Shown here piece by piece: positions 1-64,000 of a stretch of DNA of 64,000 nt. The stretch's first letter is position 1, and the number at the start of each line of letters is the position of its first letter. This stretch comes from Actinopolyspora lacussalsi (GTDB lineage: Bacteria > Actinomycetota > Actinomycetes > Mycobacteriales > Pseudonocardiaceae), in NCBI GenBank assembly GCA_030803735.1, contig JAURUC010000001.1:3303501-3367500 (forward strand). Direction: 5' to 3'. Under the pieces are notes generated by a model. The model saw only the letters and a program-made list of their open reading frames with translations. It did no database searches and had not been told where the DNA came from. Position numbers and translations under genes: made by a program.

Positions 1-255
1 CTTCGTTCCCCTCTCTCGCTTCCAAGGACCGTCCTGCTGATCGAACCGAACACTCGCGAGTAGTGCTCACACGTCGATCACAGCCACTGGCATGTGCATG
101 CCCCGCACACAGCACGGCAAACCCACACAGTGCCACAGAGTGAGGCAGATCACGTTTATCGACCACGTCGGCGTGGGCACTGCGTTGTAGAGCCGACCCG
201 AGGAGACCTCTCCGGTTTCGGGGCGGGAGGCGGAACGATCCGATGAAGGAGTTCG

Positions 256-651
256 ATGGCAGAGATCTGGCAGAGCGAGCCCATGCGCGACTTCGCCGAG
301 CAGGTACGGCAGAGCGCGGGCATGTCCTCGGCGGACGAGGCGTCCCGCGTCGCTCGCGCCACCCTGACCACGCTGGCCGAGGCCGTCAGCGCCGGACAGG
401 TCGACGAACTCGCCGAGGGGCTGCCCGAGGAGCTGCGGAACGAACTCTCGCAGCGCAGCGGGCAGGCGCGTTCGCTGAACAAGCTCGAATTCCTGGACCG
501 CGTCAGCGGCGAGATCGCCACCACCGATCTGGAGACGACCGAGGACCAGGTCAGGGCGGTGCTGACCACGCTGCGTCAGTGGGCTCCCGCCGGCGAGACC
601 TCCGACACCGTCGAGCAGCTACCCGGCCCCATCGCCGGGCTCTTCCAGTAG
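256..651 (+). CDS. DUF2267 domain protein
   Basis: A 131-residue soluble, helical, acidic protein. Its spacing of Leu/Ala and its RxxFLDRV-like segment (about residues 73-81) match the DUF2267 family, whose members have two related helical halves and are common in actinomycetes; no biochemical role is established for them. The ATG is chosen because an AAGGAG ribosome binding site (246-251) ends four bases before it. It is monocistronic and convergent with the minus-strand T7SS cassette. Family assignment is from recognition of the overall pattern, so moderate. Confidence 0.72.
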   Translation: MAEIWQSEPMRDFAEQVRQSAGMSSADEASRVARATLTTLAEAVSAGQVDELAEGLPEELRNELSQRSGQARSLNKLEFLDRVSGEIATTDLETTEDQVRAVLTTLRQWAPAGETSDTVEQLPGPIAGLFQ

Positions 652-699
652 CGCCCCGAGTCTCCCGGGCTCAGCGGTGCCGTTCGTAGTCGTTCGTAC

Positions 700-713
700 A
701 TTTCGCGAGAAAT
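700..713. repeat. Solo dispersed palindrome, core ATTTCGCGAGAAAT
   Basis: Short palindrome in the convergent gap between the DUF2267 gene and the T7SS cassette. It matches the palindrome that forms the left part of the compound intergenic elements found near 31.6, 43.7 and 53.9 kb. Here it stands alone, without the 24-bp repeats or long hairpin. Confidence 0.7.
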
Positions 714-815
714 TTACGCGGGACTCGGCATCAGGTGATGCCGCACACCGCGAAGGAGTTCAGGCGAAAACCGTGGGGTCGCCCGATAAGGGGCTCCGTT
801 CACCGTGCCGTACTT

Positions 816-1472
816 TCAGGCGGTGTCGTCCTCGTACGGCAGCCATTCGACCGTTTCGAATATCCCCTGGGCCAGGTCCACGATGTCGGTCCAGTCCTCG
901 GTGTTGTTGCTCGTGACCGAAACCCCCAGGATGTCCGACACGGAAGGACTGGGAATCCACGCCGTGATCGCGTGATTGGTCAGCTCGACGGCTTCCTCGC
1001 CCACTTCGACGGTGCTTGGGGTGGCGGAACGGGTCACGACGGATTCACCAGCCGGGAGCTCGACCACTTCGACCTCCGTGCCCGACTGATTGCCGTAGTA
1101 CTGCTCCAGTGCGGCAACGGCGGTGTGCCGTGTGGTTCGTTCCGAGCCGAACACGAAGCAGCTGACCACGACCATCAACGGTCGTTGCGCTTCCTGGGCC
1201 GATCGGAAGACGGCGGCGGCGTTGTAGTGCGCCCCGCCCGCCTCGGCGGAGGCGCCGAGCGTCATCAGCATCGCCGCGACACCGGCCAGCCCCTGATCGA
1301 TCTCGGTGTCCTCGGGGAGCCCGAACCGGACCGCTACGGCCGAGGCGAGCGCGTGCAGCTTCTCCTCGGTCGGCTCCCCCTCGGGAAGTTCGATGAAGCC
1401 CTCGGGAAGCACCAGCGAGTAGCGGGGTACTTCCTGAGCGGTATCGGTGGCGTCGTCGGTGATGTCGGTCAT
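816..1472 (-). CDS. Unknown protein of T7SS cassette
   Basis: A 218-residue acidic protein with no signal peptide or transmembrane helix; I do not recognise the family. The start is the ATG whose ATGA overlaps the stop of the upstream membrane-protein gene by four bases, which shows translational coupling. It is the last gene of a cassette that begins with a WXG100-like protein and a T7SS-type secreted protein. Cytosolic proteins in that position are often chaperones, EspG-like export factors or immunity proteins, but nothing in the sequence decides between these. Confidence 0.8.
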   Translation of the reverse strand: MTDITDDATDTAQEVPRYSLVLPEGFIELPEGEPTEEKLHALASAVAVRFGLPEDTEIDQGLAGVAAMLMTLGASAEAGGAHYNAAAVFRSAQEAQRPLMVVVSCFVFGSERTTRHTAVAALEQYYGNQSGTEVEVVELPAGESVVTRSATPSTVEVGEEAVELTNHAITAWIPSPSVSDILGVSVTSNNTEDWTDIVDLAQGIFETVEWLPYEDDTA

Positions 1473-2095
1473 CGCGGTTCGTTGTTCCAGGTGGCGTTGA
1501 CGAAGCGGGTAATGAGCTTGCGTTCCTCGATGGTGGGGCAGAAGTACGCCCGGCAACCGTCCGGCCAGGCGACCTCGATGCTCTGCTGCGAGGCGTGGTG
1601 GAACCGGACCGAGGAGGACTCGTCGCTCTGCCACACCACACGCGGCGGCTTGTCCGGCTTGTTGAGCACCACCACCGCCACCCGCGAGTGGGAAACCACC
1701 AGCCACAACCGGCGCTGCGTGCGTTTCACCGTGTCGATCAACGAGGTCGGGCCGGGATTGCTCTTCGAACCGGAGACGGAGATGACGCCCGTTTTCTTTT
1801 CCTTTTTGGGTTTTTCCTTAACTACTCCGAACACTTCTAGCCACTCACGAATAACTCCGAAAGCAACAATGATCGGACTCAGGACAAAAAAAGCAACAGG
1901 AGCGAAAACACTAAACCAGGCGGGCTTTGTACCAAATTCCTGACGGCCAGCAAAATTTTCCAGATCAAATCTTTCCCATTTAAAATAGATAGCCTGGCAG
2001 TGCTCACCCCAAGAGTTTACCCCCCACTCATCGATAAACTTTCGCACTTGCTCGTGACCAGTAGGTTCGTGGTCAGCATTATTCGCAACCGTCAT
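1469..2095 (-). CDS. Single-pass membrane protein of T7SS cassette
   Basis: A 208-residue protein with about 57 polar residues, one clear hydrophobic helix (about 60-82, ending before a Lys-rich stretch KEKPKKEKK) and a basic C-terminal domain. The DNA of its first half is AT-rich with T and A tracts (about 1790-1960), unlike its neighbours. It starts nine bases after the stop of the T7SS-secreted protein gene and overlaps the next gene by four bases. Position, membrane anchor and base composition suggest it could be the immunity protein or a co-acquired partner of the upstream secreted protein; this is inference. Confidence 0.8.
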   Translation of the reverse strand: MTVANNADHEPTGHEQVRKFIDEWGVNSWGEHCQAIYFKWERFDLENFAGRQEFGTKPAWFSVFAPVAFFVLSPIIVAFGVIREWLEVFGVVKEKPKKEKKTGVISVSGSKSNPGPTSLIDTVKRTQRRLWLVVSHSRVAVVVLNKPDKPPRVVWQSDESSSVRFHHASQQSIEVAWPDGCRAYFCPTIEERKLITRFVNATWNNEPR

Positions 2096-2104
2096 CGAAC
2101 AACC

Positions 2105-3427
2105 TCATCCAAGTTTCCGCTGCACGTAGGACTCAGCCTGACTCGAAGCATGCTGCAATCCTTCGTTGATAGCCACCTTCTTGACCGACTCCACACCACT
2201 CCCCGCAAGAATCCCAACGGCAGAGAACGGATCTTTCACTTCAACCCCGGGGAACTTGTTCAGCAAATCAACCGACTTCGCGTGCGTGAACGTAGCCGCA
2301 TTTTGGATCGCCTCAGTGGGCTTCGCCATGAGCTCCGCGTTGGTCACAGGGGTTATATCGACTTTCCCTTCGACACCTGTGGCATTCTTAATCACTCTTG
2401 AATCTACGGTGACTTTTCCTGTCCCAGTTACGATATCGCCCATTTTACCGAGCTTGCTCGGTATTTTGGACGCCGAGGCGACTCTTCCTGCCTGTGACGC
2501 CGCGTTCTTCGCACCGGCGACGAGGCGCCCACCGGGAATGACTCCGATGGCGTCCATACCGATCTTTCCCCAGGAGACATCGGCACCACCGGCCTTGGCC
2601 AGCGCGTTGGTTCCCAGCGCGGCGGCGCTGACGGTTATGGCGGCGGCCGAGGTGACCGCGTTGACTCCTGGGATCCAGGAGGTCGCGATCGCGACGACAC
2701 CGAGCACCGTGCTCACGGTGCTGAGCACGTCGCCGATCTGTTTCAGGAGCTCGGCGTGGTCCTCGACCCACTGCCAGGCCCGGTCCGCCACCTCGCTGAT
2801 GCTCTCGCCGAGTTCTTCGAGCGCGTTGCCGAGACGTTCCAGCAGGCCGGGTTTCTCCGGAGCCTCGTCGGTGGCGCGGCGTAACGCGTTCTCCACCTGC
2901 TTGGCGAGCTCTTCGTGCTGGGCGAGCAGCCGCTTGGCCTGGTCCAGGATCGCTTGCAGCTCGTTGTCGGCCTCACGCAACGTCGCCTGCGCGGCGTCCA
3001 GTCGGCGCTGTGCCTGCTGCAAGGACTCCTGGTCCGGGAACCGCTGGTTGGCCAGGTTCAGATCCGGATTCGACTCCGCCTCGCGGAGACGTTTTCGCGC
3101 GGCGGCGGCCTTGGCTTCGTAGTCCCGTGCTCGTTGCTGGAACGAGCTCAGGTCGTGCGACCACCGCGTGAGCGTCCGTGAGGCGTCACCGAGCGAACGG
3201 TGCGCCTGCTGCAGGTACTTGGGTAATTCGCCCACGGTGTCCTGGAACGCCTCGGCGGCCTTGCCCTGCCACAGCCCTTCCTGACTGCTGATCTTCGACA
3301 GCGCCTCGTGGGCGCTTCCCATCCTGGTGGCCACGTTCCCGAGGTCGGTGGCCACCGACTCGACCGTGGCGACGGTTCCGGGGGCGGGATCGAAGCCCAG
3401 TGCCGGGTACTCGGAGTTTCCGCTCAT
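2105..3427 (-). CDS. Putative T7SS-secreted polymorphic protein
   Basis: A 440-residue protein. The N terminus (LGFDPAPG at 10-17, then a helical hairpin with WQGKAAEAF at 53-61) matches the putative T7SS secretion-signal domain found on actinobacterial polymorphic toxins. Residues about 100-190 are Ala/Gln/Glu-rich and probably coiled coil. A Gly/Ala/Val-rich hydrophobic segment (about 225-280) follows, then a variable C terminus of about 140 residues that I cannot assign and whose DNA is less GC-rich. The ATG is preferred over an upstream in-frame start because AAGGAC lies just before it. Likely exported by ESX/T7SS with the WXG100-like protein encoded 81 bases upstream. Whether the C terminus is toxic is unknown. 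Confidence 0.8.
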   Translation of the reverse strand: MSGNSEYPALGFDPAPGTVATVESVATDLGNVATRMGSAHEALSKISSQEGLWQGKAAEAFQDTVGELPKYLQQAHRSLGDASRTLTRWSHDLSSFQQRARDYEAKAAAARKRLREAESNPDLNLANQRFPDQESLQQAQRRLDAAQATLREADNELQAILDQAKRLLAQHEELAKQVENALRRATDEAPEKPGLLERLGNALEELGESISEVADRAWQWVEDHAELLKQIGDVLSTVSTVLGVVAIATSWIPGVNAVTSAAAITVSAAALGTNALAKAGGADVSWGKIGMDAIGVIPGGRLVAGAKNAASQAGRVASASKIPSKLGKMGDIVTGTGKVTVDSRVIKNATGVEGKVDITPVTNAELMAKPTEAIQNAATFTHAKSVDLLNKFPGVEVKDPFSAVGILAGSGVESVKKVAINEGLQHASSQAESYVQRKLG

Positions 3428-3508
3428 TGTCGTCCTTGTAAGCACTCGTCCAGGTTGTCGATCATTCGATCCACCGGCTCGATATGTCCACTGTGTTCTC
3501 CGCGGGCG

Positions 3509-3895
3509 TCACTGTCCCGCCATACGTTGCTCGATGGCGGACATCTCACCCTGCGACTCCTGCGATCCCTGTCCTCCGGAGCCGTCTGAGGAAGACTGCT
3601 GCGAGACAGCGGAGGCGAGCAGTGAAACGACCTCCTGTTCGAGCTTGGCGTAGGTCTCGCGTGCCGACCCCAACGCGTCGCTGGTGGCCTTCGCCCCCTC
3701 GGCGATCTTCTCGATGCCGTGCGACCAGCGTTCCCGGAACCCCTCGCTGGCATCGTCGATGCCGGGGCTGCCCAGGTCGCGACCTCTGGCATCGCCGAGC
3801 GCCCTGTTCGCCGCTGTGATGTCGTCTGCGGCGTGGTCCAGATCGCTGATCAGCCTCGTCAGTTTCTCGATGTCGACGCGATAACCGTCACCCAC
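3509..3895 (-). CDS. WXG100/ESAT-6-like small helical protein
   Basis: A 128-residue protein starting at a GTG with a strong GGGGAGGA site four bases upstream; a longer upstream frame lacks any site. It reads as an ESX-type helical hairpin: amphipathic helices at about 7-35 and 55-100, with a turn near FRERWSHG, and a Gln/Ser/Gly-rich tail. A canonical WXG turn is not present, so it is WXG-like rather than a classic member. It is the first gene of the cassette, and such proteins normally pair with the larger T7SS substrate encoded next. Confidence 0.75.
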   Translation of the reverse strand: MGDGYRVDIEKLTRLISDLDHAADDITAANRALGDARGRDLGSPGIDDASEGFRERWSHGIEKIAEGAKATSDALGSARETYAKLEQEVVSLLASAVSQQSSSDGSGGQGSQESQGEMSAIEQRMAGQ

Positions 3896-4289
3896 GAAGT
3901 CCTCCCCGAACGAACGATCGTCGCTTCGGCAACGTAGCAATCCCGTAAGCCGCTCGGGGGCGAAACGAGACATCCGGTGCCCCGCAGCACCAAGCGGAGG
4001 AATCCACGCAACGATGCGGCACCGCCGGTTGTGGACACGGGGAACCGAAACGGGGGTGCGGGAGTTCGGAGCGTTCTGGTGGGCCCGCCCGGCCGGGTGG
4101 GAGCGGGGAGGGAGGCCCGGCCGGGCGGGGTTTGGTGGTGGCGGTGCGTACATTTCGTGGGAAATCGACGCCCCGCCACCAGGCCCGGGGTGTCTCGGCG
4201 GTTGTCGGGGTTGGCCGAAAGCACACGGCCGGGCCGGTCTGGGTGAAAAGGGATTGTGGGGGACGCGCTGGTCTAGCGGTGGTGTTCAG
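3896..4289. other. Intergenic region upstream of T7SS cassette
   Basis: About 390 bases without a convincing gene. It should hold the promoter of the WXG100-like gene. At 4152-4165 lies a degenerate form of the dispersed palindrome (ATTTCGTGGGAAAT). The rest is GC-rich and featureless to my reading. Confidence 0.5.
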
Positions 4290-4703
4290 TTAGAGGCGGT
4301 GCAGGCCGTCGAGGACGCGGCGCAGGAGTGCCAGTTCGGGGTGCTCTGTCCCGCCCGGATCGGTCACGGGATCAAGTGCCGTGGGGCTGGTCGTCAGGGT
4401 GGGACTTGGTGCTGCTGGTTGCGCCGGAATCGGGTTCGGGAGCACCGGGGCCGGTGGGTCGAGCCGGAACAGGTGCGGATGCTCGTCCGGGTCGCACAGC
4501 GGCCAGCCGATCAGCTCGGTGGTGGGGCGTTCGTCCCGGAAATAGTGCTCCAGCCGCAGTGCGGCCAGCCGTCTGGCGGCCGGGCCGCTGCCGCCCGCGT
4601 GGCGGGGCCGGTAGCTCGCCCGGTTGCCCCAGCCGCCCAGCACGATCGCCGTGGCGGCCAGCACCACGGCGGTGGTCAGCAGCATCGCCGGATGCGTACT
4701 CAT
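4290..4703 (-). CDS. Small membrane-anchored protein, unknown
   Basis: A 137-residue protein with one N-terminal hydrophobic helix (about 8-24) followed by a basic and then proline-rich, probably disordered cytoplasmic or surface domain. No known domain is recognised. Its ATG overlaps the stop of the upstream gene by four bases, so it is the last gene of a three-gene translationally coupled operon. It has a counterpart in neither of the two other membrane genes nearby. Confidence 0.7.
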   Translation of the reverse strand: MSTHPAMLLTTAVVLAATAIVLGGWGNRASYRPRHAGGSGPAARRLAALRLEHYFRDERPTTELIGWPLCDPDEHPHLFRLDPPAPVLPNPIPAQPAAPSPTLTTSPTALDPVTDPGGTEHPELALLRRVLDGLHRL

Positions 4704-4948
4704 TCCGCATCACCCCGCCTGCGGAACTCGTCCGGGTCGATCGAACCCGACTCCGGCGGCTGGCCGCCACCGAAGGCCAGCCCGGCGGCGTAGTCACGCA
4801 GCTCATCCGACAGTCGCTGCAGCACCCCGGCCAGTTCGGCGCACTGCCTCGGGGTGGCCTGCCGGGCCGGGATGTCGTAGGAAGCCTGCTCCAGCTTCCA
4901 CTGCTCGTGGGCCAGCCACATGCCCAACCTGCCCGCGTAGCTGGTCAT
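4700..4948 (-). CDS. Small soluble protein, unknown
   Basis: An 82-residue acidic helical protein. The segment ATPRQCAELAGVLQRLSDEL (about 31-50) reads as one amphipathic helix. Both its start and its stop overlap neighbouring genes by four bases, which is the main support that it is real. Function unknown; it may work with the 74-residue protein encoded before it. Confidence 0.7.
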   Translation of the reverse strand: MTSYAGRLGMWLAHEQWKLEQASYDIPARQATPRQCAELAGVLQRLSDELRDYAAGLAFGGGQPPESGSIDPDEFRRRGDAE

Positions 4949-5169
4949 CGAGCATCACTTCCAGTCCGCACCGCCGCGGTCAGCACATCCCGCAGCTCGA
5001 CGGCCTGCTCGACCGTCCACACCGTCCGGTGAAACACCGTCGGCGTCTCGACCCGAATCACCTCCGGCGTCCACCGCGAGATCCACACCAGCAGCGACGA
5101 CGACCACCCCGACTCGTTGCCACACCACACCCGAACACCCGGATGACGCACCTCATATCTCTCCGACAT
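4945..5169 (-). CDS. Small protein, first gene of three-gene operon
   Basis: A 74-residue protein with many Trp and Val and a C-terminal helix (VEQAVELRDVLTAAVR). The ATG at 5169 is preferred to the upstream in-frame one because AAAGGTGG sits seven bases before it. It faces an XRE/DUF5753 regulator across a short divergent promoter with repeated TCCGGAGACAT motifs. Small proteins beside Scr1-type regulators are frequent in actinomycetes, but no function is known to me for this one. Confidence 0.7.
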   Translation of the reverse strand: MSERYEVRHPGVRVWCGNESGWSSSLLVWISRWTPEVIRVETPTVFHRTVWTVEQAVELRDVLTAAVRTGSDAR

Positions 5170-5190
5170 GGCACAACCACCTTTCTTGGT

Positions 5191-5220
5191 TCCGGAGACA
5201 TAATCCGTCTCCGGAGACAT
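5191..5220. promoter_or_regulatory. Candidate operator: two TCCGGAGACAT direct repeats
   Basis: TCCGGAGACAT occurs at 5191-5201 and again at 5210-5220, 19 bases apart, about two helical turns. The repeats lie in the divergent promoter between the small-gene operon and the XRE regulator, so they are a natural binding site for that regulator. Binding is inferred from position only. Confidence 0.5.
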
Positions 5221-5281
5221 ATGGGGCAATCCCTCGATCAGGCGGCAATGAACGAGATGCTGCGGCAGCTAGGCTTGGTGC

Positions 5282-6136
5282 ATGCCCGGAGACGTGGAGC
5301 ATCACTCACCGCAGGCTCGATTGCTCGGCGCGGAACTTCGTGAACTGCGCAAAGAAGCCGGTATCCCCGTTCGAGAACTGGCGAAGCGCGTCCAGCTGGG
5401 ACATGCCGCTGTCTCCCGCTACGAGACAGGAGTTCGTTCGCCCTCCCGCGATCTTCTGGCGCGACTACTGGTGGAGCTTGGCGCTTCCGGCGAGCGCTAC
5501 GACGAACTCATGGAGCTACAGCGGCGTGCTTCCGAACCGAACTTGATCGGCGACAGTCGTTCGGGCCTGCACAAGCACCTGCTGAACCTGGCGGAGTTCG
5601 AACGCACAGCCACTCGGATCGTGCACATCGCACCACTGGTGATCCCCGGGCCGTTGCAGACACGCTCCTACGCCGAAGAGATCATGGCGAGCTTGTCCGG
5701 CGAAGAACGTCACCTCCGAGTCGAACTCAGGATGGCACGCAGTAGCGAGGTACTCAGCACCCGCAAACTCAACGCGATCATCTGCGAACGCGTGCTGCAC
5801 GATGACATCGGCGGACAGGGAGTGCTCGCCGAACAACTACGCCATCTGGTCACCACGGCATCGAACTCGAACGCCACCATCCGGATACTTCCCGAACGGC
5901 TACAACGCTGGACACTGGCCCACAACGGTTCGTTCGTGCTGTTCGAGTTCCCGAAGGCATCACCGATCATTCACTTGGAACACTACCGTGGCCCCGCCTT
6001 CATCTATGACCAGAAAGACGTTGAGGCATACCGCAAAGCGCTGGATAACCTCACGGACGCCGCCATGAGCCCCGATGAATCACTCCAGCTCATGGACACG
6101 ATCGCGGAACAGACGGAAGGAAACACCCCAGCATGA
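5282..6136 (+). CDS. XRE-family regulator with DUF5753 (Scr1-type)
   Basis: A 284-residue protein. Residues about 14-66 form a helix-turn-helix of the XRE type (LRKEAGIPVRELAKRV then AAVSRYETG). Residues about 95-275 match DUF5753, the ligand-like domain of the actinomycete Scr1 antitoxin-like regulators. The stop overlaps the start of a DUF397 gene by four bases, the usual partnership of this family, which includes development regulators such as WhiJ-like systems. It probably represses its own divergent promoter. Family assignment is secure; the signal sensed is unknown. Confidence 0.92.
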   Translation: MPGDVEHHSPQARLLGAELRELRKEAGIPVRELAKRVQLGHAAVSRYETGVRSPSRDLLARLLVELGASGERYDELMELQRRASEPNLIGDSRSGLHKHLLNLAEFERTATRIVHIAPLVIPGPLQTRSYAEEIMASLSGEERHLRVELRMARSSEVLSTRKLNAIICERVLHDDIGGQGVLAEQLRHLVTTASNSNATIRILPERLQRWTLAHNGSFVLFEFPKASPIIHLEHYRGPAFIYDQKDVEAYRKALDNLTDAAMSPDESLQLMDTIAEQTEGNTPA

Positions 6137-6321
6137 CGGCACCGACGAACTGGCGGAAATCCAGCCGTTCCAACCCCAACGACTCCTGCGTCGAAATCGG
6201 CCGCACGCACGAAGGCGCGGCAGTACGCGACACCAAGGACCGCGCGGCCGGATACTTCACCACCACCGGCCAGCAGTGGGACACGTTCATCAACGCGGTG
6301 AAAACCAACCGCTTCGACTGA
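6133..6321 (+). CDS. DUF397 domain protein
   Basis: A 62-residue protein with the DUF397 layout: WRKSSRS near the start, SCVEIG, then VRDTKD and a C-terminal AFINAVK-like helix. DUF397 proteins are small partners of DUF5753 XRE regulators in actinomycetes and may act as the second half of a toxin-antitoxin-like switch. It is translationally coupled to the regulator by an ATGA overlap. Its last two thirds are nearly identical at DNA level to a second DUF397 gene 1,617 bases downstream. Confidence 0.92.
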   Translation: MTAPTNWRKSSRSNPNDSCVEIGRTHEGAAVRDTKDRAAGYFTTTGQQWDTFINAVKTNRFD

Positions 6322-6340
6322 ACCCCAGCGAACGAACATA

Positions 6341-6373
6341 GCGCCTCCGGAACAGCACTCCGGAGGCGCTTTT
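6341..6373 (+). terminator. Rho-independent terminator after DUF397 gene
   Basis: An 11-bp perfect stem (GCGCCTCCGGA at 6341-6351 with its complement at 6359-6369), a 7-base loop, and a run of four T. It lies 20 bases after the DUF397 stop and is duplicated at 7958-7990. Confidence 0.88.
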
Positions 6374-6377
6374 GCTA

Positions 6378-6648
6378 TCCAAGTCCCCGCGTGCGCGGGG
6401 TTACCCAGACAACTGCGATGCCAGCGAAGCCACTCTGGGTCCATCCCCGCGTGCGCGGGGCCTACGCGGTAGTACTGATCTCTCCCGTTTGATCTTCCGG
6501 TCCATCCCCGCGTGCGCGGGGCCTACCCAGGGGATGAGATCGACCTTCCCGATATGGACGGTCCATCCCCGCGTGCGCGGGGCCTACCCAGGGGATGAGA
6601 TCGACCTTCCCGATATGGACGGTCCATCCCCGCGTGCGCGGGGCCTAC
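6378..6648 (-). CRISPR. Type I-E-like CRISPR array, five repeats
   Basis: Five repeats of 28 bases with core TCCCCGCGTGCGCGGGG start at 6378, 6438, 6499, 6560 and 6621, at a 60-61 base period. Spacers are 32-33 bases. The repeat read on the minus strand has the GTAG...GGGGATGGACC form of actinobacterial type I-E repeats. The first repeat is degenerate at both ends (TTACC instead of CCTAC on the right, a different left end), so the leader should be on the right and transcription on the minus strand. Spacers three (6527-6559) and four (6588-6620) are identical. No cas gene lies in the window. Confidence 0.93.
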
Positions 6649-6725
6649 ACTCACTGCGCTGGGATTCTAGCGGAGTGAAAGCGCTGTGAACATCACTCCG
6701 TCACACCTCATCGGACAGAACCGAC
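6649..6725 (-). promoter_or_regulatory. Putative CRISPR leader flank
   Basis: The 77 bases between the intact terminal repeat and the stop codon of the DUF3558 gene. On repeat orientation and degeneracy this is the leader side. It is short, not AT-rich, and a close copy of about 67 bases follows the solo repeat at 8023-8089. If the leader promoter is longer it must lie inside the end of the DUF3558 gene. Confidence 0.4.
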
Positions 6726-7328
6726 TCACTCCGCGGCAGGCCACGAGGGCAACGACAGCCGGAGAGCCTTCTTCGCCAACGCACACGGGTCGGCGCTTCC
6801 GGGATCGTCCGACGGGACAGTCGCGAACGACTGCACGAGTTGATCCTCCTGCACGGCGACGTGCATCCCGCACGACCCGGACTCCATCGGCTTGACCTTG
6901 TTGGACCGAATCCCGGGGTACCCGTGCACCGTTATCCGTTCGAAGTCGACGTACTCCGACTCGTGCTCGTAGTAGGTATCCAGCGAGCGATTTACTACAG
7001 GCGACAATGCAATCGCGGTAAAATCTTCCTGACTCTTCCAGGTGCAGTTGTCGGTCTGGGTAGCTCCGAGAACGTTGTCTCTCTTCTTGCCGTCTGGCTG
7101 AACCCCGAGTTGTGCAGCGGCCTTCTTGGGCAGGAGTTCGCACACCCCCACAGCCGTCGCATCTTTAGGATTCGCGATCGCCGAATCGGAGGACGACTCC
7201 GACGAGGACGCACTCTTGCCCGTGGTGGTTCCCGCCGAGTCCCCGTTCTGCTCCGCCGAACCGGACGAACAGCCGGCCAACACCACGCTCAGCAACACAC
7301 CGCCCGCGACGACAGCACCACGCCGCAT
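6726..7328 (-). CDS. DUF3558 lipoprotein
   Basis: A 200-residue predicted lipoprotein: signal peptide with lipobox LAGC (cysteine at about 18), a Ser/Gly-rich spacer to about 48, then a domain with the DUF3558 pattern: VCELLPKKAAAQLG, a Cys-Thr-Trp segment, and two later cysteines (SCGMHV and DPCALAKKAL). DUF3558 proteins are surface lipoproteins of actinomycetes with unknown ligands. The ATG at 7328 is chosen for the signal peptide and a GGAGTGGG site; a longer frame upstream lacks both. Its 3' end abuts the CRISPR leader side. Confidence 0.88.
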   Translation of the reverse strand: MRRGAVVAGGVLLSVVLAGCSSGSAEQNGDSAGTTTGKSASSSESSSDSAIANPKDATAVGVCELLPKKAAAQLGVQPDGKKRDNVLGATQTDNCTWKSQEDFTAIALSPVVNRSLDTYYEHESEYVDFERITVHGYPGIRSNKVKPMESGSCGMHVAVQEDQLVQSFATVPSDDPGSADPCALAKKALRLSLPSWPAAE

Positions 7329-7499
7329 CCCACTCCACGCACTTCGCACGATCTCAGCTCCGCCTCTCGGTATCCCGCTGCGCCACCGAAGCATTCTCCT
7401 CGGCCAGCCGATCAAACGAGTCGGGTCTCCTTGCTGGGAGCCTGGTCATGCGCGAAGGGCGGCGCACGCATCCACTACGAACATTTCAGGGGTGGCAAC

Positions 7500-7664
7500 G
7501 TGCACGAATCGAGCGACATCCCGACGGATCAACGCTGGTTCTGGATGCCGGAGTGGCAATCGGGCGAAGCCGAAGCCACTCAACAGATCGCCGATGGCGA
7601 GTGCTCCGAAGCCTTCACCAGCGCGGCAGAGCTGTTCGCCGCCATCGACGACGAGTCGACGTGA
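7500..7664 (+). pseudogene. Antitoxin-like C-terminal fragment
   Basis: A 54-residue frame starting at GTG after AGGGGTGG. It contains WFWMPEWQ-EAEA--IA-GE and ends in an acidic helix (AAELFAAIDDEST). This pattern resembles the C terminus of actinobacterial AbrB/MazE-type antitoxins, where WxWTPEWQxGExEA follows the DNA-binding part. The N-terminal DNA-binding half is absent and no toxin follows, so it is either a fragment or a free-standing small antitoxin. Recognition is from memory of the family pattern; treat as tentative. Confidence 0.5.
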
Positions 7665-7743
7665 GACAGCGCGGACAGATCACCACGATCAACAACCACG
7701 AGCGTGGAATTCGTAGCGACATCGCCGAGGGACTGGAGAAAAA

Positions 7744-7938
7744 ATGCCACCGCAGCACCCCCAGGGCTGGCGCAAAGCCAGCTACAGCGGACAAGACACC
7801 AACTGCGTCGAAGTCGGCCGCACGCACGAAGGCGCGGCAGTACGCGACACCAAGGACCGCGCGGCCGGATACTTCACCACCACCGGCCAGCAGTGGGACA
7901 CGTTCATCAACGCGGTGAAAACCAACCGCTTCGACTGA
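7744..7938 (+). CDS. Second DUF397 protein (duplicated copy)
   Basis: A 64-residue DUF397 protein. From the CVEVGRTHEGAAVRD segment onward it is identical in sequence to the first DUF397 protein apart from Ile/Val, whereas the first 20 residues differ (WRKASYSGQDTN). A GGAGAAAA site precedes the ATG. Unlike the first copy it has no XRE/DUF5753 gene directly upstream. The matching part is one end of a duplicated block that also carries the terminator and a CRISPR repeat. Confidence 0.88.
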   Translation: MPPQHPQGWRKASYSGQDTNCVEVGRTHEGAAVRDTKDRAAGYFTTTGQQWDTFINAVKTNRFD

Positions 7939-7957
7939 ACCCCAGCGAACGAACACA

Positions 7958-7990
7958 GCGCCTCCGGAACAGCACTCCGGAGGCGCTTTT
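7958..7990 (+). terminator. Rho-independent terminator, duplicate copy
   Basis: Same 11-bp stem, 7-base loop and T run as the terminator at 6341-6373, at the same distance from the DUF397 stop. Confidence 0.88.
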
Positions 7991-7994
7991 GCTA

Positions 7995-8022
7995 TCCAAG
8001 TCCCCGCGTGCGCGGGGCCTAC
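7995..8022 (-). CRISPR. Solo CRISPR repeat (no spacer)
   Basis: One type I-E-like repeat with the intact core at 8001-8017. Its left end (TCCAAG) equals the degenerate distal repeat of the array at 6378, and its right end (CCTAC) and flank equal the leader-side repeat at 6621. It is therefore what recombination between the first and last repeats of an array would leave, or an array that never gained spacers. Confidence 0.8.
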
Positions 8023-8109
8023 ACTCACTGCGCTGGGATTCTAGCGCGGCGAAGGTGCTGTGAACACCACTCCGGCACACCTCATTGGACTGCCCACCGG
8101 GGGTCGTCA

Positions 8110-8123
8110 ATTTCTCGCGAAAT
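8110..8123. repeat. Solo dispersed palindrome
   Basis: ATTTCTCGCGAAAT in the convergent gap between the second DUF397 gene and the siderophore-interacting protein gene, followed by CGCCGCGCG as in the compound elements, but without their 24-bp repeats or hairpin. Confidence 0.75.
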
Positions 8124-8177
8124 CGCCGCGCGGGGAGGCGACAGCGGCGTGTCAGCGGCGGCGGCTCAGCAACGACC

Positions 8178-9203
8178 TCAGCAGCGGCCCTGGCGCCAGT
8201 AGCCCATGAACGCCACGGAACCGCGCGGCACGCCGTAGCCCTGCACGGTCATCCGGCGCAGCCGCTTGATGACACCGGCCTCACCGGCGAGCCAACCGTA
8301 GAGCTCCCCGCCGGCGATGTCGAGGCTCTCGTCGTAGGCCGGATCCTGGTGCTGACTACCCGGGATCTCCCAGAGCAGGTAGTTGTCGACGTCCACGTCC
8401 TCCAGCGCGGCGATCGCCTTGCTCGCGGCGGGGCAACCGTCCACCTTCGGCCCGGCGCACAGTTCCCCCAGCGCGGTTTCGAGCGCCTGCTCCAACAGCT
8501 CACCGTGCTCGCTGCCCGCGATGTCGCGCGGCAGCCACCGGATCTCGACCCCGCTCGGAACGTGGTCCCAGGCCTGGATGTCGGCCTCGCTGGGCACCTC
8601 CAGGCAGGCTATCCCCCGCGACTCGGCGGGCAGTGATTCCAGGATGGCCGCCACCGCCGGGATCGCGGTCTCGTCCCCCGCCAGCAGCAGCCGCCGCGCG
8701 GTCGCGGGCGGGCACCACTCGCAGCCCCACATCCTGCCGGAACCGGGACGGTCGGGACCGAGGATCGCCACCCGGTCGCCGATTCGGGCGCCGCTCGCCC
8801 AGGCGGAGGCCGGTCCGCTGGCCTCCTCACCGGAACCGTGCAGCACGAAGTCGATGTCCATCTCCGCGCGCTCGGGGCGGAACGACCGAACCGTGTAGGT
8901 CCGCATGGTCGGCCGGATCTCCTCCGGCATGGCCTGCCAGGTCGGGTACCAGTCGTGGCCGTCCGGCACGTCGGCCACCGTCCGGCCCGGACGGGGCAGC
9001 ATCAGCTTGATGCGCTGGTCGACGCCACCGGCCCCGAAGGAGCGCAGTCCCTCACCCGAGAAGGTGAGCCGCACGAAATTGGGGCTCAGCCGCTGCTTAC
9101 CGGCCACCTCGACGGTGTAGACCCGGGACTCGGGTCTGGCGGTCGTTTCGGATCGTGTGCTCGCGGGCGCCGCGGCACTTACCGTCCCGGTAGCAGTGGC
9201 CAT
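8178..9203 (-). CDS. Siderophore-interacting FAD-binding reductase
   Basis: A 341-residue member of the siderophore-interacting protein (ViuB/SIP) family, cytosolic flavoproteins that reduce ferric siderophores to release iron. The N-terminal FAD-binding barrel carries RTYTVRSFRPE (about residue 105), which is the flavin-contact motif of the family, and GDRVAILGP. The NAD(P)H domain has LAGDETAIPAV and the family's C-terminal YWRQG. The second in-frame ATG is chosen because GGGAGGA lies five bases before it. Two iron boxes lie upstream, so it should be repressed by an IdeR/DmdR regulator when iron is sufficient. No siderophore biosynthesis genes are adjacent. Confidence 0.93.
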   Translation of the reverse strand: MATATGTVSAAAPASTRSETTARPESRVYTVEVAGKQRLSPNFVRLTFSGEGLRSFGAGGVDQRIKLMLPRPGRTVADVPDGHDWYPTWQAMPEEIRPTMRTYTVRSFRPERAEMDIDFVLHGSGEEASGPASAWASGARIGDRVAILGPDRPGSGRMWGCEWCPPATARRLLLAGDETAIPAVAAILESLPAESRGIACLEVPSEADIQAWDHVPSGVEIRWLPRDIAGSEHGELLEQALETALGELCAGPKVDGCPAASKAIAALEDVDVDNYLLWEIPGSQHQDPAYDESLDIAGGELYGWLAGEAGVIKRLRRMTVQGYGVPRGSVAFMGYWRQGRC

Positions 9204-9238
9204 ACCGTTCCTCCCAATCACGAGATACGGTGCTTCGG

Positions 9239-9278
9239 TGAGGCTAGCCTACGCTTCTACGGTAAGGTTAGCCTACAC
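9239..9278 (-). promoter_or_regulatory. Two IdeR/DtxR-type iron boxes
   Basis: TGAGGCTAGCCTACGC (9239-9254) and GTAAGGTTAGCCTACAC (9262-9278) resemble the DtxR/IdeR consensus TTAGGTTAGSCTAACCTAA, each keeping the AGGYTAGCCT centre. They lie 36-75 bases before the start of the siderophore-interacting protein gene. Iron regulation is inferred from this match and the gene's role. Confidence 0.75.
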
Positions 9279-9467
9279 TCAGCCAGTTGACGACAGGTGA
9301 TCGAGTGTGTCGCACGACACATCTCGAAAGCACCACCCCGGCAGCGGAACGAGCCGCACCACGTTCGCCCCCGGAACGGGGACGGGCACCCCGGAACCGC
9401 GACGGACCCGGCCGCGTCCCAACCGTCGAGGCCCACCGACGAGAACCAACCGCACGGGAGCGCCCTG

Positions 9468-10163
9468 ATGTACGTGGAGGACACCGGTTCGGGAGACGGC
9501 GACATCCGGATCGAGATCGCCGATACCGAGTACACCGCCGAGGCCAACTACGACCTGAACGACGACGGCGTGGACGAGACCGTCGCGGTGCTGACCGACG
9601 ACGGCTTCCTCACCTACACCGACTCGGACGCCGACGGCGAGGCCGACGTGATGCGCGGCATCGACGAGCGGGGCAACGTGGTCGAGCAGGCACGCTACGA
9701 CGAGGCGACGGGCGAGTGGACCCGTGAGAACCCCGACGACTCGCCGGTCCGCGAGCGCGACGGCGGGGGCGAGGGCCGATCGATGGTCGTGGACACCCCG
9801 CAGGGGGACCGCGAGGTCGGCCCGCCCACCGAGGACACCAACAACGACGGCAGGGCGGACACCGCGATCGTCGACACCGAGCACGGCCAGATGATGGTCA
9901 CCGATGCCGACGGGGACGGCTCCGCCGACCAGATGGTCGAGATCAGCGACTCCGGCGAGGTGACCGTCGCCAAGCACACCGGCGACGGGGAGTGGACCGT
10001 GGTCGAGCAGGGCCGGGTCGACGGCCAGGGACAGCAGGCGGGGCAGCAGCGCTCCTTCGAGGTCAGCGGCACCGAGGACTGGCTGTGGAACGGCGAGGAA
10101 CGGGAGGGAGCCGGCCGCGGTGACGCGAGCACCGATCCGGGCGACGACTCGTTCTGGGCCTGA
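9468..10163 (+). CDS. DUF6802-like acidic repeat protein
   Basis: A 231-residue strongly acidic protein with four EF-hand/dockerin-like loops: DLNDDGVDE and DSDADGEAD (about residues 25-55), DTNNDGRAD and DADGDGSAD (about 125-160). This alternation matches actinomycete DUF6802 proteins and suggests calcium binding. No signal peptide is visible. The ATG follows CGGGAG; an upstream extension of the frame has no such site and a different composition. Its neighbours give no functional hint. Confidence 0.78.
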   Translation: MYVEDTGSGDGDIRIEIADTEYTAEANYDLNDDGVDETVAVLTDDGFLTYTDSDADGEADVMRGIDERGNVVEQARYDEATGEWTRENPDDSPVRERDGGGEGRSMVVDTPQGDREVGPPTEDTNNDGRADTAIVDTEHGQMMVTDADGDGSADQMVEISDSGEVTVAKHTGDGEWTVVEQGRVDGQGQQAGQQRSFEVSGTEDWLWNGEEREGAGRGDASTDPGDDSFWA

Positions 10164-10275
10164 GGCGCACGCAGCGCGGAATGCGCCCCGGATTACCCGA
10201 AGCGGAACCCGAAGCCAATAACACGAATGGCGGCAATTCGGATCGAAATGTGTTCCGGAACACATCCGATTTCCG

Positions 10276-10315
10276 CGGGCTCGCTCGTGAATAATCATCC
10301 GAACGAGCGAGTCCG
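10276..10315 (+). terminator. Hairpin downstream of DUF6802 gene
   Basis: A 13-bp stem with one G-T wobble (10276-10288 with 10303-10315) and a 14-base loop, 112 bases after the DUF6802 stop and without a T tract. It may be a terminator or mRNA end. The rest of the 10164-10595 gap is less GC-rich and must contain the pckG promoter; nothing else is recognised. Confidence 0.5.
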
Positions 10316-10595
10316 CGAGGTTCGACGACGGAAAACATCGATCCAGCACCCCTCGAAACAGACGGATTTCCGCGACACCCCGTCATCTGAATCGATTCCC
10401 TTATCGTTCCTGTGAGGGAAGTGACAGGGCTGATCTCCGCCAACCCCGGCACCTCCGGTTAGCCTCGGTGCATCCCCAAATGCAGCTCCGTCCGGATTTC
10501 CGGGCGGAGCGAAGCATTTTTGAAAGCTCCGCCGGCCACGCGTCGGCGGGAGGAGAGAATCCGGGCTGTGGCGCCCAGTCAGGAGACACGACGCG

Positions 10596-12425
10596 ATGAC
10601 CGCTCTGACCATCCCCGGTCTCGACCAGGCACCCGTGAATCACGAACGCCTGCTGTCCTGGGTACGTGAGGTAGCGGAGCTGACCACGCCCGAGCAGGTC
10701 GTATGGTGCGACGGATCGCAGCAGGAATGGGAACGGCTGACCAACCGACTGGTCGAGGCCGGCACCTTCAAGCGTCTGGACGAGTCGAAGAAGCCCGAGT
10801 CGTTCTGGACGGCCTCCGATCCCACCGACGTCGCCCGGGTCGAGGAGCGGACTTTCATCTGCTCCCGGGAGAAGAAGGACGCCGGGGTCACCAACAACTG
10901 GATGGACCCCGACCAGATGAAGGCCACCATGACCGAGCTCTACCGGGGCTGCATGCGTGGTCGCACGATGTACGTCGTCCCGTTCTGCATGGGGCCGGTG
11001 GAGGCCGAGCCGCCCAGGCTCGGCGTGGAGATCACCGACTCCGAGTACGTCGTGGTGTCCATGCACATCATGACCCGCATGGGTGACCGCGTGCTGGAGC
11101 GGTTCTCCGAGAGCGAGGACGTGGAGTTCGTGCCCGCACTGCACTCGGTGGGTGCGCCGCTCGAACCCGGCCAGGAGGACTCCGCCTGGCCGTGCAACGA
11201 GATCAAGTACATCACGCACTTCCCCGAGGAGCGGCTGATCTGGAGCTTCGGCTCCGGCTACGGGGGCAACGCGCTGCTGGGCAAGAAGTGCTACTCGCTG
11301 CGCATCGCCTCCGCGATGGCCCGTGACGAGGGCTGGCTCGCCGAGCACATGCTGATCCTGAAGCTGATCTCGCCCGAGAACAAGGTCTACTACGTGGCAG
11401 CGGCCTTCCCCTCGGCGTGTGGCAAGACCAACCTGGCGATGCTGGAGCCGACCATCCCGGGCTGGCGCGTGGAGACCCTCGGCGACGACATCGCCTGGAT
11501 GCGGTTCGGCGAGGACGGCAGGCTCTACGCGGTCAACCCGGAGGCGGGCTTCTTCGGGGTCGCGCCGGGCACCAACTGGAAGACCAACCCGAACGCGATG
11601 CGCACCATCGAGCGGGGCAACTCCATCTTCACCAACGTCGCGCTGACCGACGACGACGACGTGTGGTGGGAGGAGATGGAGGACCAGCCGCAGCACCTGA
11701 CCGACTGGAAGCGGCAGGACTGGACGCCCGACTCGGACGAGAAGGCCGCCCACCCGAACTCCCGCTACTGCACGCCGATGTCGCAGTGCCCGATCCTGGC
11801 GCCCGAGTGGGACGACCCGCAGGGCGTGCCGATCTCGGCGATCCTGTTCGGCGGCAGGCGCAAGACCACGATCCCGCTGGTCAACGAGGCCTTCGACTGG
11901 CAGCACGGTGTCTTCATGGGCGCCACGCTGTCCTCGGAGAAGACGGCCGCCGCGGCGGGCAAGGTCGGCGAGGTGCGCCGCGATCCGATGGCGATGCTGC
12001 CGTTCATCGGCTACAACGTCGGCGACTACTTCCAGCACTGGGTGAACATGGGCAAGGAGGCCGACGCCTCCAAGATGCCCAGCATCTACTACGTCAACTG
12101 GTTCCGCAGGGACCCCTCGGGCAAGAAGATCGTCTGGCCCGGGTTCGGCGAGAACTGCCGGGTGCTGAAGTGGATCGTGGACCGGCTGGAGGGCAACGTC
12201 GCCGCCGACGAGACCGCCATCGGCCGGGTGCCCACCGCGGACCAGCTCGACCTCGGCGGGCTCGACGCCACCCGGGAGGAGATCGACCAGTCCCTCGAGG
12301 TGAGCCTGCCGGAGTGGCGCGAGGAGCTGCCGCTGATCGAGGAGTGGTTCGACACGATCGGCGACGACCTCCCCACCTCGATGCGCGACGAGCTGGAGGC
12401 GCTCAAGCAGCGCATCGGTGAGTGA
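10596..12425 (+). CDS. pckG: GTP-dependent phosphoenolpyruvate carboxykinase
   Basis: A 609-residue GTP-type PEPCK, full family length. It catalyses oxaloacetate + GTP to PEP + CO2 + GDP and starts gluconeogenesis in the cytosol. Key motifs are present: FPSACGKTN (271-279, the P-loop with the reactive cysteine), [10 protein letters not shown] (the metal/kinase-2 region), the substrate-binding [18 protein letters not shown] segment in two parts near 110-130, and [10 protein letters not shown]. Isolated gene with its own terminator hairpin downstream. Actinomycetes use this enzyme rather than the ATP form. Confidence 0.98.
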
Positions 12426-12453
12426 CGCTACGACGACGTCTCGCGAATCCGAG

Positions 12454-12490
12454 GGGTGTCGAGATTCCGTTCTCCGGAATGTCGACACCC
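12454..12490 (+). terminator. Terminator hairpin after pckG
   Basis: A stem of GGGTGTCGA (12454-12462) with TCGACACCC (12482-12490), continued by an inner ATTCCG/CGGAAT stem, 29 bases after pckG. The remaining 12491-12816 contains no gene I can support; it should hold the promoter of the small membrane-protein gene. Confidence 0.75.
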
Positions 12491-12816
12491 TTCGGGTCAC
12501 TCAGCGCATTGCGCGAATCGCTTTCATTCGAAAAACGCCCCCGAAAGCGTGATTCGACACGCTCCGGTAAATGCATCGAAAACCCTCGATCGTGGGTAAT
12601 CACGGATATTTTCGCGAACCCACGGCCGAACGGAACGCACCGAAGCGGCCACGAGCGGCACAAACTCCGGTGCGCGATCCCTCCATCCGTTCGCACTGCG
12701 TAGGAACACTCAGGGTCACTCGCGTAGGAATTGATTGGCCGGAACCGGACAAACCGGTGCACACTCGGACACGTCCGAGGAAAACCGGAAAGCCTGCACA
12801 CCCCGGGAGGTGTGTC

Positions 12817-13101
12817 ATGGTAGATCTGGCGATGATCGCACTGGTCCTGGTCGCGCTGCTGGCCGTGTGGCTGTTCCTGCGGGGAGCCGACAGCGTGGGC
12901 AGTCGCCGGGGCGCCGGGTTCGCCCGTTACCGCGGCCGCGTCGGACCCTCACCACCGAACCACCCGACCGCCACCGACGGGGAACGCTCCGAGGACTCGT
13001 ACGGCACGGCCGGGCGCGGCGGCGTCCCGCACGGACCGGGGGCGTATCGCTCGATGCTGTCGCTGCGCAGGAAGCGGGCCGAGAACCCCGACGGCGACTG
13101 A
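12817..13101 (+). CDS. Small single-pass membrane protein
   Basis: A 94-residue protein: one N-terminal transmembrane helix (about 4-22) and a basic, Gly/Ser/Pro-rich cytoplasmic tail. GGGAGG lies six bases before the ATG. No family recognised. It converges with the amino-acid ABC transporter operon. Confidence 0.7.
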   Translation: MVDLAMIALVLVALLAVWLFLRGADSVGSRRGAGFARYRGRVGPSPPNHPTATDGERSEDSYGTAGRGGVPHGPGAYRSMLSLRRKRAENPDGD

Positions 13102-13143
13102 CCGAGAAAACCGAGCACACCGTGCTGTCCGCCCCGGGCCGTG

Positions 13144-13929
13144 CTATCCGTCCTGGGACTCCTCCGGTTCGACGGCCGAGGCCGCGTGCGTCGGGTTGAG
13201 CACCCGCGCCAGGAAGTTGCGGGTGCGCTCGCGTCGCGGATCGCCGATCACGTCGGCGGGCCTGCCCTGCTCGACGATGGCGCCGCCGTCCATGAACAGC
13301 ACCCGGTCGGCGACCTCGCGGGCGAACTGCATCTCGTGGGTGACAACCAGCATGGTCATCCCCTCGTTCGCCAGTCCGCGCATCACGTCCAGCACGTCGC
13401 CGACCAGCTCCGGGTCCAGCGCGGAGGTCGGCTCGTCGAACAGCATCACGTCCGGGTCCATCGACAGCGAGCGCGCGATGCCGGCCCGCTGCTGCTGGCC
13501 GCCGGACAGCTGGGCGGGGGTGGCGTTCTCCTTGTCGGCCAGCCCGACCCTGCGCAGGTTCTCGCGGGCGGTCTCCTCGGCCTTGGCCCGGTCGCGGCCG
13601 AGCACCTTGCGCTGCGCGACGGTGAGGTTGCGCAGCACCGAAAGGTGCGAGAACAGGTTGAACTGCTGGAAGACCATGCCGATGCGGGTGCGCGCCGCGT
13701 CGATGTCGGCGTCCGGGTCGGTGAGCTCGACCCCATCGACCACGATCCTGCCCGAGGTGGGTTGTTCGAGCAGGTTCACGCAGCGCAGCAAGGTGGACTT
13801 GCCGGAGCCGGAGGGGCCGATGACGCAGACCACCTCGCCCGCCTCGATCCGCTGATCCACCCCGCTGAGGACCTCCAGCTCGCCGAAGGACTTGCGCAGT
13901 TCGGAGATCTCGATCTTTACGTCACTCAT
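13144..13929 (-). CDS. Polar amino-acid ABC transporter, ATPase
   Basis: A 261-residue ABC ATPase of the GlnQ/polar amino-acid class, energising uptake through the permease encoded just before it. Walker A GPSGSGKS (38-45), signature LSGGQQQR, Walker [14 protein letters not shown] and the switch His in VVTHEM are all intact; [16 protein letters not shown] is typical of the glutamine/glutamate group. It is third in a binding protein-permease-ATPase operon with a 21-base gap to the permease and a good GGGAG site. Substrate cannot be fixed from sequence. Confidence 0.95.
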
Positions 13930-13950
13930 GTGAAGCTCCCTCGGCTGCCG

Positions 13951-14769
13951 TTACCGACCGTCGGGTCCGAACCTGCGTTCCAACCGCTGCTGCAGCACCG
14001 ACAGCGGGATGGTGATCAACAGATAGCACAGCCCGACCACCAGGATCGGGGTCATGCCGGGATGGGTAGTCATCGCGGCGCGGCCGAACTGGGTGAGTTC
14101 CTGCTGGGCGAGCGTGGCGCCGAGCACGAACGTCAGGGAGGAGTCCTTGGTCAGCAGGATCAGCTCGTTGGTCAGCGGCGGCAGGATGATGCGGAACGCC
14201 TGCGGGATGACGACGGTGACCGTCGCCCTGCCGTGCGACATTCCCAGCGAGCGGGCCGCCTCCAGCTGACCGTTGGGCACCGCCTTGATCCCCGCGCGGA
14301 TGGTCTCGGCCATGTAGGCCGAACCGACGATCCCCAACGCGATCATGACGGTGACGTTGCGGTTGAAGCTGACGTCGTTGAACGCGGTCGGGATGCCGAT
14401 CCCGACCGAGAGGAACACCAGCAGCGCGGGCAGGCCGCGGAAGAACTCGATGTAGGCGGCGGAGATCCAGCGGTAGGGCGCCACCGAGGACAGCCGCATC
14501 AACGCGAGCACCAGCGCCAGCCCCAGGCCCAACGCGAACCCCGAGGCGGTGTAAACGACGGTGTTGAGCAGCGCGGTGCTCAACACGGTGGGGAACAGCG
14601 CCCCGGCGACCTCGAGGTTGAACAGCTGCTCCTGGAGACGCCCCCAGTCGGCGAGCAGCGCGGCCACGATGACGACCGCGAGCAGTACCGCGTACTGCAC
14701 ACCGCGCCCGATTTTGGCGCGTTGGCGTTTACTCATCCCGCTGGTGGCGGGTCGGGATTGCACTGCCAT
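13951..14769 (-). CDS. Polar amino-acid ABC transporter, permease
   Basis: A 272-residue inner-membrane permease of the His/Glu/Gln/Arg/opine family with five or so hydrophobic helices. The EAA-like loop (EAARSLGMSHGRATVTVVIP, about 191-210) that docks the ATPase is clear, as is the family segment EFFRGLPALL-VFLSVG. TGGAG precedes the ATG. It acts as a homodimer unless another permease is encoded elsewhere. Confidence 0.95.
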   Translation of the reverse strand: MAVQSRPATSGMSKRQRAKIGRGVQYAVLLAVVIVAALLADWGRLQEQLFNLEVAGALFPTVLSTALLNTVVYTASGFALGLGLALVLALMRLSSVAPYRWISAAYIEFFRGLPALLVFLSVGIGIPTAFNDVSFNRNVTVMIALGIVGSAYMAETIRAGIKAVPNGQLEAARSLGMSHGRATVTVVIPQAFRIILPPLTNELILLTKDSSLTFVLGATLAQQELTQFGRAAMTTHPGMTPILVVGLCYLLITIPLSVLQQRLERRFGPDGR

Positions 14770-14876
14770 CGAGGCTCCAGGGCAGTCGGAACGGGACGGA
14801 CGCGGTCGGCGCCCGTCCCGCCACGTGCGAGATCATCGGGGAGGACCGGCGTGGTCGGTTCACCCGCCGGTACGAG

Positions 14877-15683
14877 TCACTTCTCGGACGGCGCGTGGCC
14901 GAACCACTTCTCGTACAGCCGGTCGTAGGTGCCGTCCTGCTTGGCCTCGGCCAGCACCTCGTTGATCTTGCTCTGCAGCTCGCCGTTGCCGGTCTTGACG
15001 CCGAAGCCGTAGTTCTCGCTGGTTTCGAGCTTCTTGGTGACCTCGAACTTCTGGTTCTGGTCCGCGAAGTCGATCAGCGCGAAGTCGTCGTTGATCACGG
15101 CGTCGATCTTGCCGGTGCGCATGTTCTGCAGCAGCAGGCCGAGGTCGGCGAACTGCTTGAGCGTGACGCCGTTCTTTTCGGCGCGCTCCTTGGCGTACTC
15201 CGCGCCGGTGGTGCCCTTCTGGTAGCCCAGCGTCTTGCCGTCGAGGGCGGCGAAGCTGTCGAGGCCGGAGCCCTCGGGGGCGAGCAGCGCCTGCGTGGCG
15301 TCGAAGTAAGGGTCGGAGAAGTCGAAGTTCTCGTCGCGGACGTCGGTGATCGTGATCGCGGCGGCGGCCACGTCGCAGTTACCCACGTTGAGAGCCTGGC
15401 CCGACTGGAGGGTGGTGAACGGTATGTTGGTGACCTGCTGCTCGACGCCGAGGTCCTCGGCGACCAGGTCGATCAGGTCGATGTCGAAACCGACGACCTC
15501 ACCGTCCTCGCGCGATTCGAACGGTTCGTAGGGCAGGTTGGTGCAGGTGGTCAGCTGTCCCTCGTTCACCAGCGGGACGCCCTTGGCCTCACCGCCACCA
15601 CCACCGCCACAGCCCGCTACTGCCGTCACCAGGGCGAACGCGGGTAACAGGGCCGCGGCCCGCAACGTTGTTCGAAGCGCCAC
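14877..15683 (-). CDS. Polar amino-acid ABC transporter, binding lipoprotein
   Basis: A 268-residue solute-binding protein (SBP family 3). It has a lipoprotein signal with lipobox VAGC (cysteine near residue 25) followed by a Gly run, then the bilobal domain: TCTNLPYEPFE, VGFDIDLIDLVAEDLG and the hinge segment with DVRDENFDFSDPYFDA. It captures the amino acid outside the membrane and starts the operon. The GTG start follows GGAGGAG. No transcriptional regulator adjoins. Confidence 0.95.
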   Translation of the reverse strand: MALRTTLRAAALLPAFALVTAVAGCGGGGGGEAKGVPLVNEGQLTTCTNLPYEPFESREDGEVVGFDIDLIDLVAEDLGVEQQVTNIPFTTLQSGQALNVGNCDVAAAAITITDVRDENFDFSDPYFDATQALLAPEGSGLDSFAALDGKTLGYQKGTTGAEYAKERAEKNGVTLKQFADLGLLLQNMRTGKIDAVINDDFALIDFADQNQKFEVTKKLETSENYGFGVKTGNGELQSKINEVLAEAKQDGTYDRLYEKWFGHAPSEK

Positions 15684-16059
15684 AGTGTCACTCCTCCTCG
15701 ACGGGAATCCGGATGCTGGGATCCTGCCATCATCCGGGGCCGTTACAAACAGCTTCGCGTGTTTCGATCACGTCAAATCCACTCGGAAGCGGGACAGCTA
15801 CATCGCGATCGATCACGCAACGCACACCCACCGCAGCCCCCACCGAGCCGGGAACCGGACGGGATCGAGCACAACGGCCGCGTAAGCGGAACACACGATA
15901 CCGTTACGCTGATCGGGTGAAGCATCGCGGGTCGGCGAGTATCACCAAGCGTGACCGGAAGATTTTCCCGCCGAACCGGTCGAGCAGCCGATCACCGACC
16001 CGCCGGTGGCCGACGCACGAACGGCCGAGCGCGCCACGGGCGGGTTCCTCGGCGAGCGA
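15684..16059. other. Intergenic region with ABC operon promoter
   Basis: About 375 bases without a convincing gene; frames here are short and unlike neighbouring coding composition. It carries the promoter for the leftward ABC operon and the end of the M20 peptidase transcript. No hairpin with a T run was seen. Confidence 0.4.
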
Positions 16060-17475
16060 TCAGCGCCGGGCGTGCGCGTCCAGCACGTAGGCGACGGCGC
16101 TGGTGACCTTGGCGGCGTAGTCCAGGTGCAGCGACTCGTCCGGGACGTGGGCGTTGCTGCCCGGCCCCAGCGCCCCCGTCACCACGAACTGGGCGTCGGG
16201 GTAGTTGTCGTGCAGCAGTCCCATGAACGGGATCGAACCGCCCAGCCCCATGGTGCGCCAGTCGTTGCCGAACACCTCGGTGCCCGCCGAGTCCAGGGCG
16301 TCGTTCAACCACTCCGCGGTGTCGGGCGCGTTGAACCCCTGCCCCGCCTCGGCGTGGCCGAACTCGACGCTCGCGCCGTAGGGGACGTCGGTCTGCAGCG
16401 CGGTCCGCACCGCGTCCAGCGCCCGCTGGGGATCGGCGGTGGGCGGCAGCCGGAAGCTGAGATCCAGCGTGGTGTGGGGGCGCAGCACGTTGCCCGCTTC
16501 CGAGGGGTGCGGCAACCCGTCGGCACCGATCACCGAGAGGGTGGGCCGCCACCAGTTGTTCAACGCCAGCTCGGCCTCGTCGTCGCTGATCATCCGCATG
16601 CCCTCGGGCAGCTCGATGGACTCGCGCACCAGCCCCGGCGCGGCCTCGACGCCCGCCCGGGCCTCGGCCACCCGGTTCTCCGGGACGCGCACGTTCAGCT
16701 CCGGTAGCCGGATCTCACCGGTGGCGGAGTCCTCCAACCGGTCCAGCAGCTGCCGAGCGACCCGGAACGAGTCGGGCACCAGCCCGCTGGCCGCACCGGA
16801 GTGCTGCCCCGCGTCCAGCACCCGAACCGTGACGTTGAGCTGCACCATCCCCCGCAACGAGGTGGTCAGCCAGAGTCGGTCGTAGTCCCCGCCGCCGGAG
16901 TCCAGGCACACCACCAGGCCGACGCGGCCCAGCCGCTCGCCGAGGTGCTCCAGGTAGGCGGGCAGGTCGGGGCTGCCGGACTCCTCGCCCGTCTCCAGCA
17001 GCAGCACGCAGCGCGGATGCGCACCGCCGTGCGAACGCAGCGCCTCGATGGCGGTGATCGCGGCGTAGCCGGAGTAGCCGTCGTCCACGGCACCGCGGCC
17101 GTACAACCTGCCGTCGCGCACCACCGGCGTCCAGGGCCCCAGCCCCTCGGACCAGCCCCCGACCGGCGGCTGCTTGTCCAGGTGGCCGTAGAGCAGCGCC
17201 GTCTCCTCGGAGGCTCCTTCGGTCGCGGGCACGTCCACCAGCAGCAGCGGGCTCCGTCCGGGAAGCCGGACCACCTCGATCCCGGCACCCGTGATCCCGC
17301 GGGCGGCGATCCAGCCGCGCACGTGCTCGACCACCGCGTCCAGGTGGCCGTTGGCCTCCCAGTCGGCGTCGAAGGCCGGGGAGACGGCCGGGATGCCGAC
17401 CAGCTCGGAGAGGCTGGGAAGTACCGAGGACTCCCATTGCTGCTGTACGAAGGTGTTCACTGCTGTGCGGTCCAC
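16060..17475 (-). CDS. M20 family metallopeptidase (dipeptidase)
   Basis: A 471-residue cytosolic zinc peptidase of the M20/ArgE-DapE superfamily. Metal and catalytic motifs are visible: GHLDKQPP (His and Asp, about 98-105), GRGAVDDGY (bridging Asp near 135), ETGEESGS (general base and metal Glu near 165), and a late PGSNAHVPDE with the His ligand. A lid/dimerisation domain lies between about 215 and 335. It probably cleaves dipeptides or N-acylated amino acids. The GTG start has only a weak site. Monocistronic. Confidence 0.93.
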   Translation of the reverse strand: MDRTAVNTFVQQQWESSVLPSLSELVGIPAVSPAFDADWEANGHLDAVVEHVRGWIAARGITGAGIEVVRLPGRSPLLLVDVPATEGASEETALLYGHLDKQPPVGGWSEGLGPWTPVVRDGRLYGRGAVDDGYSGYAAITAIEALRSHGGAHPRCVLLLETGEESGSPDLPAYLEHLGERLGRVGLVVCLDSGGGDYDRLWLTTSLRGMVQLNVTVRVLDAGQHSGAASGLVPDSFRVARQLLDRLEDSATGEIRLPELNVRVPENRVAEARAGVEAAPGLVRESIELPEGMRMISDDEAELALNNWWRPTLSVIGADGLPHPSEAGNVLRPHTTLDLSFRLPPTADPQRALDAVRTALQTDVPYGASVEFGHAEAGQGFNAPDTAEWLNDALDSAGTEVFGNDWRTMGLGGSIPFMGLLHDNYPDAQFVVTGALGPGSNAHVPDESLHLDYAAKVTSAVAYVLDAHARR

Positions 17476-17557
17476 ACCCGCGATCGTATTCCCACTCCTC
17501 GGGAAAGCTCACCCGGCCTGATGAAGTCCAGTCCGGGGAAGCCCGGCCTGGTGTAGG

Positions 17558-18247
17558 TCAGTCGCCTCCACCGCCGTCATCACCGTCGTCACCCTCACCG
17601 CCGACCGCGGCGCCGATGGCGGCACCCGTGGCGGCCACGGCGGCCGAAACCGCCCCTTCGAGTTCCTGACCCTTGGCGATGTGCTTAAGCCTGCTCGACT
17701 GGGACCAGCTGGTCACGAACTGCCGGTGCAGGCTGCTCGGATAGGCGATGGCTACCAGCAGGGCAAGCCGATCGTCCGGCGATCGTTCGCCGTCCGCCAG
17801 CCGGAGGATCTCGTCGACCAAAGGCTGCCGCGTGGCCTCGTGCGGCCGATAGCGGTCGTAGGGCAGGAAACCGAGCACCTTGTCCGGCTCGTGCCGCAGA
17901 TAACTCCGTTGCTGGAGCGACGAGCGGTGCTCCTCGAACGCCCAGCTCCGCTCGCTCAGCCAGGAGCGAAACGAGAACGGTTTGGCATCGCGTCCTGACC
18001 GGTTCACCAGAGCCGACAGTGGCCGGTCCAACGCTTCGACACCGATGGGGGTCGGATCGACCGGCCCGACTTTGACGTTGCCGAACACGGTTCGGGTCAG
18101 TTCCGCGCGGCCGTGCATCACGAGCTCTGCGATCTCGGCCGCCGCAGTCACGACATCGCGGTTGACACTGGTGAAGGGCCGCCCCCTCGGGGGATGCAGT
18201 AGCAACACGCTCTGGTCCGGCAACGACAACGACAGATGTGCTTCCAC
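17558..18247 (-). CDS. GPP34 family protein, copy 1
   Basis: A 229-residue protein of the GPP34 (Golgi phosphoprotein 3-like) family, opening with LSLPDQSVLLL and containing an ELVMHGRAELT helix and DDRLALLVAIAYPSSLHRQF. In eukaryotes this fold binds phosphoinositides; the role in actinomycetes is unknown. The tail is Ala/Gly-rich and ends in a Gly/Asp run. It is a tandem paralogue of the next gene, sharing about half its residues as well as upstream sequence, so the pair arose by duplication. GTG start. Confidence 0.9.
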   Translation of the reverse strand: MEAHLSLSLPDQSVLLLHPPRGRPFTSVNRDVVTAAAEIAELVMHGRAELTRTVFGNVKVGPVDPTPIGVEALDRPLSALVNRSGRDAKPFSFRSWLSERSWAFEEHRSSLQQRSYLRHEPDKVLGFLPYDRYRPHEATRQPLVDEILRLADGERSPDDRLALLVAIAYPSSLHRQFVTSWSQSSRLKHIAKGQELEGAVSAAVAATGAAIGAAVGGEGDDGDDGGGGD

Positions 18248-18460
18248 GGCGGCGATGCTAGATCACACGCCCCATCTCCGAAGGCCATTTCGGACGAATC
18301 CGGACCCCGCCCCCGTCTGGAGACCTCATGTCCCGGGACCGCACCTTCCCGAGAGGGCGCTCAGTGGCGGGAGCACGCCGCGATCCAAGAATGACCGATC
18401 ACGCACTGGGCGTACTCACCATCGATTCAGTCCGTTCCGCCGAAATCTTCCCCGTTCGGC

Positions 18461-19159
18461 TCAGCCACCTCCGCCGTCACCACCACCGCCACCGTCGCCA
18501 CCCCCACCGCCGACCGCGCCCGCGATAACGGCACCGGTCGCGGCCACGGCGGCCGAAACCGCCCCTTCGAGGTCCTGGCCCTTGGCGATGTGCTTGAGCC
18601 TGCGACTCTGCGACCAGTCGAAGCCGAGCAGCCTGCGATACAACCCGGAGGGATAAACGATCGCGACCAACAGGGCCAGCCGATCGTCCGGGGAACGCTC
18701 GCCACGAGCGAGTTGTCCCAACTCGCCGATCAACTCTTGCTGGAGGGGCCCGTGCGGCCGATAGCGGTCGCGCGGGATGAAGCCGAGCAGCTTTTCCGGT
18801 TCGTACTCCAGATAACCCCGCTGCCGCAGCGCCCACCGCTGTTCCTGGAAAGCACTACGTCGCTCGGCCAGCCAGGTCTGAAACGGGATCGGTTTGCCCT
18901 TGCCCGCGATTCGGCCCGCCAGCGCCGAGAGCGGGTGTTCCAACGGTTCGAAACCCACCGGGGTCGAGTCGAGCAGACCGATCTTGACTCCACCGAAAGC
19001 GGTGCGGGTCAGTTCCGCGCGGCCGTACATCACGAGCTCGGCGAGCTCGGCGGCCGGCGTGAGGACTTGGTGATTGACCGAGTGGTGTTGCCTGCCGTCC
19101 GGACCGTGCAGCAGCAACACGATCTGGTCCGGCAACGACAACGACAGATGTGCTTCCAC
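18461..19159 (-). CDS. GPP34 family protein, copy 2
   Basis: A 232-residue GPP34 paralogue. The first 12 residues, ERSPDDRLALLVAI and LKHIAKGQ-LEGAVSAAVAAT match copy 1 closely, while the central part has diverged. It also ends in a Gly-rich tail. GTG start preceded by the same upstream sequence (GATCTAGCATCGCCGCC on the minus strand) as copy 1, implying both copies keep a similar promoter. A 213-base gap separates them. Confidence 0.9.
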   Translation of the reverse strand: MEAHLSLSLPDQIVLLLHGPDGRQHHSVNHQVLTPAAELAELVMYGRAELTRTAFGGVKIGLLDSTPVGFEPLEHPLSALAGRIAGKGKPIPFQTWLAERRSAFQEQRWALRQRGYLEYEPEKLLGFIPRDRYRPHGPLQQELIGELGQLARGERSPDDRLALLVAIVYPSGLYRRLLGFDWSQSRRLKHIAKGQDLEGAVSAAVAATGAVIAGAVGGGGGDGGGGGDGGGG

Positions 19160-19716
19160 GGCGGCGATGCTAGATCACGCGAACCGCGCAGGGGACCGTT
19201 TCGCACGAATCCGGGCCCTCGATCCCCAGTCCGGAGCCGCCCCCGACCGGGGCAGCCCGGCCCGATATCCCTTCCCGAGTGGGGGCGTTCGAGAACCGTG
19301 AACGCATCCGGAAACCGGGAAACACCCCGCAACCCAAGAGTGACCGGCCCCGCACCGAACGTACTCACCATCGATTCAGCACGATTCACGACGACGCTGA
19401 CCAGTACCGGAATCGGCCGCGAAAAAATCGGTTATACAACTGTCACAACGCCATCCATCGGAGATCCACCCCTCTGATGACCTGCGAATTCGCCTGATCC
19501 AACCGCGAGCTACGGTGCGCCGGACAAGGTTTGCAGGCGGCATCGATCTCTGTGGCAGGGCTCACGGAAGTGGCCGTTGTCATGCCAGGATGGCGAGGAG
19601 CGATCCAACGACCCCGATCGGATGACCCGAGACCCACCTGGTCGACGGCGCCGTCAGGGGTAACCGGTCCCAGCCGCCACAAGCGGTAACGACCGGGGTG
19701 AGACTAGGAGATCCAC
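19160..19716. other. Divergent intergenic region, GPP34 and dehydrogenase operons
   Basis: 557 bases without a supportable gene. The left part (19160-19390) resembles the 18248-18430 spacer of the GPP34 tandem copy. A TTATAC (about 19433) after an A-run is a plausible minus-10 element for the rightward dehydrogenase operon. Nothing else is recognised. Confidence 0.5.
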
Positions 19717-20973
19717 ATGTCCCCCGAACACTGGACGCGACCGAGCCGACCCGACGATCGCGATCGACTCGCGGACACCGCGGTGCCTGCCGCAACCTCA
19801 GCAACACCAACGAGGGAGCAGGTGATCGCCGGTTTGCGTGCGACCAGCGAAGGCGGAGCTGACCTGGTTCAGCTCCTGACGCCGGAGGGTCAGCGGGTAT
19901 CGCACCCGGACTTCGACATCGACATCACCGACGAGCAGCTACGCGGCATGTACCGCGACATGGTGCTGGTGCGGCGTGCCGACCGCGAGGGCAACGCGCT
20001 GCAACGCCAGGGCCAACTCGGAATCTGGGTTCCGCTGCTGGGCCAGGAAGCCGCGCAGATAGGCGCGGGCCGCGCCATGCGACCGCAGGACATGGCCTTC
20101 CCGAGCTACCGCGAGCACGGGGTCGCCTGGTGCAGGGGCATCGACCCCACCGAGCTGCTGGGCATCTTCCGCGGCACGGACCACGGCAGCTGGGACCCGA
20201 ACGAAACCGGCATGAGCCTGTACACCATCGTCATCGGCAACCAGTGCGTGAACGCCACCGGCTACGCGATGGGGCAGAAGTTCGAGGGCAAGGTCGGCAA
20301 CTCGGGGGATGACCCCGCCTCGAACGAGGCCACCATGGTCTTCTTCGGCGACGGCGCCACCAGTCAGGGTGACGTGCACGAGGGCATGGTCTGGGCCTCG
20401 GTCTACGACGCGCCGGTGGTCTTCTTCTGCCAGAACAACCAGTGGGCGATCTCCGAGCCGACCGAACGGCAGAGCCGGGTACCGCTCTACGAACGCGCCA
20501 AGGGATACGGCTTCCCCGGCATCCGGGTCGACGGCAACGACGTGCTCGCCACCCTCGCCGTCTCCCAGTGGGCCATGAACGAGGCCAGGCAGGGCAACGG
20601 GCCGCTGCTCATCGAGGCGTTCACCTACCGCATGGACGCGCACACCACCTCGGACGACGCCACGCGCTACCGGCTGGACGACGAGCTGGAGGCATGGAAG
20701 CTCAAGGACCCGATCGAACGGTTGCGGGCGCACCTGCTCCGGGAGGAGATCGCCGACCAGGAGTTCTTCGACAGGGTGGATTCCGAGGCCGACGAGCTGG
20801 CCGCGAGGTTCCGCGAGTTCTGCGTGAACATGCCGGAACCGCCGCCGGAACGGATGTTCTCCGCCGTCTACGCGGAGGAGAGCCCCGTGGTGGCGGCACA
20901 GCGGGAGGACTACCTGAACTACCTCGCAGGCTTCGCCGACTCCGGCCACGACACCGAGGGGAGTGTTCGCTGA
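19717..20973 (+). CDS. 2-oxoacid dehydrogenase E1 alpha subunit
   Basis: A 418-residue thiamine-diphosphate E1 alpha chain. The ThDP/Mg motif begins GDGATSQGDVHEG (from 211) and ends in FFCQNNQWAIS; RMDAHTTSDD matches the phosphorylation-loop region. With E1 beta it decarboxylates a 2-oxoacid and reductively acetylates the lipoyl group of E2. The heterodimeric E1 with a lipoyl E2 suggests the branched-chain 2-oxoacid complex, though a pyruvate complex cannot be excluded. First gene of an operon; its stop overlaps the next start by one base (TGATG). Confidence 0.95.
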   Translation: MSPEHWTRPSRPDDRDRLADTAVPAATSATPTREQVIAGLRATSEGGADLVQLLTPEGQRVSHPDFDIDITDEQLRGMYRDMVLVRRADREGNALQRQGQLGIWVPLLGQEAAQIGAGRAMRPQDMAFPSYREHGVAWCRGIDPTELLGIFRGTDHGSWDPNETGMSLYTIVIGNQCVNATGYAMGQKFEGKVGNSGDDPASNEATMVFFGDGATSQGDVHEGMVWASVYDAPVVFFCQNNQWAISEPTERQSRVPLYERAKGYGFPGIRVDGNDVLATLAVSQWAMNEARQGNGPLLIEAFTYRMDAHTTSDDATRYRLDDELEAWKLKDPIERLRAHLLREEIADQEFFDRVDSEADELAARFREFCVNMPEPPPERMFSAVYAEESPVVAAQREDYLNYLAGFADSGHDTEGSVR

Positions 20974-21992
20974 TGGCCGCGCCCACGATGGAATCGACCG
21001 GTTCGAGCACGACACCGACCCAGACGATCACGATCGCCAAGGGTCTGAACAACGCGTTGCGCAACGCCATGGAGCGCGACCCGAAGGTCCTGGTCATGGG
21101 CGAGGACGTCGGCAAGCTCGGCGGTGTTTTCCGCGTCACCGACGGACTGCAGAAGGACTTCGGCGAACACCGGGTGCTCGACACGCCGCTGGCCGAGTCC
21201 GGAATCATCGGCACGGCCATCGGCCTGGCGATGCGCGGGTTCCGCCCGGTCTGCGAGATCCAGTTCGACGGGTTCATCTTCCCCGGCTTCGACCAGATCG
21301 TCTCGCAGCTGTCCAAGATGCACTACCGCAGCCAGGGCAAGGTGAAGGTTCCGCTGGTCATCCGGGTTCCCTTCGGCGGCGGTATCGGGGCGGTGGAGCA
21401 CCACTCCGAGTCCCCTGAGTCGCTGTTCGCCCACGTGGCGGGCCTGAAGGTGGTCTCCTGCTCCAACCCGGTGGACGCCTACTGGATGCTGCAGCAGGCC
21501 ATCGAGTCCGACGACCCGGTGCTGTTCTTCGAGCCGAAGCGGCGGTACTGGGAGAAGGCCGAGCTCGACCCCACGGCCGAGCACCTGCCGCTGGTCAGCT
21601 CCGCCGTGCTGCGCACCGGATCCGACGTCACCGTCGCCACCTACGGGCCGATGGTCAAGACCTGCATGGACGCCGCGACCGCGGCCGAGGAGGACGGCAA
21701 CGACGTCGAGGTCGTGGACCTGCGTTCGCTCTCACCGCTGGACCTGGGCCCGGTGGCCGAGTCGGTCCGGCGCACCGGACGGCTGGTCGTGGTCAGCGAG
21801 TCGCCGCCGGAGTCCTCGGTCACCTCCGAGGTGGCCACCCGGATACAGCAGGAGTGCTTCTACTCGCTGGAAGCCCCCGTGCTGCGGGTGAACGGATTCG
21901 ACACGCCGTACCCACCGAGCAAGCTGGAGGAGGGCTACCTGCCCGACCTCGACCGGGTACTCGATGCCGTCGACCGTTCACTGGCCTACTGA
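20973..21992 (+). CDS. 2-oxoacid dehydrogenase E1 beta subunit
   Basis: A 339-residue transketolase-type beta chain with VLVMGEDVGKLGGVFRVT (about 35-52), the RVLDTPLAESGIIG segment that completes the ThDP site, and the C-terminal transketolase domain (VAESVRRTGRLVVVSE). The ATG overlapping the E1 alpha stop is selected; a longer frame upstream is antisense-like noise. It forms the alpha2beta2 E1 with the preceding product. Confidence 0.95.
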   Translation: MAAPTMESTGSSTTPTQTITIAKGLNNALRNAMERDPKVLVMGEDVGKLGGVFRVTDGLQKDFGEHRVLDTPLAESGIIGTAIGLAMRGFRPVCEIQFDGFIFPGFDQIVSQLSKMHYRSQGKVKVPLVIRVPFGGGIGAVEHHSESPESLFAHVAGLKVVSCSNPVDAYWMLQQAIESDDPVLFFEPKRRYWEKAELDPTAEHLPLVSSAVLRTGSDVTVATYGPMVKTCMDAATAAEEDGNDVEVVDLRSLSPLDLGPVAESVRRTGRLVVVSESPPESSVTSEVATRIQQECFYSLEAPVLRVNGFDTPYPPSKLEEGYLPDLDRVLDAVDRSLAY

Positions 21993-22002
21993 GGGGGCAG
22001 GC

Positions 22003-23538
22003 ATGGCACAACTCAAGAACTTCCCGCTTCCGGACGTCGGCGAGGGACTGACCGAGGCGGAGATCCTGAACTGGCGGATCGGGCCCGGTGACGCGGTCGA
22101 ACTGAACCAGATCATCGTGGAGATCGAGACCGCGAAGGCATCGGTCGAGCTGCCGTGCCCCTACGCGGGGACGATCAGCGAGCTGCTCGCCGAACCCGGC
22201 CAGACCGTGGAGGTCGGAACCCCGATCCTGACGATCGAACCGGCCGGGGCGGAGAGCGACGAGCCCGCACCGGACAAGCCAGCCGAGCAGGGCGAGCGGT
22301 CCGAGCAGGGCGGCAAGATCGGCGAGGAAGGGGCCGACGGCCGGATCGCCACCCTGGTGGGGTACGGCCCGCGCTCGACCAGCGCGAAACGTCGCCCCCG
22401 CAAGAAGGACGCCACCGCCGGGCAGCGCGGTTCCGGCAGTGGTGGGTCCGGCAGCGGCGGGGTCAACGGCTCGGCCGGACAACGGCCCGCCGCCAACGGC
22501 ACGCCGGTGACGACCGGCGCGGGCACCGACAGCGCAAGCACCAACGGCACCGCGGTGAACGGCTCCGCCCCCGCCACGAGCACGCCGTCCGCTTCCCGGC
22601 AGGCCGAGCCGGCCGCGGTCGGCGGCACGGGCGAAGCGGCGGGCGGCGGAGTGCCGCTCGCGAAGCCGCCGGTGCGCAAACTGGCCAAGGACCTCGGCGT
22701 GGAGCTGCGTTCGCTGCACGGTTCCGGCTCGGGTGGCGTGATCACCCGGCAGGACGTGGAACGCGCTGCGGCGGGCGGCGTCACGGCCGCGACCTCCGAG
22801 GGCTCCGCTGCTGGTACCCGTCCCGCTCGGGACAGCGTCGAGCGGGAACAGCGGGTCCCGATCAAGGGGGTCCGGAAGGCGACGGCGCAGGCCATGGTGG
22901 ACAGCGCGTTCACCGCCCCGCACGTGACCGAGTTCCTGACGATCGACGTCACTCCGATGATGGAGTTCCGGGAGCGGCTCAAGAAGCACCCCGACTTCCG
23001 GGACGTCAAGGTCACTCCGCTGGCGGTCGCGTCCAAGGCGATGTGCCTGGCCGCGAAGCGGACACCGGACGTCAACGCCGCCTGGGACGGCGAGGCGGGC
23101 GAGATCGTCTACAAGGACTACGTGCACCTGGGTGTGGCCGCGGCCACCGAACGCGGGCTGGTCGTGCCCAAGGTGCGCGACGCGGACGGGATGTCGCTGC
23201 GGGAACTGGCCGTGGCGCTGGAGGAGCTGACCAGCACCGCACGTGAGGGCAGGACCTCCCCGGAGGCGATGACCAACGGCACGATCACGATCACGAACGT
23301 GGGCGTGTTCGGGGTGGACACCGGGACGCCGATCCTCAACCCGGGCGAGTCGGCGATCCTGGCGTTCGGCGCGATCCGCGAGATGCCCTGGGTGGTCGAC
23401 GGCCAGGTGGTGCCGCGCCAGGTCTGCCAGCTGGCGCTGAGCTTCGACCACCGGGTGGTGGACGGCCAGCAGGGCTCGCGGTTCCTCGCCGACGTCGGGG
23501 CACTGCTGTCCGATCCCGGGATGGCCCTGACGTTCTGA
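22003..23538 (+). CDS. 2-oxoacid dehydrogenase E2 acyltransferase
   Basis: A 511-residue dihydrolipoyl acyltransferase. Domain order: lipoyl domain (1-80, with lipoylated Lys45 in ETAKAS), a long Gly/Ser/Ala/Thr-rich linker (about 85-220), the E3-binding domain (about 223-262, KPPVRKLAKDLGV), and the catalytic domain with HRVVDG (His483, Asp487). It accepts the acyl group from E1 and passes it to CoA. It starts 11 bases after E1 beta. No E3 gene follows, so dihydrolipoyl dehydrogenase must come from elsewhere. The operon ends in a strong hairpin. Confidence 0.95.
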   Translation: MAQLKNFPLPDVGEGLTEAEILNWRIGPGDAVELNQIIVEIETAKASVELPCPYAGTISELLAEPGQTVEVGTPILTIEPAGAESDEPAPDKPAEQGERSEQGGKIGEEGADGRIATLVGYGPRSTSAKRRPRKKDATAGQRGSGSGGSGSGGVNGSAGQRPAANGTPVTTGAGTDSASTNGTAVNGSAPATSTPSASRQAEPAAVGGTGEAAGGGVPLAKPPVRKLAKDLGVELRSLHGSGSGGVITRQDVERAAAGGVTAATSEGSAAGTRPARDSVEREQRVPIKGVRKATAQAMVDSAFTAPHVTEFLTIDVTPMMEFRERLKKHPDFRDVKVTPLAVASKAMCLAAKRTPDVNAAWDGEAGEIVYKDYVHLGVAAATERGLVVPKVRDADGMSLRELAVALEELTSTAREGRTSPEAMTNGTITITNVGVFGVDTGTPILNPGESAILAFGAIREMPWVVDGQVVPRQVCQLALSFDHRVVDGQQGSRFLADVGALLSDPGMALTF

Positions 23539-23551
23539 GGGTGCGGGGCGG

Positions 23552-23587
23552 GACTCACGTGCCGGGTCGGCTACCGGCACGTGAGTC
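23552..23587. terminator. Perfect 14-bp hairpin after E2 gene
   Basis: GACTCACGTGCCGG (23552-23565) pairs exactly with 23574-23587 across an 8-base loop, 14 bases after the stop. No T run follows, as is usual for actinomycete terminators. In a convergent gap it could stop transcription from both sides. Confidence 0.8.
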
Positions 23588-23620
23588 GGCACCCCACCGC
23601 AGCGCCGAGGAGTAGTCGTA

Positions 23621-23777
23621 CTCCCACCACTCCCGCAAGCCGCACTCCCACCACTCCCGCGACCGGCACCGCCGCGGGTTCTCCGGTGCGGTTCTCGCGA
23701 GGACGGCCCCGACGTTGTGTAGGTCGCTACCCGATGTCGGGGCACCCGCAGCGAGAGCCGTGCCGGAGGTTCCGCCA
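23621..23777 (+). repeat. Compound intergenic hairpin element, copy A
   Basis: Two 24-bp-period repeats (CTCCCACCACTCCCGC at 23621 and 23645), then GCACCG/CGGTGC hairpin I, then nested hairpin II: outer stem CGGTTCTCGC (23689-23698) with GCGAGAGCCG (23751-23760) including one G-T wobble, inner stem GCCCCGAC (23706-23713) with GTCGGGGC (23736-23743), and tip GTAG/CTAC. It ends in GGTTCCGCCA, 38 bases before the stop of the minus-strand gene. It lacks the left palindrome seen in copies B, D and E. Confidence 0.85.
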
Positions 23778-23815
23778 AGACACCACCCAGGGGAATCGGC
23801 CCCCTTCTGCTCCTG

Positions 23816-24277
23816 TCAGGAGCGGTGGTGGTCGGTGATCCCCGCTCCGGGCCGCCAGGTGCGGATCAGCAACTGATCCCCGGCCACGCTGGTGTGGGTG
23901 ATCTCGTGCAACTCCCAGCGGAACATGTGGAAAGTGCCGGGCTCGTGCTGGATCTCGGCGGCGTAGGCGCGCAGCTCCTCGTCCTCGGAGACCTCGATCG
24001 CACGCCCGGCGACCTTCACGTCCCCCTCGGTCATCTCGCCGGGGTGGGCGTGCAGCGCTGCGCGCGGGTCACGCCGCAGGTCGAGTGCCTTCAGCGCGCG
24101 TGGCATCGACCCCATGGTCAGGTTCCCGGAGTGGAACTGGACCTCGGTGCCGCTGACCCGGGGTGATCCGTCGCCGCGGAGTGTCGCCAGGACGTGGTGC
24201 AGGTGCGCCTCGAAGCACTTCCGGACGGCCGCCGCGAACTCTGGTACTTCGGTTTCGAACTGTTGCCAATCGGTCAC
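23816..24277 (-). CDS. Pyridoxamine 5'-phosphate oxidase-like FMN/F420 protein
   Basis: A 153-residue split-barrel protein of the PNPOx-like superfamily: an N-terminal helix, then ATLRGDGSPRVSGTEVQF and a central strand set ending in VKVAGRAIEVSEDEE. Such proteins bind FMN or coenzyme F420 and act as small oxidoreductases; which cofactor is used cannot be told here. GTG start with poor ribosome site. Convergent with the dehydrogenase operon and followed by hairpin element A in its 3' region. Confidence 0.82.
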   Translation of the reverse strand: MTDWQQFETEVPEFAAAVRKCFEAHLHHVLATLRGDGSPRVSGTEVQFHSGNLTMGSMPRALKALDLRRDPRAALHAHPGEMTEGDVKVAGRAIEVSEDEELRAYAAEIQHEPGTFHMFRWELHEITHTSVAGDQLLIRTWRPGAGITDHHRS

Positions 24278-24382
24278 GCGGCCAACATCGCACGAACCCC
24301 CGACAACACGGTGTCGCCGCCGGATTCGGCGGTTCGGCGGCGCCCCGGCTCGTGGCGCGAGGTTCCCGACGTCGGAGCCGCC

Positions 24383-24907
24383 TCACTCCTCCTTGCGCCT
24401 GCGGCCACCGCGCTGTGCCGCGGCCCCGGCCCCGGCGACGGCCTGGGCAGCCGCGCTGGTGTGCTGCCCCTCGGCGGAGGTGTGCTGCCCGGAACCGTGC
24501 GCCCCCGAGTCGGCACCGTCACCGGCCTCGGCCGCCGTGGCCGACTGGCCGGAGGCTCCCTCGGACCGCTGTCCACGGGACTGCGAGGCCCCGTTCGACG
24601 TGGCCGAGGCGGACTTCTGCTGGGCGGCCCGCTGCGCTTCGGATTGGCGGGAGCCACCGGAGCCGCTCTCGGACTGCTCGGCCTGTCCGGTCGCGTTCTG
24701 CTGCTCGGAGCCCTGGTCTCCGCTCGCCGCGGCGGCCTGTGCCTGCTCGGTGGCCGGCTCGGCTTCCGGTGGCTGGGTGGCCGATGGGCCCTCCGGAAAG
24801 TCGAACTCGTGCGACTCGAAGTCGTGCACGTCGATCTCCGGCAGCTCGAGCTCGCTGTGGAGCTCCCCGAAGATCGGAGTTCCAGGGTCGGATGTCGCCT
24901 TGCTCAC
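24383..24907 (-). CDS. Low-complexity disordered protein, unknown
   Basis: A 174-residue protein. An acidic N-terminal segment (ELHSELELPEIDVHDFESHE) is followed by Gln/Ser/Ala/Gly-rich sequence with a near-repeat (GQHTSAEGQHTSA), ending in a basic RRRKEE tail. It has no domain I recognise and is probably disordered. GTG start with GGGAGGG nine bases before supports that it is a real gene; codon bias is normal. Function unknown. Confidence 0.6.
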   Translation of the reverse strand: MSKATSDPGTPIFGELHSELELPEIDVHDFESHEFDFPEGPSATQPPEAEPATEQAQAAAASGDQGSEQQNATGQAEQSESGSGGSRQSEAQRAAQQKSASATSNGASQSRGQRSEGASGQSATAAEAGDGADSGAHGSGQHTSAEGQHTSAAAQAVAGAGAAAQRGGRRRKEE

Positions 24908-25715
24908 CGCTTCGCCCTCCCAATCACTCTCGAAGCGAGCCGGGATACTGCCGGTCTCTCGGCGTACGACCGAGATCCCGACGTGGTGTACCCGAGCGTC
25001 GGCACCACGAATCCCCGACGGCGGTTCGTGGCACGCGGCCGACCCGAGGGCCGCCCGCGCCGATAAAACACAGGGGTGAACGGTCCTCGCAGGCGAAGCC
25101 GAGCAATCTCACCTCTTCAGGTGAGGTGCGTGCCGACTTCACCCGACCGCAACCCATCAGCATTCCAGAGAAACAAAGCGGAAACGGGCGACAATTCCGA
25201 ACCGTGGCAAAGGCCACGCACGGCTTGCGAGCTTGCTCACAGGGTCACCCCGTAACTCCACGGCACGGGCGCCCCCGCCGTGGAGTGACGCAGGATACGT
25301 AACGGGTAACCGCCCGGATGCCGGGACACTCCCGGTGCTGATCAGTACCGGGGTTCCTGCCAGGTGAGGTTGGTCGGACGTTGGCCGGTAGTGAGGAACT
25401 CGCGGTCACTCCTTGTCGCAACAGTGATCACTTACTGTGCGAAAAGGATGGCGTTCACCTCCGACAAATTCTTCGACAACCTTCGGTCCGCCCTACGCCC
25501 ACGACAACGGAGAAGGAGTCCCGAGCTCGCGATCAACCGGCATCGCGGCCAGGGGCTCGACTGGCGTCACGGCGCATCCGCGACGACCCAATCGCCAGGG
25601 ATCTCGTGCCTCGCTCGTACCGACGCGCGTCAACACCCGTCCCCGGCAGGGCTCGGGACGGGCACGCGGACCTCTTCCGGCGCGGTGACGGCACGCCGAC
25701 ACGTCAACTGCGGCG
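24908..25715. other. Long intergenic region with several hairpins
   Basis: About 800 bases without a supportable gene between two minus-strand genes. It has a clear hairpin CTCACCT-cttc-AGGTGAG (25108-25125), a 10-bp stem ACTCCACGGC (25255-25264) with 25277-25286, and smaller ones near 25320-25360 (CCGGGA/TCCCGG and CCGGT/ACCGG). They would lie in the 5' region of the low-complexity protein gene or the 3' region of the acyl-CoA dehydrogenase gene. I could not match them to a known riboswitch. Confidence 0.5.
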
Positions 25716-26924
25716 TCAGGGAATGTGCCGCCCCGAGACCGCCCTGGCCACCACCAGCTGCTGGATCTGCTCGGTGCCCTCGAAGATGTCGTAGATCTTG
25801 GCGTCGCGGTGCATCCGTTCCACCGGGTATTCGCGGGTGTAGCCGCTGCCACCGAGGATCTGGATGGCCCGCTCGGTGGCCCAGGTCGCGACCCGACCGG
25901 CCTTGAGCTTGGACATCGATCCCTCACCGGCGGTGAAGGGGATCTCGTTGCGGCCCATCCAGGCGGCACGCCAGACCAGCATGCGGGCCGCGTCGATCTC
26001 GGTACGCATGTCGGCGAGGGTGAACGCGATCCCCTGGTTGTCGATGATCGGGCGCCCGAATGTCTCCCGCTGGGTCGCGTACTCCAGGGCGTGCTCGTAG
26101 GCGGCCCGGGCGATGCCGATGGCCTGGGATCCGACGGTGGGGCGCGAGAGCTCGAAGGTGCGCATCGCCTGCGAGCTGGACTTGCCGCCCTCCCTGGCCC
26201 GCGCCAGCCGCTCGTCGAGCTTCTCCTTGCCACCCAGCAGGCAGCGGCCCGGCACCCGCACGTCGTCCAGGAACACGTCGGCGGTGTGCGAGGCGCGCAG
26301 CCCGTGCTTGCGGATCTTGCTCGGCGCGGACAGCCCGGGCGTACCGGGCGGGACCACGAAGGCCGCCTGACCGCGCGGCCCGAGCTCGGGGTCCACCACG
26401 GCCTGCACCACGTGCACGTTGGCGATCCCGCCGTTGGTCGCCCACGCCTTCTGCCCGTTGAGCACCCACTCGTCGGTGGCCTCGTCGTAGACGGCGCGGG
26501 TGCGCATCGCGGCGACGTCCGAACCCGCCTCGGGTTCGGAGGAGCAGAACGCGGCCACCTGGGGCTCGTCCACATCGCCGTAGCACTGCGGGACCCACTC
26601 GGCGAGCTGGTCCGGCGTGCCGGCGGAGAAGATTCCCGCCACCGCGAGCGTCGTACCGAAGATCGCCATCCCGATGCCGCCGTCGCCCCAGAACAGTTCC
26701 TCGTTGGCTATCGGCAGCGAGAGGCCGGTTTCGTCCGCCCAGAACGTCGCCAGCGTCTCGAAGCCGTAGAGGCCGACCTTGGCGGCCTCGGAGATGATCG
26801 GCCAGGGAGTTTCCTCCCGCTCGTCCCACTCCGCCGCGGCGGGGCGGATCTCCTTCTGGGCGAAGCCGTGTAACCAGTCGCGCAGTTCCTGGTGCTCTTC
26901 GGTGAGTTCCAGCGAGAAGCTCAT
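25716..26924 (-). CDS. Acyl-CoA dehydrogenase
   Basis: A 402-residue FAD flavoenzyme that introduces the alpha-beta double bond into acyl-CoA thioesters. The N-terminal helical domain, the FAD-binding segment AAFCSSEPEAGSD with LNGQKAWATNGG, and the C-terminal helical domain with the QILGGSGYTREYPVERM motif are all present. The catalytic base is the Glu in YDIFEGTEQ (near 382-385). GAGG precedes the ATG. Downstream of an SCP2 protein and near a divergent TetR regulator, it probably belongs to a lipid or acyl-CoA degradation unit. Confidence 0.95.
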   Translation of the reverse strand: MSFSLELTEEHQELRDWLHGFAQKEIRPAAAEWDEREETPWPIISEAAKVGLYGFETLATFWADETGLSLPIANEELFWGDGGIGMAIFGTTLAVAGIFSAGTPDQLAEWVPQCYGDVDEPQVAAFCSSEPEAGSDVAAMRTRAVYDEATDEWVLNGQKAWATNGGIANVHVVQAVVDPELGPRGQAAFVVPPGTPGLSAPSKIRKHGLRASHTADVFLDDVRVPGRCLLGGKEKLDERLARAREGGKSSSQAMRTFELSRPTVGSQAIGIARAAYEHALEYATQRETFGRPIIDNQGIAFTLADMRTEIDAARMLVWRAAWMGRNEIPFTAGEGSMSKLKAGRVATWATERAIQILGGSGYTREYPVERMHRDAKIYDIFEGTEQIQQLVVARAVSGRHIP

Positions 26925-27115
26925 GAGTTTTCCTCGGATGTCGTTGCTGGTGGTTCGTGGACGAGTCGGAAGGTGGACCCGGTTCCGACACGGCGGAGCC
27001 CGGGTTTCCTCCGGTGGACGCGTGTGGCGGCGGGACGGCCACGAGCGGATCTTCGGGACGTTCGGGGCGCCGGAAATGTCGGGGCCGCCGAGGGGGTCGG
27101 GCTCGGACTCGCCCG

Positions 27116-27706
27116 TCAGGCCTTCGGGATCTGGAAGAGCTTGGTCAGACCGGCGGCGAAGCCGACGTCACCGGCCACCTTGAGCTTGCCCGTCATGAAC
27201 AGCATGGGCGCCGAGGCGTTGCTCGAGGCGAGCTTGAGCAGCTCCACCGGACCGAGCATCACGGTGGCCCTGGGCTCGTGCTCCGGGGTTTTGCTCACGG
27301 TGCAGGTACCGCCGGACAGCACGCACTCGTAGCGCAGCACTCCGGTCTCGTCGGCATCCGAATCGGGCGAGCCCTGCGAGGTGGAACCGTCGAGGTTGAT
27401 GCGCCAACGCACCACGGCCTCGGTGCTCTTGGCCTTGTCGGAGCGGTAGTGCTCGCCCATGCGGCGGAACAGTTCGTCGAGGATCCGCTCGGCCAGCTCC
27501 GGGCGGTCCATGACGTCCCGCAGCTGTTCGTCGGAGGCGCGGGAGATCAGCCGCGCGAACTGCTGCGGCTCCAGCGAGCTGAGATCGACTTCGGTGTCGG
27601 CCGCGGCCAGCTCGGAGGCGGCCGCCAGCAGGCTGACGAACTCCTCCCTGCTGACCTGCTTCGGATCGGTGGCCGCCAGCGCGGCGATGGGGTCGGATTC
27701 CGACAT
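27116..27706 (-). CDS. SCP2 sterol-binding domain protein
   Basis: A 196-residue protein. Residues about 1-75 are helical and acidic; residues about 95-196 match the SCP2 lipid-carrier fold, including the WRINLDGS strand and the typical LKLASSNASAPMLFMTGKLKVAGD ending (in two parts) with a hydrophobic tunnel helix. Such proteins bind acyl-CoA or sterols. The ATG with GGAGGG just before is chosen over one four codons upstream. It shares a promoter region with the divergent TetR gene, whose operators lie directly before it. Confidence 0.88.
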   Translation of the reverse strand: MSESDPIAALAATDPKQVSREEFVSLLAAASELAAADTEVDLSSLEPQQFARLISRASDEQLRDVMDRPELAERILDELFRRMGEHYRSDKAKSTEAVVRWRINLDGSTSQGSPDSDADETGVLRYECVLSGGTCTVSKTPEHEPRATVMLGPVELLKLASSNASAPMLFMTGKLKVAGDVGFAAGLTKLFQIPKA

Positions 27707-27722
27707 GTTGCCCTCCATTACC

Positions 27723-27750
27723 TACTCACGAGTAAGACTACTCCCGGGTA
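27723..27750. promoter_or_regulatory. Two palindromic TetR operator sites
   Basis: TACTCACGAGTA (27723-27734) and TACTCCCGGGTA (27739-27750) share the form TACTCNNGRGTA, 16 bases apart. They occupy the promoter between the SCP2 gene and the divergent TetR gene, so autoregulation and co-regulation are expected. Binding itself is inferred. Confidence 0.7.
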
Positions 27751-27792
27751 GATAGAACGGCAATACAACCCCCTGATCGATACTGTTCTACC

Positions 27793-28476
27793 GTGCCAAG
27801 AGTGCAGGACGCGAGACACGACCGGACGGACCAGTCCGGCACCCCCGCAAAGCCCCGTTCCAGACGCCTGCCCCGGCAGGTGCGCGAGCGCCAGATCCTC
27901 GACGCCGCCGTGACGGTATTCGCCAAGTACGGCTACCACGAGGCGGCGATGGACGAGATCTCCGACGTGGCCGGGATCTCGAAACCCATGATCTACGCCT
28001 ACCTGGGTGCCAAGGACGAACTCTTCGTGGCCTGCATCAGGCGGGAGGCGAACCGACTGATCGAATCGATCAGTCAGGCGGTGGACGCGGATCTGAAACC
28101 GGACGAACAGCTCTGGCGCGGATTGCACGCGTTCTTCGAGTACGTCAACGAGAACCGCGCCAGCTGGACCGTCCTGCACCGTCAGGCGAGTGTGCAGGGG
28201 CAGCCCTTCACCTCCGAGCTCTCCGAATGGCGCGACCGCGCGCTGAACCTGGTGGCGGAGCTGCTGGCCCGCGCGGGAGGCAGCAGCGAACAACCGGTGC
28301 AACTCGAACAGATGCAGCCGTTCGCCGCCGCCCTGGTGGGAGCGGGTGAATCGATGCTCGACTGGTGGATAGACCACCCGGAGTACACCGCCGACGCGCT
28401 CTCGATGCGCCTGATGAACCTGGTGTGGATGGGTTTCGGCGACATGGTCCAGGGACGCCGCTGGAAACCCTCCTGA
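27793..28476 (+). CDS. TetR/AcrR family regulator
   Basis: A 227-residue repressor. The HTH lies at about 33-78 (ILDAAVTVFAKYGYHEAAMDEISDVAGISK plus the recognition helix MIYAYLGAKDELF, cited in parts); a basic tail precedes it. The C-terminal ligand domain (about 85-220) contains WW and hydrophobic helices consistent with an acyl-CoA or lipid ligand. The GTG start has no ribosome site and may be leaderless. It faces the SCP2/acyl-CoA dehydrogenase genes across two TACTC operators, so it likely represses them. Confidence 0.92.
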   Translation: MPRVQDARHDRTDQSGTPAKPRSRRLPRQVRERQILDAAVTVFAKYGYHEAAMDEISDVAGISKPMIYAYLGAKDELFVACIRREANRLIESISQAVDADLKPDEQLWRGLHAFFEYVNENRASWTVLHRQASVQGQPFTSELSEWRDRALNLVAELLARAGGSSEQPVQLEQMQPFAAALVGAGESMLDWWIDHPEYTADALSMRLMNLVWMGFGDMVQGRRWKPS

Positions 28477-28570
28477 CAGCGTCGCGGACGCGCGGCGCAC
28501 CGACACAGCAGGCACGCGACGACTCGAGCATCGCGAGATCGACAACCGACACGAACCCACGGAGGCAATC

Positions 28571-29206
28571 TTGCGCTTGACCCACTACGGGCACGCCTGC
28601 GTCCTCGTCGAGACCTCGGCGGCGAGGCTGCTGATCGACCCGGGCACGTTCTCCCACGACTTCGAGGCGCTGCGTGACCTGGACGCGGTGCTGCTCACCC
28701 ACCAGCATCCCGACCACCTGGACCTGGAACGGCTGCCGGACGTGCTGCGCAACAACCCGAACGCGCGGCTGGTGGCCGACACCGAGTCCGCGGCCAAGCT
28801 CTCCGAGAAGGGAATCGAGGCCGAGACGGCCCACCCCGATGACGCGTTCGAGCTCGCCGGGGTGGCGATCAACGTCGTCGGCGGCCAGCACGCGGTGATC
28901 CACCCGGACATCCCGCGCATCGCCAACATCGGCTACCTGGTGGAGCACGGCGCCTTCTACCACCCCGGCGACTCCTTCCACGTCCCGGCGCAGCACGTCG
29001 ACGTGCTCGGACTGCCCACCGGCGCGCCCTGGCTGAAGCTCTCGGAGGCGGTGGACTTCCTCCGAGCGATGAACCCCCGCGTGGCGGTGCCGATCCACGA
29101 GGCGGTGCTGTCCATGCCGCAGATGCACTACGGCATGTTCGAACGGCTCGGGCCGGAGGGAACCACCGTGACGGTGCTCAACCGGGGTGAACCGACCGGC
29201 GTTTGA
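28571..29206 (+). CDS. MBL-fold metal-dependent hydrolase
   Basis: A 211-residue metallo-beta-lactamase fold protein of the UlaG-like/YtkL type. The metal motif THQHPDH is at 43-49, HYGHACV opens the fold, and later ligands lie in GGQHAVI and YHPGDSFH. It starts at TTG, six bases after GGAGG. It may form an operon with the TetR gene (95-base gap). Substrate unknown. Confidence 0.9.
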   Translation: MRLTHYGHACVLVETSAARLLIDPGTFSHDFEALRDLDAVLLTHQHPDHLDLERLPDVLRNNPNARLVADTESAAKLSEKGIEAETAHPDDAFELAGVAINVVGGQHAVIHPDIPRIANIGYLVEHGAFYHPGDSFHVPAQHVDVLGLPTGAPWLKLSEAVDFLRAMNPRVAVPIHEAVLSMPQMHYGMFERLGPEGTTVTVLNRGEPTGV

Positions 29207-29231
29207 ACGCACCGCACCCCGGTCCCGCTGA

Positions 29232-29975
29232 TCAACTGGTCAGCGGGTCCGGGTTCGGAGTGCCGCGCCCGGTCGGGGCCGAATGCGGCGGTGCGGGCGG
29301 CGGTGCGACCAACTCGGGGTAGGTCGCCGGAACGGCGCCGTGCAGCAGCGCCAGGTCGATGGCGTCGTGAACCGCCGCGCGACGGGTGGGATGCCCCAGG
29401 TCCTCGGCGGAGATCGCGAGCCTGGCCAGTCCCGGCCAGTCCCGGACCTCCCGTTCGGTCGTCGAACGCAACCCCCTGCAGCGAGCCGACTCGCTACGGA
29501 AGCCCGCCAGGGTCCTTACCCTGCTGCGGCGTACCCGCCCGGTGCGCAGGTCCCGCAGCACCTCCGGCTCGACGCACGCACCGAAGCCCGCCGCACGCAG
29601 CGCCGCCAGGGTGCCCGTCGATGCCCGGCCACCCAGCGGGGCGAACGTCTCGGAGCCGAGCCCGGCCGCGTCGAGAACCGCGTTCACCGCGGTCAGCCGC
29701 AGCCCGGCCTCGTGTCGGGGGCGACGACGGTCGTCGTGGAGTCCGCGAATCCGGTTCGAACGGGGTGGTTCGAGACCGTGCAGCACCAGGGCGTCGCCCG
29801 ATGCGACGCGCTCCCGCAACCAGTCGGTCGCGGCCGAGTCGGTCAGCAGCGAGGCGGGGACCAACACCGACAACCCGACACGCAGCCGGTCCAGCCGCGC
29901 GGCGAAGCGGGCACAGCGTGCGAGATCCGGCTCGCCGCCGATGCCGTACAACGAGACCACGAGTCGCGCACTCAC
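29232..29975 (-). CDS. DUF2334/polysaccharide deacetylase-like protein
   Basis: A 247-residue protein resembling DUF2334 members of the NodB-like deacetylase superfamily: VSLYGIGGEPDLARC at the N terminus, then LVLHGLEPP with the central His, FAPLGGRASTGTLAALRAAGF, and ISAEDLGHPTRRAAVHDAI, which gives a further His. The usual metal-binding Asp-Asp pair is not obvious, so activity is uncertain. GTG start. It is convergent with the MBL gene and lies beside the TnpB element. Confidence 0.72.
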   Translation of the reverse strand: MSARLVVSLYGIGGEPDLARCARFAARLDRLRVGLSVLVPASLLTDSAATDWLRERVASGDALVLHGLEPPRSNRIRGLHDDRRRPRHEAGLRLTAVNAVLDAAGLGSETFAPLGGRASTGTLAALRAAGFGACVEPEVLRDLRTGRVRRSRVRTLAGFRSESARCRGLRSTTEREVRDWPGLARLAISAEDLGHPTRRAAVHDAIDLALLHGAVPATYPELVAPPPAPPHSAPTGRGTPNPDPLTS

Positions 29976-30189
29976 GGTGCTTCATGGCGCCAGACCGGGC
30001 TGTCGTACCGGTGACCGGCGGATGAAGCCGACATGACCTCCCGGAAAAACCCGCCCAGCGGGATTCACCAGGCTCCGATCGCTGGAAGTTTCGGTCTTCA
30101 GGGCGGAGAGGAAAGCGATCCCGAGTGCTGTTGGGTGACCACGCACCCACATGCTTACTCATGATCGCTAGTTGTGTAAAATGATCGGT

Positions 30190-31344
30190 ATGCGGACGGC
30201 GTATAAGTGCCGGGCCTACCCGGACTCGGACCAGGCGGCCCAGTTGGGTCGCACGTTCGGGTGCGTACGCCTCGTGTGGAACAAGACCCTCGCCCAGCGG
30301 CACCGCGCCTACCACGCGCACGGCACGAAAACGTCCTACACCGAGACCGACGCCGCCCTGTCGCGGTGGAAGAAGACTGAGGACCTGGGGTTCCTGTCCG
30401 AGGTCTCCAGCGTGCCGCTGCAACAGACCCTGCGGCATCAGCACACCGCATTCGCGAACTTCTTCGCCGGACGCGCCAAGTACCCGAGGTTCAAAAACCG
30501 CAACGGCAAACAGTCGGCGCACTACACCCGCTCCGCGTTCAAACTCCGCGACGGGCACCTGACGCTGGCCAAGCAGTCGGCGCCGCTGAACTTCGTGTGG
30601 TCCTGGGATGACGACACCCTCGCGAACCTCAACCCGACGATGGTGGTGGTCTCTCGCGAGCAGGACGGGCGCTGGTACGTGACGTTCGCCGTCGACACCG
30701 ACGACCCCGAATCCGCCGCGCCCACGGGCGAGGCCCTCGGCATCGACCTCGGCGTGAAGGACTTCGCGACGCTGTCCACTGGCGAGACCATCGCCAACCC
30801 CAAGCATCTGGACCGCAAGGAACGCACCCTCGCCCGCTACCAACGACAGATGGCCCGCAAGCAGCGTGGCTCGAACAACCGACGCAAAGCCAAACGCAAG
30901 GTCGCCCGCGCGCACCGCAAGATCCGCCACGCCCGCGCCGACTTCCTGCACCGCACCACCACGAACCTCGTGCGACGTGCCGATGTCATCGCGATCGAAG
31001 ACCTCACCGTGTCCGGCATGACCAGCAGCGCGAAGGGCACCACCGACAAGCCCGGCCGCAACGTCAAAGCCAAGGCCGGGCTCAACCGGGCCGTCATGGA
31101 CGCCGCGCTGGGCGAGTTCCGGCGCCAGCTGGAATACAAGACCACCCGCGCGGGCAAGACCCTGGCCGTCGTGGACCGGTGGTACCCGTCGTCGAAGACG
31201 TGCTCCGCGTGCGGACACCTGCTGCCGAGCTTGACACTCTCCACGCGGGCATGGACGTGCCCCGACTGCGGCACCCGGCACGACCGGGACCACAACGCCG
31301 CGAAGAACATCCTTGCCGCTGGTCGAGCGGTAGCCGGGCCATAG
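30190..31344 (+). CDS. tnpB: TnpB RNA-guided nuclease
   Basis: A 384-residue TnpB, full length. The RuvC-like catalytic triad is intact: Asp186 in GIDLGVKD, Glu270 in IAIEDL, Asp367 in HDRDHN. The zinc finger has CSAC (338-341) and CPDC (357-360). TnpB proteins are RNA-guided DNA nucleases that use a guide transcribed from the element's right end and help it persist; they are ancestors of Cas12. The ATG giving MRTAYKCRAYP is chosen because this is how the family begins. No TnpA is present, so movement would need one in trans. Confidence 0.95.
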   Translation: MRTAYKCRAYPDSDQAAQLGRTFGCVRLVWNKTLAQRHRAYHAHGTKTSYTETDAALSRWKKTEDLGFLSEVSSVPLQQTLRHQHTAFANFFAGRAKYPRFKNRNGKQSAHYTRSAFKLRDGHLTLAKQSAPLNFVWSWDDDTLANLNPTMVVVSREQDGRWYVTFAVDTDDPESAAPTGEALGIDLGVKDFATLSTGETIANPKHLDRKERTLARYQRQMARKQRGSNNRRKAKRKVARAHRKIRHARADFLHRTTTNLVRRADVIAIEDLTVSGMTSSAKGTTDKPGRNVKAKAGLNRAVMDAALGEFRRQLEYKTTRAGKTLAVVDRWYPSSKTCSACGHLLPSLTLSTRAWTCPDCGTRHDRDHNAAKNILAAGRAVAGP

Positions 31345-31474
31345 TCCGGCGAAGCCTGTGGAGCCGGTGTGAGTCCGCAAGGGTCTCCTCCCTTCGGCAG
31401 TCGGCTGTGAAGCAGGAACTACCGGGCGCGAGCCCGATGGGAATCCCCGCCCTTCAAGGCGGGGAGGAAGTCAA
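31345..31474 (+). ncRNA. Putative omega RNA (reRNA) scaffold and right end
   Basis: The 130 bases after tnpB contain several short stems (for example GTCCGC-aaggg and TCGGC/GCCGA-type pairs) and finish with the element's end hairpin at 31445-31464. In characterised TnpB elements the guide scaffold overlaps the gene's 3' end and this right end, and the guide is the flanking DNA, here starting near 31475. Boundaries are inferred. Confidence 0.55.
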
Positions 31475-31550
31475 CGAGTCAACACACCCGGACGGTGTCC
31501 GGTGCTGTCGCTGCCGTTCGGAGCGGTCCGGCCGCACCGGCGCGGCGTCG

Positions 31551-31771
31551 ATTTCTCGCGAAATCGCCGCGCCGCTTCGACGCGGTGCCGAACCCCCACC
31601 ATCCTCGCAGCCAGAGCTCCGACCACCCTCGCAGGCCGCACTCCGACCACCCTCGCGATCGGCACCGCCGCGGGTTCTCCCGTGCGGCTCTCACGAGGAA
31701 GGCCCGACGTTGTGTGGTAACTACCCGATGTCGGGCCTCCCGGAGCGAGAGCCGTGCGCGAGGTTCCGCCA
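31551..31771 (+). repeat. Compound intergenic hairpin element, copy B
   Basis: The most complete copy. Palindrome ATTTCTCGCGAAAT (31551-31564), 29-base spacer, three 24-bp-period repeats (about 31593, CTCCGACCACCCTCGC at 31617 and 31641), hairpin I, then hairpin II: outer CGGCTCTCAC (31685-31694) with GCGAGAGCCG (31745-31754, one A-C mismatch), inner GGCCCGAC (31701-31708) with GTCGGGCC (31730-31737), tip GTGG/CTAC. Ends 34 bases before the purC stop. Confidence 0.88.
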
Positions 31772-31805
31772 ACCGCACCGCCACGCAGCCCGAGCTGCCG
31801 GGACC

Positions 31806-32690
31806 TTACGAAGGCCAGTTGGTGAGATCACGTCCGGTGATCCGCTCGTACGCCTCAACGTAGCGCGCCCTGGTCGCCACGACCACCTCGTCGGGCAGCG
31901 GGGGCGGCGGCACGTCGGAGGCGCGGTCCCAACCGGATTCCGGCGAGGTCAGCCAGTCCCGCACGTACTGCTTGTCGAAGGAGGGCTGTGACCTGCCGGG
32001 CGCGTACTCGTCGGCGGGCCAGTACCGCGAGGAGTCCGGGGTCAGCACCTCGTCGCCGAGCACCAGCGTGCCGTCGGCGGCGAGGCCGAACTCGAACTTG
32101 GTGTCGGCCAGGATCACCCCGCGCGTCCGTGCGTGCTCGGCCGCGCGCTCGTAGATCCGCAGCGTGGTGTCCCGCAGCTGCTCGGCACGCTCGCGGCCGA
32201 CCTTGTCCACCACCGCGTCCAGGCTCACGTTCTCGTCGTGCTCGCCCAGCTCCGCCTTGGTGGCCGGTGTGAAGATCGGTTCCGGCAGTCGCGAGGACTC
32301 GGTGAGGCCGTCGGGCAGCGGCACCCCGCAGACGCTGCCGGTCTCGCGGTACTCGACGAGTCCGGAACCGCTCAGGTAGCCGCGCGCGACGCACTCGACG
32401 GGCAGCATCTCCAGCTTGCGCACCAGCAGCGCCCTGCCGCGCACCTCGTCCGGGATGCGCGGGTCGTCGGCGGCGACGAGGTGGGAGTCGATCAGATCGC
32501 CGAGCAGTTCGAACCAGAACACGCTCATGGCGGTCAGTACCCGACCCTTGTCCGGGATCGGCGTCTCCAACACGTGATCGTAGGCGGAAACACGGTCGGA
32601 GGCGACCATCAGCAGATGCTCGTCGTCGACCTCGTAGAGCTCACGGACCTTGCCCGCTGCCACCGGACGGTATTCGGAAAGCGCGACCAC
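31806..32690 (-). CDS. purC: SAICAR synthase
   Basis: A 294-residue phosphoribosylaminoimidazole-succinocarboxamide synthase, ATP-dependent ligase of the eighth step of IMP synthesis (CAIR + Asp). Family motifs: [27 protein letters not shown], the phosphoribosyl-binding [13 protein letters not shown], and ADTKFEFG with [13 protein letters not shown]. The GTG giving [14 protein letters not shown] is chosen as it matches the family N terminus; the ribosome site is weak and an upstream start is possible. It is divergent from tenA and its 3' region holds hairpin element B. Confidence 0.95.
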
Positions 32691-32832
32691 GGTTCGGAAT
32701 TCTGCCTCACCCGAACGATCGGTGGGCCGACGGGCCACGGTTGCGGCAGAGTACGGGTGGGACCGAGTCACCGCGTTCCCCGCGACGACCGCATGCCGGT
32801 GTCACGGGGGAGAGCCGACCAGGAGGCCGAGC

Positions 32833-33516
32833 TTGGAATCGACGGCACCCGGAAACGGCGGGGAGTTCCCCGGGGGATTCACCGAGTGGATGCGCGAGCG
32901 CAGCGAGCCGGACTTCGGCGCGGTGGTCGCCCATCCCTTCACCGAGGCCCTGTTCGAGGGGAAGGTCCCCCGGGATCGGATGCGCGGCTACCTGGTGCAG
33001 GACTACCAGTTCGTCGACCTGCTCCTCGCGCTGCTGGGAGCCGGACTCGCCAGGGCTGACCGCCACACCTCGCGACTGCGCATCGCGGGCAGCGTGGCCG
33101 TGGTCACCGGCATCGAGAACGACTACTTCCGGCGCTCGTTCGACGAGCTGGAGGTCCCCCGGCACGAGCGCGAGGCGCCCGAGCTGGACGAGACCACGGT
33201 GGCGTTCCGGGACCTGCTGGGGGACACGACGGAGCGAGGCGGCTACGCCGACGTCCTGACGGTGCTGACCGTCGCCGAGTGGTCCTACTTGGAGTGGGCC
33301 TCGCCAGGGCCGGAGCGGCTGCCGGAGGACTTCGTGCAGGCCGAGTGGATCACACTGCACAACGGCGCCGAGTTCGCCGACTGGGTGAGCTGGCTGCGCT
33401 CCGAACTGGACCGGGTGGCCGAAGAGCTGGACGAGCGCGAGCGGGCGCGCTGCCTGCGGCTGTTCCAGCTCGCCACCCGGTACGAACGGGACTTCTTCGA
33501 CGCGCACTGGCGGTAG
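32833..33516 (+). CDS. tenA: TenA family protein (thiaminase II-like)
   Basis: A 227-residue all-helical TenA/THI-4 protein, involved in salvage of thiamin breakdown products (aminopyrimidine hydrolysis). YLVQDYQFVDLL and WITLHNGAEFADWV mark the fold. The position that is a catalytic Cys in TenA_C enzymes reads AEWSYLEWA here, so this looks like the Cys-less TenA_E type with Glu; that is inference. The TTG start lies six bases after AGGAGG; longer upstream frames are rejected. No thiamin riboswitch precedes it. Confidence 0.88.
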   Translation: MESTAPGNGGEFPGGFTEWMRERSEPDFGAVVAHPFTEALFEGKVPRDRMRGYLVQDYQFVDLLLALLGAGLARADRHTSRLRIAGSVAVVTGIENDYFRRSFDELEVPRHEREAPELDETTVAFRDLLGDTTERGGYADVLTVLTVAEWSYLEWASPGPERLPEDFVQAEWITLHNGAEFADWVSWLRSELDRVAEELDERERARCLRLFQLATRYERDFFDAHWR

Positions 33517-33553
33517 GCACCGCCGAGCGCTGCCTCAGCAGTGGTGCGCGGCG

Positions 33554-33567
33554 ATTTCGCGAGAAAT
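33554..33567. repeat. Solo dispersed palindrome near purB
   Basis: ATTTCGCGAGAAAT, inverted relative to copies B and D, in the tenA-purB convergent gap. A half site (CGATTTCGTGGG) follows at about 33598. The 3' end of purB thus has the palindrome but no long hairpin, unlike purC, purD and purA. Confidence 0.75.
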
Positions 33568-33644
33568 CGACGTACCCGAGCCACACCACCGGCGTGTCGA
33601 TTTCGTGGGTGGGGTCAGGTGGTCCTCGCGAGGACGGACAGCTC

Positions 33645-35078
33645 TCAGAGGATCGGGGCGGGGGCGTAGGCCGCGGCCTCCGGGTGGCGGCCGGTGATCT
33701 CGCCGATCTCCTCGGTCACCTCACGCACCTGGTCCGCTGCCGCGCCGGTGAACTCCAGTGGGTCGGAGAGCAGCTGGCCGAGCCGCTCACGGTCCAGCGG
33801 TAGCCGCTCGTCGGTCGCCAGCCGGTCGAGCAGGTCGTTGCGTTCCAGCCCCCGCTCCCGCATGTCCAGCGCGACGGCGACGGCGTTCTCCTTGATGGCC
33901 TCGTGGGCGGTCTCCCTGCCCACCCCTTCGCGAACCGCGGCCATGAGCACCTTGGTGGTGGCCAGGAACGGCAGGTAGCGGTCCAGCTCACGTGCGACCA
34001 CGGCCGGGAAGGCGCCGAACTCGTCGAGCACGGTCAGCAGCGTCTCCAGCAGTCCGTCGAACGCGAAGAACGCGTCCGGCAGCGCCACGCGCCGCACCAC
34101 CGAGCAGGAGACATCCCCCTCGTTCCACTGGTCCCCGGCCAGCTCGCCCGACATCGAGACGTAGCCCCGCAGCACCACGGCGAGCCCGTTGACGCGCTCG
34201 CAGGAGCGGGTGTTCATCTTGTGCGGCATCGCGCTGGAACCGACCTGCCCCGGCTTGAAGCCCTCCGTGACCAGCTCCTGGCCCGCCATCAACCGGATCG
34301 TCTTGGCCAGGCTGGAGGGCGCGGCCGCCAACTGGGACAGGGTGGTCAGCACCTCGAAGTCCAGCGAGCGCGGATAGACCTGACCGACGCTGCCCAACAC
34401 CTTGCCGAAACCGAGATGCCCGGCGACCCTGCGTTCCAGCTGGGCGAGTTTCTCCTGGTCCCCGTCGAGCAGGTCCAGCGCGTCCTGGGACGTGCCGACG
34501 GGTCCCTTGATGCCGCGCAGCGGGTACCGCGCCAGCAGGTCCTCCAGCCGCCGGAAGGCCACGATCATCTCGTCGGCCGCCGTGGCGAATCGCTTGCCGA
34601 GGGTGGTGGCCTGGGCCGCCACGTTGTGCGAACGCCCCGCCATGACCAGCTCGCCGTTCTCGGTGGCGAGCTGCCCGAGCCGGGCGAGTACTGCCACGGT
34701 GCGGTCACGCACGTGTTCCAGACTGCGGCGGATCTGGAGCTGCTCGACGTTCTCGGTCAGATCGCGCGAGGTCATGCCCTTGTGGATCTGCTCGTGCCCG
34801 GCGAGCGCGTTGAACTCCTCGATGCGGGCCTTGACGTCGTGCCGGGTGACGCGCTCCCGCTCCGCGATGGAGTCGAGATCCACCCGTTCCAGCACCCGTT
34901 CGTAGTCCTCGACCACGCCGTCCGGCACCTCGACGCCGAGTTCGGCCTGCGCACGCAGCACGGCCAGCCAGAGCTTGCGCTCCAGCACGATCTTGTGCTC
35001 CGGCGACCAGAGCCGGACCAGCTCGGGCGAGGCGTAGCGGGAGGCGAGCGGGTCGGGAATGCTGGGCTTGTCCGTCAC
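33645..35078 (-). CDS. purB: Adenylosuccinate lyase
   Basis: A 477-residue lyase of the fumarase/aspartase superfamily acting in two purine steps (SAICAR to AICAR, adenylosuccinate to AMP). The signature SSAMPHKMN loop, TSRDLTENVE with its His-region partner HNVAAQATTLGKRFA, and KGPVGTSQDAL are present. The GTG giving VTDKPSIPDPLASRYASPE matches the usual actinobacterial start; a TTG 24 bases upstream is the alternative. It lies between two other purine genes on the same strand but not in one operon with them. Confidence 0.96.
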   Translation of the reverse strand: MTDKPSIPDPLASRYASPELVRLWSPEHKIVLERKLWLAVLRAQAELGVEVPDGVVEDYERVLERVDLDSIAERERVTRHDVKARIEEFNALAGHEQIHKGMTSRDLTENVEQLQIRRSLEHVRDRTVAVLARLGQLATENGELVMAGRSHNVAAQATTLGKRFATAADEMIVAFRRLEDLLARYPLRGIKGPVGTSQDALDLLDGDQEKLAQLERRVAGHLGFGKVLGSVGQVYPRSLDFEVLTTLSQLAAAPSSLAKTIRLMAGQELVTEGFKPGQVGSSAMPHKMNTRSCERVNGLAVVLRGYVSMSGELAGDQWNEGDVSCSVVRRVALPDAFFAFDGLLETLLTVLDEFGAFPAVVARELDRYLPFLATTKVLMAAVREGVGRETAHEAIKENAVAVALDMRERGLERNDLLDRLATDERLPLDRERLGQLLSDPLEFTGAAADQVREVTEEIGEITGRHPEAAAYAPAPIL

Positions 35079-35141
35079 GAGTGGTGAGGATACTTCCACC
35101 AACGGATGAACGCGGCGGGCGGCCCCGGCGGTCGGGCGTCG

Positions 35142-35227
35142 ATTTCTCGCGAAATCGCCGCGCCCTTCGGGAAGAAGTGGCAGGGCACGGCACTGTGACC
35201 AGGGGTGGCGTCGATTTCTCGCGAAAT
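35142..35227. repeat. Two tandem copies of dispersed palindrome
   Basis: ATTTCTCGCGAAAT occurs at 35142-35155 and 35214-35227, both as GTCGATTTCTCGCGAAATCG followed by CCGCGC, 72 bases apart, in the gap between purB and the TetR gene. Neither is followed by the 24-bp repeats or hairpin. Confidence 0.8.
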
Positions 35228-35258
35228 CGCCGCGCGCGGGGGGCGTAGCGGCGAGGAA

Positions 35259-35846
35259 CTACCGGAGCAGCTGGGCGCGCAGCATCCGCCGGGCGGCGCC
35301 CCTGGGATCGGGGTCGCTCTCGATGAGGGCGTTGACCACCGCACCGTCGACCAGCGCGATGAGTTCCAACATCCGCTCGTGGCCGATGTCCGCGTCGGAG
35401 CGGCGGAAGATCTCGGCGAGCAGCTCGTGCAACCGCGAGTGCAGGTCGCGCATCGACTCGGCGAGGTAGGGACGTCTCGGCGAACCCACCAGCCGCTCGT
35501 ACCGCAGCAGCACGGACTCGGTACCACCGTCGCGCGAGTCCGTGCCCAACAGCAGGTCCAGCACCAGCTCGACGATCTCCTCGGTACCGAGCGGCCGCTC
35601 GGACAGCTCCTCCAGCCTGCGCCTGCCCGCCGCGAGTTCCTCCTCGGCCTCGTGCCGCACCGCAGCGGTGATCAGCTCTTCCAGCGAGTCGAAGTAGTAG
35701 GTGGTGGCGGCGAGCGGCAGTCGGGCGCGCTCGGCCACGGCACGGTGCCGGATCGCTGCGAAGCCGCCCTCGGAGAGCAGTTCCGCCGCCGCGACCACGA
35801 GCAGCTGCCGCCGCCGTTCGCCTTTCGGAGTACTCGCCGCCGTCAT
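35259..35846 (-). CDS. TetR family regulator beside SMR pump
   Basis: A 195-residue TetR repressor: HTH at about 10-56 (LLVVAAAELLSEGGFAAIRH with recognition helix AATTYYFDSLEEL), C-terminal ligand domain with many Leu and Glu. It is encoded downstream of a small multidrug resistance pump on the same strand, 149 bases apart, and a 20-bp perfect palindrome lies before the pump. It probably represses the pump gene and itself until a toxic cation binds. Confidence 0.9.
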   Translation of the reverse strand: MTAASTPKGERRRQLLVVAAAELLSEGGFAAIRHRAVAERARLPLAATTYYFDSLEELITAAVRHEAEEELAAGRRRLEELSERPLGTEEIVELVLDLLLGTDSRDGGTESVLLRYERLVGSPRRPYLAESMRDLHSRLHELLAEIFRRSDADIGHERMLELIALVDGAVVNALIESDPDPRGAARRMLRAQLLR

Positions 35847-35995
35847 CGCGTCGATCCTAGCCACCCTGCCCACTCGACTGGGGGACGTGAGGCGAGGCTC
35901 TCGCGGTGTCCGTCCCCGCCCGGGACCGGCAGTGTCCGCACCGCCTCGAAGCCCCGGGCCGGCAGCCACCCGCGCGGTGGATCGTTCCGACGGGA

Positions 35996-36319
35996 TCAGT
36001 GCCCCACGCCGGCCAGGTTGAGGCCGAGCACCCCGGCGATGATCAGCACGATGGACACGATCTTGATCACCGATACGGCGTCGCCGAGCCAGATCATGCC
36101 GATCACGGCTGTCAGCGCAGCGCCGACGCCCGTCCACACCGCGTAGGCGGGACCGACCGGCAGCAGGCGCATCGACCACGCCAACCCCGCGAAACTGCCG
36201 GTGGCGAGCACCAGGAAGGCCAGGCTGGGAACCAGCCTGCTGAAGCCCTCCGAGAGCTTGAGCGAGATCGCCCAACCGGCTTCGAGCACTCCGGAGAACA
36301 GCAACACCAGCCAAGCCAT
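35996..36319 (-). CDS. SMR family multidrug efflux protein
   Basis: A 107-residue four-helix membrane protein of the small multidrug resistance family (EmrE/QacE/SugE). The essential Glu of helix 1 is present in SGVLEAGWAISLK (about residue 13), and the YAVWTGVGA and GVIGMIWLGD-like helix 3-4 segments are typical. It exports cationic compounds, for example guanidinium or quaternary ammonium, in exchange for protons. Two in-frame starts are possible; the ATG is preferred for spacing from GGGAGG. Probably works as a homodimer. Confidence 0.93.
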   Translation of the reverse strand: MAWLVLLFSGVLEAGWAISLKLSEGFSRLVPSLAFLVLATGSFAGLAWSMRLLPVGPAYAVWTGVGAALTAVIGMIWLGDAVSVIKIVSIVLIIAGVLGLNLAGVGH

Positions 36320-36383
36320 TACGAGCACGCCCTCCCGCGATCGGCGATACGAACCACGCTCACCCCGGGAAGACTACCCCTGA

Positions 36384-36403
36384 AGTGGTACGGCCGTACC
36401 ACT
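36384..36403. promoter_or_regulatory. 20-bp perfect palindromic operator
   Basis: AGTGGTACGG followed directly by its reverse complement CCGTACCACT, 65 bases before the SMR start. Symmetry, length and position fit the operator of the adjacent TetR repressor. Confidence 0.78.
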
Positions 36404-36467
36404 CTGGTGCGCGACGCCACCACGAGTCGACGGAGCCGGGACTCGACGGAGCCGGGCCCGGCTCGGC

Positions 36468-37157
36468 TCAGAGCTCGCCCGCGAGCCGCTGGGCTATCCC
36501 GGCCAGCTCACCCTCGTAGGGCGGCGGGCCACTGGAGTCGGAACTGCTGCGCAGGATGAGCTCGCGTCCGCTGCCGGTGCGCACGGCCACCTGCACCCCG
36601 TTGTCACCCCGACGCCGCGGTTCGACCTCCCCCTCGGAGGGAGCCGAGGACGCCGAGCCCAGGATCACGGTCACGTTGCCGTTGCTCTGTTCGGTGCGCA
36701 GCTGGAACGACGCGGTGCGCGCGCCGGTGGGACACTGCCGGGCCGCCACGGGCGCGCTGGCGTCGCCGACGGCGGGTAACTGCTCGGAAAGCGAGTCGGC
36801 CAGCTCGGGATCCGGTGGACCGCAGCCCGCGGAACGACGGTCGCCCGGCACGGAGAGCACCGAGGGCTCCTGCTGCCCGCCGGTGCCCACTCGGGGGGCG
36901 GGCTCGCTCGCTCGCTCCGAGACGCCGGACGAAGCGGAGTCGGCCCGGTTGGACGATTGCGGATCGATCCAGCCCGTCCCGAAACCGACGCCGCCCGCCA
37001 CCACGGCCAGCGCCAGCAACGAGCTTCCGGCGGCGCCGACTCTGCGCCGCGCCGTCACACGCCGCGACGCCTTGGCGATGTCCCCGGCGTCGAAAGTCGC
37101 TTCGGGGGCGGAATCGGCCGCGTCGCGGAACAGTTCCGCGAGTTCGTGCTCTCGCAC
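36468..37157 (-). CDS. Membrane anti-sigma factor-like protein
   Basis: A 229-residue protein: about 45 cytosolic N-terminal residues (MREHELAELFRDAADSAP, then a basic stretch), one transmembrane helix (about 42-62), and a Ser/Gly/Pro-rich extracytoplasmic domain with two or three cysteines (GCGPPDPEL, RQCPTGAR). Encoded 13 bases after an ECF sigma factor with a GAGGAGG site, it is very likely its anti-sigma factor. No zinc-binding HxxxCxxC motif is present in the cytosolic part. Confidence 0.8.
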   Translation of the reverse strand: MREHELAELFRDAADSAPEATFDAGDIAKASRRVTARRRVGAAGSSLLALAVVAGGVGFGTGWIDPQSSNRADSASSGVSERASEPAPRVGTGGQQEPSVLSVPGDRRSAGCGPPDPELADSLSEQLPAVGDASAPVAARQCPTGARTASFQLRTEQSNGNVTVILGSASSAPSEGEVEPRRRGDNGVQVAVRTGSGRELILRSSSDSSGPPPYEGELAGIAQRLAGEL

Positions 37158-37170
37158 TGCCTACACCTCC

Positions 37171-37689
37171 TCACGACATCGACCGCAGATCACCGAGCGA
37201 ATCACCGAGGGCGGCACGCAGCGCCTCCAACCCCCGGGCCGTCTGGCTCTTCACGTTGCCCTCGCTGCACTTCATGACCTCGGCGACACCGGCGACATCG
37301 AGTCCCTCCAGATAACGCAGCACCAGCACCGCCCGCTGTTTCGGCGGCACCAGCCGCAATCCCGCGAGCAGCGTTCGACGGGTGACGACCGAGTCGTCCA
37401 TGTCCACACGGTCCGCCGAGTGCTCGGGCAGCTCGTCCACGGCCCGTTCCCGACGCCAGGGGCGGCGCGAGTCGTCGATCACCGCGCGGGTGAGGGTGCG
37501 ACGGACGTAGGCGTCCAGCGCCTCCTTGTCGCGGATCTTGCGCCACCTGCGGTGCACCGCTATGAACGCGTTCTGCGTCAGGTCGTCCGCTCGGTGCCAG
37601 TCCCCGCACATCATGTACGCCATCCGACGCACCGCCTCTCGCCGAGCCGCGAAGTACTCCGCGAACTCCTGCTCCTCGCGTTGCTCCAC
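37171..37689 (-). CDS. ECF sigma factor, SigE-family
   Basis: A 172-residue sigma-70 factor with only regions 2 and 4, typical of extracytoplasmic-function factors. Region 2: AEYFAARREAVRRMAYMMCGDWHRADDLTQ (cited for location, about 9-40); region 4 HTH: LEGLDVAGVAEVMKCSEGNVKSQTARGLEAL in parts (about 120-155). GTG start after GGAGG. It forms an operon with the downstream membrane anti-sigma-like gene, so it should be activated by an envelope signal. Confidence 0.93.
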   Translation of the reverse strand: MEQREEQEFAEYFAARREAVRRMAYMMCGDWHRADDLTQNAFIAVHRRWRKIRDKEALDAYVRRTLTRAVIDDSRRPWRRERAVDELPEHSADRVDMDDSVVTRRTLLAGLRLVPPKQRAVLVLRYLEGLDVAGVAEVMKCSEGNVKSQTARGLEALRAALGDSLGDLRSMS

Positions 37690-37857
37690 GCGGAAGCCTC
37701 CGCTCGTTGCGTGCCGACACGTATCAGGACGGAACGTCCACCGTTCAAGGTTGCACGCCGGTAACGCACGATCACCACACCCCCGGTGGAAATCGGCGAT
37801 CCCGCAGGCCCGCGTACCCGATACCGCTCACCGGGCCGAATATGGTGTGATCCTTTC

Positions 37858-38877
37858 GTGACCCAAACAACCCCGATCGATCTCCGTTCCGACACGGTGA
37901 CACGTCCCGACGAGCGGATGACCGCGGCGATGGCGGCCGCGGAAGTCGGCGACGACGTGCTGGACCGGGATCCCACCATGCGAAAACTGGAACGCCGCGT
38001 CGCGGAAGTGCTGGGGACCGAGGACGCCCTGTGGGTTCCCAGCGGCACCATGGGGAACCTGATCGCGCTGTCGCTGCACCTGCGGCGCGGCGACCGGTTC
38101 CTGGCTCCGCGCGGAGCGCACGTGCTGACTCACGAGCTGGGCTCGGCGGCATGGCTGGCGGGTGGGATGCCCGAGCCGCTGGACTGGGACGCGGGCCCGG
38201 GCAGACCCAGCGCGGGGTTGGTGCGCTCCGTGTCCGGGGGAAGCGCGGCGTACGACTCACTGCGCGACAGCCTGCTGTGCCTGGAGAACACCCACAACGA
38301 GGCGGGCGGAGCCGTGATCCCGCCGGACGAACACGCGCAGCTGGTGGCCGCGGCGCGCGACAACGGCCTCGCGATTCACCTGGACGGTGCGCGGCTGTTC
38401 AACGCCGCGGTCGCGTTGGGAGTGCAACCCGCGGCGCTGACGGTCGGGGTGGACACGGTGCAGATATGCCTGAGCAAGGGGCTCGGCGCTCCGGTCGGTT
38501 CGGCTGTGGCCGGCACCGCCGAATTCGTCACCGAGGCCCGTCGGATGCGCAAGATGCTCGGCGGCGGGGTGCGGCAGGGCGGCGTGCTCGCCGCGGCCGG
38601 TCTGGTGGCGCTGGAGGAGACCGAGCGGTTACGTACCGACCACGACAACGCCGCCCGTCTCGCGGCAGGGCTGACCGAGCTGGGCTGGCACGTCAACTCG
38701 CCGCGGACGAACATGGTGCTGGCCACGGTCCCCGACGTCGGCCACAGCCTGGAACGGCTGCGGAAGGCCGGTGTGCTCGCGGTACCGATGGCCGGGCGGG
38801 TGCGTTTCGTGACGCACCGCGACGTCGATTCCGGCGACGTCGACGAGGTGTTGCGCCGGATCGGGAAAGCGGACTGA
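37858..38877 (+). CDS. Low-specificity L-threonine aldolase
   Basis: A 339-residue PLP enzyme of fold type I that splits threonine to glycine and acetaldehyde. RSDTVTRPDERMTAAM at the N terminus, ENTHNEAGG, HLDGARLFNA (the Asp and Arg near PLP), and the Schiff-base Lys in CLSKGLGAPVGS are all in place. The GTG appears leaderless: TATGGT lies eight bases before it and there is no ribosome site. It is divergent from the ECF sigma operon and followed by a HAD gene. Confidence 0.93.
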   Translation: MTQTTPIDLRSDTVTRPDERMTAAMAAAEVGDDVLDRDPTMRKLERRVAEVLGTEDALWVPSGTMGNLIALSLHLRRGDRFLAPRGAHVLTHELGSAAWLAGGMPEPLDWDAGPGRPSAGLVRSVSGGSAAYDSLRDSLLCLENTHNEAGGAVIPPDEHAQLVAAARDNGLAIHLDGARLFNAAVALGVQPAALTVGVDTVQICLSKGLGAPVGSAVAGTAEFVTEARRMRKMLGGGVRQGGVLAAAGLVALEETERLRTDHDNAARLAAGLTELGWHVNSPRTNMVLATVPDVGHSLERLRKAGVLAVPMAGRVRFVTHRDVDSGDVDEVLRRIGKAD

Positions 38878-38881
38878 CCAG

Positions 38882-38925
38882 CGGAGAGGGAAATCGGTGG
38901 GAACGGAGAGGGAAATCGGTGGGAA
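38882..38925 (+). repeat. Tandem 22-bp duplication at HAD ribosome site
   Basis: CGGAGAGGGAAATCGGTGGG plus AA occurs twice in direct tandem (38882-38903, 38904-38925), placing two GGAGAGGG ribosome sites before the HAD gene start. The second unit ends on the A of the ATG. Confidence 0.85.
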
Positions 38926-39569
38926 TGAGCGGAACCGGCGACGAGCGGCCGTACTGGGTCGTCTTCGACTACGGTGAGGTGATCAGCGAACCCACCCGGG
39001 CACTGCCGCGGATCACGGCCGAATTGGGGATGGACGGTGCCGCGCTGGACAGCGTGAGCGCGGCCTACTTCGCCGAGCGCGAGGCGTACGACCGCGGCTG
39101 CGACGACCACGAGTACTGGAGCGCGGTCGCCGCACGGCTGGGTACGAGCGTGGACGAGCGGCTGTCCCGACAGCTGACCCGGCTCGACGTGGCGGGCTGG
39201 TCCGAGACCGACCCGGGAACGCTGCTGCTGTTGCGGGAGCTGACCGCCTCCGGAATCCCACTCGCGCTGCTGTCCAACGCCCCGGGTTCGTTCGCCCGGG
39301 AAGCCGAACGCACGAGGTGGGCGGAGCACTTCCGCCACATGGTGTTCTCCGCCGATCTGGGCATGGCCAAGCCGGACGAGGAGATCTGGCGCGTCCTGCT
39401 GGAACGGCTCGACGCCTCACCCGAGCAGTGCCTGTTCTTCGACGACCGCGAACCCAACGTGGCGGCGGCCCGTGCGGTGGGGCTGCACGCTCGGCGTTGG
39501 CAGGGGCCCGAGCACGGACGGGAAGTGCTCCGCTCGCACGGGGTGCTGCCCACCACGAGCGGTGACTGA
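38925..39569 (+). CDS. HAD superfamily hydrolase
   Basis: A 214-residue HAD-IA phosphatase-like protein. Motif I is FDYGEVI (Asp15), in which the usual second Asp is Gly, as in the FDYGGV subgroup; motif II is LLSNAPG; motif III Lys in GMAKPDEEIW; motif IV FFDDREPNV. The cap domain lies at about 25-100. Substrate unknown. It follows the aldolase gene by 47 bases and probably shares its transcript. Confidence 0.9.
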   Translation: MSGTGDERPYWVVFDYGEVISEPTRALPRITAELGMDGAALDSVSAAYFAEREAYDRGCDDHEYWSAVAARLGTSVDERLSRQLTRLDVAGWSETDPGTLLLLRELTASGIPLALLSNAPGSFAREAERTRWAEHFRHMVFSADLGMAKPDEEIWRVLLERLDASPEQCLFFDDREPNVAAARAVGLHARRWQGPEHGREVLRSHGVLPTTSGD

Positions 39570-39663
39570 ACCGAGAGCGCACCGCACGGCGAACCCCGCA
39601 GCGTACCTAACCCCGCCGCGCACCGTACACCGCCACCGACCCGTCCGGCGGAAAGCGGTGATC

Positions 39664-39867
39664 TCAGCGGAGCTGTCGGCCGCGGTCCCTGCCGCCGACC
39701 TGCCGGCTGTCCCGCTTGGCCCAGCCGACGGCGGCTGTGATCAGGAACAACGCACCGCCGATCACGGCTAGCCAGAACAGCCCCTTCACCACGAAACCGA
39801 TCACTGCTCCGGCCACCGAGAGCACCAGCCACAACGCCAGCAGCCCGAGAACTACTTTCCACCACAT
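39664..39867 (-). CDS. Small hydrophobic membrane protein
   Basis: A 67-residue protein, two closely spaced transmembrane helices (about 3-27 and 29-49) and a basic tail RDSRQVGGRDRGRQLR. Reads like the small hydrophobic proteins common in streptomycetes; no function known. Confidence 0.72.
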   Translation of the reverse strand: MWWKVVLGLLALWLVLSVAGAVIGFVVKGLFWLAVIGGALFLITAAVGWAKRDSRQVGGRDRGRQLR

Positions 39868-40070
39868 CGCTGCTCACCTCACCACGAGTGCACGGCCCCG
39901 CGGCTGAGCGGAAGCCGATCGCGTAACGGCTACCGCGGATCCGGAGCCAACACCTCCAGCCTCCCACAACTCCGGCGGCCGTGAACCACTTCCGGGGTAT
40001 TCGGTTCGGTTGGCGGGGAGTTCGCGTGGCGGAGCCTCCCGCGACGCCAATGCGGTGATTCTCCCCCGGC

Positions 40071-40100
40071 TTGTCATGCAAGCCGCCACTTGCCTATTGT
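40071..40100 (+). promoter_or_regulatory. Promoter of ArsR-VOC operon
   Basis: TTGTCA (40071-40076) and TATTGT (40095-40100) separated by 18 bases. The GTG start begins five bases after the minus-10 box, so the transcript is predicted to be leaderless. Confidence 0.6.
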
Positions 40101-40105
40101 GGGGT

Positions 40106-40399
40106 GTGCCCGAAGATGTCTTCAAGGCGCTGGCCGACCCCACACGTCGACACATCCTCGACGAGCTGGCGGACCGGAACGGCCAATCCCTGTTCGAGAT
40201 CCGCGCACGGCTCGCGACCAAGCACGGCCTGGGGATGTCCCGCCAGGCGATCAGCCAGCACCTCGCCGTGCTGGAAGCCGCGGAACTGGTCCGGACACGG
40301 CGCCAGGGCCGCTACAAGTTCCACGACCTGAACACCGCACCCCTCGAGCGCATCGCGACCCGGTGGCTCAGGACCGACGCAGCGGAGGAGAACCAATGA
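40106..40399 (+). CDS. ArsR-family winged-helix regulator
   Basis: A 97-residue regulator with the ArsR/SmtB winged helix: VFKALADPTRRHILDELADR, MSRQAISQHLAVLEAAELV (recognition helix) and the wing RRQGRYKFHDL. No metal-binding cysteines are visible. It overlaps the VOC gene by four bases. Such ArsR-VOC/SRPBCC pairs are frequent in actinomycetes; the regulator probably controls its own operon. Confidence 0.93.
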   Translation: MPEDVFKALADPTRRHILDELADRNGQSLFEIRARLATKHGLGMSRQAISQHLAVLEAAELVRTRRQGRYKFHDLNTAPLERIATRWLRTDAAEENQ

Positions 40400-40782
40400 A
40401 GATCCACCTGGCCAGCGTCTTCGTCGACGACCAGGAAAAGGCCCTGCGCTTCTACACCGACGTGCTGGGTTTCGTGAAGAAGACCGAGGTCCCGCTCGGC
40501 GAGCACCGCTGGCTGACCGTGGTCTCGCCGGAGGAACCGGAGGGCACCGAGCTGGTGCTCGAGCCCGACGCCCACCCCGCCGTCAAGCCGTACAAGGCGG
40601 CACTGCTGGACGACGGCATCCCGGCGACCTCCTTCGCCGTGGACGACGTGCGGGCCGAGTTCGACCGGCTCAGCCGACTGGGGGTGCACTTCACCCAGGA
40701 ACCGGTGGACATGGGGCCGGTCACTACGGCGGTGCTGGACGACACCTGCGGCAACCTCATCCAGATCGCCCAACACCACTGA
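40396..40782 (+). CDS. VOC superfamily (glyoxalase-like) protein
   Basis: A 128-residue vicinal-oxygen-chelate protein with the two beta-alpha-beta-beta-beta repeats: SVFVDDQEKALRFYTDVLGF opens the first, SFAVDDVRAEFDRL the second, and DDTCGNLIQIAQ ends it. The final Glu ligand of metal-active members is replaced by Gln-rich sequence. Coupled to the ArsR gene by ATGA. Probably a detoxification or resistance protein; substrate unknown. Confidence 0.9.
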   Translation: MKIHLASVFVDDQEKALRFYTDVLGFVKKTEVPLGEHRWLTVVSPEEPEGTELVLEPDAHPAVKPYKAALLDDGIPATSFAVDDVRAEFDRLSRLGVHFTQEPVDMGPVTTAVLDDTCGNLIQIAQHH

Positions 40783-40859
40783 AGGCTCCCGGCACAAGGG
40801 ACTGACACCAACCCTGCGCGTCGGCACCACCGACCGAACAGCCGTCCGGTCCGGTGTCC

Positions 40860-40880
40860 CTTCGGCGCGCAGCGCCGAAG
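40860..40880. terminator. Hairpin after VOC gene
   Basis: CTTCGGCGC-gca-GCGCCGAAG, a perfect 9-bp stem with a 3-base loop, 78 bases after the VOC stop and just before hairpin element C. Confidence 0.7.
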
Positions 40881-40884
40881 AACC

Positions 40885-41009
40885 AACCCTGCCCATCGGC
40901 ACCGCCGCGGGCTCTCCCGTGCGGCTCTCGCGAGGACGCCGGAGACGTTGTGTAGTACCTACCCGATGTCTCCGGACCCGCAGCGAGAGCCGTGCGAGAG
41001 GTTCCGCCA
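40885..41009 (+). repeat. Compound intergenic hairpin element, copy C
   Basis: Shorter copy without the palindrome and with one degenerate 24-bp unit. Hairpin II is intact: outer CGGCTCTCGC (40922-40931) with GCGAGAGCCG (40983-40992); inner CCGGAGAC (40939-40946) with GTCTCCGG (40968-40975); tip GTAG-tac-CTAC. The inner stem differs from the other copies at several positions on both arms, keeping pairing. Ends 39 bases before the purD stop. Confidence 0.88.
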
Positions 41010-41047
41010 CAGCACTCACCCGAGCACAGTGCACCGAGTGCCGGTTC

Positions 41048-42331
41048 CTAGTTCCGGGTGAGGTCACCGTTTCCGGGGGCGGCGATCTCACCGCGCGCGG
41101 CACGCGCCGCGATGTCGGTGCGGTAGTGCGCACCGGGCAGGTGCACACCGTCCACGCGCCGGTAGACCTCCGCACGCGCGGACTCCAGGTCCTCGCCCGT
41201 GGCGACCACCGACAACACCCGCCCTCCGGCGGCGAGCACGGCACCGTCCTCTTCTCTCCTGCGGGTGCCGGAGTGCAGCACACCGGGGCCGTCGCTGCCG
41301 CCGATCACGTCGTCCACGCGCGGCCTGCCCGGATAGCCCTCGGCCGCCAGGATCACGGTCACCGCCGCGCCGGGCTCCCACTCGGGCTCGGGTGCCTCGG
41401 CCAGTTCACCGTTGGCGACGGCGGCGAGCAGGGTCGACAGCGGGGTGCGGAGCAGGGCCAGGATCGCCTGCGTCTCGGGATCACCGAAGCGGCAGTTGAA
41501 CTCGATGACCTGCGGACCGTTCGAGGTCAGCGCCAGCCCGGCGTAGAGCAGGCCGGAGTAGGGGGTGCCGCGCCGCGCCAACTCCTCCACCGTGGGGCGC
41601 ACGACGGTGTCGACGACCTCGTCGACCATTCCCTCCGGAGCCCAGGGCAGCGGGGCATAGGCCCCCATCCCGCCGGTGTTGGGGCCCGCGTCGCCGTCAC
41701 CGACCCGCTTGAAGTCCTGCGCGGGCAGCAACGGACGCACCGTGGTGCCGTCGACCAGGCACAGCAACGACGCCTCCGGGCCGTCCAGGAACGACTCCAG
41801 CAGCACCGGGTGGCCATCCTCCAACAACTTCAGGGCGTGGGCCCGGGCGGCGTCGAAGTCACTGGTGACGAGCACTCCCTTACCGCCCGCCAGCCCGTCG
41901 TCCTTGACCACCCAGGTGGGGCCGAAATTGACCAGCGCGGCATCCAGCTTCGCCGGGTTGTCCACGGTCTCGCTGTGCGCGGTCGGCACACCGGCCGAGA
42001 GCATCACGTCCTTGGCGAAGGCCTTCGAGCCCTCGATACGTGCCGCGGCTCTGGACGGCCCGAAGCAGGGGACGCCCGCCGCTCGAACCGCGTCGGCCGC
42101 GCCCACGACCAGCGGGGTCTCGGGGCCGAACACCACCAGGTCGGCCCACCACTTCACCGCGAGTTCGGCGATCTCATCAGGGGCGGCGACATCCACCGAG
42201 TACGACTCGGCGATCGTCGCGGTGCCCGCGTTACCGGGAGCACACGCCAGGGCCGTCACCTCCGGGTCGCGGGAGAGCGCCCGCAGGATCGCGTGTTCCC
42301 TGCCGCCTGCACCAATCACGAGGATGCGCAC
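41048..42331 (-). CDS. purD: Phosphoribosylamine-glycine ligase
   Basis: A 427-residue GAR synthetase, ATP-grasp ligase of the second step of purine synthesis. N-terminal [10 protein letters not shown] (5-14), ATP-grasp segment [15 protein letters not shown], metal-binding [12 protein letters not shown], and [13 protein letters not shown] in the C-terminal domain. The GTG giving [14 protein letters not shown] is chosen because the family begins there; a longer frame upstream has no site. Its 3' region carries hairpin element C; divergent from the GDPD gene. Confidence 0.96.
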
Positions 42332-42486
42332 GCCCCGCAGCGTAAAGCTTTGCCGGAGCCGCCACGTCCCGCCCCCCGCCGAGAAGTGGCCGACACGACG
42401 TCGAGCGTTCACCCCGAGTTCGCCGCGAGGTGCGCGACCGTGATCGACGATCACCCCGAACATACTCACTGACGGGAGAGGTTCAC

Positions 42487-43641
42487 GTGCCACGGAACCG
42501 GATACGCGAGATCGCGGTACTTTGTACGCTCACCTTCGCGGCGCTGCCCGTCATGGGCGTGTCCTCGGTCGCCGAACCGGACACCACCGCCCCGAGGCAT
42601 TCGGACGCGAAACGACACCCGAAGGGGGACGAGACCATCCGGGTCTTCGGTCACCGGGGAGCACCGGGCCATCGCCCGGAACACACCCTCGCCTCCTACG
42701 AGCTGGCGGCGCGAATGGGCGCCGACTACATCGAGCCCGATCTCGTTCCCACCAAGGACGGGGTGCTCGTCGCCAGGCACGAGAACGAGATCAGCGGCAC
42801 CACCGACGTGGCCGAGCACCCCGAGTTCGCGGACCGCAGGACGACCAAGGTCATCGACGGGGAACGGGTGACCGGCTGGTTCACCGAGGACTTCACCCTG
42901 GCCGAACTCAAGACGCTGCGGGCGACCGAACGGCTCCCCGAGCTCAGGCAGCACAACACCGTCTTCGACGGCCGGTTCGAGATCCCCACTTTCCAGGAGA
43001 TCATCGATCTCGAGCGGGAACTGTCCCGCGAGCTGGGCAGGCGGATCGGAATCGCGCCGGAGATCAAGCATCCGAGCTACTTCGATTCCGTGGGACTGGG
43101 CATGGAGCCCGACGTGGTGCGGGCCCTCGACCGCAACGGGCTCAACCACCCGCACGCGAAGGTGGCGGTGCAGTCCTTCGAGGTCGGCAACCTGCGGTGG
43201 CTGGACCGGCGGTTGCGCGTCGATCTGGTGCAGCTGGTGTGGAGCAGCGGCGCGCCGCGCGACTTCGTCGAGAGCGGTGATCCGCGCGAGTACGCCGACA
43301 TGGTGACCCCTGCCGGACTGCGCGAGATGTCCGAGTACGCCGACTGGGTGGCACCGGTCACGACCATGATCCTGCCCGAGGACGAGAACGGTCGCCTCAC
43401 CGAGCCGACGAGCCTGGTGGCGCACGCCCACGAGGCAGGCCTGCGGGTGGTCACTTACACGGTGCGGGCCGAGAACGCCTTCCTGCCCGCGGAGTTCCGA
43501 AGCTCCGACGTGGACGGCGCCTACGGCGACGTGTTCGGCTTCCTCCGGAAGTTGTTCGCCGCGGGCGTGGATGCCGTGTTCGCCGATCAGCCCGATCTCG
43601 CCCACCACGCACGGGAGTCGTGGGGAACTCATCCGGCGTAG
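42487..43641 (+). CDS. Secreted glycerophosphodiester phosphodiesterase
   Basis: A 384-residue exported GDPD. A signal peptide covers about residues 1-28 ([20 protein letters not shown]). The TIM-barrel motifs follow: [14 protein letters not shown] (catalytic His), [19 protein letters not shown] (metal Glu/Asp and second His), and PEIKHPSYF. It resembles GlpQ and hydrolyses glycerophosphodiesters or teichoic-acid-like polymers outside the cell, giving glycerol-3-phosphate. GTG start after GGAGAGG. Confidence 0.93.
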
Positions 43642-43673
43642 TCGGTCGCTTGGCGGAACCTCCGGGGGCGCCG

Positions 43674-43687
43674 ATTTCGCGAGAAAT
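43674..43687. repeat. Dispersed palindrome, inverted copy
   Basis: ATTTCGCGAGAAAT, 38 bases before the palindrome of element D and in inverted orientation. The preceding TGGCGGAACCTCC is the reverse complement of the right end of the compound element, so this is a fragment of a second copy lying head to head with D. Confidence 0.7.
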
Positions 43688-43725
43688 CGACGCCCCCGCA
43701 CGGCGGTGCGACCCCAGTTCCGTCA

Positions 43726-43926
43726 ATTTCTCGCGAAATCGCCGGGCGGTGGGACGGCGCGGCGCCGAGCTCCCACCACTCCCGCGAGCCGAACTCCCAC
43801 CGCTTAAGCAATCGGCGCCGCCGCGGGTTCTCCGGTGCGGCTCTCGCGAGGAAGGCCCCGACGTGGCGTAGTGACTACCCGATGTCGGGCCTCCCCGGAG
43901 CGAGGGCCGTGCGCGAGGTTCCGTCA
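43726..43926 (+). repeat. Compound intergenic hairpin element, copy D
   Basis: Palindrome (43726-43739), 30-base spacer, two 24-bp-period repeats (43770, 43794), hairpin I GCGCCG/CGGTGC with a G-T wobble, hairpin II outer CGGCTCTCGC (43838-43847) with GCGAGGGCCG (43900-43909, one wobble), inner GGCCcCGAC (43854-43862) with GTCGGGCC (43884-43891, one bulge), tip GTAG-tga-CTAC. Ends 38 bases before the purA stop. Confidence 0.88.
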
Positions 43927-43963
43927 CCAGCACCGCCACGCAGACCAAGAACCAGGAAAGTAT

Positions 43964-45250
43964 CTATGCCATCTGGTGGCGCACGATGGTCTGATCCCGC
44001 CCGGGACCGACCCCGATCGCCGAGATCCGCGCCTGGGCGAGCTCCTCCAGCCGCTCGATGTAGGCACGGGCGTTGGCAGGCAGGTCCTCGAAGGTGCGCG
44101 CCCCGCTGATGTCCTCGCGCCAGCCGGGCATCTCCTCGTAGACCGGCACGGCGTGGTGCACACCGGTCTGGGTCATCGGCATCTCGGAGGTGCGCATCCC
44201 GTCCACGTCGTAGGCCACGCAGACCGGCACCGTCTCGAGTCCGGAGAGCACGTCCAGCTTGGTCAGGAAGTAGTCGGTGATGCCGTTGACCCTGGTCGCG
44301 TAACGCGCGATCACCGCGTCGAACCAGCCGGTGCGGCGGTCCCTGCCGGTGTTCACCCCGACCTCACCGCCGACCTTGCGCAGGTTCTCGCCCGCCTCGT
44401 CGGTGAGCTCGGTGGGGAACGGCCCCGCCCCGACACGGGTGGTGTAGGCCTTGATGATGCCGATCACCGAGTCGATCCTGCTCGGACCGATCCCCGCTCC
44501 GGCACAGGCACCACCGGCCGTGGGGTTGGAGGAGGTGACGAACGGGTAGGTGCCGTGGTCCACATCGAGCAGCGTGCCCTGCGACCCCTCCAGCAGCACC
44601 GTCTCGTTCCGGCTGAGTGCCTGGTCCAGCATCAGCTTCGTCTCCGCCACCCGGCCCGCGAACCGTTCGGCCTGCGCCAGCACCGTGTCGACGACCTCCT
44701 CGGGGTCCATCGCACGCCTGTTGTAGACCTTGACCAGCACCTGGTTCTTGTACTCCAGGGCGGCCTCGACCTTCTGCCGGAGGATCTTCTCGTCCAGCAC
44801 GTCCTGCGCCCGAACCCCGACCCGGGCGACCTTGTCCTGATAGCAGGGACCGATGCCCCGACCGGTGGTCCCGATGCGCTTCTTGCCGAGGTAACGCTCG
44901 GTGACCCGGTCCATCGCCACGTGGTAGGGCATCACCAGGTGCGCGTCGGCCGACAGCGAGAGCTTGGAGGTGTCCACGCCACGGGACTCCAGCCCGTCCA
45001 GCTCCTCCAGCAGGGCCTCCGGGCTGACCACCACACCGTTGCCGATGACGTTGTGCACCTCCGGGCTGAGGATCCCCGAGGGGATCAACTTCAGCGCGAA
45101 GTCCTGCCCGTCCGGCAAAACCACCGTGTGACCCGCGTTGTTGCCACCCTGGTAGCGGACAACCCACTGCGCCTGCTCACCGAGCAGGTCGGTCGCCTTA
45201 CCCTTTCCCTCGTCACCCCACTGGGCGCCGATCAACACGATTGCCGGCAT
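43964..45250 (-). CDS. purA: Adenylosuccinate synthetase
   Basis: A 428-residue GTP-dependent ligase making adenylosuccinate from IMP and Asp. The P-loop GDEGKGK is at 12-18, followed by [21 protein letters not shown], and the C-terminal guanine-binding [10 protein letters not shown]. The ATG with GGAG seven bases before is selected. Divergent from a conserved unknown gene; its 3' region carries hairpin element D. Confidence 0.97.
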
Positions 45251-45395
45251 GTGAAACTCCAACCTGTCACTGGAGGCGGTCTGTGCAACTGGTAACGGCG
45301 GGTCATCGCTGTCGGTGGCCACGGGTGCGCCGCCACACCGAGGAAGGCCCGGCACCTGCGAATGCCGATCGATCAGGGTAAACCAGGAGCGTAAC

Positions 45396-46100
45396 GTGAC
45401 TACCACCGCACTATCCTGCGGAAACATCGAACGCGAAGCACGCCCGGCCCGTGCCGACGTGCGGTGGTTCGACCTACCGCCCCAGCCGTCACGCACCGAC
45501 GTGGACCCGATACTCCTCGAGGCCGAAGGCCGCGTGGTTGTGCACGGTACGGATGCGGATCTGGCCGCCGTGGTGCTGCGGCTGCTGCGTAAGAATCTAC
45601 TAGCGGAGCTGTCCGTGGGCTACGTCCCGGTCACCCGTTCGCCCGCGAGCTCGGTGTGGTCCCTCCCGGTCGGGGAGTTCGACACGGCGCTGGCGGCACC
45701 GGCGAGGGCCACTCCGCTGATCAGGGACGACTCCGGCGGTGTGCTGCTGGGGCGCGGCGCGATCACACCGATGACCGGTCAGGTGTACTGCGACGACCAG
45801 CGCATGCTGCACGGTTCGGCACGCTCGGTCGAGGTATTCCCCGATCCGGACGCGCCGCCGCTGAGCGAGCCCACCGACGACCCGCTCACCACCCAACCCG
45901 CACCGGTCACGACCGGCCTGGTGACCGTGGTGACCAGGCGGAAACTGCTGTGGCAGCGAAGCGAATCGGCACGTGGCCGCGCGATGCAGGCCAGTTTCGA
46001 GGAGACCACGGTCCATCGGGACGGGGTGGCGCATCCCCGGCCGCTGCACCGCTGTGCCTGGTACCGGCACACCCGGGACCTGCTGCTCGCCCGCCCGTGA
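45396..46100 (+). CDS. Conserved actinobacterial protein, unknown
   Basis: A 234-residue protein without signal or transmembrane segment. It has a central [31 protein letters not shown] element (in parts, near 50-80) and [20 protein letters not shown] near 125-145. The layout (acidic start, Val-rich strands, basic end) gives no family I can name with certainty. GTG start after CAGGAG. Divergent from purA, so it may share a promoter region with it. Confidence 0.75.
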
Positions 46101-46253
46101 CTCCCAGCACTCCACGCCGAAGACAATCATCGGACAGGGGATTGCGCGGTCCGGCTCGCCACCCGTATGCCGAGATCAGATACCTTCCGCACCTCACGAG
46201 TCCTCACACCCCACACGGCCGCCCCTCGGCCGGATTCGCCCTGGAGGCCAGTC

Positions 46254-46910
46254 ATGCCCGCCGGAAGAGCACTACGTACGGCGACAGCCGTGTTACCCGT
46301 CCTCGTCGCGTTGGGATGCGCCACCCTCACCCCGACGGAGGAAACCGAATCGAGCGCCGGGCCACCGGGCGCACCGGACACCGCGCGGGCGGAGGAAATG
46401 CTCGCCGACCTCCGAACCGCCCCGGAGGGTTCGATGGACGGGTACGACCGCGACGAGTTCCCGCATTGGGGCAAGGCCGAGGGCGAGAACTGCAACGTCC
46501 GGGAACGGGTGCTCATTCGCGACGGTGAGAACGTGCGAACCGGCTCGGACTGCTACCCCACCTCCGGGACCTGGGACAGCCCCTACGACGACGGCAGCTG
46601 GAGCGACCCCTCCGATCTGGACATAGATCACATGGTTCCGCTGGCCGCGGCCTGGCGCTCCGGGGCCTCCGACTGGACACAGCGGAAACGCGAACGGTTC
46701 GCCAACGACCTGTCCGGCCCGCAGCTGCTCGCCGTCACCGACAACGTCAACCAGTCCAAGGGTGACGACACCCCGGACGAGTGGCTACCGCCGGACGAGA
46801 GCTTCCACTGCGAGTACGTGAGGTCCTGGATCGGCACCAAGCACAACTGGGACCTGACCGTCACCGGAGCCGAGCGGACCACGCTGCGCGGTGTGCTGGA
46901 CGGCTGCTGA
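46254..46910 (+). CDS. Secreted HNH nuclease (DUF1524-like) lipoprotein
   Basis: A 218-residue exported protein: signal with lipobox VALGC (Cys near 22), an Asp/Glu-rich spacer, then a DUF1524/GmrSD-type HNH domain with DIDHMVPLAAAWRSGA (catalytic Asp-His, about 123-138), and LLAVTDNVNQSKGDD with a downstream EW-PP motif. Cys pairs (NCNVRER, DCYPTSG, HCEYVRS) fit disulfides outside the cell. Probably an extracellular DNase for nutrient uptake or competition. CTGGAGG precedes the ATG. Confidence 0.88.
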   Translation: MPAGRALRTATAVLPVLVALGCATLTPTEETESSAGPPGAPDTARAEEMLADLRTAPEGSMDGYDRDEFPHWGKAEGENCNVRERVLIRDGENVRTGSDCYPTSGTWDSPYDDGSWSDPSDLDIDHMVPLAAAWRSGASDWTQRKRERFANDLSGPQLLAVTDNVNQSKGDDTPDEWLPPDESFHCEYVRSWIGTKHNWDLTVTGAERTTLRGVLDGC

Positions 46911-47015
46911 TCGAAGCCTTCCGGTCGGGCTGTCGAGATGCTCGCTCGGAACCTCCCGGGGATCCCGCTCCGGAGACCTCCGGTGGCGAGAGAGCGGCCG
47001 TGGCGCGGGCGCGGG

Positions 47016-48173
47016 TCACTCCGGGGGGTCACTCCGGGACTGGTCGGAGGGGGTTTCGGCGGAATCGTCCCCGGAATCCGGGTGCAGCGAGGGCAGGCTG
47101 GCCAGCGCCTCGGAACGGCTCAGCCCCGTAGCCTGCAGCAGGTCCACCGTGATGGAACGGATCTGCAGCACCACCACCTGCATGGAGAAGTCCGTTTCGG
47201 ACACCAGTCGAACCGTGGTGCGGCGCGCGACCGAGCGGGCCGCTTCCCTGGTGCGCAACGGTTCCGAGCCGTCGGCGAGCTCGTCCCGCAGCAGCACCAC
47301 CACCCCGGCCAGTTCCTCCAACATGCCCGGCACCGGATCGGGGACCGGCTCCTCGTCGCGCAACGCGGCCAGCGCGCGGCGGGCGAGCACCCGGGTGTTC
47401 CGCAACGCGCGATCAACGGGAGTGGCGGCGGTCTGGTAGTGCTCCAGCTCCCCGCGGTTGCGCCAGCGGATCGGGGCATACCTGGCTATCTCGTCGCCGG
47501 TGGTCAGGGCGGAACGCAGTTCCTCGACCGAGCGATGGCTCTTGCGTGCGGCGACGAGCACGTCGGAGGCTGCGGCACTGTCCTCGCCCGCCATTGCGGC
47601 GGAGATGCCGCGCAGCGCGTCGGCCAACGAACCGAGCACCGTCCTGCCGTAGCGGTGGGCCACGGCGAGCGGGTTCTGCGGCAGCAGCGCGGCCACGATC
47701 AGACCGACCACACCGCCGATCGCGGCGTCGACCATGCGGTTGAGCCCACCCATCGTGGCGGGCGGCAGCAGGGTGGCGACGAGCACCGAGGACGAAGCCG
47801 CCTGCATGACGATCACGCCGCCCGCGTCCAGCAGCACGGCCGCGCTCATGGCAAGCGCCACCACCAGCGCGATCTGCCACGGCCCCGTCCCGATGACGGA
47901 GATCAGTACGTCGCCGATCCCCACACCGACGCTGACCCCCACGACCAGTTCGGCGGCGCGGCGCAGCCGCTGTCCCAACGAGATGCCGAGTGCGATCACA
48001 CCCGCTATCGGCGCGAAGAAGGGCTCGGGGTGGCCGACCACGTGCCGGGCGATCAACCAGGCGAGCCCGGCCGAGATCGCGCACTGCACGATCGGGATGC
48101 CGGTCCGCAGCAGACGCTGCGTTCGTCGGAGGAGTTCCTGGCGAAATCGCTGCACGCTGTCATTCTGCGACAA
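47016..48173 (-). CDS. FUSC-type aromatic acid exporter-like membrane protein
   Basis: A 385-residue integral membrane protein of the FUSC/aromatic acid exporter (ArAE) superfamily. Six hydrophobic helices lie in the first 170 residues, including FFAPIAGVIALGISLGQRLRRAAELVVGV (in parts) that defines the family, and a cytosolic helical domain of about 200 residues follows. The start is uncertain: TTG at 48173 or GTG at 48155, neither with a ribosome site. Function in export of aromatic or lipid-like compounds is inferred. Confidence 0.85.
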   Translation of the reverse strand: MSQNDSVQRFRQELLRRTQRLLRTGIPIVQCAISAGLAWLIARHVVGHPEPFFAPIAGVIALGISLGQRLRRAAELVVGVSVGVGIGDVLISVIGTGPWQIALVVALAMSAAVLLDAGGVIVMQAASSSVLVATLLPPATMGGLNRMVDAAIGGVVGLIVAALLPQNPLAVAHRYGRTVLGSLADALRGISAAMAGEDSAAASDVLVAARKSHRSVEELRSALTTGDEIARYAPIRWRNRGELEHYQTAATPVDRALRNTRVLARRALAALRDEEPVPDPVPGMLEELAGVVVLLRDELADGSEPLRTREAARSVARRTTVRLVSETDFSMQVVVLQIRSITVDLLQATGLSRSEALASLPSLHPDSGDDSAETPSDQSRSDPPE

Positions 48174-48378
48174 TCACGGCGCGTGATCCGGACAGCCCGG
48201 ACACGTTCCCGGCAAGAGCCCCTGGCGGAACCCGTTCGGGGGTCGGTCGCGGGCACACGAGTGGGCGGCCCAAACGTCCGGCCCGGCTGGTGAGCGGCTA
48301 CGGCAGGACGGAACCACTCCCCCGCGGGCACCGGCGTGACCGGCGGCCGGACCGCTCCCGCGGCCCGGCCCGCTCGGG

Positions 48379-48792
48379 TCAGATGCCGTTGGCCTCCAGG
48401 GATGCCGGATCACTGTCGGCGAGCAGTTGGCTGCAACGCTGGTACTCCTCGTCCTCGCCGATGTCCCGGGCCGCCTTCGCCAACATCGCCACGGAGCGCA
48501 GCACACCCTGGTTCGGACGGTGGTACCACGGGACGGGGCCGAATCCCTTCCAGCCCGCCTTGCGCAGCGCGTCCAGTCCCCGGTGGTAGCCGGTACGCGC
48601 GTAGGCGTAGGCGGCCACCGGGCTGTCGGACTCCAGGGCGAGCTCGGCGAGCCTGGCCCACGCGGCGCTGAAGGTGGGGTGTCGGGCCGCGACGTCGGCG
48701 GGGTCGTCACCCCGGTCCAGCTCCGCCTGCGCATCGCTGTCCTCGGGCAGCAGCGTCTCCGGTGGTTCCAGCAGGTTTCCTCGCGTCATCAT
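48379..48792 (-). CDS. DUF3151 domain protein
   Basis: A 137-residue soluble protein matching DUF3151, widespread in actinobacteria: NLLEPPETLLPED near the start, HPTFSAAWARLAELAL, AYAYARTGYHRGLDALRKAGWKG (in parts) with WYHRPNQGVLRSVAML, and a closing SDPASLEANGI. These are TPR-like helical pairs; no biochemical role is known. AGGATGAGACC precedes two adjacent ATG codons. Confidence 0.9.
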   Translation of the reverse strand: MMTRGNLLEPPETLLPEDSDAQAELDRGDDPADVAARHPTFSAAWARLAELALESDSPVAAYAYARTGYHRGLDALRKAGWKGFGPVPWYHRPNQGVLRSVAMLAKAARDIGEDEEYQRCSQLLADSDPASLEANGI

Positions 48793-49166
48793 GGTCTCAT
48801 CCTGCCAGCCGGATCGGGGAAGGTCGCCGGTCGCGGGCGCCGGTGCGCCGAACGCGGCACGACCGGAGGAGCCACACCGGTCCGGCGGTTGTGGGAGTCC
48901 GACTCCGGTGAACCACTGGCGCCGGTGGTGTTCGGTGCCGACCACGACCCGCCGCGTCCCACCTGTCCGACGACCGTTCCGCCCGGGCACGTTCCTGGCC
49001 GGAGGCGGCCCGGCCCGGGGTGTCCGAGGAGGTCGTCGCCCAGACCGAGTGGAGGGCTCGTCCTCGGCGACTCGACCGTCCGGCCCGGAGCACCTCGCGA
49101 CCAGCGGCTGTATCGAGGTCTTCCGCCGTCGCGGGCGGGATGACCTCGACACCTTCCACACAATCC
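48793..49166. other. Intergenic region, no gene seen
   Basis: About 370 bases between DUF3151 and a small membrane-protein gene. Open frames here are GC-bias noise. No repeat element or strong hairpin was found; it should contain the DUF3151 promoter. Confidence 0.4.
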
Positions 49167-49400
49167 CTACCGGGACGGGTTGTCGTACAACGGTGTCCGC
49201 CAGCCCAAGACGTAGAGCACCAGCTTGCACGCCAGATAGCAGAACAACAGCACTACCACAGGTGTGCTGCCCACTCCCGTGAAAAGGGCGACCAACCCGG
49301 CGATCGCCGCTGCCAATGCCAGCACCAGCGAAACCACGAAACCGGTCCAGCGAAAGGTCGACGATTCTTTGAGTCCATCCGTCTTCAATGGCATAGTCAC
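49167..49400 (-). CDS. Two-helix membrane protein, possible immunity protein
   Basis: A 77-residue protein with two transmembrane helices (about 17-40 and 45-65) and short polar ends. It begins four bases after the stop of the secreted protein gene, so the two are one transcript. Small two-helix proteins encoded directly after a secreted antibacterial peptide are often its immunity protein. That role is inference from arrangement; the sequence itself shows only the helices. GTG start. Confidence 0.72.
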   Translation of the reverse strand: MTMPLKTDGLKESSTFRWTGFVVSLVLALAAAIAGLVALFTGVGSTPVVVLLFCYLACKLVLYVLGWRTPLYDNPSR

Positions 49401-49404
49401 TCGA

Positions 49405-50109
49405 TCACCCGAAGGGATTGCAAACAGGAGTGGGAATTCCGCCCGTGACAGGCGCGGTCACTCCGACAAAGTACATGTACGTATAGCCGTCCTCGTGCGC
49501 ACACGCGTTGGCCTCGGCAACGATGACACCGGACGCTGCCTCAATAACGACAGCCCACGGGCCCGTAGCGATGGCTCCGACCAAGGCACCTACCCCGCCG
49601 GTCGCGTTGATCTTGTTCCGCACCCAGGAATCGAAGGCGACCTCCAGTCCGTACCAGTGCGCTTTCACGTAACCATGCCCTGTCGGCGCCCGAAGAAGTT
49701 CGCTATTCCTCCCTTCAGCAGAATCGGACGGGACAATGGTTCCATCCGGCCGAACTTCCGCTGCACCGTCAGCGATCAACTGGTTGATCTTACTCTGGTA
49801 ATCCCGGAGCTGCTCCATTTCCTTCCGAGGAAGATTCTTCTCGACCTCCTCGGGGACAGTCATCGTCACACCGTTTGAGTCGACGGACACGTATGGTTTG
49901 ACTCGATTGAGCGTATCACTGGAAACAAGCTGGCGTTGCTCCTGGCTGTCGCCTGCTCGAACAACCGCCCGAGCGGAAACACCTGAATTCACACCACTCG
50001 AGCGATCATCAGCACAAGCGACCGCACCAGACCCCACGAAAGCCACAATCCCTAAAGTTGCCGCGCCAATGTAGCGCGATGCCCCGATCGAGAACACCGC
50101 AGCACGCAT
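49405..50109 (-). CDS. Secreted protein, candidate bacteriocin-like
   Basis: A 234-residue exported protein: signal peptide (about 1-33, ending near AVACADD), a polar spacer to about 130, then GYVKAHWYGLEVAFDSWV, a Gly/Ala/Val-rich hydrophobic stretch (about 170-205), and a tail with two cysteines (ANACAHEDGYTYMYFVG, PVCNPFG). This arrangement is similar to secreted hypothetical proteins of Gram-positive bacteria in which a hydrophobic C terminus is bracketed by Trp and Cys, as in some bacteriocins. The DNA is less GC-rich than its surroundings. Excellent CGGAGGAAAGG site. Confidence 0.72.
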   Translation of the reverse strand: MRAAVFSIGASRYIGAATLGIVAFVGSGAVACADDRSSGVNSGVSARAVVRAGDSQEQRQLVSSDTLNRVKPYVSVDSNGVTMTVPEEVEKNLPRKEMEQLRDYQSKINQLIADGAAEVRPDGTIVPSDSAEGRNSELLRAPTGHGYVKAHWYGLEVAFDSWVRNKINATGGVGALVGAIATGPWAVVIEAASGVIVAEANACAHEDGYTYMYFVGVTAPVTGGIPTPVCNPFG

Positions 50110-50190
50110 CCTTTCCTCCGGAAAAAATTTAACCGAAACTCGATTCGGTCAAATCAAAAATTACCCATGCACACTTCTTTCGGTAAACCG
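50110..50190 (-). promoter_or_regulatory. AT-rich promoter with inverted repeats
   Basis: AT-rich upstream region of the secreted protein gene. It contains ACCGAA-N6-TTCGGT (50132-50149) and CGGTAAACCG (50181-50190), plausible operator halves sharing CGGT/ACCG. On the minus strand a TTGACC element precedes it. Regulator unknown. Confidence 0.45.
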
Positions 50191-51011
50191 TCACGCCAGC
50201 GACAAAAGACACAAGACAATCAACTCAGGAAAAATCCAGCAATTTGGATAACATTTTTATTATTCGCGAAAATTCGTGTTTTCGCGACACATCCAACTCT
50301 TTTTCACGTAGCAACAGAAAACGAACACTGACCCAATGACCTCACCTATGGGCGCCCCACGGGGACGGTCGCCGCAGGGTTCCGGGACGTAGTCGGCGAC
50401 GGGTCGCCCCGGCCCTCTGCAACGGGATCGCCAACCACAACGACATCCGGGGCGTGCTCCACCACTGATCCCGAAGTCGACTGATGAGCTCGGCCAGTTC
50501 AGTACGGTTGGAATGCGACTACCGGTATGACATCGACCGGCGATCGGTCAGCACGGCATCGTCCCCATAGCAGCCACGTGTACACGCGCCGTTGGAATGC
50601 ACCACCGAGTTCGAACGCATTCGGTCACGGTGAACTCACCGACATCAACGTGTGAGAGCTGGACACAACGGCGCAACGGTGTCCACGGGATGTTAGCGGA
50701 TATCTGTATCCGGATCTCCTGGATGCAGCGGAGGTAGCGACCCCATCCGCAGCGAGCCCCGCAAGAGGAGCGCGATCAACCAAGGGCTCTTCCACCGAGC
50801 TCCGGGGCAACAACAGCAACAGCGGCCGAATGAGGAGACGAGAGGCTGTGCGAGGTCTCGTGCTCCGGTCTCGGGGATCGGCCTGTTCGGTCCGAATCAT
50901 CGGTGTCATTCGACGCGCCCGACGTCGAAGCGGCCTCGTACTCGGCCCGGCCACCCCCGAGAGGCCTACACGGCTCCCGGGGACGACCGACCCGAGGAGC
51001 TCCAGCCGAGC
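50191..51011. other. Long intergenic region, AT-rich then GC-rich
   Basis: The AT-rich tract runs to about 50340, after which composition returns to the local norm. No reading frame with convincing codon bias, no repeat element and no tRNA were found. The AT-rich half and its sharp edge suggest that the secreted-protein cassette was acquired. The GC-rich half (50340-51011) may hold decayed coding sequence. Confidence 0.45.
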
Positions 51012-51293
51012 TCAGCCGAGCCAGCTCCCGGCGACCGCTTTCCACTCCCGAACGGTGGTCTCGGCCAGCACGCCCTCCTTGGCGTAGGGGTCCTCGGCCA
51101 GGATGCGGTCGAGTTCGGCACGGTCGGTGGTCTCGTAGACCAGCATCGCGCCGTCACCGTCGACGAACGGTCCACCGGCCAGCAGCACCCCTCGGTCCGA
51201 GAGGGCCTTGGAGTAGTCCCGGTGCTCCGGGCGTACCCGTTCGAGCAGTTCACGGTCCTCGCCGTATCGGATGTGCACGACGAAAGTGGCCAT
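51012..51293 (-). CDS. YciI-family protein
   Basis: A 93-residue YCII-related protein, a ferredoxin-like dimeric fold: TFVVHIRYGEDRELLERVRPEHRDYSK (in parts), GGPFVDGDGAMLVYE with the conserved Asp, DRILAEDPYAKEGVL, and a final VREW. The His-Asp pair typical of the family is present. Function unknown. The ATG with GGTGG just before is chosen. Divergent from an ECF sigma gene; YciI-like genes are commonly next to ECF sigma factors in actinomycetes. Confidence 0.92.
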   Translation of the reverse strand: MATFVVHIRYGEDRELLERVRPEHRDYSKALSDRGVLLAGGPFVDGDGAMLVYETTDRAELDRILAEDPYAKEGVLAETTVREWKAVAGSWLG

Positions 51294-51389
51294 TTCCACC
51301 CTTTCTGACGATGTGTTGGTCACAAGTTTCTTGCGGAGATTACCGGGTAAGCAGACGAACCGGGGGCTGAGCCGGTACCTTGCTGAATC

Positions 51390-51974
51390 GTGATCGGGGA
51401 CGGAACCAGCGGAGTGGAACGCTCGGTCGAGCGCACGCTCGGCCACCTACGTGCTCTGGACGGATCGGACGAACAGGACGATCAGCCCCAGGCACCAATG
51501 ACACTGGAGGACCTCTACCGCAACCAGCAGATGCGGATGGTGCGGCTCGCCATACTGCTCGTCGACGACCCGGCGACCGCCGAGGACGTGGTGCAGGAGG
51601 CGTTCACCGGGCTGTATCGCAACTGGTCGCAGCTGCGGGACTCCAAGGCCGCCGTGGGATACCTGCGCACGGCAGTGGTGAACGGCAGCCGATCGGTGCT
51701 GCGACGGCGCAAGACCGCACGCGAGTACCAGCCGCCGCACCAGCCCGACGCGCGTTCCGCCGAGTCACTGGCGATGCTCTCCAGCGAGCACCAGGCGATC
51801 GTGGCCGCGCTGGGACATCTGCCCCGGCGGCAGCGCGAGGTGCTGGTACTGCGCTACTACGGAAACATGTCGGAGGGCGAGATCGCCGAGGCGACCGGCG
51901 TGTCCAAGGGGACGGTGAAATCCACGGCCAGCCGGGCGCTCGAAGCGCTGCAGAAGCAGCTCGGCAACGCCTGA
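51390..51974 (+). CDS. ECF sigma factor, SigE-family, orphan
   Basis: A 194-residue ECF sigma factor: an acidic N-terminal extension of about 35 residues, region 2 (LYRNQQMRMVRLAILLVDD with DVVQEAFTGLYRNW) and region 4 HTH (LRYYGNMSEGEIAEATGVSKGTVKSTASR in parts). The GTG start appears leaderless; an internal ATG before LEDLYRNQQ is possible. No anti-sigma gene follows, in contrast to the other ECF locus at 36.5-37.7 kb. Confidence 0.93.
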   Translation: MIGDGTSGVERSVERTLGHLRALDGSDEQDDQPQAPMTLEDLYRNQQMRMVRLAILLVDDPATAEDVVQEAFTGLYRNWSQLRDSKAAVGYLRTAVVNGSRSVLRRRKTAREYQPPHQPDARSAESLAMLSSEHQAIVAALGHLPRRQREVLVLRYYGNMSEGEIAEATGVSKGTVKSTASRALEALQKQLGNA

Positions 51975-52241
51975 CCGGAAGTTCCGCACCTCGGCTCGCT
52001 CGACGACGTGAGCGGCGGAGCCTCCCGCAGGCTCTCACCCGCGGGTGTCCCGGTCTCGGGTGGCGTTCCGCACCACGTCGGGGCCGTCCCCCGCGGGAGC
52101 GTACGCGGACATCCGGGCCGCGTGCGTGGTTTCGGCCCTGATGCCGCCAGCTCGTCACGTTTCGTGTCAGCACGATCACCGGTTGAATCGATTCACTTCG
52201 CCGATTGCCCCGAAAGGGCGGCACACACCACGTCTCCGACA

Positions 52242-52257
52242 GGTGGTGTAGACCAAA
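52242..52257 (+). promoter_or_regulatory. DasR-type (dre) operator before nagA
   Basis: GGTGGTGTAGACCAAA has the inverted TGGT-GTAG-ACCA core of the GntR-family DasR responsive element. It lies 111 bases before nagA, whose orthologues are DasR targets, released by glucosamine-6-phosphate. The rest of the 51975-52367 gap holds a fragment with GGCGGAGCCTCCC like the tail of the compound elements, and no gene. Confidence 0.68.
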
Positions 52258-52367
52258 GTAGGGTCGATGTCGCAGGATCGGATTAGCAACCCGAAACATT
52301 CGCCCGGCAACACGGGGCGACTCCAGCGGCACCGACCGCAGCCGCTCCTGGAAGGAACGCCGAGACT

Positions 52368-53546
52368 GTGAGCAACGAAGCAACCGAGCCGTCGCTGATC
52401 GGCGGGCGGATCGTCACCGACGAGGGAGCGCCGCGGGACGGCTGGATCCGCGTCGAGGAAGGACGGATCGCCGAGATCGGTGAAGGCCCCGCCCCCGGCG
52501 GACTGCGGCCGGAGCTCAGCGGCCACTGGATCGTGCCCGGATTCGTCGACATCCACTGCCACGGCGGAGGCGGCGGATCACTGACCAGCCGGGACAGGCG
52601 GCAGATCAGCACCGCCGTGGCCGCGCACCGCGCGCACGGCACTACGACGATGCTGGCCAGCCTGGTCACGGCCTCCGTACCACAGCTCCGGGAACAGATC
52701 GGCTCGCTGCTCGGACCGGCGCGCGAGGGACTGCTGGCCGGAATCCACCTGGAGGGCCCATTCCTCTCGGCGGTGCGGTGCGGCGCCCACGACACCGACA
52801 TGCTGCGCGCCCCCGATCCGGAAAGCGTCGCCGAACTGCTCGAAGCCGGCGAGGGCGAAGTCCGGATGGTCACGCTGGCACCGGAACTCGACGGTGCCGT
52901 CGAAGCGGTCAAACAGCTCGCCGAGGCCGGCGTGATAGCCGCCGTCGGTCACACCGACGCGGTGGCCGAGCAGGTGCGCCCGGCGATCGACGCCGGAGCC
53001 ACCGTGGCGACCCATCTGTTCAACGGGATGCGGCCGCTGCACCACCGCGAGCCGGGGCCGGTGGGCACCCTGCTGAACGACGAGCGGATCACCGTGGAGA
53101 TGATCTGCGACATGGTGCACCTGCACCCGACGGTGGCGCGGCTGGTCGCACGGCACGCGGGCCCCTCGCGCACTGTCGCGGTCACCGACGCGATCAGCGC
53201 CACGGAGGCGGGGGACGGGCACTACGAACTGGGCAGCCTGCCGCTGACCGTCACCAACGGTGAACCCAGGCTGGCGGACGGCTCACTGGCGGGCAGCACG
53301 CTGACAATGGACACCGCACTGCGCAACCTCGTCGAACGCTGCGGACTGAGCCTGCCGGAGGCGGTGGCGGCCTGTTCCACCAAACCGGCCGAGCTGCTGG
53401 GCCTGTCCGATCGGCTGGGTTCGATCCGCACCGGACTGGCCGCCGACCTCGTGGTACTGGACGAGCGGCTGCGGCCCGAGCACGTGCTCAAGGACGGGTC
53501 GGTGGTTCCGACGGCACCGGACGACACCGCCAGGTTGGTGGGATGA
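52368..53546 (+). CDS. nagA: N-acetylglucosamine-6-phosphate deacetylase
   Basis: A 392-residue amidohydrolase that deacetylates GlcNAc-6-P to GlcN-6-P, the DasR inducer. VDIHCHGGGG (His63, His65) begins the metal site, HLEGPFLS (127-134) gives the metal Glu, then GHTDAVAEQV, THLFNGMRPLHHREPG, and the catalytic Asp in AVTDAIS. Full length. GTG start. No nagB or transporter adjoins; regulation by the dre box upstream is likely. Confidence 0.96.
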   Translation: MSNEATEPSLIGGRIVTDEGAPRDGWIRVEEGRIAEIGEGPAPGGLRPELSGHWIVPGFVDIHCHGGGGGSLTSRDRRQISTAVAAHRAHGTTTMLASLVTASVPQLREQIGSLLGPAREGLLAGIHLEGPFLSAVRCGAHDTDMLRAPDPESVAELLEAGEGEVRMVTLAPELDGAVEAVKQLAEAGVIAAVGHTDAVAEQVRPAIDAGATVATHLFNGMRPLHHREPGPVGTLLNDERITVEMICDMVHLHPTVARLVARHAGPSRTVAVTDAISATEAGDGHYELGSLPLTVTNGEPRLADGSLAGSTLTMDTALRNLVERCGLSLPEAVAACSTKPAELLGLSDRLGSIRTGLAADLVVLDERLRPEHVLKDGSVVPTAPDDTARLVG

Positions 53547-53592
53547 ACACCACTCCCACACGGAAACCGCACGGATACCTACGCTGAAGGGC

Positions 53593-53820
53593 ATGAGTAC
53601 GTCCTCGACGGGTGGCGACCCGGATCCGGAACGGATGCTCTCCGCCGCGTTGCGCGCCCAGGCGACCGGCAACGGGAACGCGGAACCCGAATCCGCACCG
53701 AACCAGCGGCCGCCGCGGCAGCCGAAACCGCGGGGGCTGCCGGTGCTGGGTGTACTGCTCTACGCGCTGCTGCTGGGAATCCTCGTCGGCGGCATCGCGG
53801 GCATGATCTCACTGCAATGA
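53593..53820 (+). CDS. Small tail-anchored membrane protein
   Basis: A 75-residue protein: a disordered Pro/Gln/Arg-rich N-terminal 48 residues and one transmembrane helix at the end (GLPVLGVLLYALLLGILVGG, about 48-67). Follows nagA by 46 bases on the same strand. No known role. Confidence 0.75.
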   Translation: MSTSSTGGDPDPERMLSAALRAQATGNGNAEPESAPNQRPPRQPKPRGLPVLGVLLYALLLGILVGGIAGMISLQ

Positions 53821-53913
53821 GCTCGGTGCGGGACTCGGCAACGGAGCTTTGGCGGCACGACCGAGCTCCTGTCCCCGGGGACGCCACGGCGGCGACTCGC
53901 GGGGGGCTCGTCG

Positions 53914-54113
53914 AGTTCTCGCGAAATCGCCGCGCCACTTCGACGCGGAACCTAGCCCCGACCACCTCCGCAGGCCGCACTCCAACCACCCCCGCAGTCG
54001 GCGCCGCCGCGGGTTCTCCGGTGCGGCTCTCGCGAGGACGGTCCCGACGTCGTGTAGGTCGCTACCCGATGTCGGGGCCACCCGCAGCGAGAGCCGTGCG
54101 CGAGGTTCCGCCA
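53914..54113 (+). repeat. Compound intergenic hairpin element, copy E
   Basis: Left palindrome with one degenerate arm (GTTCTCGCGAAAT, 53914-53927), 28-base spacer, two 24-bp-period repeats (53956, 53980), hairpin I GCGCCG/CGGTGC, hairpin II outer CGGCTCTCGC (54024-54033) with GCGAGAGCCG (54087-54096), inner GGTCCCGAC (54040-54048) with GTCGGGGCC (54071-54079, one G-T wobble), tip GTAG-gtcg-CTAC. Ends 40 bases before the DUF368 stop. Confidence 0.88.
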
Positions 54114-54152
54114 CCCGAGCCCCTACGCCAACCGAGCCGCCGAAACCCTCAG

Positions 54153-55094
54153 TCAGCCGACCCTGGAGATCTGTTCGGTGGGTTCGTCGTCGTTCGGCCT
54201 GTTCCGCAGCGCGAGGTGCTCGATCACCAGCACCGCCGTCACCAGGGCCACCCCCAGCAGGAAGAACAGCACCGTCACACCCACGTTGCCCGAGGGGGCG
54301 AGCAGCTCGCGGTGCTCCTCGGTCTGCCAGGGCCACAGGGCGCGCAGGCAACCGGCCATGATCCCGGTCATCACGACCAGCGTGATCCGCCTGCGGTGCT
54401 CCAGCAGCCACTGCAACAGCTTGACGAACAGCGAGAGACCGATGATCGCACCCACTGCGAAGGTCGCGATGTAGCCGATGTCCCGCTCGTTGAGCGCGGA
54501 GAGCGTCGTTTCGTAGAGCCCGAAGGAAAGCAGGAAGAAGGATCCGGAAACCCCGGGCAGCACCAGGGCACAGACCGCCACCGCCGCTGCCAGCGCCACG
54601 ATCAGCGGGTTGGGTGAGACAGTGGTCGGGGGCAGGCTGGTGAGCCCGAACGCGAGCAGTGCGGCCAGCACGGCCGTGATGACGTCGGCACCCCGCCAGG
54701 CCCGACCGATCATGGATATGGGAACCCACAGCGAGGCCAGCACGAGTCCGAAGAACACCGCGCGGGAGGAGATCGGGTGCTCCTCGATCACCGGTTCCAG
54801 CAGTTTCGCGGCGATCAACGCGGCGCACACCAGCCCGATGAGCGCGGGAAGTACCACGTCCCAACGCACCTTGCGGAACTCGGCGCCCGCGCGGGTGAAA
54901 CCGGCGCCACGCGGCACGTCGGCCACGGCCAGCCGCAACGCGCTGAGCAGATGCCCCGCGGAACCGATCAGTGCTTCGTATATCCCGGTGACCAGTGCGA
55001 TCGTTCCACCGCTGACACCGGGAACGATCTCGGCGGTACCGATCAGAGCACCGCGGAACAGGTTCGCTAGATACGCACGCAATGAGTTGACCAT
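54153..55094 (-). CDS. DUF368 polyprenyl-phosphate flippase (PopT-like)
   Basis: A 313-residue multi-pass membrane protein with about eight helices and the two inverted DUF368 repeats, EIVPGVSGGTIAL (near 22-34) and LVLPGVSGSFFLL. DUF368 proteins (PopT) and DedA proteins recycle undecaprenyl phosphate across the membrane for envelope synthesis. The ATG is preferred over a GTG 24 bases upstream. Hairpin element E lies in its 3' region. Confidence 0.92.
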   Translation of the reverse strand: MVNSLRAYLANLFRGALIGTAEIVPGVSGGTIALVTGIYEALIGSAGHLLSALRLAVADVPRGAGFTRAGAEFRKVRWDVVLPALIGLVCAALIAAKLLEPVIEEHPISSRAVFFGLVLASLWVPISMIGRAWRGADVITAVLAALLAFGLTSLPPTTVSPNPLIVALAAAVAVCALVLPGVSGSFFLLSFGLYETTLSALNERDIGYIATFAVGAIIGLSLFVKLLQWLLEHRRRITLVVMTGIMAGCLRALWPWQTEEHRELLAPSGNVGVTVLFFLLGVALVTAVLVIEHLALRNRPNDDEPTEQISRVG

Positions 55095-55307
55095 GACCTG
55101 CTTTTCATTGTCGGACACTGGAGAAACCAACCGGCGGCACCACCGGGCCCGCCCGTGCCGAACGCTCCGGCGGAGGGGAGTCGCCGGTTCACGTGAGTAC
55201 GACACTACCGATCGCCCTCATGGTGCCACCCGCCGGTGATCGAGAGCTCGCCGGAGATCGTAAGAGCGGCCCCGGCCCCAGCGCCCCGTTGCCCCGGAGT
55301 GGCGAGG

Positions 55308-56141
55308 TCACCAGGCGTTCTCCAACCGGGCGTGCTGCCTGATCCAGGTGTGCATGACGATCCCGGAGGCCACCCCGGCGTTGATCGACCTCGTGGAACC
55401 GAACTGCGCTATGGAGACCACCAGATCGGCTATGCGACGGGAGTCGTCACCGAGACCGGGCCCCTCCTGCCCGAACAGCAGCACGCAGTCGGCCGGCAGT
55501 TCGACCCGCTCTATCGGGGTGGCTCCGGGGGTGTTGTCCACGGCCACCACCCGCAGCGAGTGCTCCTCGGCGTAGGCACGCAGCTCGTCCAGCCCCGGAT
55601 GATGACGCACGTGCTGGTAGCGGTCGGTGACCATGGCGCCGCGCCGGTTCCAGCGTCTGCGGCCGACGATGTGCACCTCCCGCGCCGCGAAGGCGTTGGC
55701 GGTACGTACGACCGTTCCGATGTTGTGGTCGTGCTGGAAGTTCTCGATGGCGACGTGGAAACCGTGCCGCCTACGGTCCAGATCGGCCACGATGGCCCGC
55801 CGACTCCAGTAGCGGTAGTGGTCGACCACGTTGCGACGATCACCGTGCTCCAGGAGTTCGGGATCGTAGTGCTCGTCCGCGGGCCACTCCCCTTCCCACG
55901 GGCCCACCCCGACCTGGGTGCCCCACTCGGTCGGCCCGACCTCAGTCGGCCCGACCTCAGTCGGCCCGACCTCGGACTGCCCCTGCTCGGATGTCCCTCG
56001 CTCGGACGATCCGTGTTCGGAAGCTCCGTGTTCGGAAGCTCCCGACCCGGCCTGCTGCCGGTCGGCGTCCCGGGAGTCGTCGGCCGGGTTCTCGTCCTCG
56101 GACGCGCTCCGGTGTACCCCGGTGCTGTCGTTGGGAATCAC
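55308..56141 (-). CDS. SpoU-family RNA methyltransferase with repeat tail
   Basis: A 277-residue SPOUT-fold 2'-O-methyltransferase. The knot motifs are N-IGTVVRTANAFA (motif 1), LLFGQEGPGL (motif 2) and IAQFGSTRSINAGVASGI (motif 3). The first 80 residues are a low-complexity extension rich in Ser/Glu/Gly with tandem SE-G repeats, encoded in part by a 15-bp DNA repeat. It modifies tRNA or rRNA ribose; target unknown. GTG start with GGAG is favoured over TTG one codon before. Confidence 0.93.
   Translation of the reverse strand: MIPNDSTGVHRSASEDENPADDSRDADRQQAGSGASEHGASEHGSSERGTSEQGQSEVGPTEVGPTEVGPTEWGTQVGVGPWEGEWPADEHYDPELLEHGDRRNVVDHYRYWSRRAIVADLDRRRHGFHVAIENFQHDHNIGTVVRTANAFAAREVHIVGRRRWNRRGAMVTDRYQHVRHHPGLDELRAYAEEHSLRVVAVDNTPGATPIERVELPADCVLLFGQEGPGLGDDSRRIADLVVSIAQFGSTRSINAGVASGIVMHTWIRQHARLENAW
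55926..55970. repeat. Three tandem 15-bp coding repeats in SpoU gene
   Basis: CTCRGTCGGCCCGAC three times in a row (55926-55940, 55941-55955, 55956-55970), encoding VGPTE repeats in the N-terminal extension of the methyltransferase. More degenerate units continue to about 56040. Confidence 0.88.
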
Positions 56142-56176
56142 CAAGACTCCTGCTGGTAGTGCGTTGTCGGCTTCCT

Positions 56177-56755
56177 TCAGTCCAGCCCCAGATCCGTGAC
56201 CCCCAACAACGAGCGGTACGGCAGTCCCGCGGCCTCGATGGCCTCGCGGGCTCCGGTGTCGCGGTCGACCACGGTGGCCACGCCGAGCACCTCGGCATCG
56301 GCCTCTCGCAGGGCCTCGACCGCGGTGAGCACGCTGTCACCGGTGGTCGAGGTGTCCTCCACGGCCAGCACTCGACGTCCGGAGACGTTCGGCCCCTCGA
56401 TCCGACGCTGCATGCCGTGTTGTTTGGCGTTCTTGCGCACCACGAACGCGTCCAGTGGGGTGCCGGAGGAGTGCAGTACCGCGGTGGCCACCGGATCCGC
56501 GCCCAGCGTGAGCCCGCCAACGGCCGTGTAGTCCCAGTCCGAGGTGAGCTGCCGCAGCAGCGTTCCGATCAGCGGCGCCGCCTCGTGGTGCAACGTGGCC
56601 CTGCGCAGGTCCACGTAGTAGTCGGCACGGCGTCCCGAGGACAGCGTGACCGGCTCGTGCACGACCGTGAGGTCCCGGACTAGCCGGGCGAGGTGGTCTC
56701 GACGTCGCTGGTCAACAGTAGTGTGCGCGGTTGGTTCCTCCACGAGCGGCAGCAT
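56177..56755 (-). CDS. pyrE: Orotate phosphoribosyltransferase
   Basis: A 192-residue enzyme making OMP from orotate and PRPP in UMP synthesis. The PRPP-binding motif is VLAVEDTSTTGDSVL (about 122-136); the flexible loop Lys lies in VRKNAKQHGM. The ATG with GGAGCGGT is chosen over two upstream starts because it gives the usual length. It ends 35 bases from the SpoU gene start, the two being a likely operon, an arrangement seen in other actinomycetes. Confidence 0.95.
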   Translation of the reverse strand: MLPLVEEPTAHTTVDQRRRDHLARLVRDLTVVHEPVTLSSGRRADYYVDLRRATLHHEAAPLIGTLLRQLTSDWDYTAVGGLTLGADPVATAVLHSSGTPLDAFVVRKNAKQHGMQRRIEGPNVSGRRVLAVEDTSTTGDSVLTAVEALREADAEVLGVATVVDRDTGAREAIEAAGLPYRSLLGVTDLGLD

Positions 56756-56910
56756 ACCGCTCCGGCTGGTGATCATTTTCGCCCTGGCACGAGTTTCGGG
56801 GATATTACCCGAAACCGAGGTCAATTTTAGTCAGAACGAAAAATCTCACCTGATCGTGTGAGCAAATAGGGATGCGTCCCGAAAAGGAACCAACGGTTAC
56901 TATTTCCGCC

Positions 56911-57408
56911 ATGACATCAATCGCCGAAGTACGCCCGATCGAGAACAGCGACGTCCCGGAAATACTTGAACTCGGCAACGAGATTTTCGACGTTTCGGTA
57001 TTTCCCTACAGCGTGTGGTCGCTGGGAGCCATAGCCAAACATCTCGACCAACAACCGGAAGCCTGCCACGTGGCGGAGGTGGGCTCGCGGAAAGTGGGAT
57101 TCGTGTTGGCATCGATGCCGTTCTTCGACCAGAAGTACTGGGGGCACGTCGAATGGATAGGACTGCGAAGGGATTTCCGGGGCAAGGCGCTGGCTACCAA
57201 ACTGGCCGACGCGACCATCCGGGCGCTCTACCGAGCGGGCGCCACCCGGGTGGTGGGTGACATCTCCACGTCCAACCGGGAATCCAAGCTGCTCGCGCGT
57301 TCGATGGGGTTCACCGAGCTGACCACGATGACCCTGTTCGCCGCCCCCAGCCTGGACTGGATCAAATCCGTGGCTCCCGAGGAGGAGTTCGCCACCAGCG
57401 ACGCCTGA
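56911..57408 (+). CDS. GNAT family N-acetyltransferase
   Basis: A 165-residue GNAT fold protein: VRPIENSDVPEILEL, GFVLASMPFF, EWIGLRRDFRGKALATKLAD (acetyl-CoA-binding RxxxGKA loop, about 83-102) and GDISTSNRESKLLARSMGF. The inner ATG is preferred: TACTAT lies eight bases before it, suggesting a leaderless transcript; an ATG 39 bases upstream is the alternative. Substrate unknown. Divergent from pyrE. Confidence 0.9.
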   Translation: MTSIAEVRPIENSDVPEILELGNEIFDVSVFPYSVWSLGAIAKHLDQQPEACHVAEVGSRKVGFVLASMPFFDQKYWGHVEWIGLRRDFRGKALATKLADATIRALYRAGATRVVGDISTSNRESKLLARSMGFTELTTMTLFAAPSLDWIKSVAPEEEFATSDA

Positions 57409-57444
57409 TCGGAGTGTTCCGGTCGGGTTGTCGAGCTACTCGCT

Positions 57445-57499
57445 TGGCGGAACCTCCCACCGGCTCTCGCTCCGAGGGCGGAGACATCGGGTAGCGACC
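57445..57499 (-). repeat. Half copy F of compound element, inverted
   Basis: Reverse complement of the right half of the compound element: TGGCGGAACC, the GAGCGAGAGCCG arm and CTACCCGATGTCTCC. The left half is missing and the sequence runs directly into an unrelated 44-bp palindrome. Opposite orientation to copies A-E. A further remnant of the right end is seen at about 46921-46960. Confidence 0.75.
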
Positions 57500-57511
57500 A
57501 CGGCCCCGGGG

Positions 57512-57555
57512 GCGCGATTCGTGGTTTCCGGCCGGCCGGAAACCACGAATCGCGC
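57512..57555. terminator. 44-bp perfect palindrome (bidirectional terminator)
   Basis: A 22-base arm, GCGCGATTCGTGGTTTCCGG then CC, is followed without a loop by its exact reverse complement. It lies in the convergent gap between the GNAT and methyltransferase genes, a position fitting a bidirectional terminator. Flanking CCCCGGGG runs may extend it. Confidence 0.75.
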
Positions 57556-57703
57556 ACGGCCGGAGCCCCGGGGAGAGCGAACAGCGAACTCCCCCGAACG
57601 GCGTCGCCCGTTGTGCTCGTCCCACTCGGCCGCGACACGGAAATCACGGACCAGGAGCGCCGACTCGGGATCCGGCGCGCAAGGCCCGCCACACGCCTCG
57701 GGG

Positions 57704-58570
57704 TCACGCACCCCGGGAAGCGGACAGCGCGTCGTCCCGACGCAACGTGAGGATCATGATTCCCAGCTCGGGGAGTTCGCGCCACGCGCTTGTCGTGGCG
57801 ATCGCACGCTCCGGCAGCTCGGAGCCGAGCGAACGCTCGATCTCGCCCCAGTCGTCCCGCAACCGACGTAGCGCCGTCGGCCAGGTGGGGGCGGTGTTCT
57901 CGGTGATGTCGAGGAACTCCACCGGCGCCAGTCCCGCGGCGTGGGCGAGTTCGAAGTGTCGTTGCAACGTGTCCAGCGACACCGCCTGGATAAGTTCGTA
58001 GTACTCGGCGGTGCGGGCGCGCAGCCGCTCGGTCATTCGAACTCGCGCGTAGGGCGTTTCCAGCACCAGAAGTCCGCCGGGGCGCAGCAACCGGGCCATG
58101 CTGGACAACAGCTCGCCCGTTTCGAAGTGCGGCGAGGACTCGACGGACATCACCGCGTCGAAACTCTCGGTGCGGAACGGCGGGTTGAGCGCGTCGGCGT
58201 ACTCGAAGGAGACATAGTGCGACACACCGTTCGAGCTGGCGTGGGTGGCCGCCTCTCGCAGCGCACGGCGGTTGACGTCGATACCGGTGATGTCGGCACC
58301 GGTACGGATCCCCGCCGCTACGGTGGGACGGCCGTTACCGCACCCCACGTCCAGCACCCGGTCTCCGGACGACACGCGCAGCTTGTCGATCACGAGTCCC
58401 GCCAGCCTGGAGGTGGCCTCCTCCAGTGAACTGTCGTCCGCACCGTCGAACCAGTACCCGTTGTGCAGATCGGGACCCCAGTACTTTTCGGCCAACGGCG
58501 CGAACCGTTCGTAGGCATTCTCGATACCGGTCGCTGGAAGCGAGGATCCCAATGCCGCTCGGTTTGACAT
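57704..58570 (-). CDS. SAM-dependent methyltransferase
   Basis: A 288-residue class I methyltransferase. SAM-binding motif I VLDVGCGNG (72-80), GADITGIDVN with the ribose Asp, DALNPPF (motif II region) and RLLRPGGLLVLE. The pattern WGPDLHNGYW and the overall length resemble small-molecule methyltransferases of the RebM/sarcosine-dimethylglycine type found in secondary metabolism. Substrate cannot be assigned. The ATG with GGAG seven bases upstream is chosen. No biosynthetic cluster adjoins. Confidence 0.92.
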   Translation of the reverse strand: MSNRAALGSSLPATGIENAYERFAPLAEKYWGPDLHNGYWFDGADDSSLEEATSRLAGLVIDKLRVSSGDRVLDVGCGNGRPTVAAGIRTGADITGIDVNRRALREAATHASSNGVSHYVSFEYADALNPPFRTESFDAVMSVESSPHFETGELLSSMARLLRPGGLLVLETPYARVRMTERLRARTAEYYELIQAVSLDTLQRHFELAHAAGLAPVEFLDITENTAPTWPTALRRLRDDWGEIERSLGSELPERAIATTSAWRELPELGIMILTLRRDDALSASRGA

Positions 58571-58883
58571 GTCGTGTCTCCGGTTCTCGGTGAACTCGTT
58601 TTCGAATGACTTCTGACAGGACTGCCACTTTCCGAAAAACCGTGTTCGTTGTCGGTGATCGACGACATCTCCCGGGACGCTCATCCGAAACCGAACACCG
58701 GTGCCTTCCGGACAGGGTGTCACCGCGAAGAAAGTAGCAGCACTTCCGGCCCGTGGTGTTACCCCGTCCGAGCGAGCACGACGTGACACATTTTCATTTT
58801 TCGGCATTGTTCCCGGAGGAATACGACTCGACGTGGCCACGCCGGAACCACACCGAGCCGAAATCGTCGGACCGGGACTCGGG
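58571..58883. other. Intergenic region, no gene seen
   Basis: About 310 bases upstream of the methyltransferase gene and downstream of the SDR gene. It is slightly less GC-rich with several T and A runs, as expected for a promoter. No repeat element of the window's family was found here. Confidence 0.4.
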
Positions 58884-59657
58884 TCAGGTACGCCCCGGCG
58901 CGGCGTGGCTGACGACGAACCGCTGCAACCGGTTCGGTATCAGCTTGCCGAGGGCTACCACGGCCTTGTACTGAGCTCCCGGAATCGACACGGTGCGGCC
59001 GCGGCGCAGATCGCGCAGTGCCTCGTGCACGAGTGTGTCGGCGTCCAGCCAGAACGCCTTCGGCAACGAGCTCATCTCCAGCCGGGCGCGCTGGTGGAAC
59101 TCGGTACGGGTGAAGCCGGGGCAGAGCGCCATGACTCGTACTCCGGTGCCCGCCAGCGAGGCGGAAAGCCCCTCGGAGAACGTGGTGACATAGGCCTTCG
59201 TCGCCGAGTAGGTGGAACCGGACATGGCGAAGAATCCGGCCACACTGGACAGATTGATCACATCGCCCCGGCCGAGGTCGCGCATCACCGGAACAACGGC
59301 GCGGGTCAGCCGCAGCACGGCCGTGACGTTGAGATCCACCTGTTGCCGCAGCGTCTCGGGGTCGGTGTCCCAGAAAGCACCGGAGGTGCCGAAACCCGCG
59401 TTGTTGACCAGCAGGTCGATCGGCCTGGTCGCGTCGCCGAGGCGACGTTCGACCTCCGCGAGTTCCTCGTCCCGGGTGAGATCCGCGGGCAACCGCTCGG
59501 TGACGGTACCGTAGCGATCCCCCAGGTACTCGGCCAGCGAGGCCAGCCGTTCGGAATCACGGGCGACGAGCACCAGATCGTAGCCCTCTGCTGCGAGCCT
59601 GCGGGCGAAAGCCCGGCCGATACCGGCGGTAGCACCGGTTACGAGAGCGGTAGACAT
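58884..59657 (-). CDS. Short-chain dehydrogenase/reductase
   Basis: A 257-residue classical SDR. Cofactor motif TGATAGIG (7-14), NNAG motif (85-88), catalytic Ser127, Tyr140 and Lys144 in TYSATK, and PGFT after the Rossmann core. It is an NAD(P)-dependent oxidoreductase for an alcohol or ketone, substrate unknown; the C-terminal extension resembles DltE-like SDRs. The ATG at the TGATAGIG frame is chosen; a longer frame runs through repeat DNA. Confidence 0.93.
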
Positions 59658-59814
59658 GTTTCGGACCCTACCCGCGAGTTTCCTCGATGCCCTCCACCAC
59701 CGAAGTTCTCCGGTCGGTCCACGGAAGACTCGGGGGTGGAAACTGGGTCGGTGAAGTCCCGGGGCTTCCGGCGTGCTTCCGCCCCGGCCCCGCACGAGGG
59801 CGTGCGGAGCCACC

Positions 59815-59940
59815 GGCGGCGTCGATTCCTCGGGCGGCGTCGATTCCTCGGGCGGCGTCGATTCCTCGCGAAATCGCGGCGCGGCTGGGCGAAGGGCCCC
59901 GGTGCGTGAGGTGCTCCGGCCCGGCGGTTTCTCGCGAAAT
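59815..59940. repeat. Amplified half-palindromes and two dispersed palindromes
   Basis: An 18-bp unit GGCGGCGTCGATTCCTCG occurs three times in tandem (59815-59868), each ending in the left half of the dispersed palindrome; only the last continues to the full palindrome (59861-59874). A second, GTTTCTCGCGAAAT, follows at 59927-59940. The remaining 59658-60046 gap holds no gene. Confidence 0.82.
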
Positions 59941-60046
59941 CGACGGGCAGTGCGGGTCGGACACGTGGCGGTGCCCAACCACGGCCTCCCGCACCCGGGT
60001 ACACCCCGCCATCACGAGGGGCGCCCGCGGTGCGGCGGGGTTCGGC

Positions 60047-60769
60047 TCAAGCGGTGTCGTCCTCGGTGGTGGGACTCGGGATTATCTCGTCGTCGGGACG
60101 CTCCGCGCTGGGTGTCTCGCCGTTGGGATCCACTTCGAACGGATCGAGCAGATCGGCGAACCGGCCCAACGCCCGCAGCGCGCTCTCCAGCTGTTCCGGT
60201 TCGGCCGCGGCGGGTTCCAGCGCCGCCAGCACCCAGTCGTTCTCCGCCCAGGCCACGGTCACGTCGTCGCCGAACTCCTCGACGGCGTCGACCACGTCCG
60301 GAGTGACCAGCGGCCGAGCCGTGGCGACATCACCCACGAACGCGTAGCGCGAGCCGACCGGGCCGAGCAGGTCGAGTTCGGACTCCGGCGGAACCGGCAC
60401 CTCCGGCAACCACAGTTCGAGCGTGGTGGCGGCCGACCGGCGGCAGCGGAGCCCGAGCAGCACCGCCACCGTCCTGCCGCCGACCACGAGGTCGAGCACC
60501 GAGACCTGGCGCCTCCCGTCGGCGGTGAAGGTGGACCCGGCCACGATGTCGGTGGCCACCGCCCCGTTGTACTGCGGCAGCAGACCCCGCTGCCACTTGG
60601 TCGGCAGCACTTGGTCGAACTCGGCGAACTGCCAGCCACGCAGCGCCGCCCAACGTCTTCTTTCCCGGTTCTTCGCCGTTCGCCGCGCGTGGTCGGTGAT
60701 CAGCAGCGTGACGCCCGCCGCTGTCGCGACCGCCGCCACGGCGAACCAGACCCATGCAGGTATGCCCAC
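60047..60769 (-). CDS. Membrane-anchored protein, unknown
   Basis: A 240-residue protein with one N-terminal transmembrane helix (GIPAWVWFAVAAVATAAGVT, 2-21) and a cytoplasmic domain of mixed strands (VSVLDLVVGGRTVAVLLGLRC, then AWAENDWVLAALEP) ending in an acidic tail. It resembles a family of short actinobacterial secreted or anchored proteins with no assigned role. GTG start is chosen because it starts just before the helix; a longer frame has no site. Confidence 0.78.
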   Translation of the reverse strand: MGIPAWVWFAVAAVATAAGVTLLITDHARRTAKNRERRRWAALRGWQFAEFDQVLPTKWQRGLLPQYNGAVATDIVAGSTFTADGRRQVSVLDLVVGGRTVAVLLGLRCRRSAATTLELWLPEVPVPPESELDLLGPVGSRYAFVGDVATARPLVTPDVVDAVEEFGDDVTVAWAENDWVLAALEPAAAEPEQLESALRALGRFADLLDPFEVDPNGETPSAERPDDEIIPSPTTEDDTA

Positions 60770-60888
60770 ACGCGCAGGGTAGTCGGCCACCGGAGCGGTG
60801 CGAAGATCACCTGCTCCCCGAATCGCGTAACGCGCCGGGAGAACACCCGAAAAGACGTGGGCCGGACCGACCGGGTCGAGCCGGGGTA

Positions 60889-61518
60889 TCACTGTCCACC
60901 GGGAACGCACATCCGGAAGAGTTCGTCCCAGTCGGGTGCCTCCCCGGGTAGCCGGTCCGCCCGCTCGCGGAGCCCGGGAAGCAGCAGTTCGAGGTAGCGC
61001 TGCCGCAGCTCGGCACGGCGGTCCTCCTCGGTGGCAAGCGGCGGATTGAGGTGCTTGAACAGCAGGAACACATCGGCCGAGCGCAGATCACCGCGCAGCT
61101 GCCCCGCACGCTGGGCCGTGACCACCAGTTCCTCGATGCGTTCGATCATGCGTCGCCGCAGCCGGGTGAGCTCCTCGGAGACGTCCTCGGACTCCTCGTA
61201 GGGCGGCAGCACGACGCCGATCCCGGTGTGCGCGCGCAGACATCCCCGCACGAACCGCACGAAGGCGGCCCAGGGGTCGTCGGGCTCGGCCTCCCCGGCG
61301 GACTCCGCCTCGGCGATGACACGACTCATGGCGGCGATCCGAACTCGCTCGGCCAGGCGTCGCTTGTTCGGGTAACGCCGGTAGATGCTGGCCACCCCGA
61401 CCCCGGCGAGCTCGGCTATCTCGGAGACCGGGGCGGCGAATCCCTGCTGCGCGAACACCTCGCGAGCCGCGCTGATCACGCGTTCGTCGTAGTCCACGGC
61501 GTGCTGGGCTGTGGTCAT
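60889..61518 (-). CDS. TetR family regulator of MFS pump
   Basis: A 209-residue TetR repressor: VISAAREVFAQQGFAAPVSEI, then VGVASIYRRYPNKRRLAERV as recognition helix (about 12-60), and a helical ligand domain. It is divergent from an MFS transporter across an 84-base promoter with a 22-bp palindromic site, so it likely represses that transporter and itself. ATG start without a strong ribosome site. Confidence 0.92.
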   Translation of the reverse strand: MTTAQHAVDYDERVISAAREVFAQQGFAAPVSEIAELAGVGVASIYRRYPNKRRLAERVRIAAMSRVIAEAESAGEAEPDDPWAAFVRFVRGCLRAHTGIGVVLPPYEESEDVSEELTRLRRRMIERIEELVVTAQRAGQLRGDLRSADVFLLFKHLNPPLATEEDRRAELRQRYLELLLPGLRERADRLPGEAPDWDELFRMCVPGGQ

Positions 61519-61533
61519 GACCACAGCGTACCT

Positions 61534-61555
61534 CGGAGCGGAATGATCCGCTCCG
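61534..61555. promoter_or_regulatory. Palindromic operator between TetR and MFS genes
   Basis: CGGAGCGGA-atga-TCCGCTCCG (61534-61555), 9-bp perfect arms; a weaker CGGAA-N7-TTCCG follows at 61574-61590. Both lie in the divergent promoter and share GGAAT-type half sites. Confidence 0.75.
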
Positions 61556-61602
61556 ATACCGTGTTGCTCCGCGCGGAATAACTCGTTCCGGTGAGGAGAA
61601 TC

Positions 61603-62832
61603 ATGCCGCCCGAGCCGAACCCCGTCACTTCCCCACCGGTCGCGGAGAATCCCCACGGCCGCAGTCTCTCGTCCGGCAGGGCGTTCGCACTCGCGGGAGC
61701 GATTCTCGCGGTGTTCCTGATGGCTTCCACCGCGCCCTCTCCGATGTATGCCATCTACCAACGGGAGTGGGGCTTCTCCAGCACGGTGCTGACGCTCGTC
61801 TTCGCCGTCTACATGGTCGGGATCCTGGCAGCGCTGCTGTTGTTCGGTTCCCTGTCGGACCACCTGGGACGACGCCCCGTGCTGCTGGGATCGATAGCGC
61901 TCGAAACGGTCTCGCTGCTCGTACTGGCGTTCGCCCCGGGCGTCGGTTGGCTGTGCGCCGGTCGGGTTCTGCAGGGACTGGCGACAGGTACCGTCACCAG
62001 CGCGGTCAGCGCCACGCTGCTCGACTTCCAACCGCCGGGAAGCGGGCGCGGGCCGCTGGTGAACGGGATCGCCGCCTCGGCGGGCATGGCGGTGGGATCG
62101 GCGATGGCGGGTGCGCTGGTGCAGTTCGCTCCGGCACCGACCGAGTTGAGCTACCTGGTGCTGATCGCCGCGCTGGTCGTGCTGTTCCTCGGAGTGCTGG
62201 CGATACCCGAACCCGTGGAACGAGGCCGTGTCGAGGCGCGGCGGATGCTGCGCCCGCAGCGGCCGACCGTGCCCGAGGGGCAGGGGCGGACGTTCACGCT
62301 GCTGGCCGCCACGATGCTGGCCGCCTGGACGGTCGGCGGGATGTTCATGTCACTGGGGCCCTCGGTGGCCAGCGGGCTGGTCGAGAGCAACTCGCACTTC
62401 GTCGGTGGTCTGACCGTGACGGTGCTGGCCGGGGTCGGCAGCATCGGGCAGGTACTGGCCTCGGGGTGGCACGGCACCCGTGCGGTACGGCTGGCGGTCC
62501 CGTTGCTGCTGGTCGGTCTGGCCGCCGTCGCGGCGGCGGTGATCCTCGGAAACGCCGTGCTGCTGTTCGGCGGCTCGATCGTGCTCGGCGCGGGGTGGGG
62601 GCTGATGTTCATGGGCGGTTTCCGACTGCTCAGCGCCCTGGCGAGGCCCGAACAACGGGCGGGCACCTCGGCGATGATCTACGTGGTCGCCTACCTGTCC
62701 GCCGGACTCTCCAGCATCCTGCTCGGCTACCTGACCACGCTGTTCGGGCTGGAAAACGCCACGATCGTGTTCGCCGTCGCGGCGGGAGCGTTCGCCGTGC
62801 TGGCCCGGCTCGGCAGCGGCAGGATCCGTTGA
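61603..62832 (+). CDS. MFS drug/solute exporter
   Basis: A 409-residue, 12-helix major facilitator transporter. The first cytoplasmic loop carries GSLSDHLGRRPVLL (motif A), and helices 1-6 and 7-12 are separated by a basic loop (VERGRVEARRMLRPQR). Family resembles drug/arabinose efflux MFS proteins. A GAGGAG site eight bases before the ATG sets the start. Controlled by the divergent TetR gene by position. Substrate unknown. Confidence 0.93.
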   Translation: MPPEPNPVTSPPVAENPHGRSLSSGRAFALAGAILAVFLMASTAPSPMYAIYQREWGFSSTVLTLVFAVYMVGILAALLLFGSLSDHLGRRPVLLGSIALETVSLLVLAFAPGVGWLCAGRVLQGLATGTVTSAVSATLLDFQPPGSGRGPLVNGIAASAGMAVGSAMAGALVQFAPAPTELSYLVLIAALVVLFLGVLAIPEPVERGRVEARRMLRPQRPTVPEGQGRTFTLLAATMLAAWTVGGMFMSLGPSVASGLVESNSHFVGGLTVTVLAGVGSIGQVLASGWHGTRAVRLAVPLLLVGLAAVAAAVILGNAVLLFGGSIVLGAGWGLMFMGGFRLLSALARPEQRAGTSAMIYVVAYLSAGLSSILLGYLTTLFGLENATIVFAVAAGAFAVLARLGSGRIR

Positions 62833-62929
62833 CCGGCAGCGGTACCACTCGCCCGAGGCATGGTCCGGAAGAGTCGGGGCAACTCGAGTGAGGCCCCATA
62901 CCTCCCCGAGGCCTCGCGATCACCGTGAG

Positions 62930-62951
62930 AATCGGCTACGAAGCCGATTTT
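62930..62951. terminator. Terminator between MFS and GNAT genes
   Basis: AATCGGCT-acga-AGCCGATT followed by TT. It overlaps the last codons and stop of the minus-strand GNAT gene and lies 98 bases after the MFS stop, so it can terminate the rightward transcript and possibly both. Confidence 0.72.
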
Positions 62952-63397
62952 CCGTGCTCGAGTTCCAAAGCGAAATGAAACGCCGAAACCGCCATGCGAC
63001 GAGCGTGGTAAAAGCGGTGCGCCTGGTTGTTAACCACTCCCGAATCCAGTTCGAGGCGAGCACAGTTCGCCTCACGAGCACGTTCGGCCAGTTGGTCCAC
63101 TAGGTATCCGCCGACCCCGTGTGAACGCAGCTCCGGATCGGTGACCAGATCGTCGACGAACAACAACCTGCCCCGACTGGTTTCGAGCACGCGATGGGTG
63201 GCCACCGCGACACAACGGGAGTATTCGTCGTAGACACCGGTGAAAACCAGCCCCTGCTCACTCGCCCGGTGCGCGAATTCGAGAAAGCCGGTTTCGGTCA
63301 GACTCGTCCGCAACGCACGGATGAGCGGCTGGACATCAGTACGCATGCGGACATCATCGGTTTCGATATCGCTCGTGGTCATCAACACGCGAGTCAT
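62936..63397 (-). CDS. GNAT family N-acetyltransferase
   Basis: A 153-residue GNAT fold protein with VAVATHRVLETSRGRLLFVDDLVTDPELRS-GVGGYLVDQLAERA (in parts, around 73-115) containing the RSHGVG acetyl-CoA loop, and LELDSGVVNNQAHRFYHARRM. Several in-frame starts exist; the one chosen gives VLMTTSDIETDD. The final residues are encoded inside a hairpin. Divergent from a zinc-type oxidoreductase gene. Confidence 0.88.
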   Translation of the reverse strand: MTRVLMTTSDIETDDVRMRTDVQPLIRALRTSLTETGFLEFAHRASEQGLVFTGVYDEYSRCVAVATHRVLETSRGRLLFVDDLVTDPELRSHGVGGYLVDQLAERAREANCARLELDSGVVNNQAHRFYHARRMAVSAFHFALELEHGKSAS

Positions 63398-63491
63398 CGT
63401 AGAGGCCGGAACGCTCAGGACCGAAACGAAATTGACGGACTCTCGCGCCCGAAAAGGCGTTTCACCGTGAACGGTGCCAGACTCCTGCCCC

Positions 63492-64000
63492 ATGCGTGCC
63501 GCTTACATCGAAGAACTCGGTCCCCCCGGGATCATCCGGTACGGGTCACTGCCCGATCCCTCCCCCGCGCCGCACGAGGTGCTCGTCCGGGTAATCGCGT
63601 CGGCGGTGAACCACGTGGACACGTTCGTCCGTTCCGGCGCGTGGCGCACCCCGGTGACGTTCCCGTTCGTCATCGGGCGCGACCTCGTCGGAACGGTAGT
63701 CGCAACCGGGAGCTCGGTAACCGGATTCCGCGCGGGAGAGGCGGTCTGGTGCAACAGCATGGGGCACGCCGGCCGAGGAGGCGCCGCCGCCGAACTGGTA
63801 CCGGTCCCCGAGGAACGCTTGTACCGGTTGCCGGACGGGGTGAACGCGACGGAAGCCGCGGCAGTCGCGCATCCCGCCACCACCGCTTATCTCGGGTTGT
63901 TCACCCACGGTCGACTGCGCTCCGGTGAAACGGTGTTGGTATCCGGGGCCGCGGGTAATGTCGGCAGCGCACTGGTGGTGCTTGCCGCCGTTTCGGGCGC
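63492..64000 (+). CDS. Quinone oxidoreductase/zinc-type alcohol dehydrogenase (5' part)
   Basis: The first 169 residues of a medium-chain dehydrogenase/reductase, cut by the window end. GroES-like N-terminal domain: LPDPSPAPHEVLVRVIAS, SAVNHVDTFVRSG, GRDLVGTVVATGSSVTGFRAGE; the Rossmann domain has begun with VLVSGAAGNVGSA. No structural zinc cysteines appear in the visible part, which favours the quinone oxidoreductase type. The ATG follows CTGCCCC without a clear site. NADPH-dependent activity is inferred. Confidence 0.9.
   Translation, partial: MRAAYIEELGPPGIIRYGSLPDPSPAPHEVLVRVIASAVNHVDTFVRSGAWRTPVTFPFVIGRDLVGTVVATGSSVTGFRAGEAVWCNSMGHAGRGGAAAELVPVPEERLYRLPDGVNATEAAAVAHPATTAYLGLFTHGRLRSGETVLVSGAAGNVGSALVVLAAVSG

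What the first reader, a model, noticed from the sequence alone, without database searches (positions are those of the whole stretch)
23621..54113. New-looking family of compound intergenic elements with a covarying long hairpin
Five copies (23621-23777, 31551-31771, 40885-41009, 43726-43926, 53914-54113) share one architecture: palindrome ATTTCTCGCGAAAT, about 30 bp of spacer, two or three 24-bp direct repeats, hairpin I, and a long nested hairpin II ending in GTAG/CTAC, then GGTTCCGCC. The inner stem of copy C (CCGGAGAC/GTCTCCGG) differs from the others (CCCGAC/GTCGGG type) on both arms, and wobble pairs replace Watson-Crick pairs in A, D and E. Pairing is kept while sequence changes, which points to selection on structure, as RNA or as a cruciform. 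Only the stem and the loop CTACCCGAT are strongly kept.
Basis: seen in the sequence. Interest (0 to 1): 0.78.

Follow-up and report, generated by a model that had tools for sequence, protein, structure and literature searches.

The report
Swappable hairpin cassettes behind genes
A family of about 104-nucleotide hairpins, kept in shape while their sequences change across many related bacteria, often sits at a nearly fixed distance behind the ends of genes and is swapped between sites like a cassette; what it does and what moves it are not yet known.

Summary
The five copies are real. What is conserved is one 102-105 nt imperfect hairpin, not two. The window's genome (an Actinopolyspora) has 131 covariance-model matches; 39 of 150 genomes of its family, in 13 of 46 genera, have some. 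Rfam has no match. Across 54 copies from other genera 29 of 40 pairs change on both sides (377 cells against 106 in shuffles): the structure is under selection.

(2) It is anchored: in 86 of 127 copies a convergent gene's stop codon lies 25-50 nt past the hairpin; in the window 34-39 nt. (3) It behaves as a cassette: hairpins at least 99% alike sit in flanks no more alike than random pairs.

It fails the REPIN/RAYT test: 10 of 20 element-bearing genomes checked have no Y1 transposase match. No reverse transcriptase was found in the host. Best reading: a one-way RNA barrier guarding gene 3' ends, spread as a cassette by an unknown enzyme; function is inferred, not shown.

The parts
23620..23642 (+). 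24-bp unit of copy A
   Evidence: pattern hit
23674..23777 (+). copy A, long hairpin (104 nt)
   Evidence: R1 117.7 bits; MFE -79.6, z -9.46; 38 nt to the stop of the convergent ORF 23816-24277
31550..31565 (.). palindrome of copy B
   Evidence: GATTTCTCGCGAAATC
31592..31662 (+). three 24-bp units of copy B
   Evidence: pattern hits at 31592, 31616 and 31640
31670..31771 (+). copy B, long hairpin (102 nt)
   Evidence: R1 99.6 bits; MFE -70.2; 34 nt to the stop of ORF 31806-32771
40907..41009 (+). copy C, long hairpin (103 nt), CCGGAGAC subfamily
   Evidence: R1 110.8 bits; MFE -69.7; 38 nt to the stop of ORF 41048-42493
43725..43740 (.). palindrome of copy D
   Evidence: AATTTCTCGCGAAATC
43769..43791 (+). 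24-bp unit of copy D
   Evidence: pattern hit
43823..43926 (+). copy D, long hairpin (104 nt)
   Evidence: R1 88.8 bits; MFE -64.5; 37 nt to the stop of ORF 43964-45496
53913..53928 (.). imperfect palindrome of copy E
   Evidence: GAGTTCTCGCGAAATC
53955..54001 (+). two 24-bp units of copy E
   Evidence: pattern hits at 53955 and 53979
54009..54113 (+). copy E, long hairpin (105 nt)
   Evidence: R1 110.4 bits; MFE -77.4, minus strand -58.5; 39 nt to the stop of ORF 54153-55205
57445..57499 (-). half element: right arm only (model 49-104), not in the finding
   Evidence: nhmmer 30.7 bits; also at the orthologous place in G134
52014..52100 (-). degenerate copy (model 18-103), not in the finding
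   Evidence: nhmmer 23.0 bits; copies at the orthologous place in G097, G134 and, complete, in G072

Best explanation
The element is a roughly 104-nt hairpin cassette that works as a folded single strand, most likely RNA, of the strand pointing at the 3' end of the neighbouring gene. It sits about 36 nt behind that gene's stop codon and probably acts as a one-way transcription barrier: polymerase coming from the other side (a convergent neighbour or antisense transcription) makes the strong hairpin and is released, or its RNA is trimmed, there, so the gene's 3' end is shielded and the convergent transcript gets its own end. The upstream palindrome, the C-rich 24-bp units and the tail belong to the landing module. 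Hairpins are exchanged between modules as cassettes by an unidentified recombination or transposition process. SHOWN: structure under selection, strand asymmetry, anchoring behind stop codons in most copies with context, cassette exchange, lineage distribution. INFERRED: that it is transcribed, that it stops transcription, and the enzyme.
For: Covariation at family level. Plus strand more stable in 149 of 149 genus copies and 58 of 59 other-genus copies; G-U 112 to A-C 15 at variable stem columns in a structure-guided alignment, 82 to 42 in a sequence-only alignment, 83 to 12 in strand-neutral folds of 59 other-genus copies. Anchoring: 86 of 127 G000 copies with context have a convergent stop 25-50 nt away, 37 of 60 other-genus loci likewise, and 7 of 11 half elements with context at 30-42 nt. 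A second hairpin family shows the same anchoring, 7 of 9 full copies at 28-43 nt. In G117, without a copy in the 80 kb compared, the orthologous sites A and D hold strong simple inverted repeats, seen by reading. In G038 one hairpin lies inverted between the tails of two convergent genes. Left 80 nt in G000: C 0.45, G 0.26, C>G in 122 of 126, rut-like. Cassette behaviour: 15 G000 pairs at least 99% alike in the hairpin have left and right flank identity 0.71 and 0.64 against 0.70 and 0.62 over all 7875 pairs; three G000 sites with unlike flanks carry an identical 101-nt hairpin, the same sequence as copies in G097, G134 and G328.
Against: No transcript data. The fixed distance is to the gene that the plus strand is antisense to, and 45 of 127 copies lie in a '--' arrangement without a plus-strand gene just upstream, so the barrier would often have only pervasive antisense transcription to stop. 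No U-tract after the hairpin on the plus strand (mean 0.9 T in 12 nt, at most 3). 41 of 127 copies did not show the anchor with my gene caller. In G117 the sites B and E have spacers of about 43 and 16 nt without an evident inverted repeat, so the element does not always take the place of a terminator. Within the genus the strand-neutral G-T excess (220 to 103) shrinks to 59 to 53 when the outer 12 nt of each side are left out. Outside the genus the left flank is less C-rich (C 0.37, G 0.31). The second hairpin family shows no mean strand difference. Half elements that cannot fold into the hairpin keep the anchor, which the barrier idea does not need.
Confidence: 0.4

Rival explanations
1. A selfish, REPIN-like single-strand DNA element: the plus strand folds, a trans-acting transposase of unknown type cuts at CCGCC on both ends, and copies insert a little behind stop codons because that is harmless. 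No host function.
For: Hairpin moves without its flanks; identical copies at unrelated sites; GCACCGCC or a near variant just left of the hairpin and CCGCC at its right end in most listed flanks; turnover and loss between species; strand-specific folding also fits ssDNA; REPINs show a long hairpin with compensatory changes (PMC3116915, passages). Y1_Tnp matches are commoner in element-bearing genomes (10 of 20) than in those without (2 of 18).
Against: 10 of 20 element-bearing genomes, among them G013 with 120 matches and G101 with 81, have no Y1_Tnp match; of the four G000 matches, L151 and L152 read as ordinary tnpA beside tnpB; insertion at a fixed distance from stop codons is not explained; no precise empty hairpin site found in the sites compared.
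Confidence: 0.33
2. A bidirectional terminator of the adjacent gene: it is simply the gene's own 3' hairpin, read on the minus strand, about 36 nt behind the stop codon.
For: Distance typical of a 3' hairpin (general knowledge); in the window only short inverted repeats, at A and C, lie between stop and hairpin (by eye); at sites A and D of G117 simple inverted repeats stand in its place; minus strand still folds at about -56 to -60 kcal/mol on average.
Against: The strand that the gene would transcribe is the less stable one in 207 of 208 copies; T is sparse after the hairpin on that side too (mean 1.6 in 12 nt, at most 6); a plain terminator would not need a conserved internal loop across genera.
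Confidence: 0.14
3. Passive relic: palindrome copies kept alike by ectopic gene conversion and by quasipalindrome correction during replication, without selection on a folded strand.
For: Hairpin exchange and inversion occur (L216 and the G038 site), which spreads matched arms without compensatory mutation.
Against: Correction would make perfect palindromes and be strand-symmetric; instead six mostly-wobble pairs and an A-C deficit are seen; internal-loop bases are kept across genera.
Confidence: 0.07
4. A retroposed short RNA (target-primed reverse transcription): right end fixed behind the gene, left end variable.
For: 12 left-truncated hits against two right-truncated ones, one of them doubtful, in the G000 sample; orientation and fixed right end.
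Against: No reverse transcriptase domain (PF00078) in G000, which carries identical copies; 6 of 12 left truncations begin at model positions 39-51, around the hairpin tip, where a reverse transcriptase has no reason to stop; deletion explains truncation where the left spacer is longer than the 36 nt on the right (G134 at site E, inference).
Confidence: 0.03

Closest known systems
REPIN / REP-RAYT elements
   Same: Interspersed long hairpins with conserved outer parts and compensatory changes, extragenic and often downstream of coding regions (PMC3116915 and PMC3733652, passages)
   Different: One 104-nt hairpin with a conserved internal loop rather than two 20-40 bp REPs; anchored about 36 nt behind stop codons on the antisense strand; no Y1 transposase match in half of the element-bearing genomes tested
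ERIC/IRU and NEMIS/Correia repeats
   Same: 107-155 bp intergenic repeats; ERIC is predicted to fold into one long stem-loop (PMC2229807 and PMC2267715, passages)
   Different: Those are listed with terminal inverted repeats, TA at the termini and target duplications; here the ends are GCGGG and CCGCC and no duplication was evident; strand-specific pairing and exchange of hairpins within fixed flanks were found here
IS200/IS605-derived non-autonomous elements
   Same: One active strand, structure-dependent recognition, no target duplication (general knowledge)
   Different: No Y1_Tnp match in half of the element-bearing genomes tested; the whole element is the hairpin
Rho-dependent or hairpin-trimmed transcript ends
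   Same: C-rich, G-poor stretch with a strong hairpin near the transcript end (general knowledge; composition)
   Different: Internal loop and ends kept in sequence across genera; orientation antisense to the anchored gene; no transcript data

Membership tests
REP/REPIN-RAYT | a Y1 (RAYT) transposase in the genome | tested here: not met
   PF01797: 10 of 20 element-bearing genomes without a match, including G013 (120 matches to the element) and G101 (81); 2 of 18 element-free genomes have one. The excess in bearing genomes is noted as a result against
REP/REPIN-RAYT | GTAG or CGTC tag at the foot of a 20-40 bp palindrome | tested here: not met
   GTAG lies in the apical stem of the genus variant and is missing in part of the other genera; hairpin is 102-105 nt in the window; definition from PMC3733652 (listing and passages)
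REP/REPIN-RAYT | long hairpin with compensatory changes | tested here: met
ERIC/NEMIS type MITE | terminal inverted repeats with TA termini and target duplication | tested here: inconclusive
   Ends are GCGGG...CCGCC, not TA; no duplication evident at filled and unfilled sites, but no clean empty site was available
known Rfam RNA family | covariance-model match | tested here: not met
   No match on the element at E<=5 in window 20000-56000 or at E<=1 in 20 other-genus loci
intrinsic terminator | U-tract after the hairpin | tested here: not met
   mean 0.9 T of 12 nt on the plus strand (at most 3), 1.6 on the minus strand (at most 6), 126 G000 copies
Rho-dependent terminator | Rho-dependent 3' end | not testable with these tools
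   only composition: C 0.45 against G 0.26 in the left 80 nt in G000, 0.37 against 0.31 outside the genus
retroelement (TPRT) | reverse transcriptase in the genome | tested here: not met
   PF00078: no match in G000; other genomes not searched

The most novel reading that the evidence does not exclude
A family-wide system of interchangeable 3'-end RNA cassettes: one-way insulators that face the ends of genes, recognised through a conserved internal loop, and kept in circulation by an unknown precise cassette-exchange or transposition activity that is neither RAYT/IS200 nor reverse-transcriptase based.
Probability: 0.28. Interest if true: 0.82.

Novelty: new variant of a known kind. Interest (0 to 1): 0.62.

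Why it matters
It is a class of bacterial hairpin repeats, not described in the papers that my searches listed, with unusually clear covariation, strand specificity and a nearly constant position behind stop codons. If the barrier reading is right, it shows a genome-wide way to shield gene ends from antisense transcription in high-GC bacteria. If the selfish reading is right, it points to a single-strand mobile system without the known transposases. Either way direct tests are possible: many natural variants, orthologous sites with and without it, and swapped hairpins in nearly identical flanks.

Tried and rejected
Ideas dropped: (1) REPIN/RAYT or IS200 mobilisation as the sole mover: no Y1_Tnp match in half of the bearing genomes tested. 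(2) Retroposition: no RVT_1 match in G000. (3) Lagging-strand ssDNA insertion as cause of an orientation skew: the skew (G013: 8/25 against 30/8, p 5e-6; G101: 11/20 against 17/7, p 0.014; from the 71 and 55 copies that I entered by hand of 120 and 81 matches, origin assumed at the contig start) is what gene-anchored placement would give, and by my reasoning puts the plus strand on the leading template. (4) A conserved adjacent gene: 66 right-hand genes of G000 hit 118 Pfam families, none in more than 3. (5) Conservation at the same genes across genera: two cross-genus pairs in the right-gene comparison, L118/L162 and L020/L202; a looser tblastx of 24 loci adds L185/L162 and L182/L195 and some weaker ones. 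No expected number was computed, so this is open rather than rejected. (6) An autonomous version with a gene between the arms: apart from L300, cut at model position 70 and followed by a copy of the second hairpin family, no copy with the left arm alone was found. (7) Integron attC: ends do not read AAC...GTT (recalled definition; integrase not searched).

Literature: judged by titles and abstract starts, the listings hold no description of this repeat; two searches were not useful (in 46 'rayt' and 'rep' mostly matched other text). Four papers were seen as passages only; the words Saccharopolyspora and Streptomyces do not occur in the main text of PMC3733652 or PMC2267715. Absence from print is claimed only for these searches of an open-access library.

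Rows dropped: A1 holds 116 of the 143 distinct full copies, one left-out row being 142 nt long; 42 reverse-strand or overlapping matches of A2 were dropped before counting, and the 65 rows called non-genus there include L160 and L185, which lie in G117 of the same genus; A3 leaves out weak copies by its E-value limit, and L160, L181-L185, L194, L195, L216 and L219 were not given to that call; L219 was left out of the gene-context and folding sets and one copy over 125 nt of the folding; A4 holds 66 of the 94 right-hand genes. Gene positions come from a caller of my own based on third-position GC, not from annotation, so some orientations are wrong.

Changed on checking: the barrier reading went from 0.42 to 0.40, and two rivals rose by 0.01 each, because sites B and E in G117 show no inverted repeat in place of the element.
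Full report
WHAT IS THERE. The window lies in a 5.03-Mb single-contig genome (G000:C1:3303501-3367500). A relative labelled 'same species' (G097) has a contig of the same length (149,472) as NZ_FPAT01000013.1 of Actinopolyspora righensis, so the host is an Actinopolyspora close to that species (inference; NCBI lists it as A. lacussalsi subsp. righensis). All five reported copies exist. Folding gives one long imperfect hairpin per copy, from GCGGGTTCTC to GAGGTTCCGCC, with MFE -64.5 to -79.6 kcal/mol and z-scores -4.8 to -9.5. Upstream modules (palindrome, about 24-bp units) are present in some copies only. Two further copies in the window are not in the finding: a half element at 57445-57499 and a degenerate one at 52014-52100, both on the minus strand.

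HOW MANY. A covariance model R1 was built from 116 copies (A1). It gives 131 matches in G000 at E<=0.01, with 150 candidates scored. Of 150 genomes of the same family 39 have a match at E<=0.001, in 13 of 46 genera, the host genus included. Matches per genome run from 1 to over 100: G013 120, G101 81, G112 40, G035 39, G046 33, G012 29, G005 13 (at most 150 candidates scored each). A model R2 from 54 other-genus copies (A3) matches in 20 of 298 genomes of the order at E<=1e-4, all 20 in the same family, and in 2 of 296 genomes of the phylum: G000 itself and one weak match (G509, 38.3 bits), which I did not pursue beyond reading it. Both wide scans used stricter filters and scored few candidates per genome. 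Rfam 15 has no match on the element.

STRUCTURE UNDER SELECTION. Within the genus (A1) 97.7% of 4534 cells pair, 7 pairs change on both sides, and 114 such cells stand against 36.6 in shuffles. Outside the genus (A3) 94.8% of 2093 cells pair, 29 of 40 pairs change on both sides, 377 cells against 106.4 +/- 9.5 in shuffles and at most 83 in slid versions. A3 was fitted to the structure, which leans the counts towards it. The bases that stay are the outer stem and the internal loop GCGAGGACAG / GATCCCGCAGCG.

ONE STRAND. The plus strand folds better than its complement in 149 of 149 genus copies (mean -73.2 against -60.2) and 58 of 59 other-genus copies (-66.9 against -56.5). Six of 40 pairs are mostly wobbles in the genus. 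Because a structure-guided alignment favours G-U, I checked three ways: structure-guided 112 G-U to 15 A-C; sequence-only MAFFT 82 to 42; and folds without G-U pairs, which are strand-neutral, 83 to 12 in 59 other-genus copies and 220 to 103 in 124 G000 copies. Without the outer 12 nt on each side the family count is 64 to 11, but the G000 count is 59 to 53. A cruciform, which uses both strands, does not predict this; RNA or ssDNA does.

ANCHORED TO GENE ENDS. With my own gene caller, 127 of 128 full G000 copies have context; the right-hand gene is on the opposite strand in 106, and in 86 its stop codon is 25-50 nt from the hairpin. In 60 other-genus loci the right-hand gene is opposite in 51, with 37 at 25-50 nt. 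The five window copies are at 34-39 nt. Of 11 half elements with context, 7 have such a gene, all at 30-42 nt. A second hairpin family (seed from L226) has 9 full copies in the G000 sample; 8 have an opposite right-hand gene, 7 of them at 28-43 nt. Left neighbours in G000 are plus in 73 of 127 and minus in 53 of 127, summed. In G117, which has no copy in 80 kb, sites A and D hold simple strong inverted repeats, seen by reading the sequences; sites B and E have spacers of about 43 and 16 nt without one.

CASSETTE EXCHANGE. Over 7875 G000 pairs, hairpin identity is uncorrelated with right-flank identity (r = -0.015) and weakly correlated with left-flank identity (0.25); 15 pairs at least 99% alike in the hairpin have left and right flank identity 0.71 and 0.64 against means of 0.70 and 0.62. 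Three G000 sites carry an identical 101-nt hairpin in unlike flanks, and the same hairpin sequence occurs in G097, G134 and G328. Inheritance is seen too: in 85 ortholog pairs with right genes 95-100% alike the hairpins average 93.4% identity, against 86.8% between G000 copies. Among 45 deduplicated G000-versus-other ortholog pairs whose right gene is at least 97% identical, hairpins are under 90% alike in 9 and at least 97% alike in 15, and the 34-nt right tails are under 75% alike in 17 and at least 95% alike in 16. At site E the gene flanks of G000 and G097 are 99% alike but the inner stem is of another subfamily. At site A of G038 the hairpin is inverted between the tails of two convergent genes. 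So modules recombine at or near hairpin edges; this spreads matched arms together, and not every covarying pair in the genus is a separate compensatory event.

TRUNCATION. In the G000 sample 128 full, 12 left-truncated and 2 right-truncated hits were found, one of the latter doubtful. Six of the 12 left truncations begin at model positions 39-51, around the hairpin tip. Deletion may explain some (site E in G134 and G072, inference). An earlier count used mostly loci picked by a right-arm pattern and is biased.

ENZYME. The Y1 family (PF01797) matches in 10 of 20 element-bearing genomes and 2 of 18 without; G000 has four matches, of which L151 and L152 read as ordinary tnpA beside tnpB and L153 as a fragmentary one. 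The difference between bearing and free genomes stands in these numbers, but ten carriers, some with over 80 copies, have none. No reverse transcriptase domain in G000.

MECHANISM. The anatomy fits an RNA made from the strand that runs at a gene's 3' end: C-rich stretch (122 of 126 G000 copies with C>G), strong hairpin with a conserved internal loop, then about 36 nt to the stop codon of the gene it faces. I read it as a one-way barrier that keeps antisense transcription out of the gene and ends convergent transcripts. The fixed distance to the guarded gene, the orientation and the strand asymmetry follow from this; the frequent lack of an upstream plus-strand gene and the anchored half elements do not. 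The ssDNA selfish element is the main rival and the data do not separate the two decisively.

KNOWN KIND. It works like a REPIN or ERIC-type hairpin repeat, but the defining RAYT partner, tag and size of REPs were tested and not met; the TA ends of ERIC-type MITEs are not met and their target duplication could not be judged. I call it a new variant of interspersed hairpin repeats.

Noticed in passing
31351-31487 (+), behind the ORF 30172-31344: Sub-threshold HgcC match (30.6 bits, cut-off 50) right after a TnpB-like ORF, perhaps the right-end guide RNA of an IS605-type element (TnpB naming is recalled, the ORF was not scanned); a strong Sernc389 antisense RNA match (267.5 bits) lies at 30383-30971 (-) within the ORF.
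   Followed up: no
window 8109, 33553, 35141, 35213, 59860, 59926: The palindrome GATTTCTCGCGAAATC (up to 2 mismatches) also occurs away from the long hairpins, so it is a repeat of its own.
   Followed up: partly
L226, L230; G000 loci L306, L029, L284, L325, L300, L273, L024, L336, L305: A second hairpin family (GGTGCGTGAGTCGGATGCATTGC ... GCCGACTCACGTG) with the same apical GTAG/CTAC and the same 28-43 nt anchoring; plus strand more stable in 6 of 9 but equal on average (-54.7 both), 9 full copies in the G000 sample.
   Followed up: partly
L216:1501-1602: A copy whose outer arms have one orientation and whose inner hairpin has the other, as if the inside had flipped.
   Followed up: no
L176, L178, L179, L194: In genus g34, with one to three matches per genome, one copy is syntenic in four genomes beside a gene that reads as gatB in L179, so single copies can persist for long.
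   Followed up: partly
G000 genome, 0.015-1.30 Mb: None of the 131 matches lies in this 1.3-Mb stretch; the prevailing sign of the copies changes near 3.5 Mb, which may mark the replication origin.
   Followed up: no
window about 57500-57560: A near-perfect palindrome around CGTGGTTTCC/GGAAACCACG beside the half element, kept at the orthologous place in G097 and G134 and in altered form in G038, G072 and G117.
   Followed up: no
L015, L038, L063, L077, L123: A recurring composite: sequence of the second hairpin family or of other repeats, then a CAACAAC-like stretch, then the last third of the first hairpin, at five loci.
   Followed up: no
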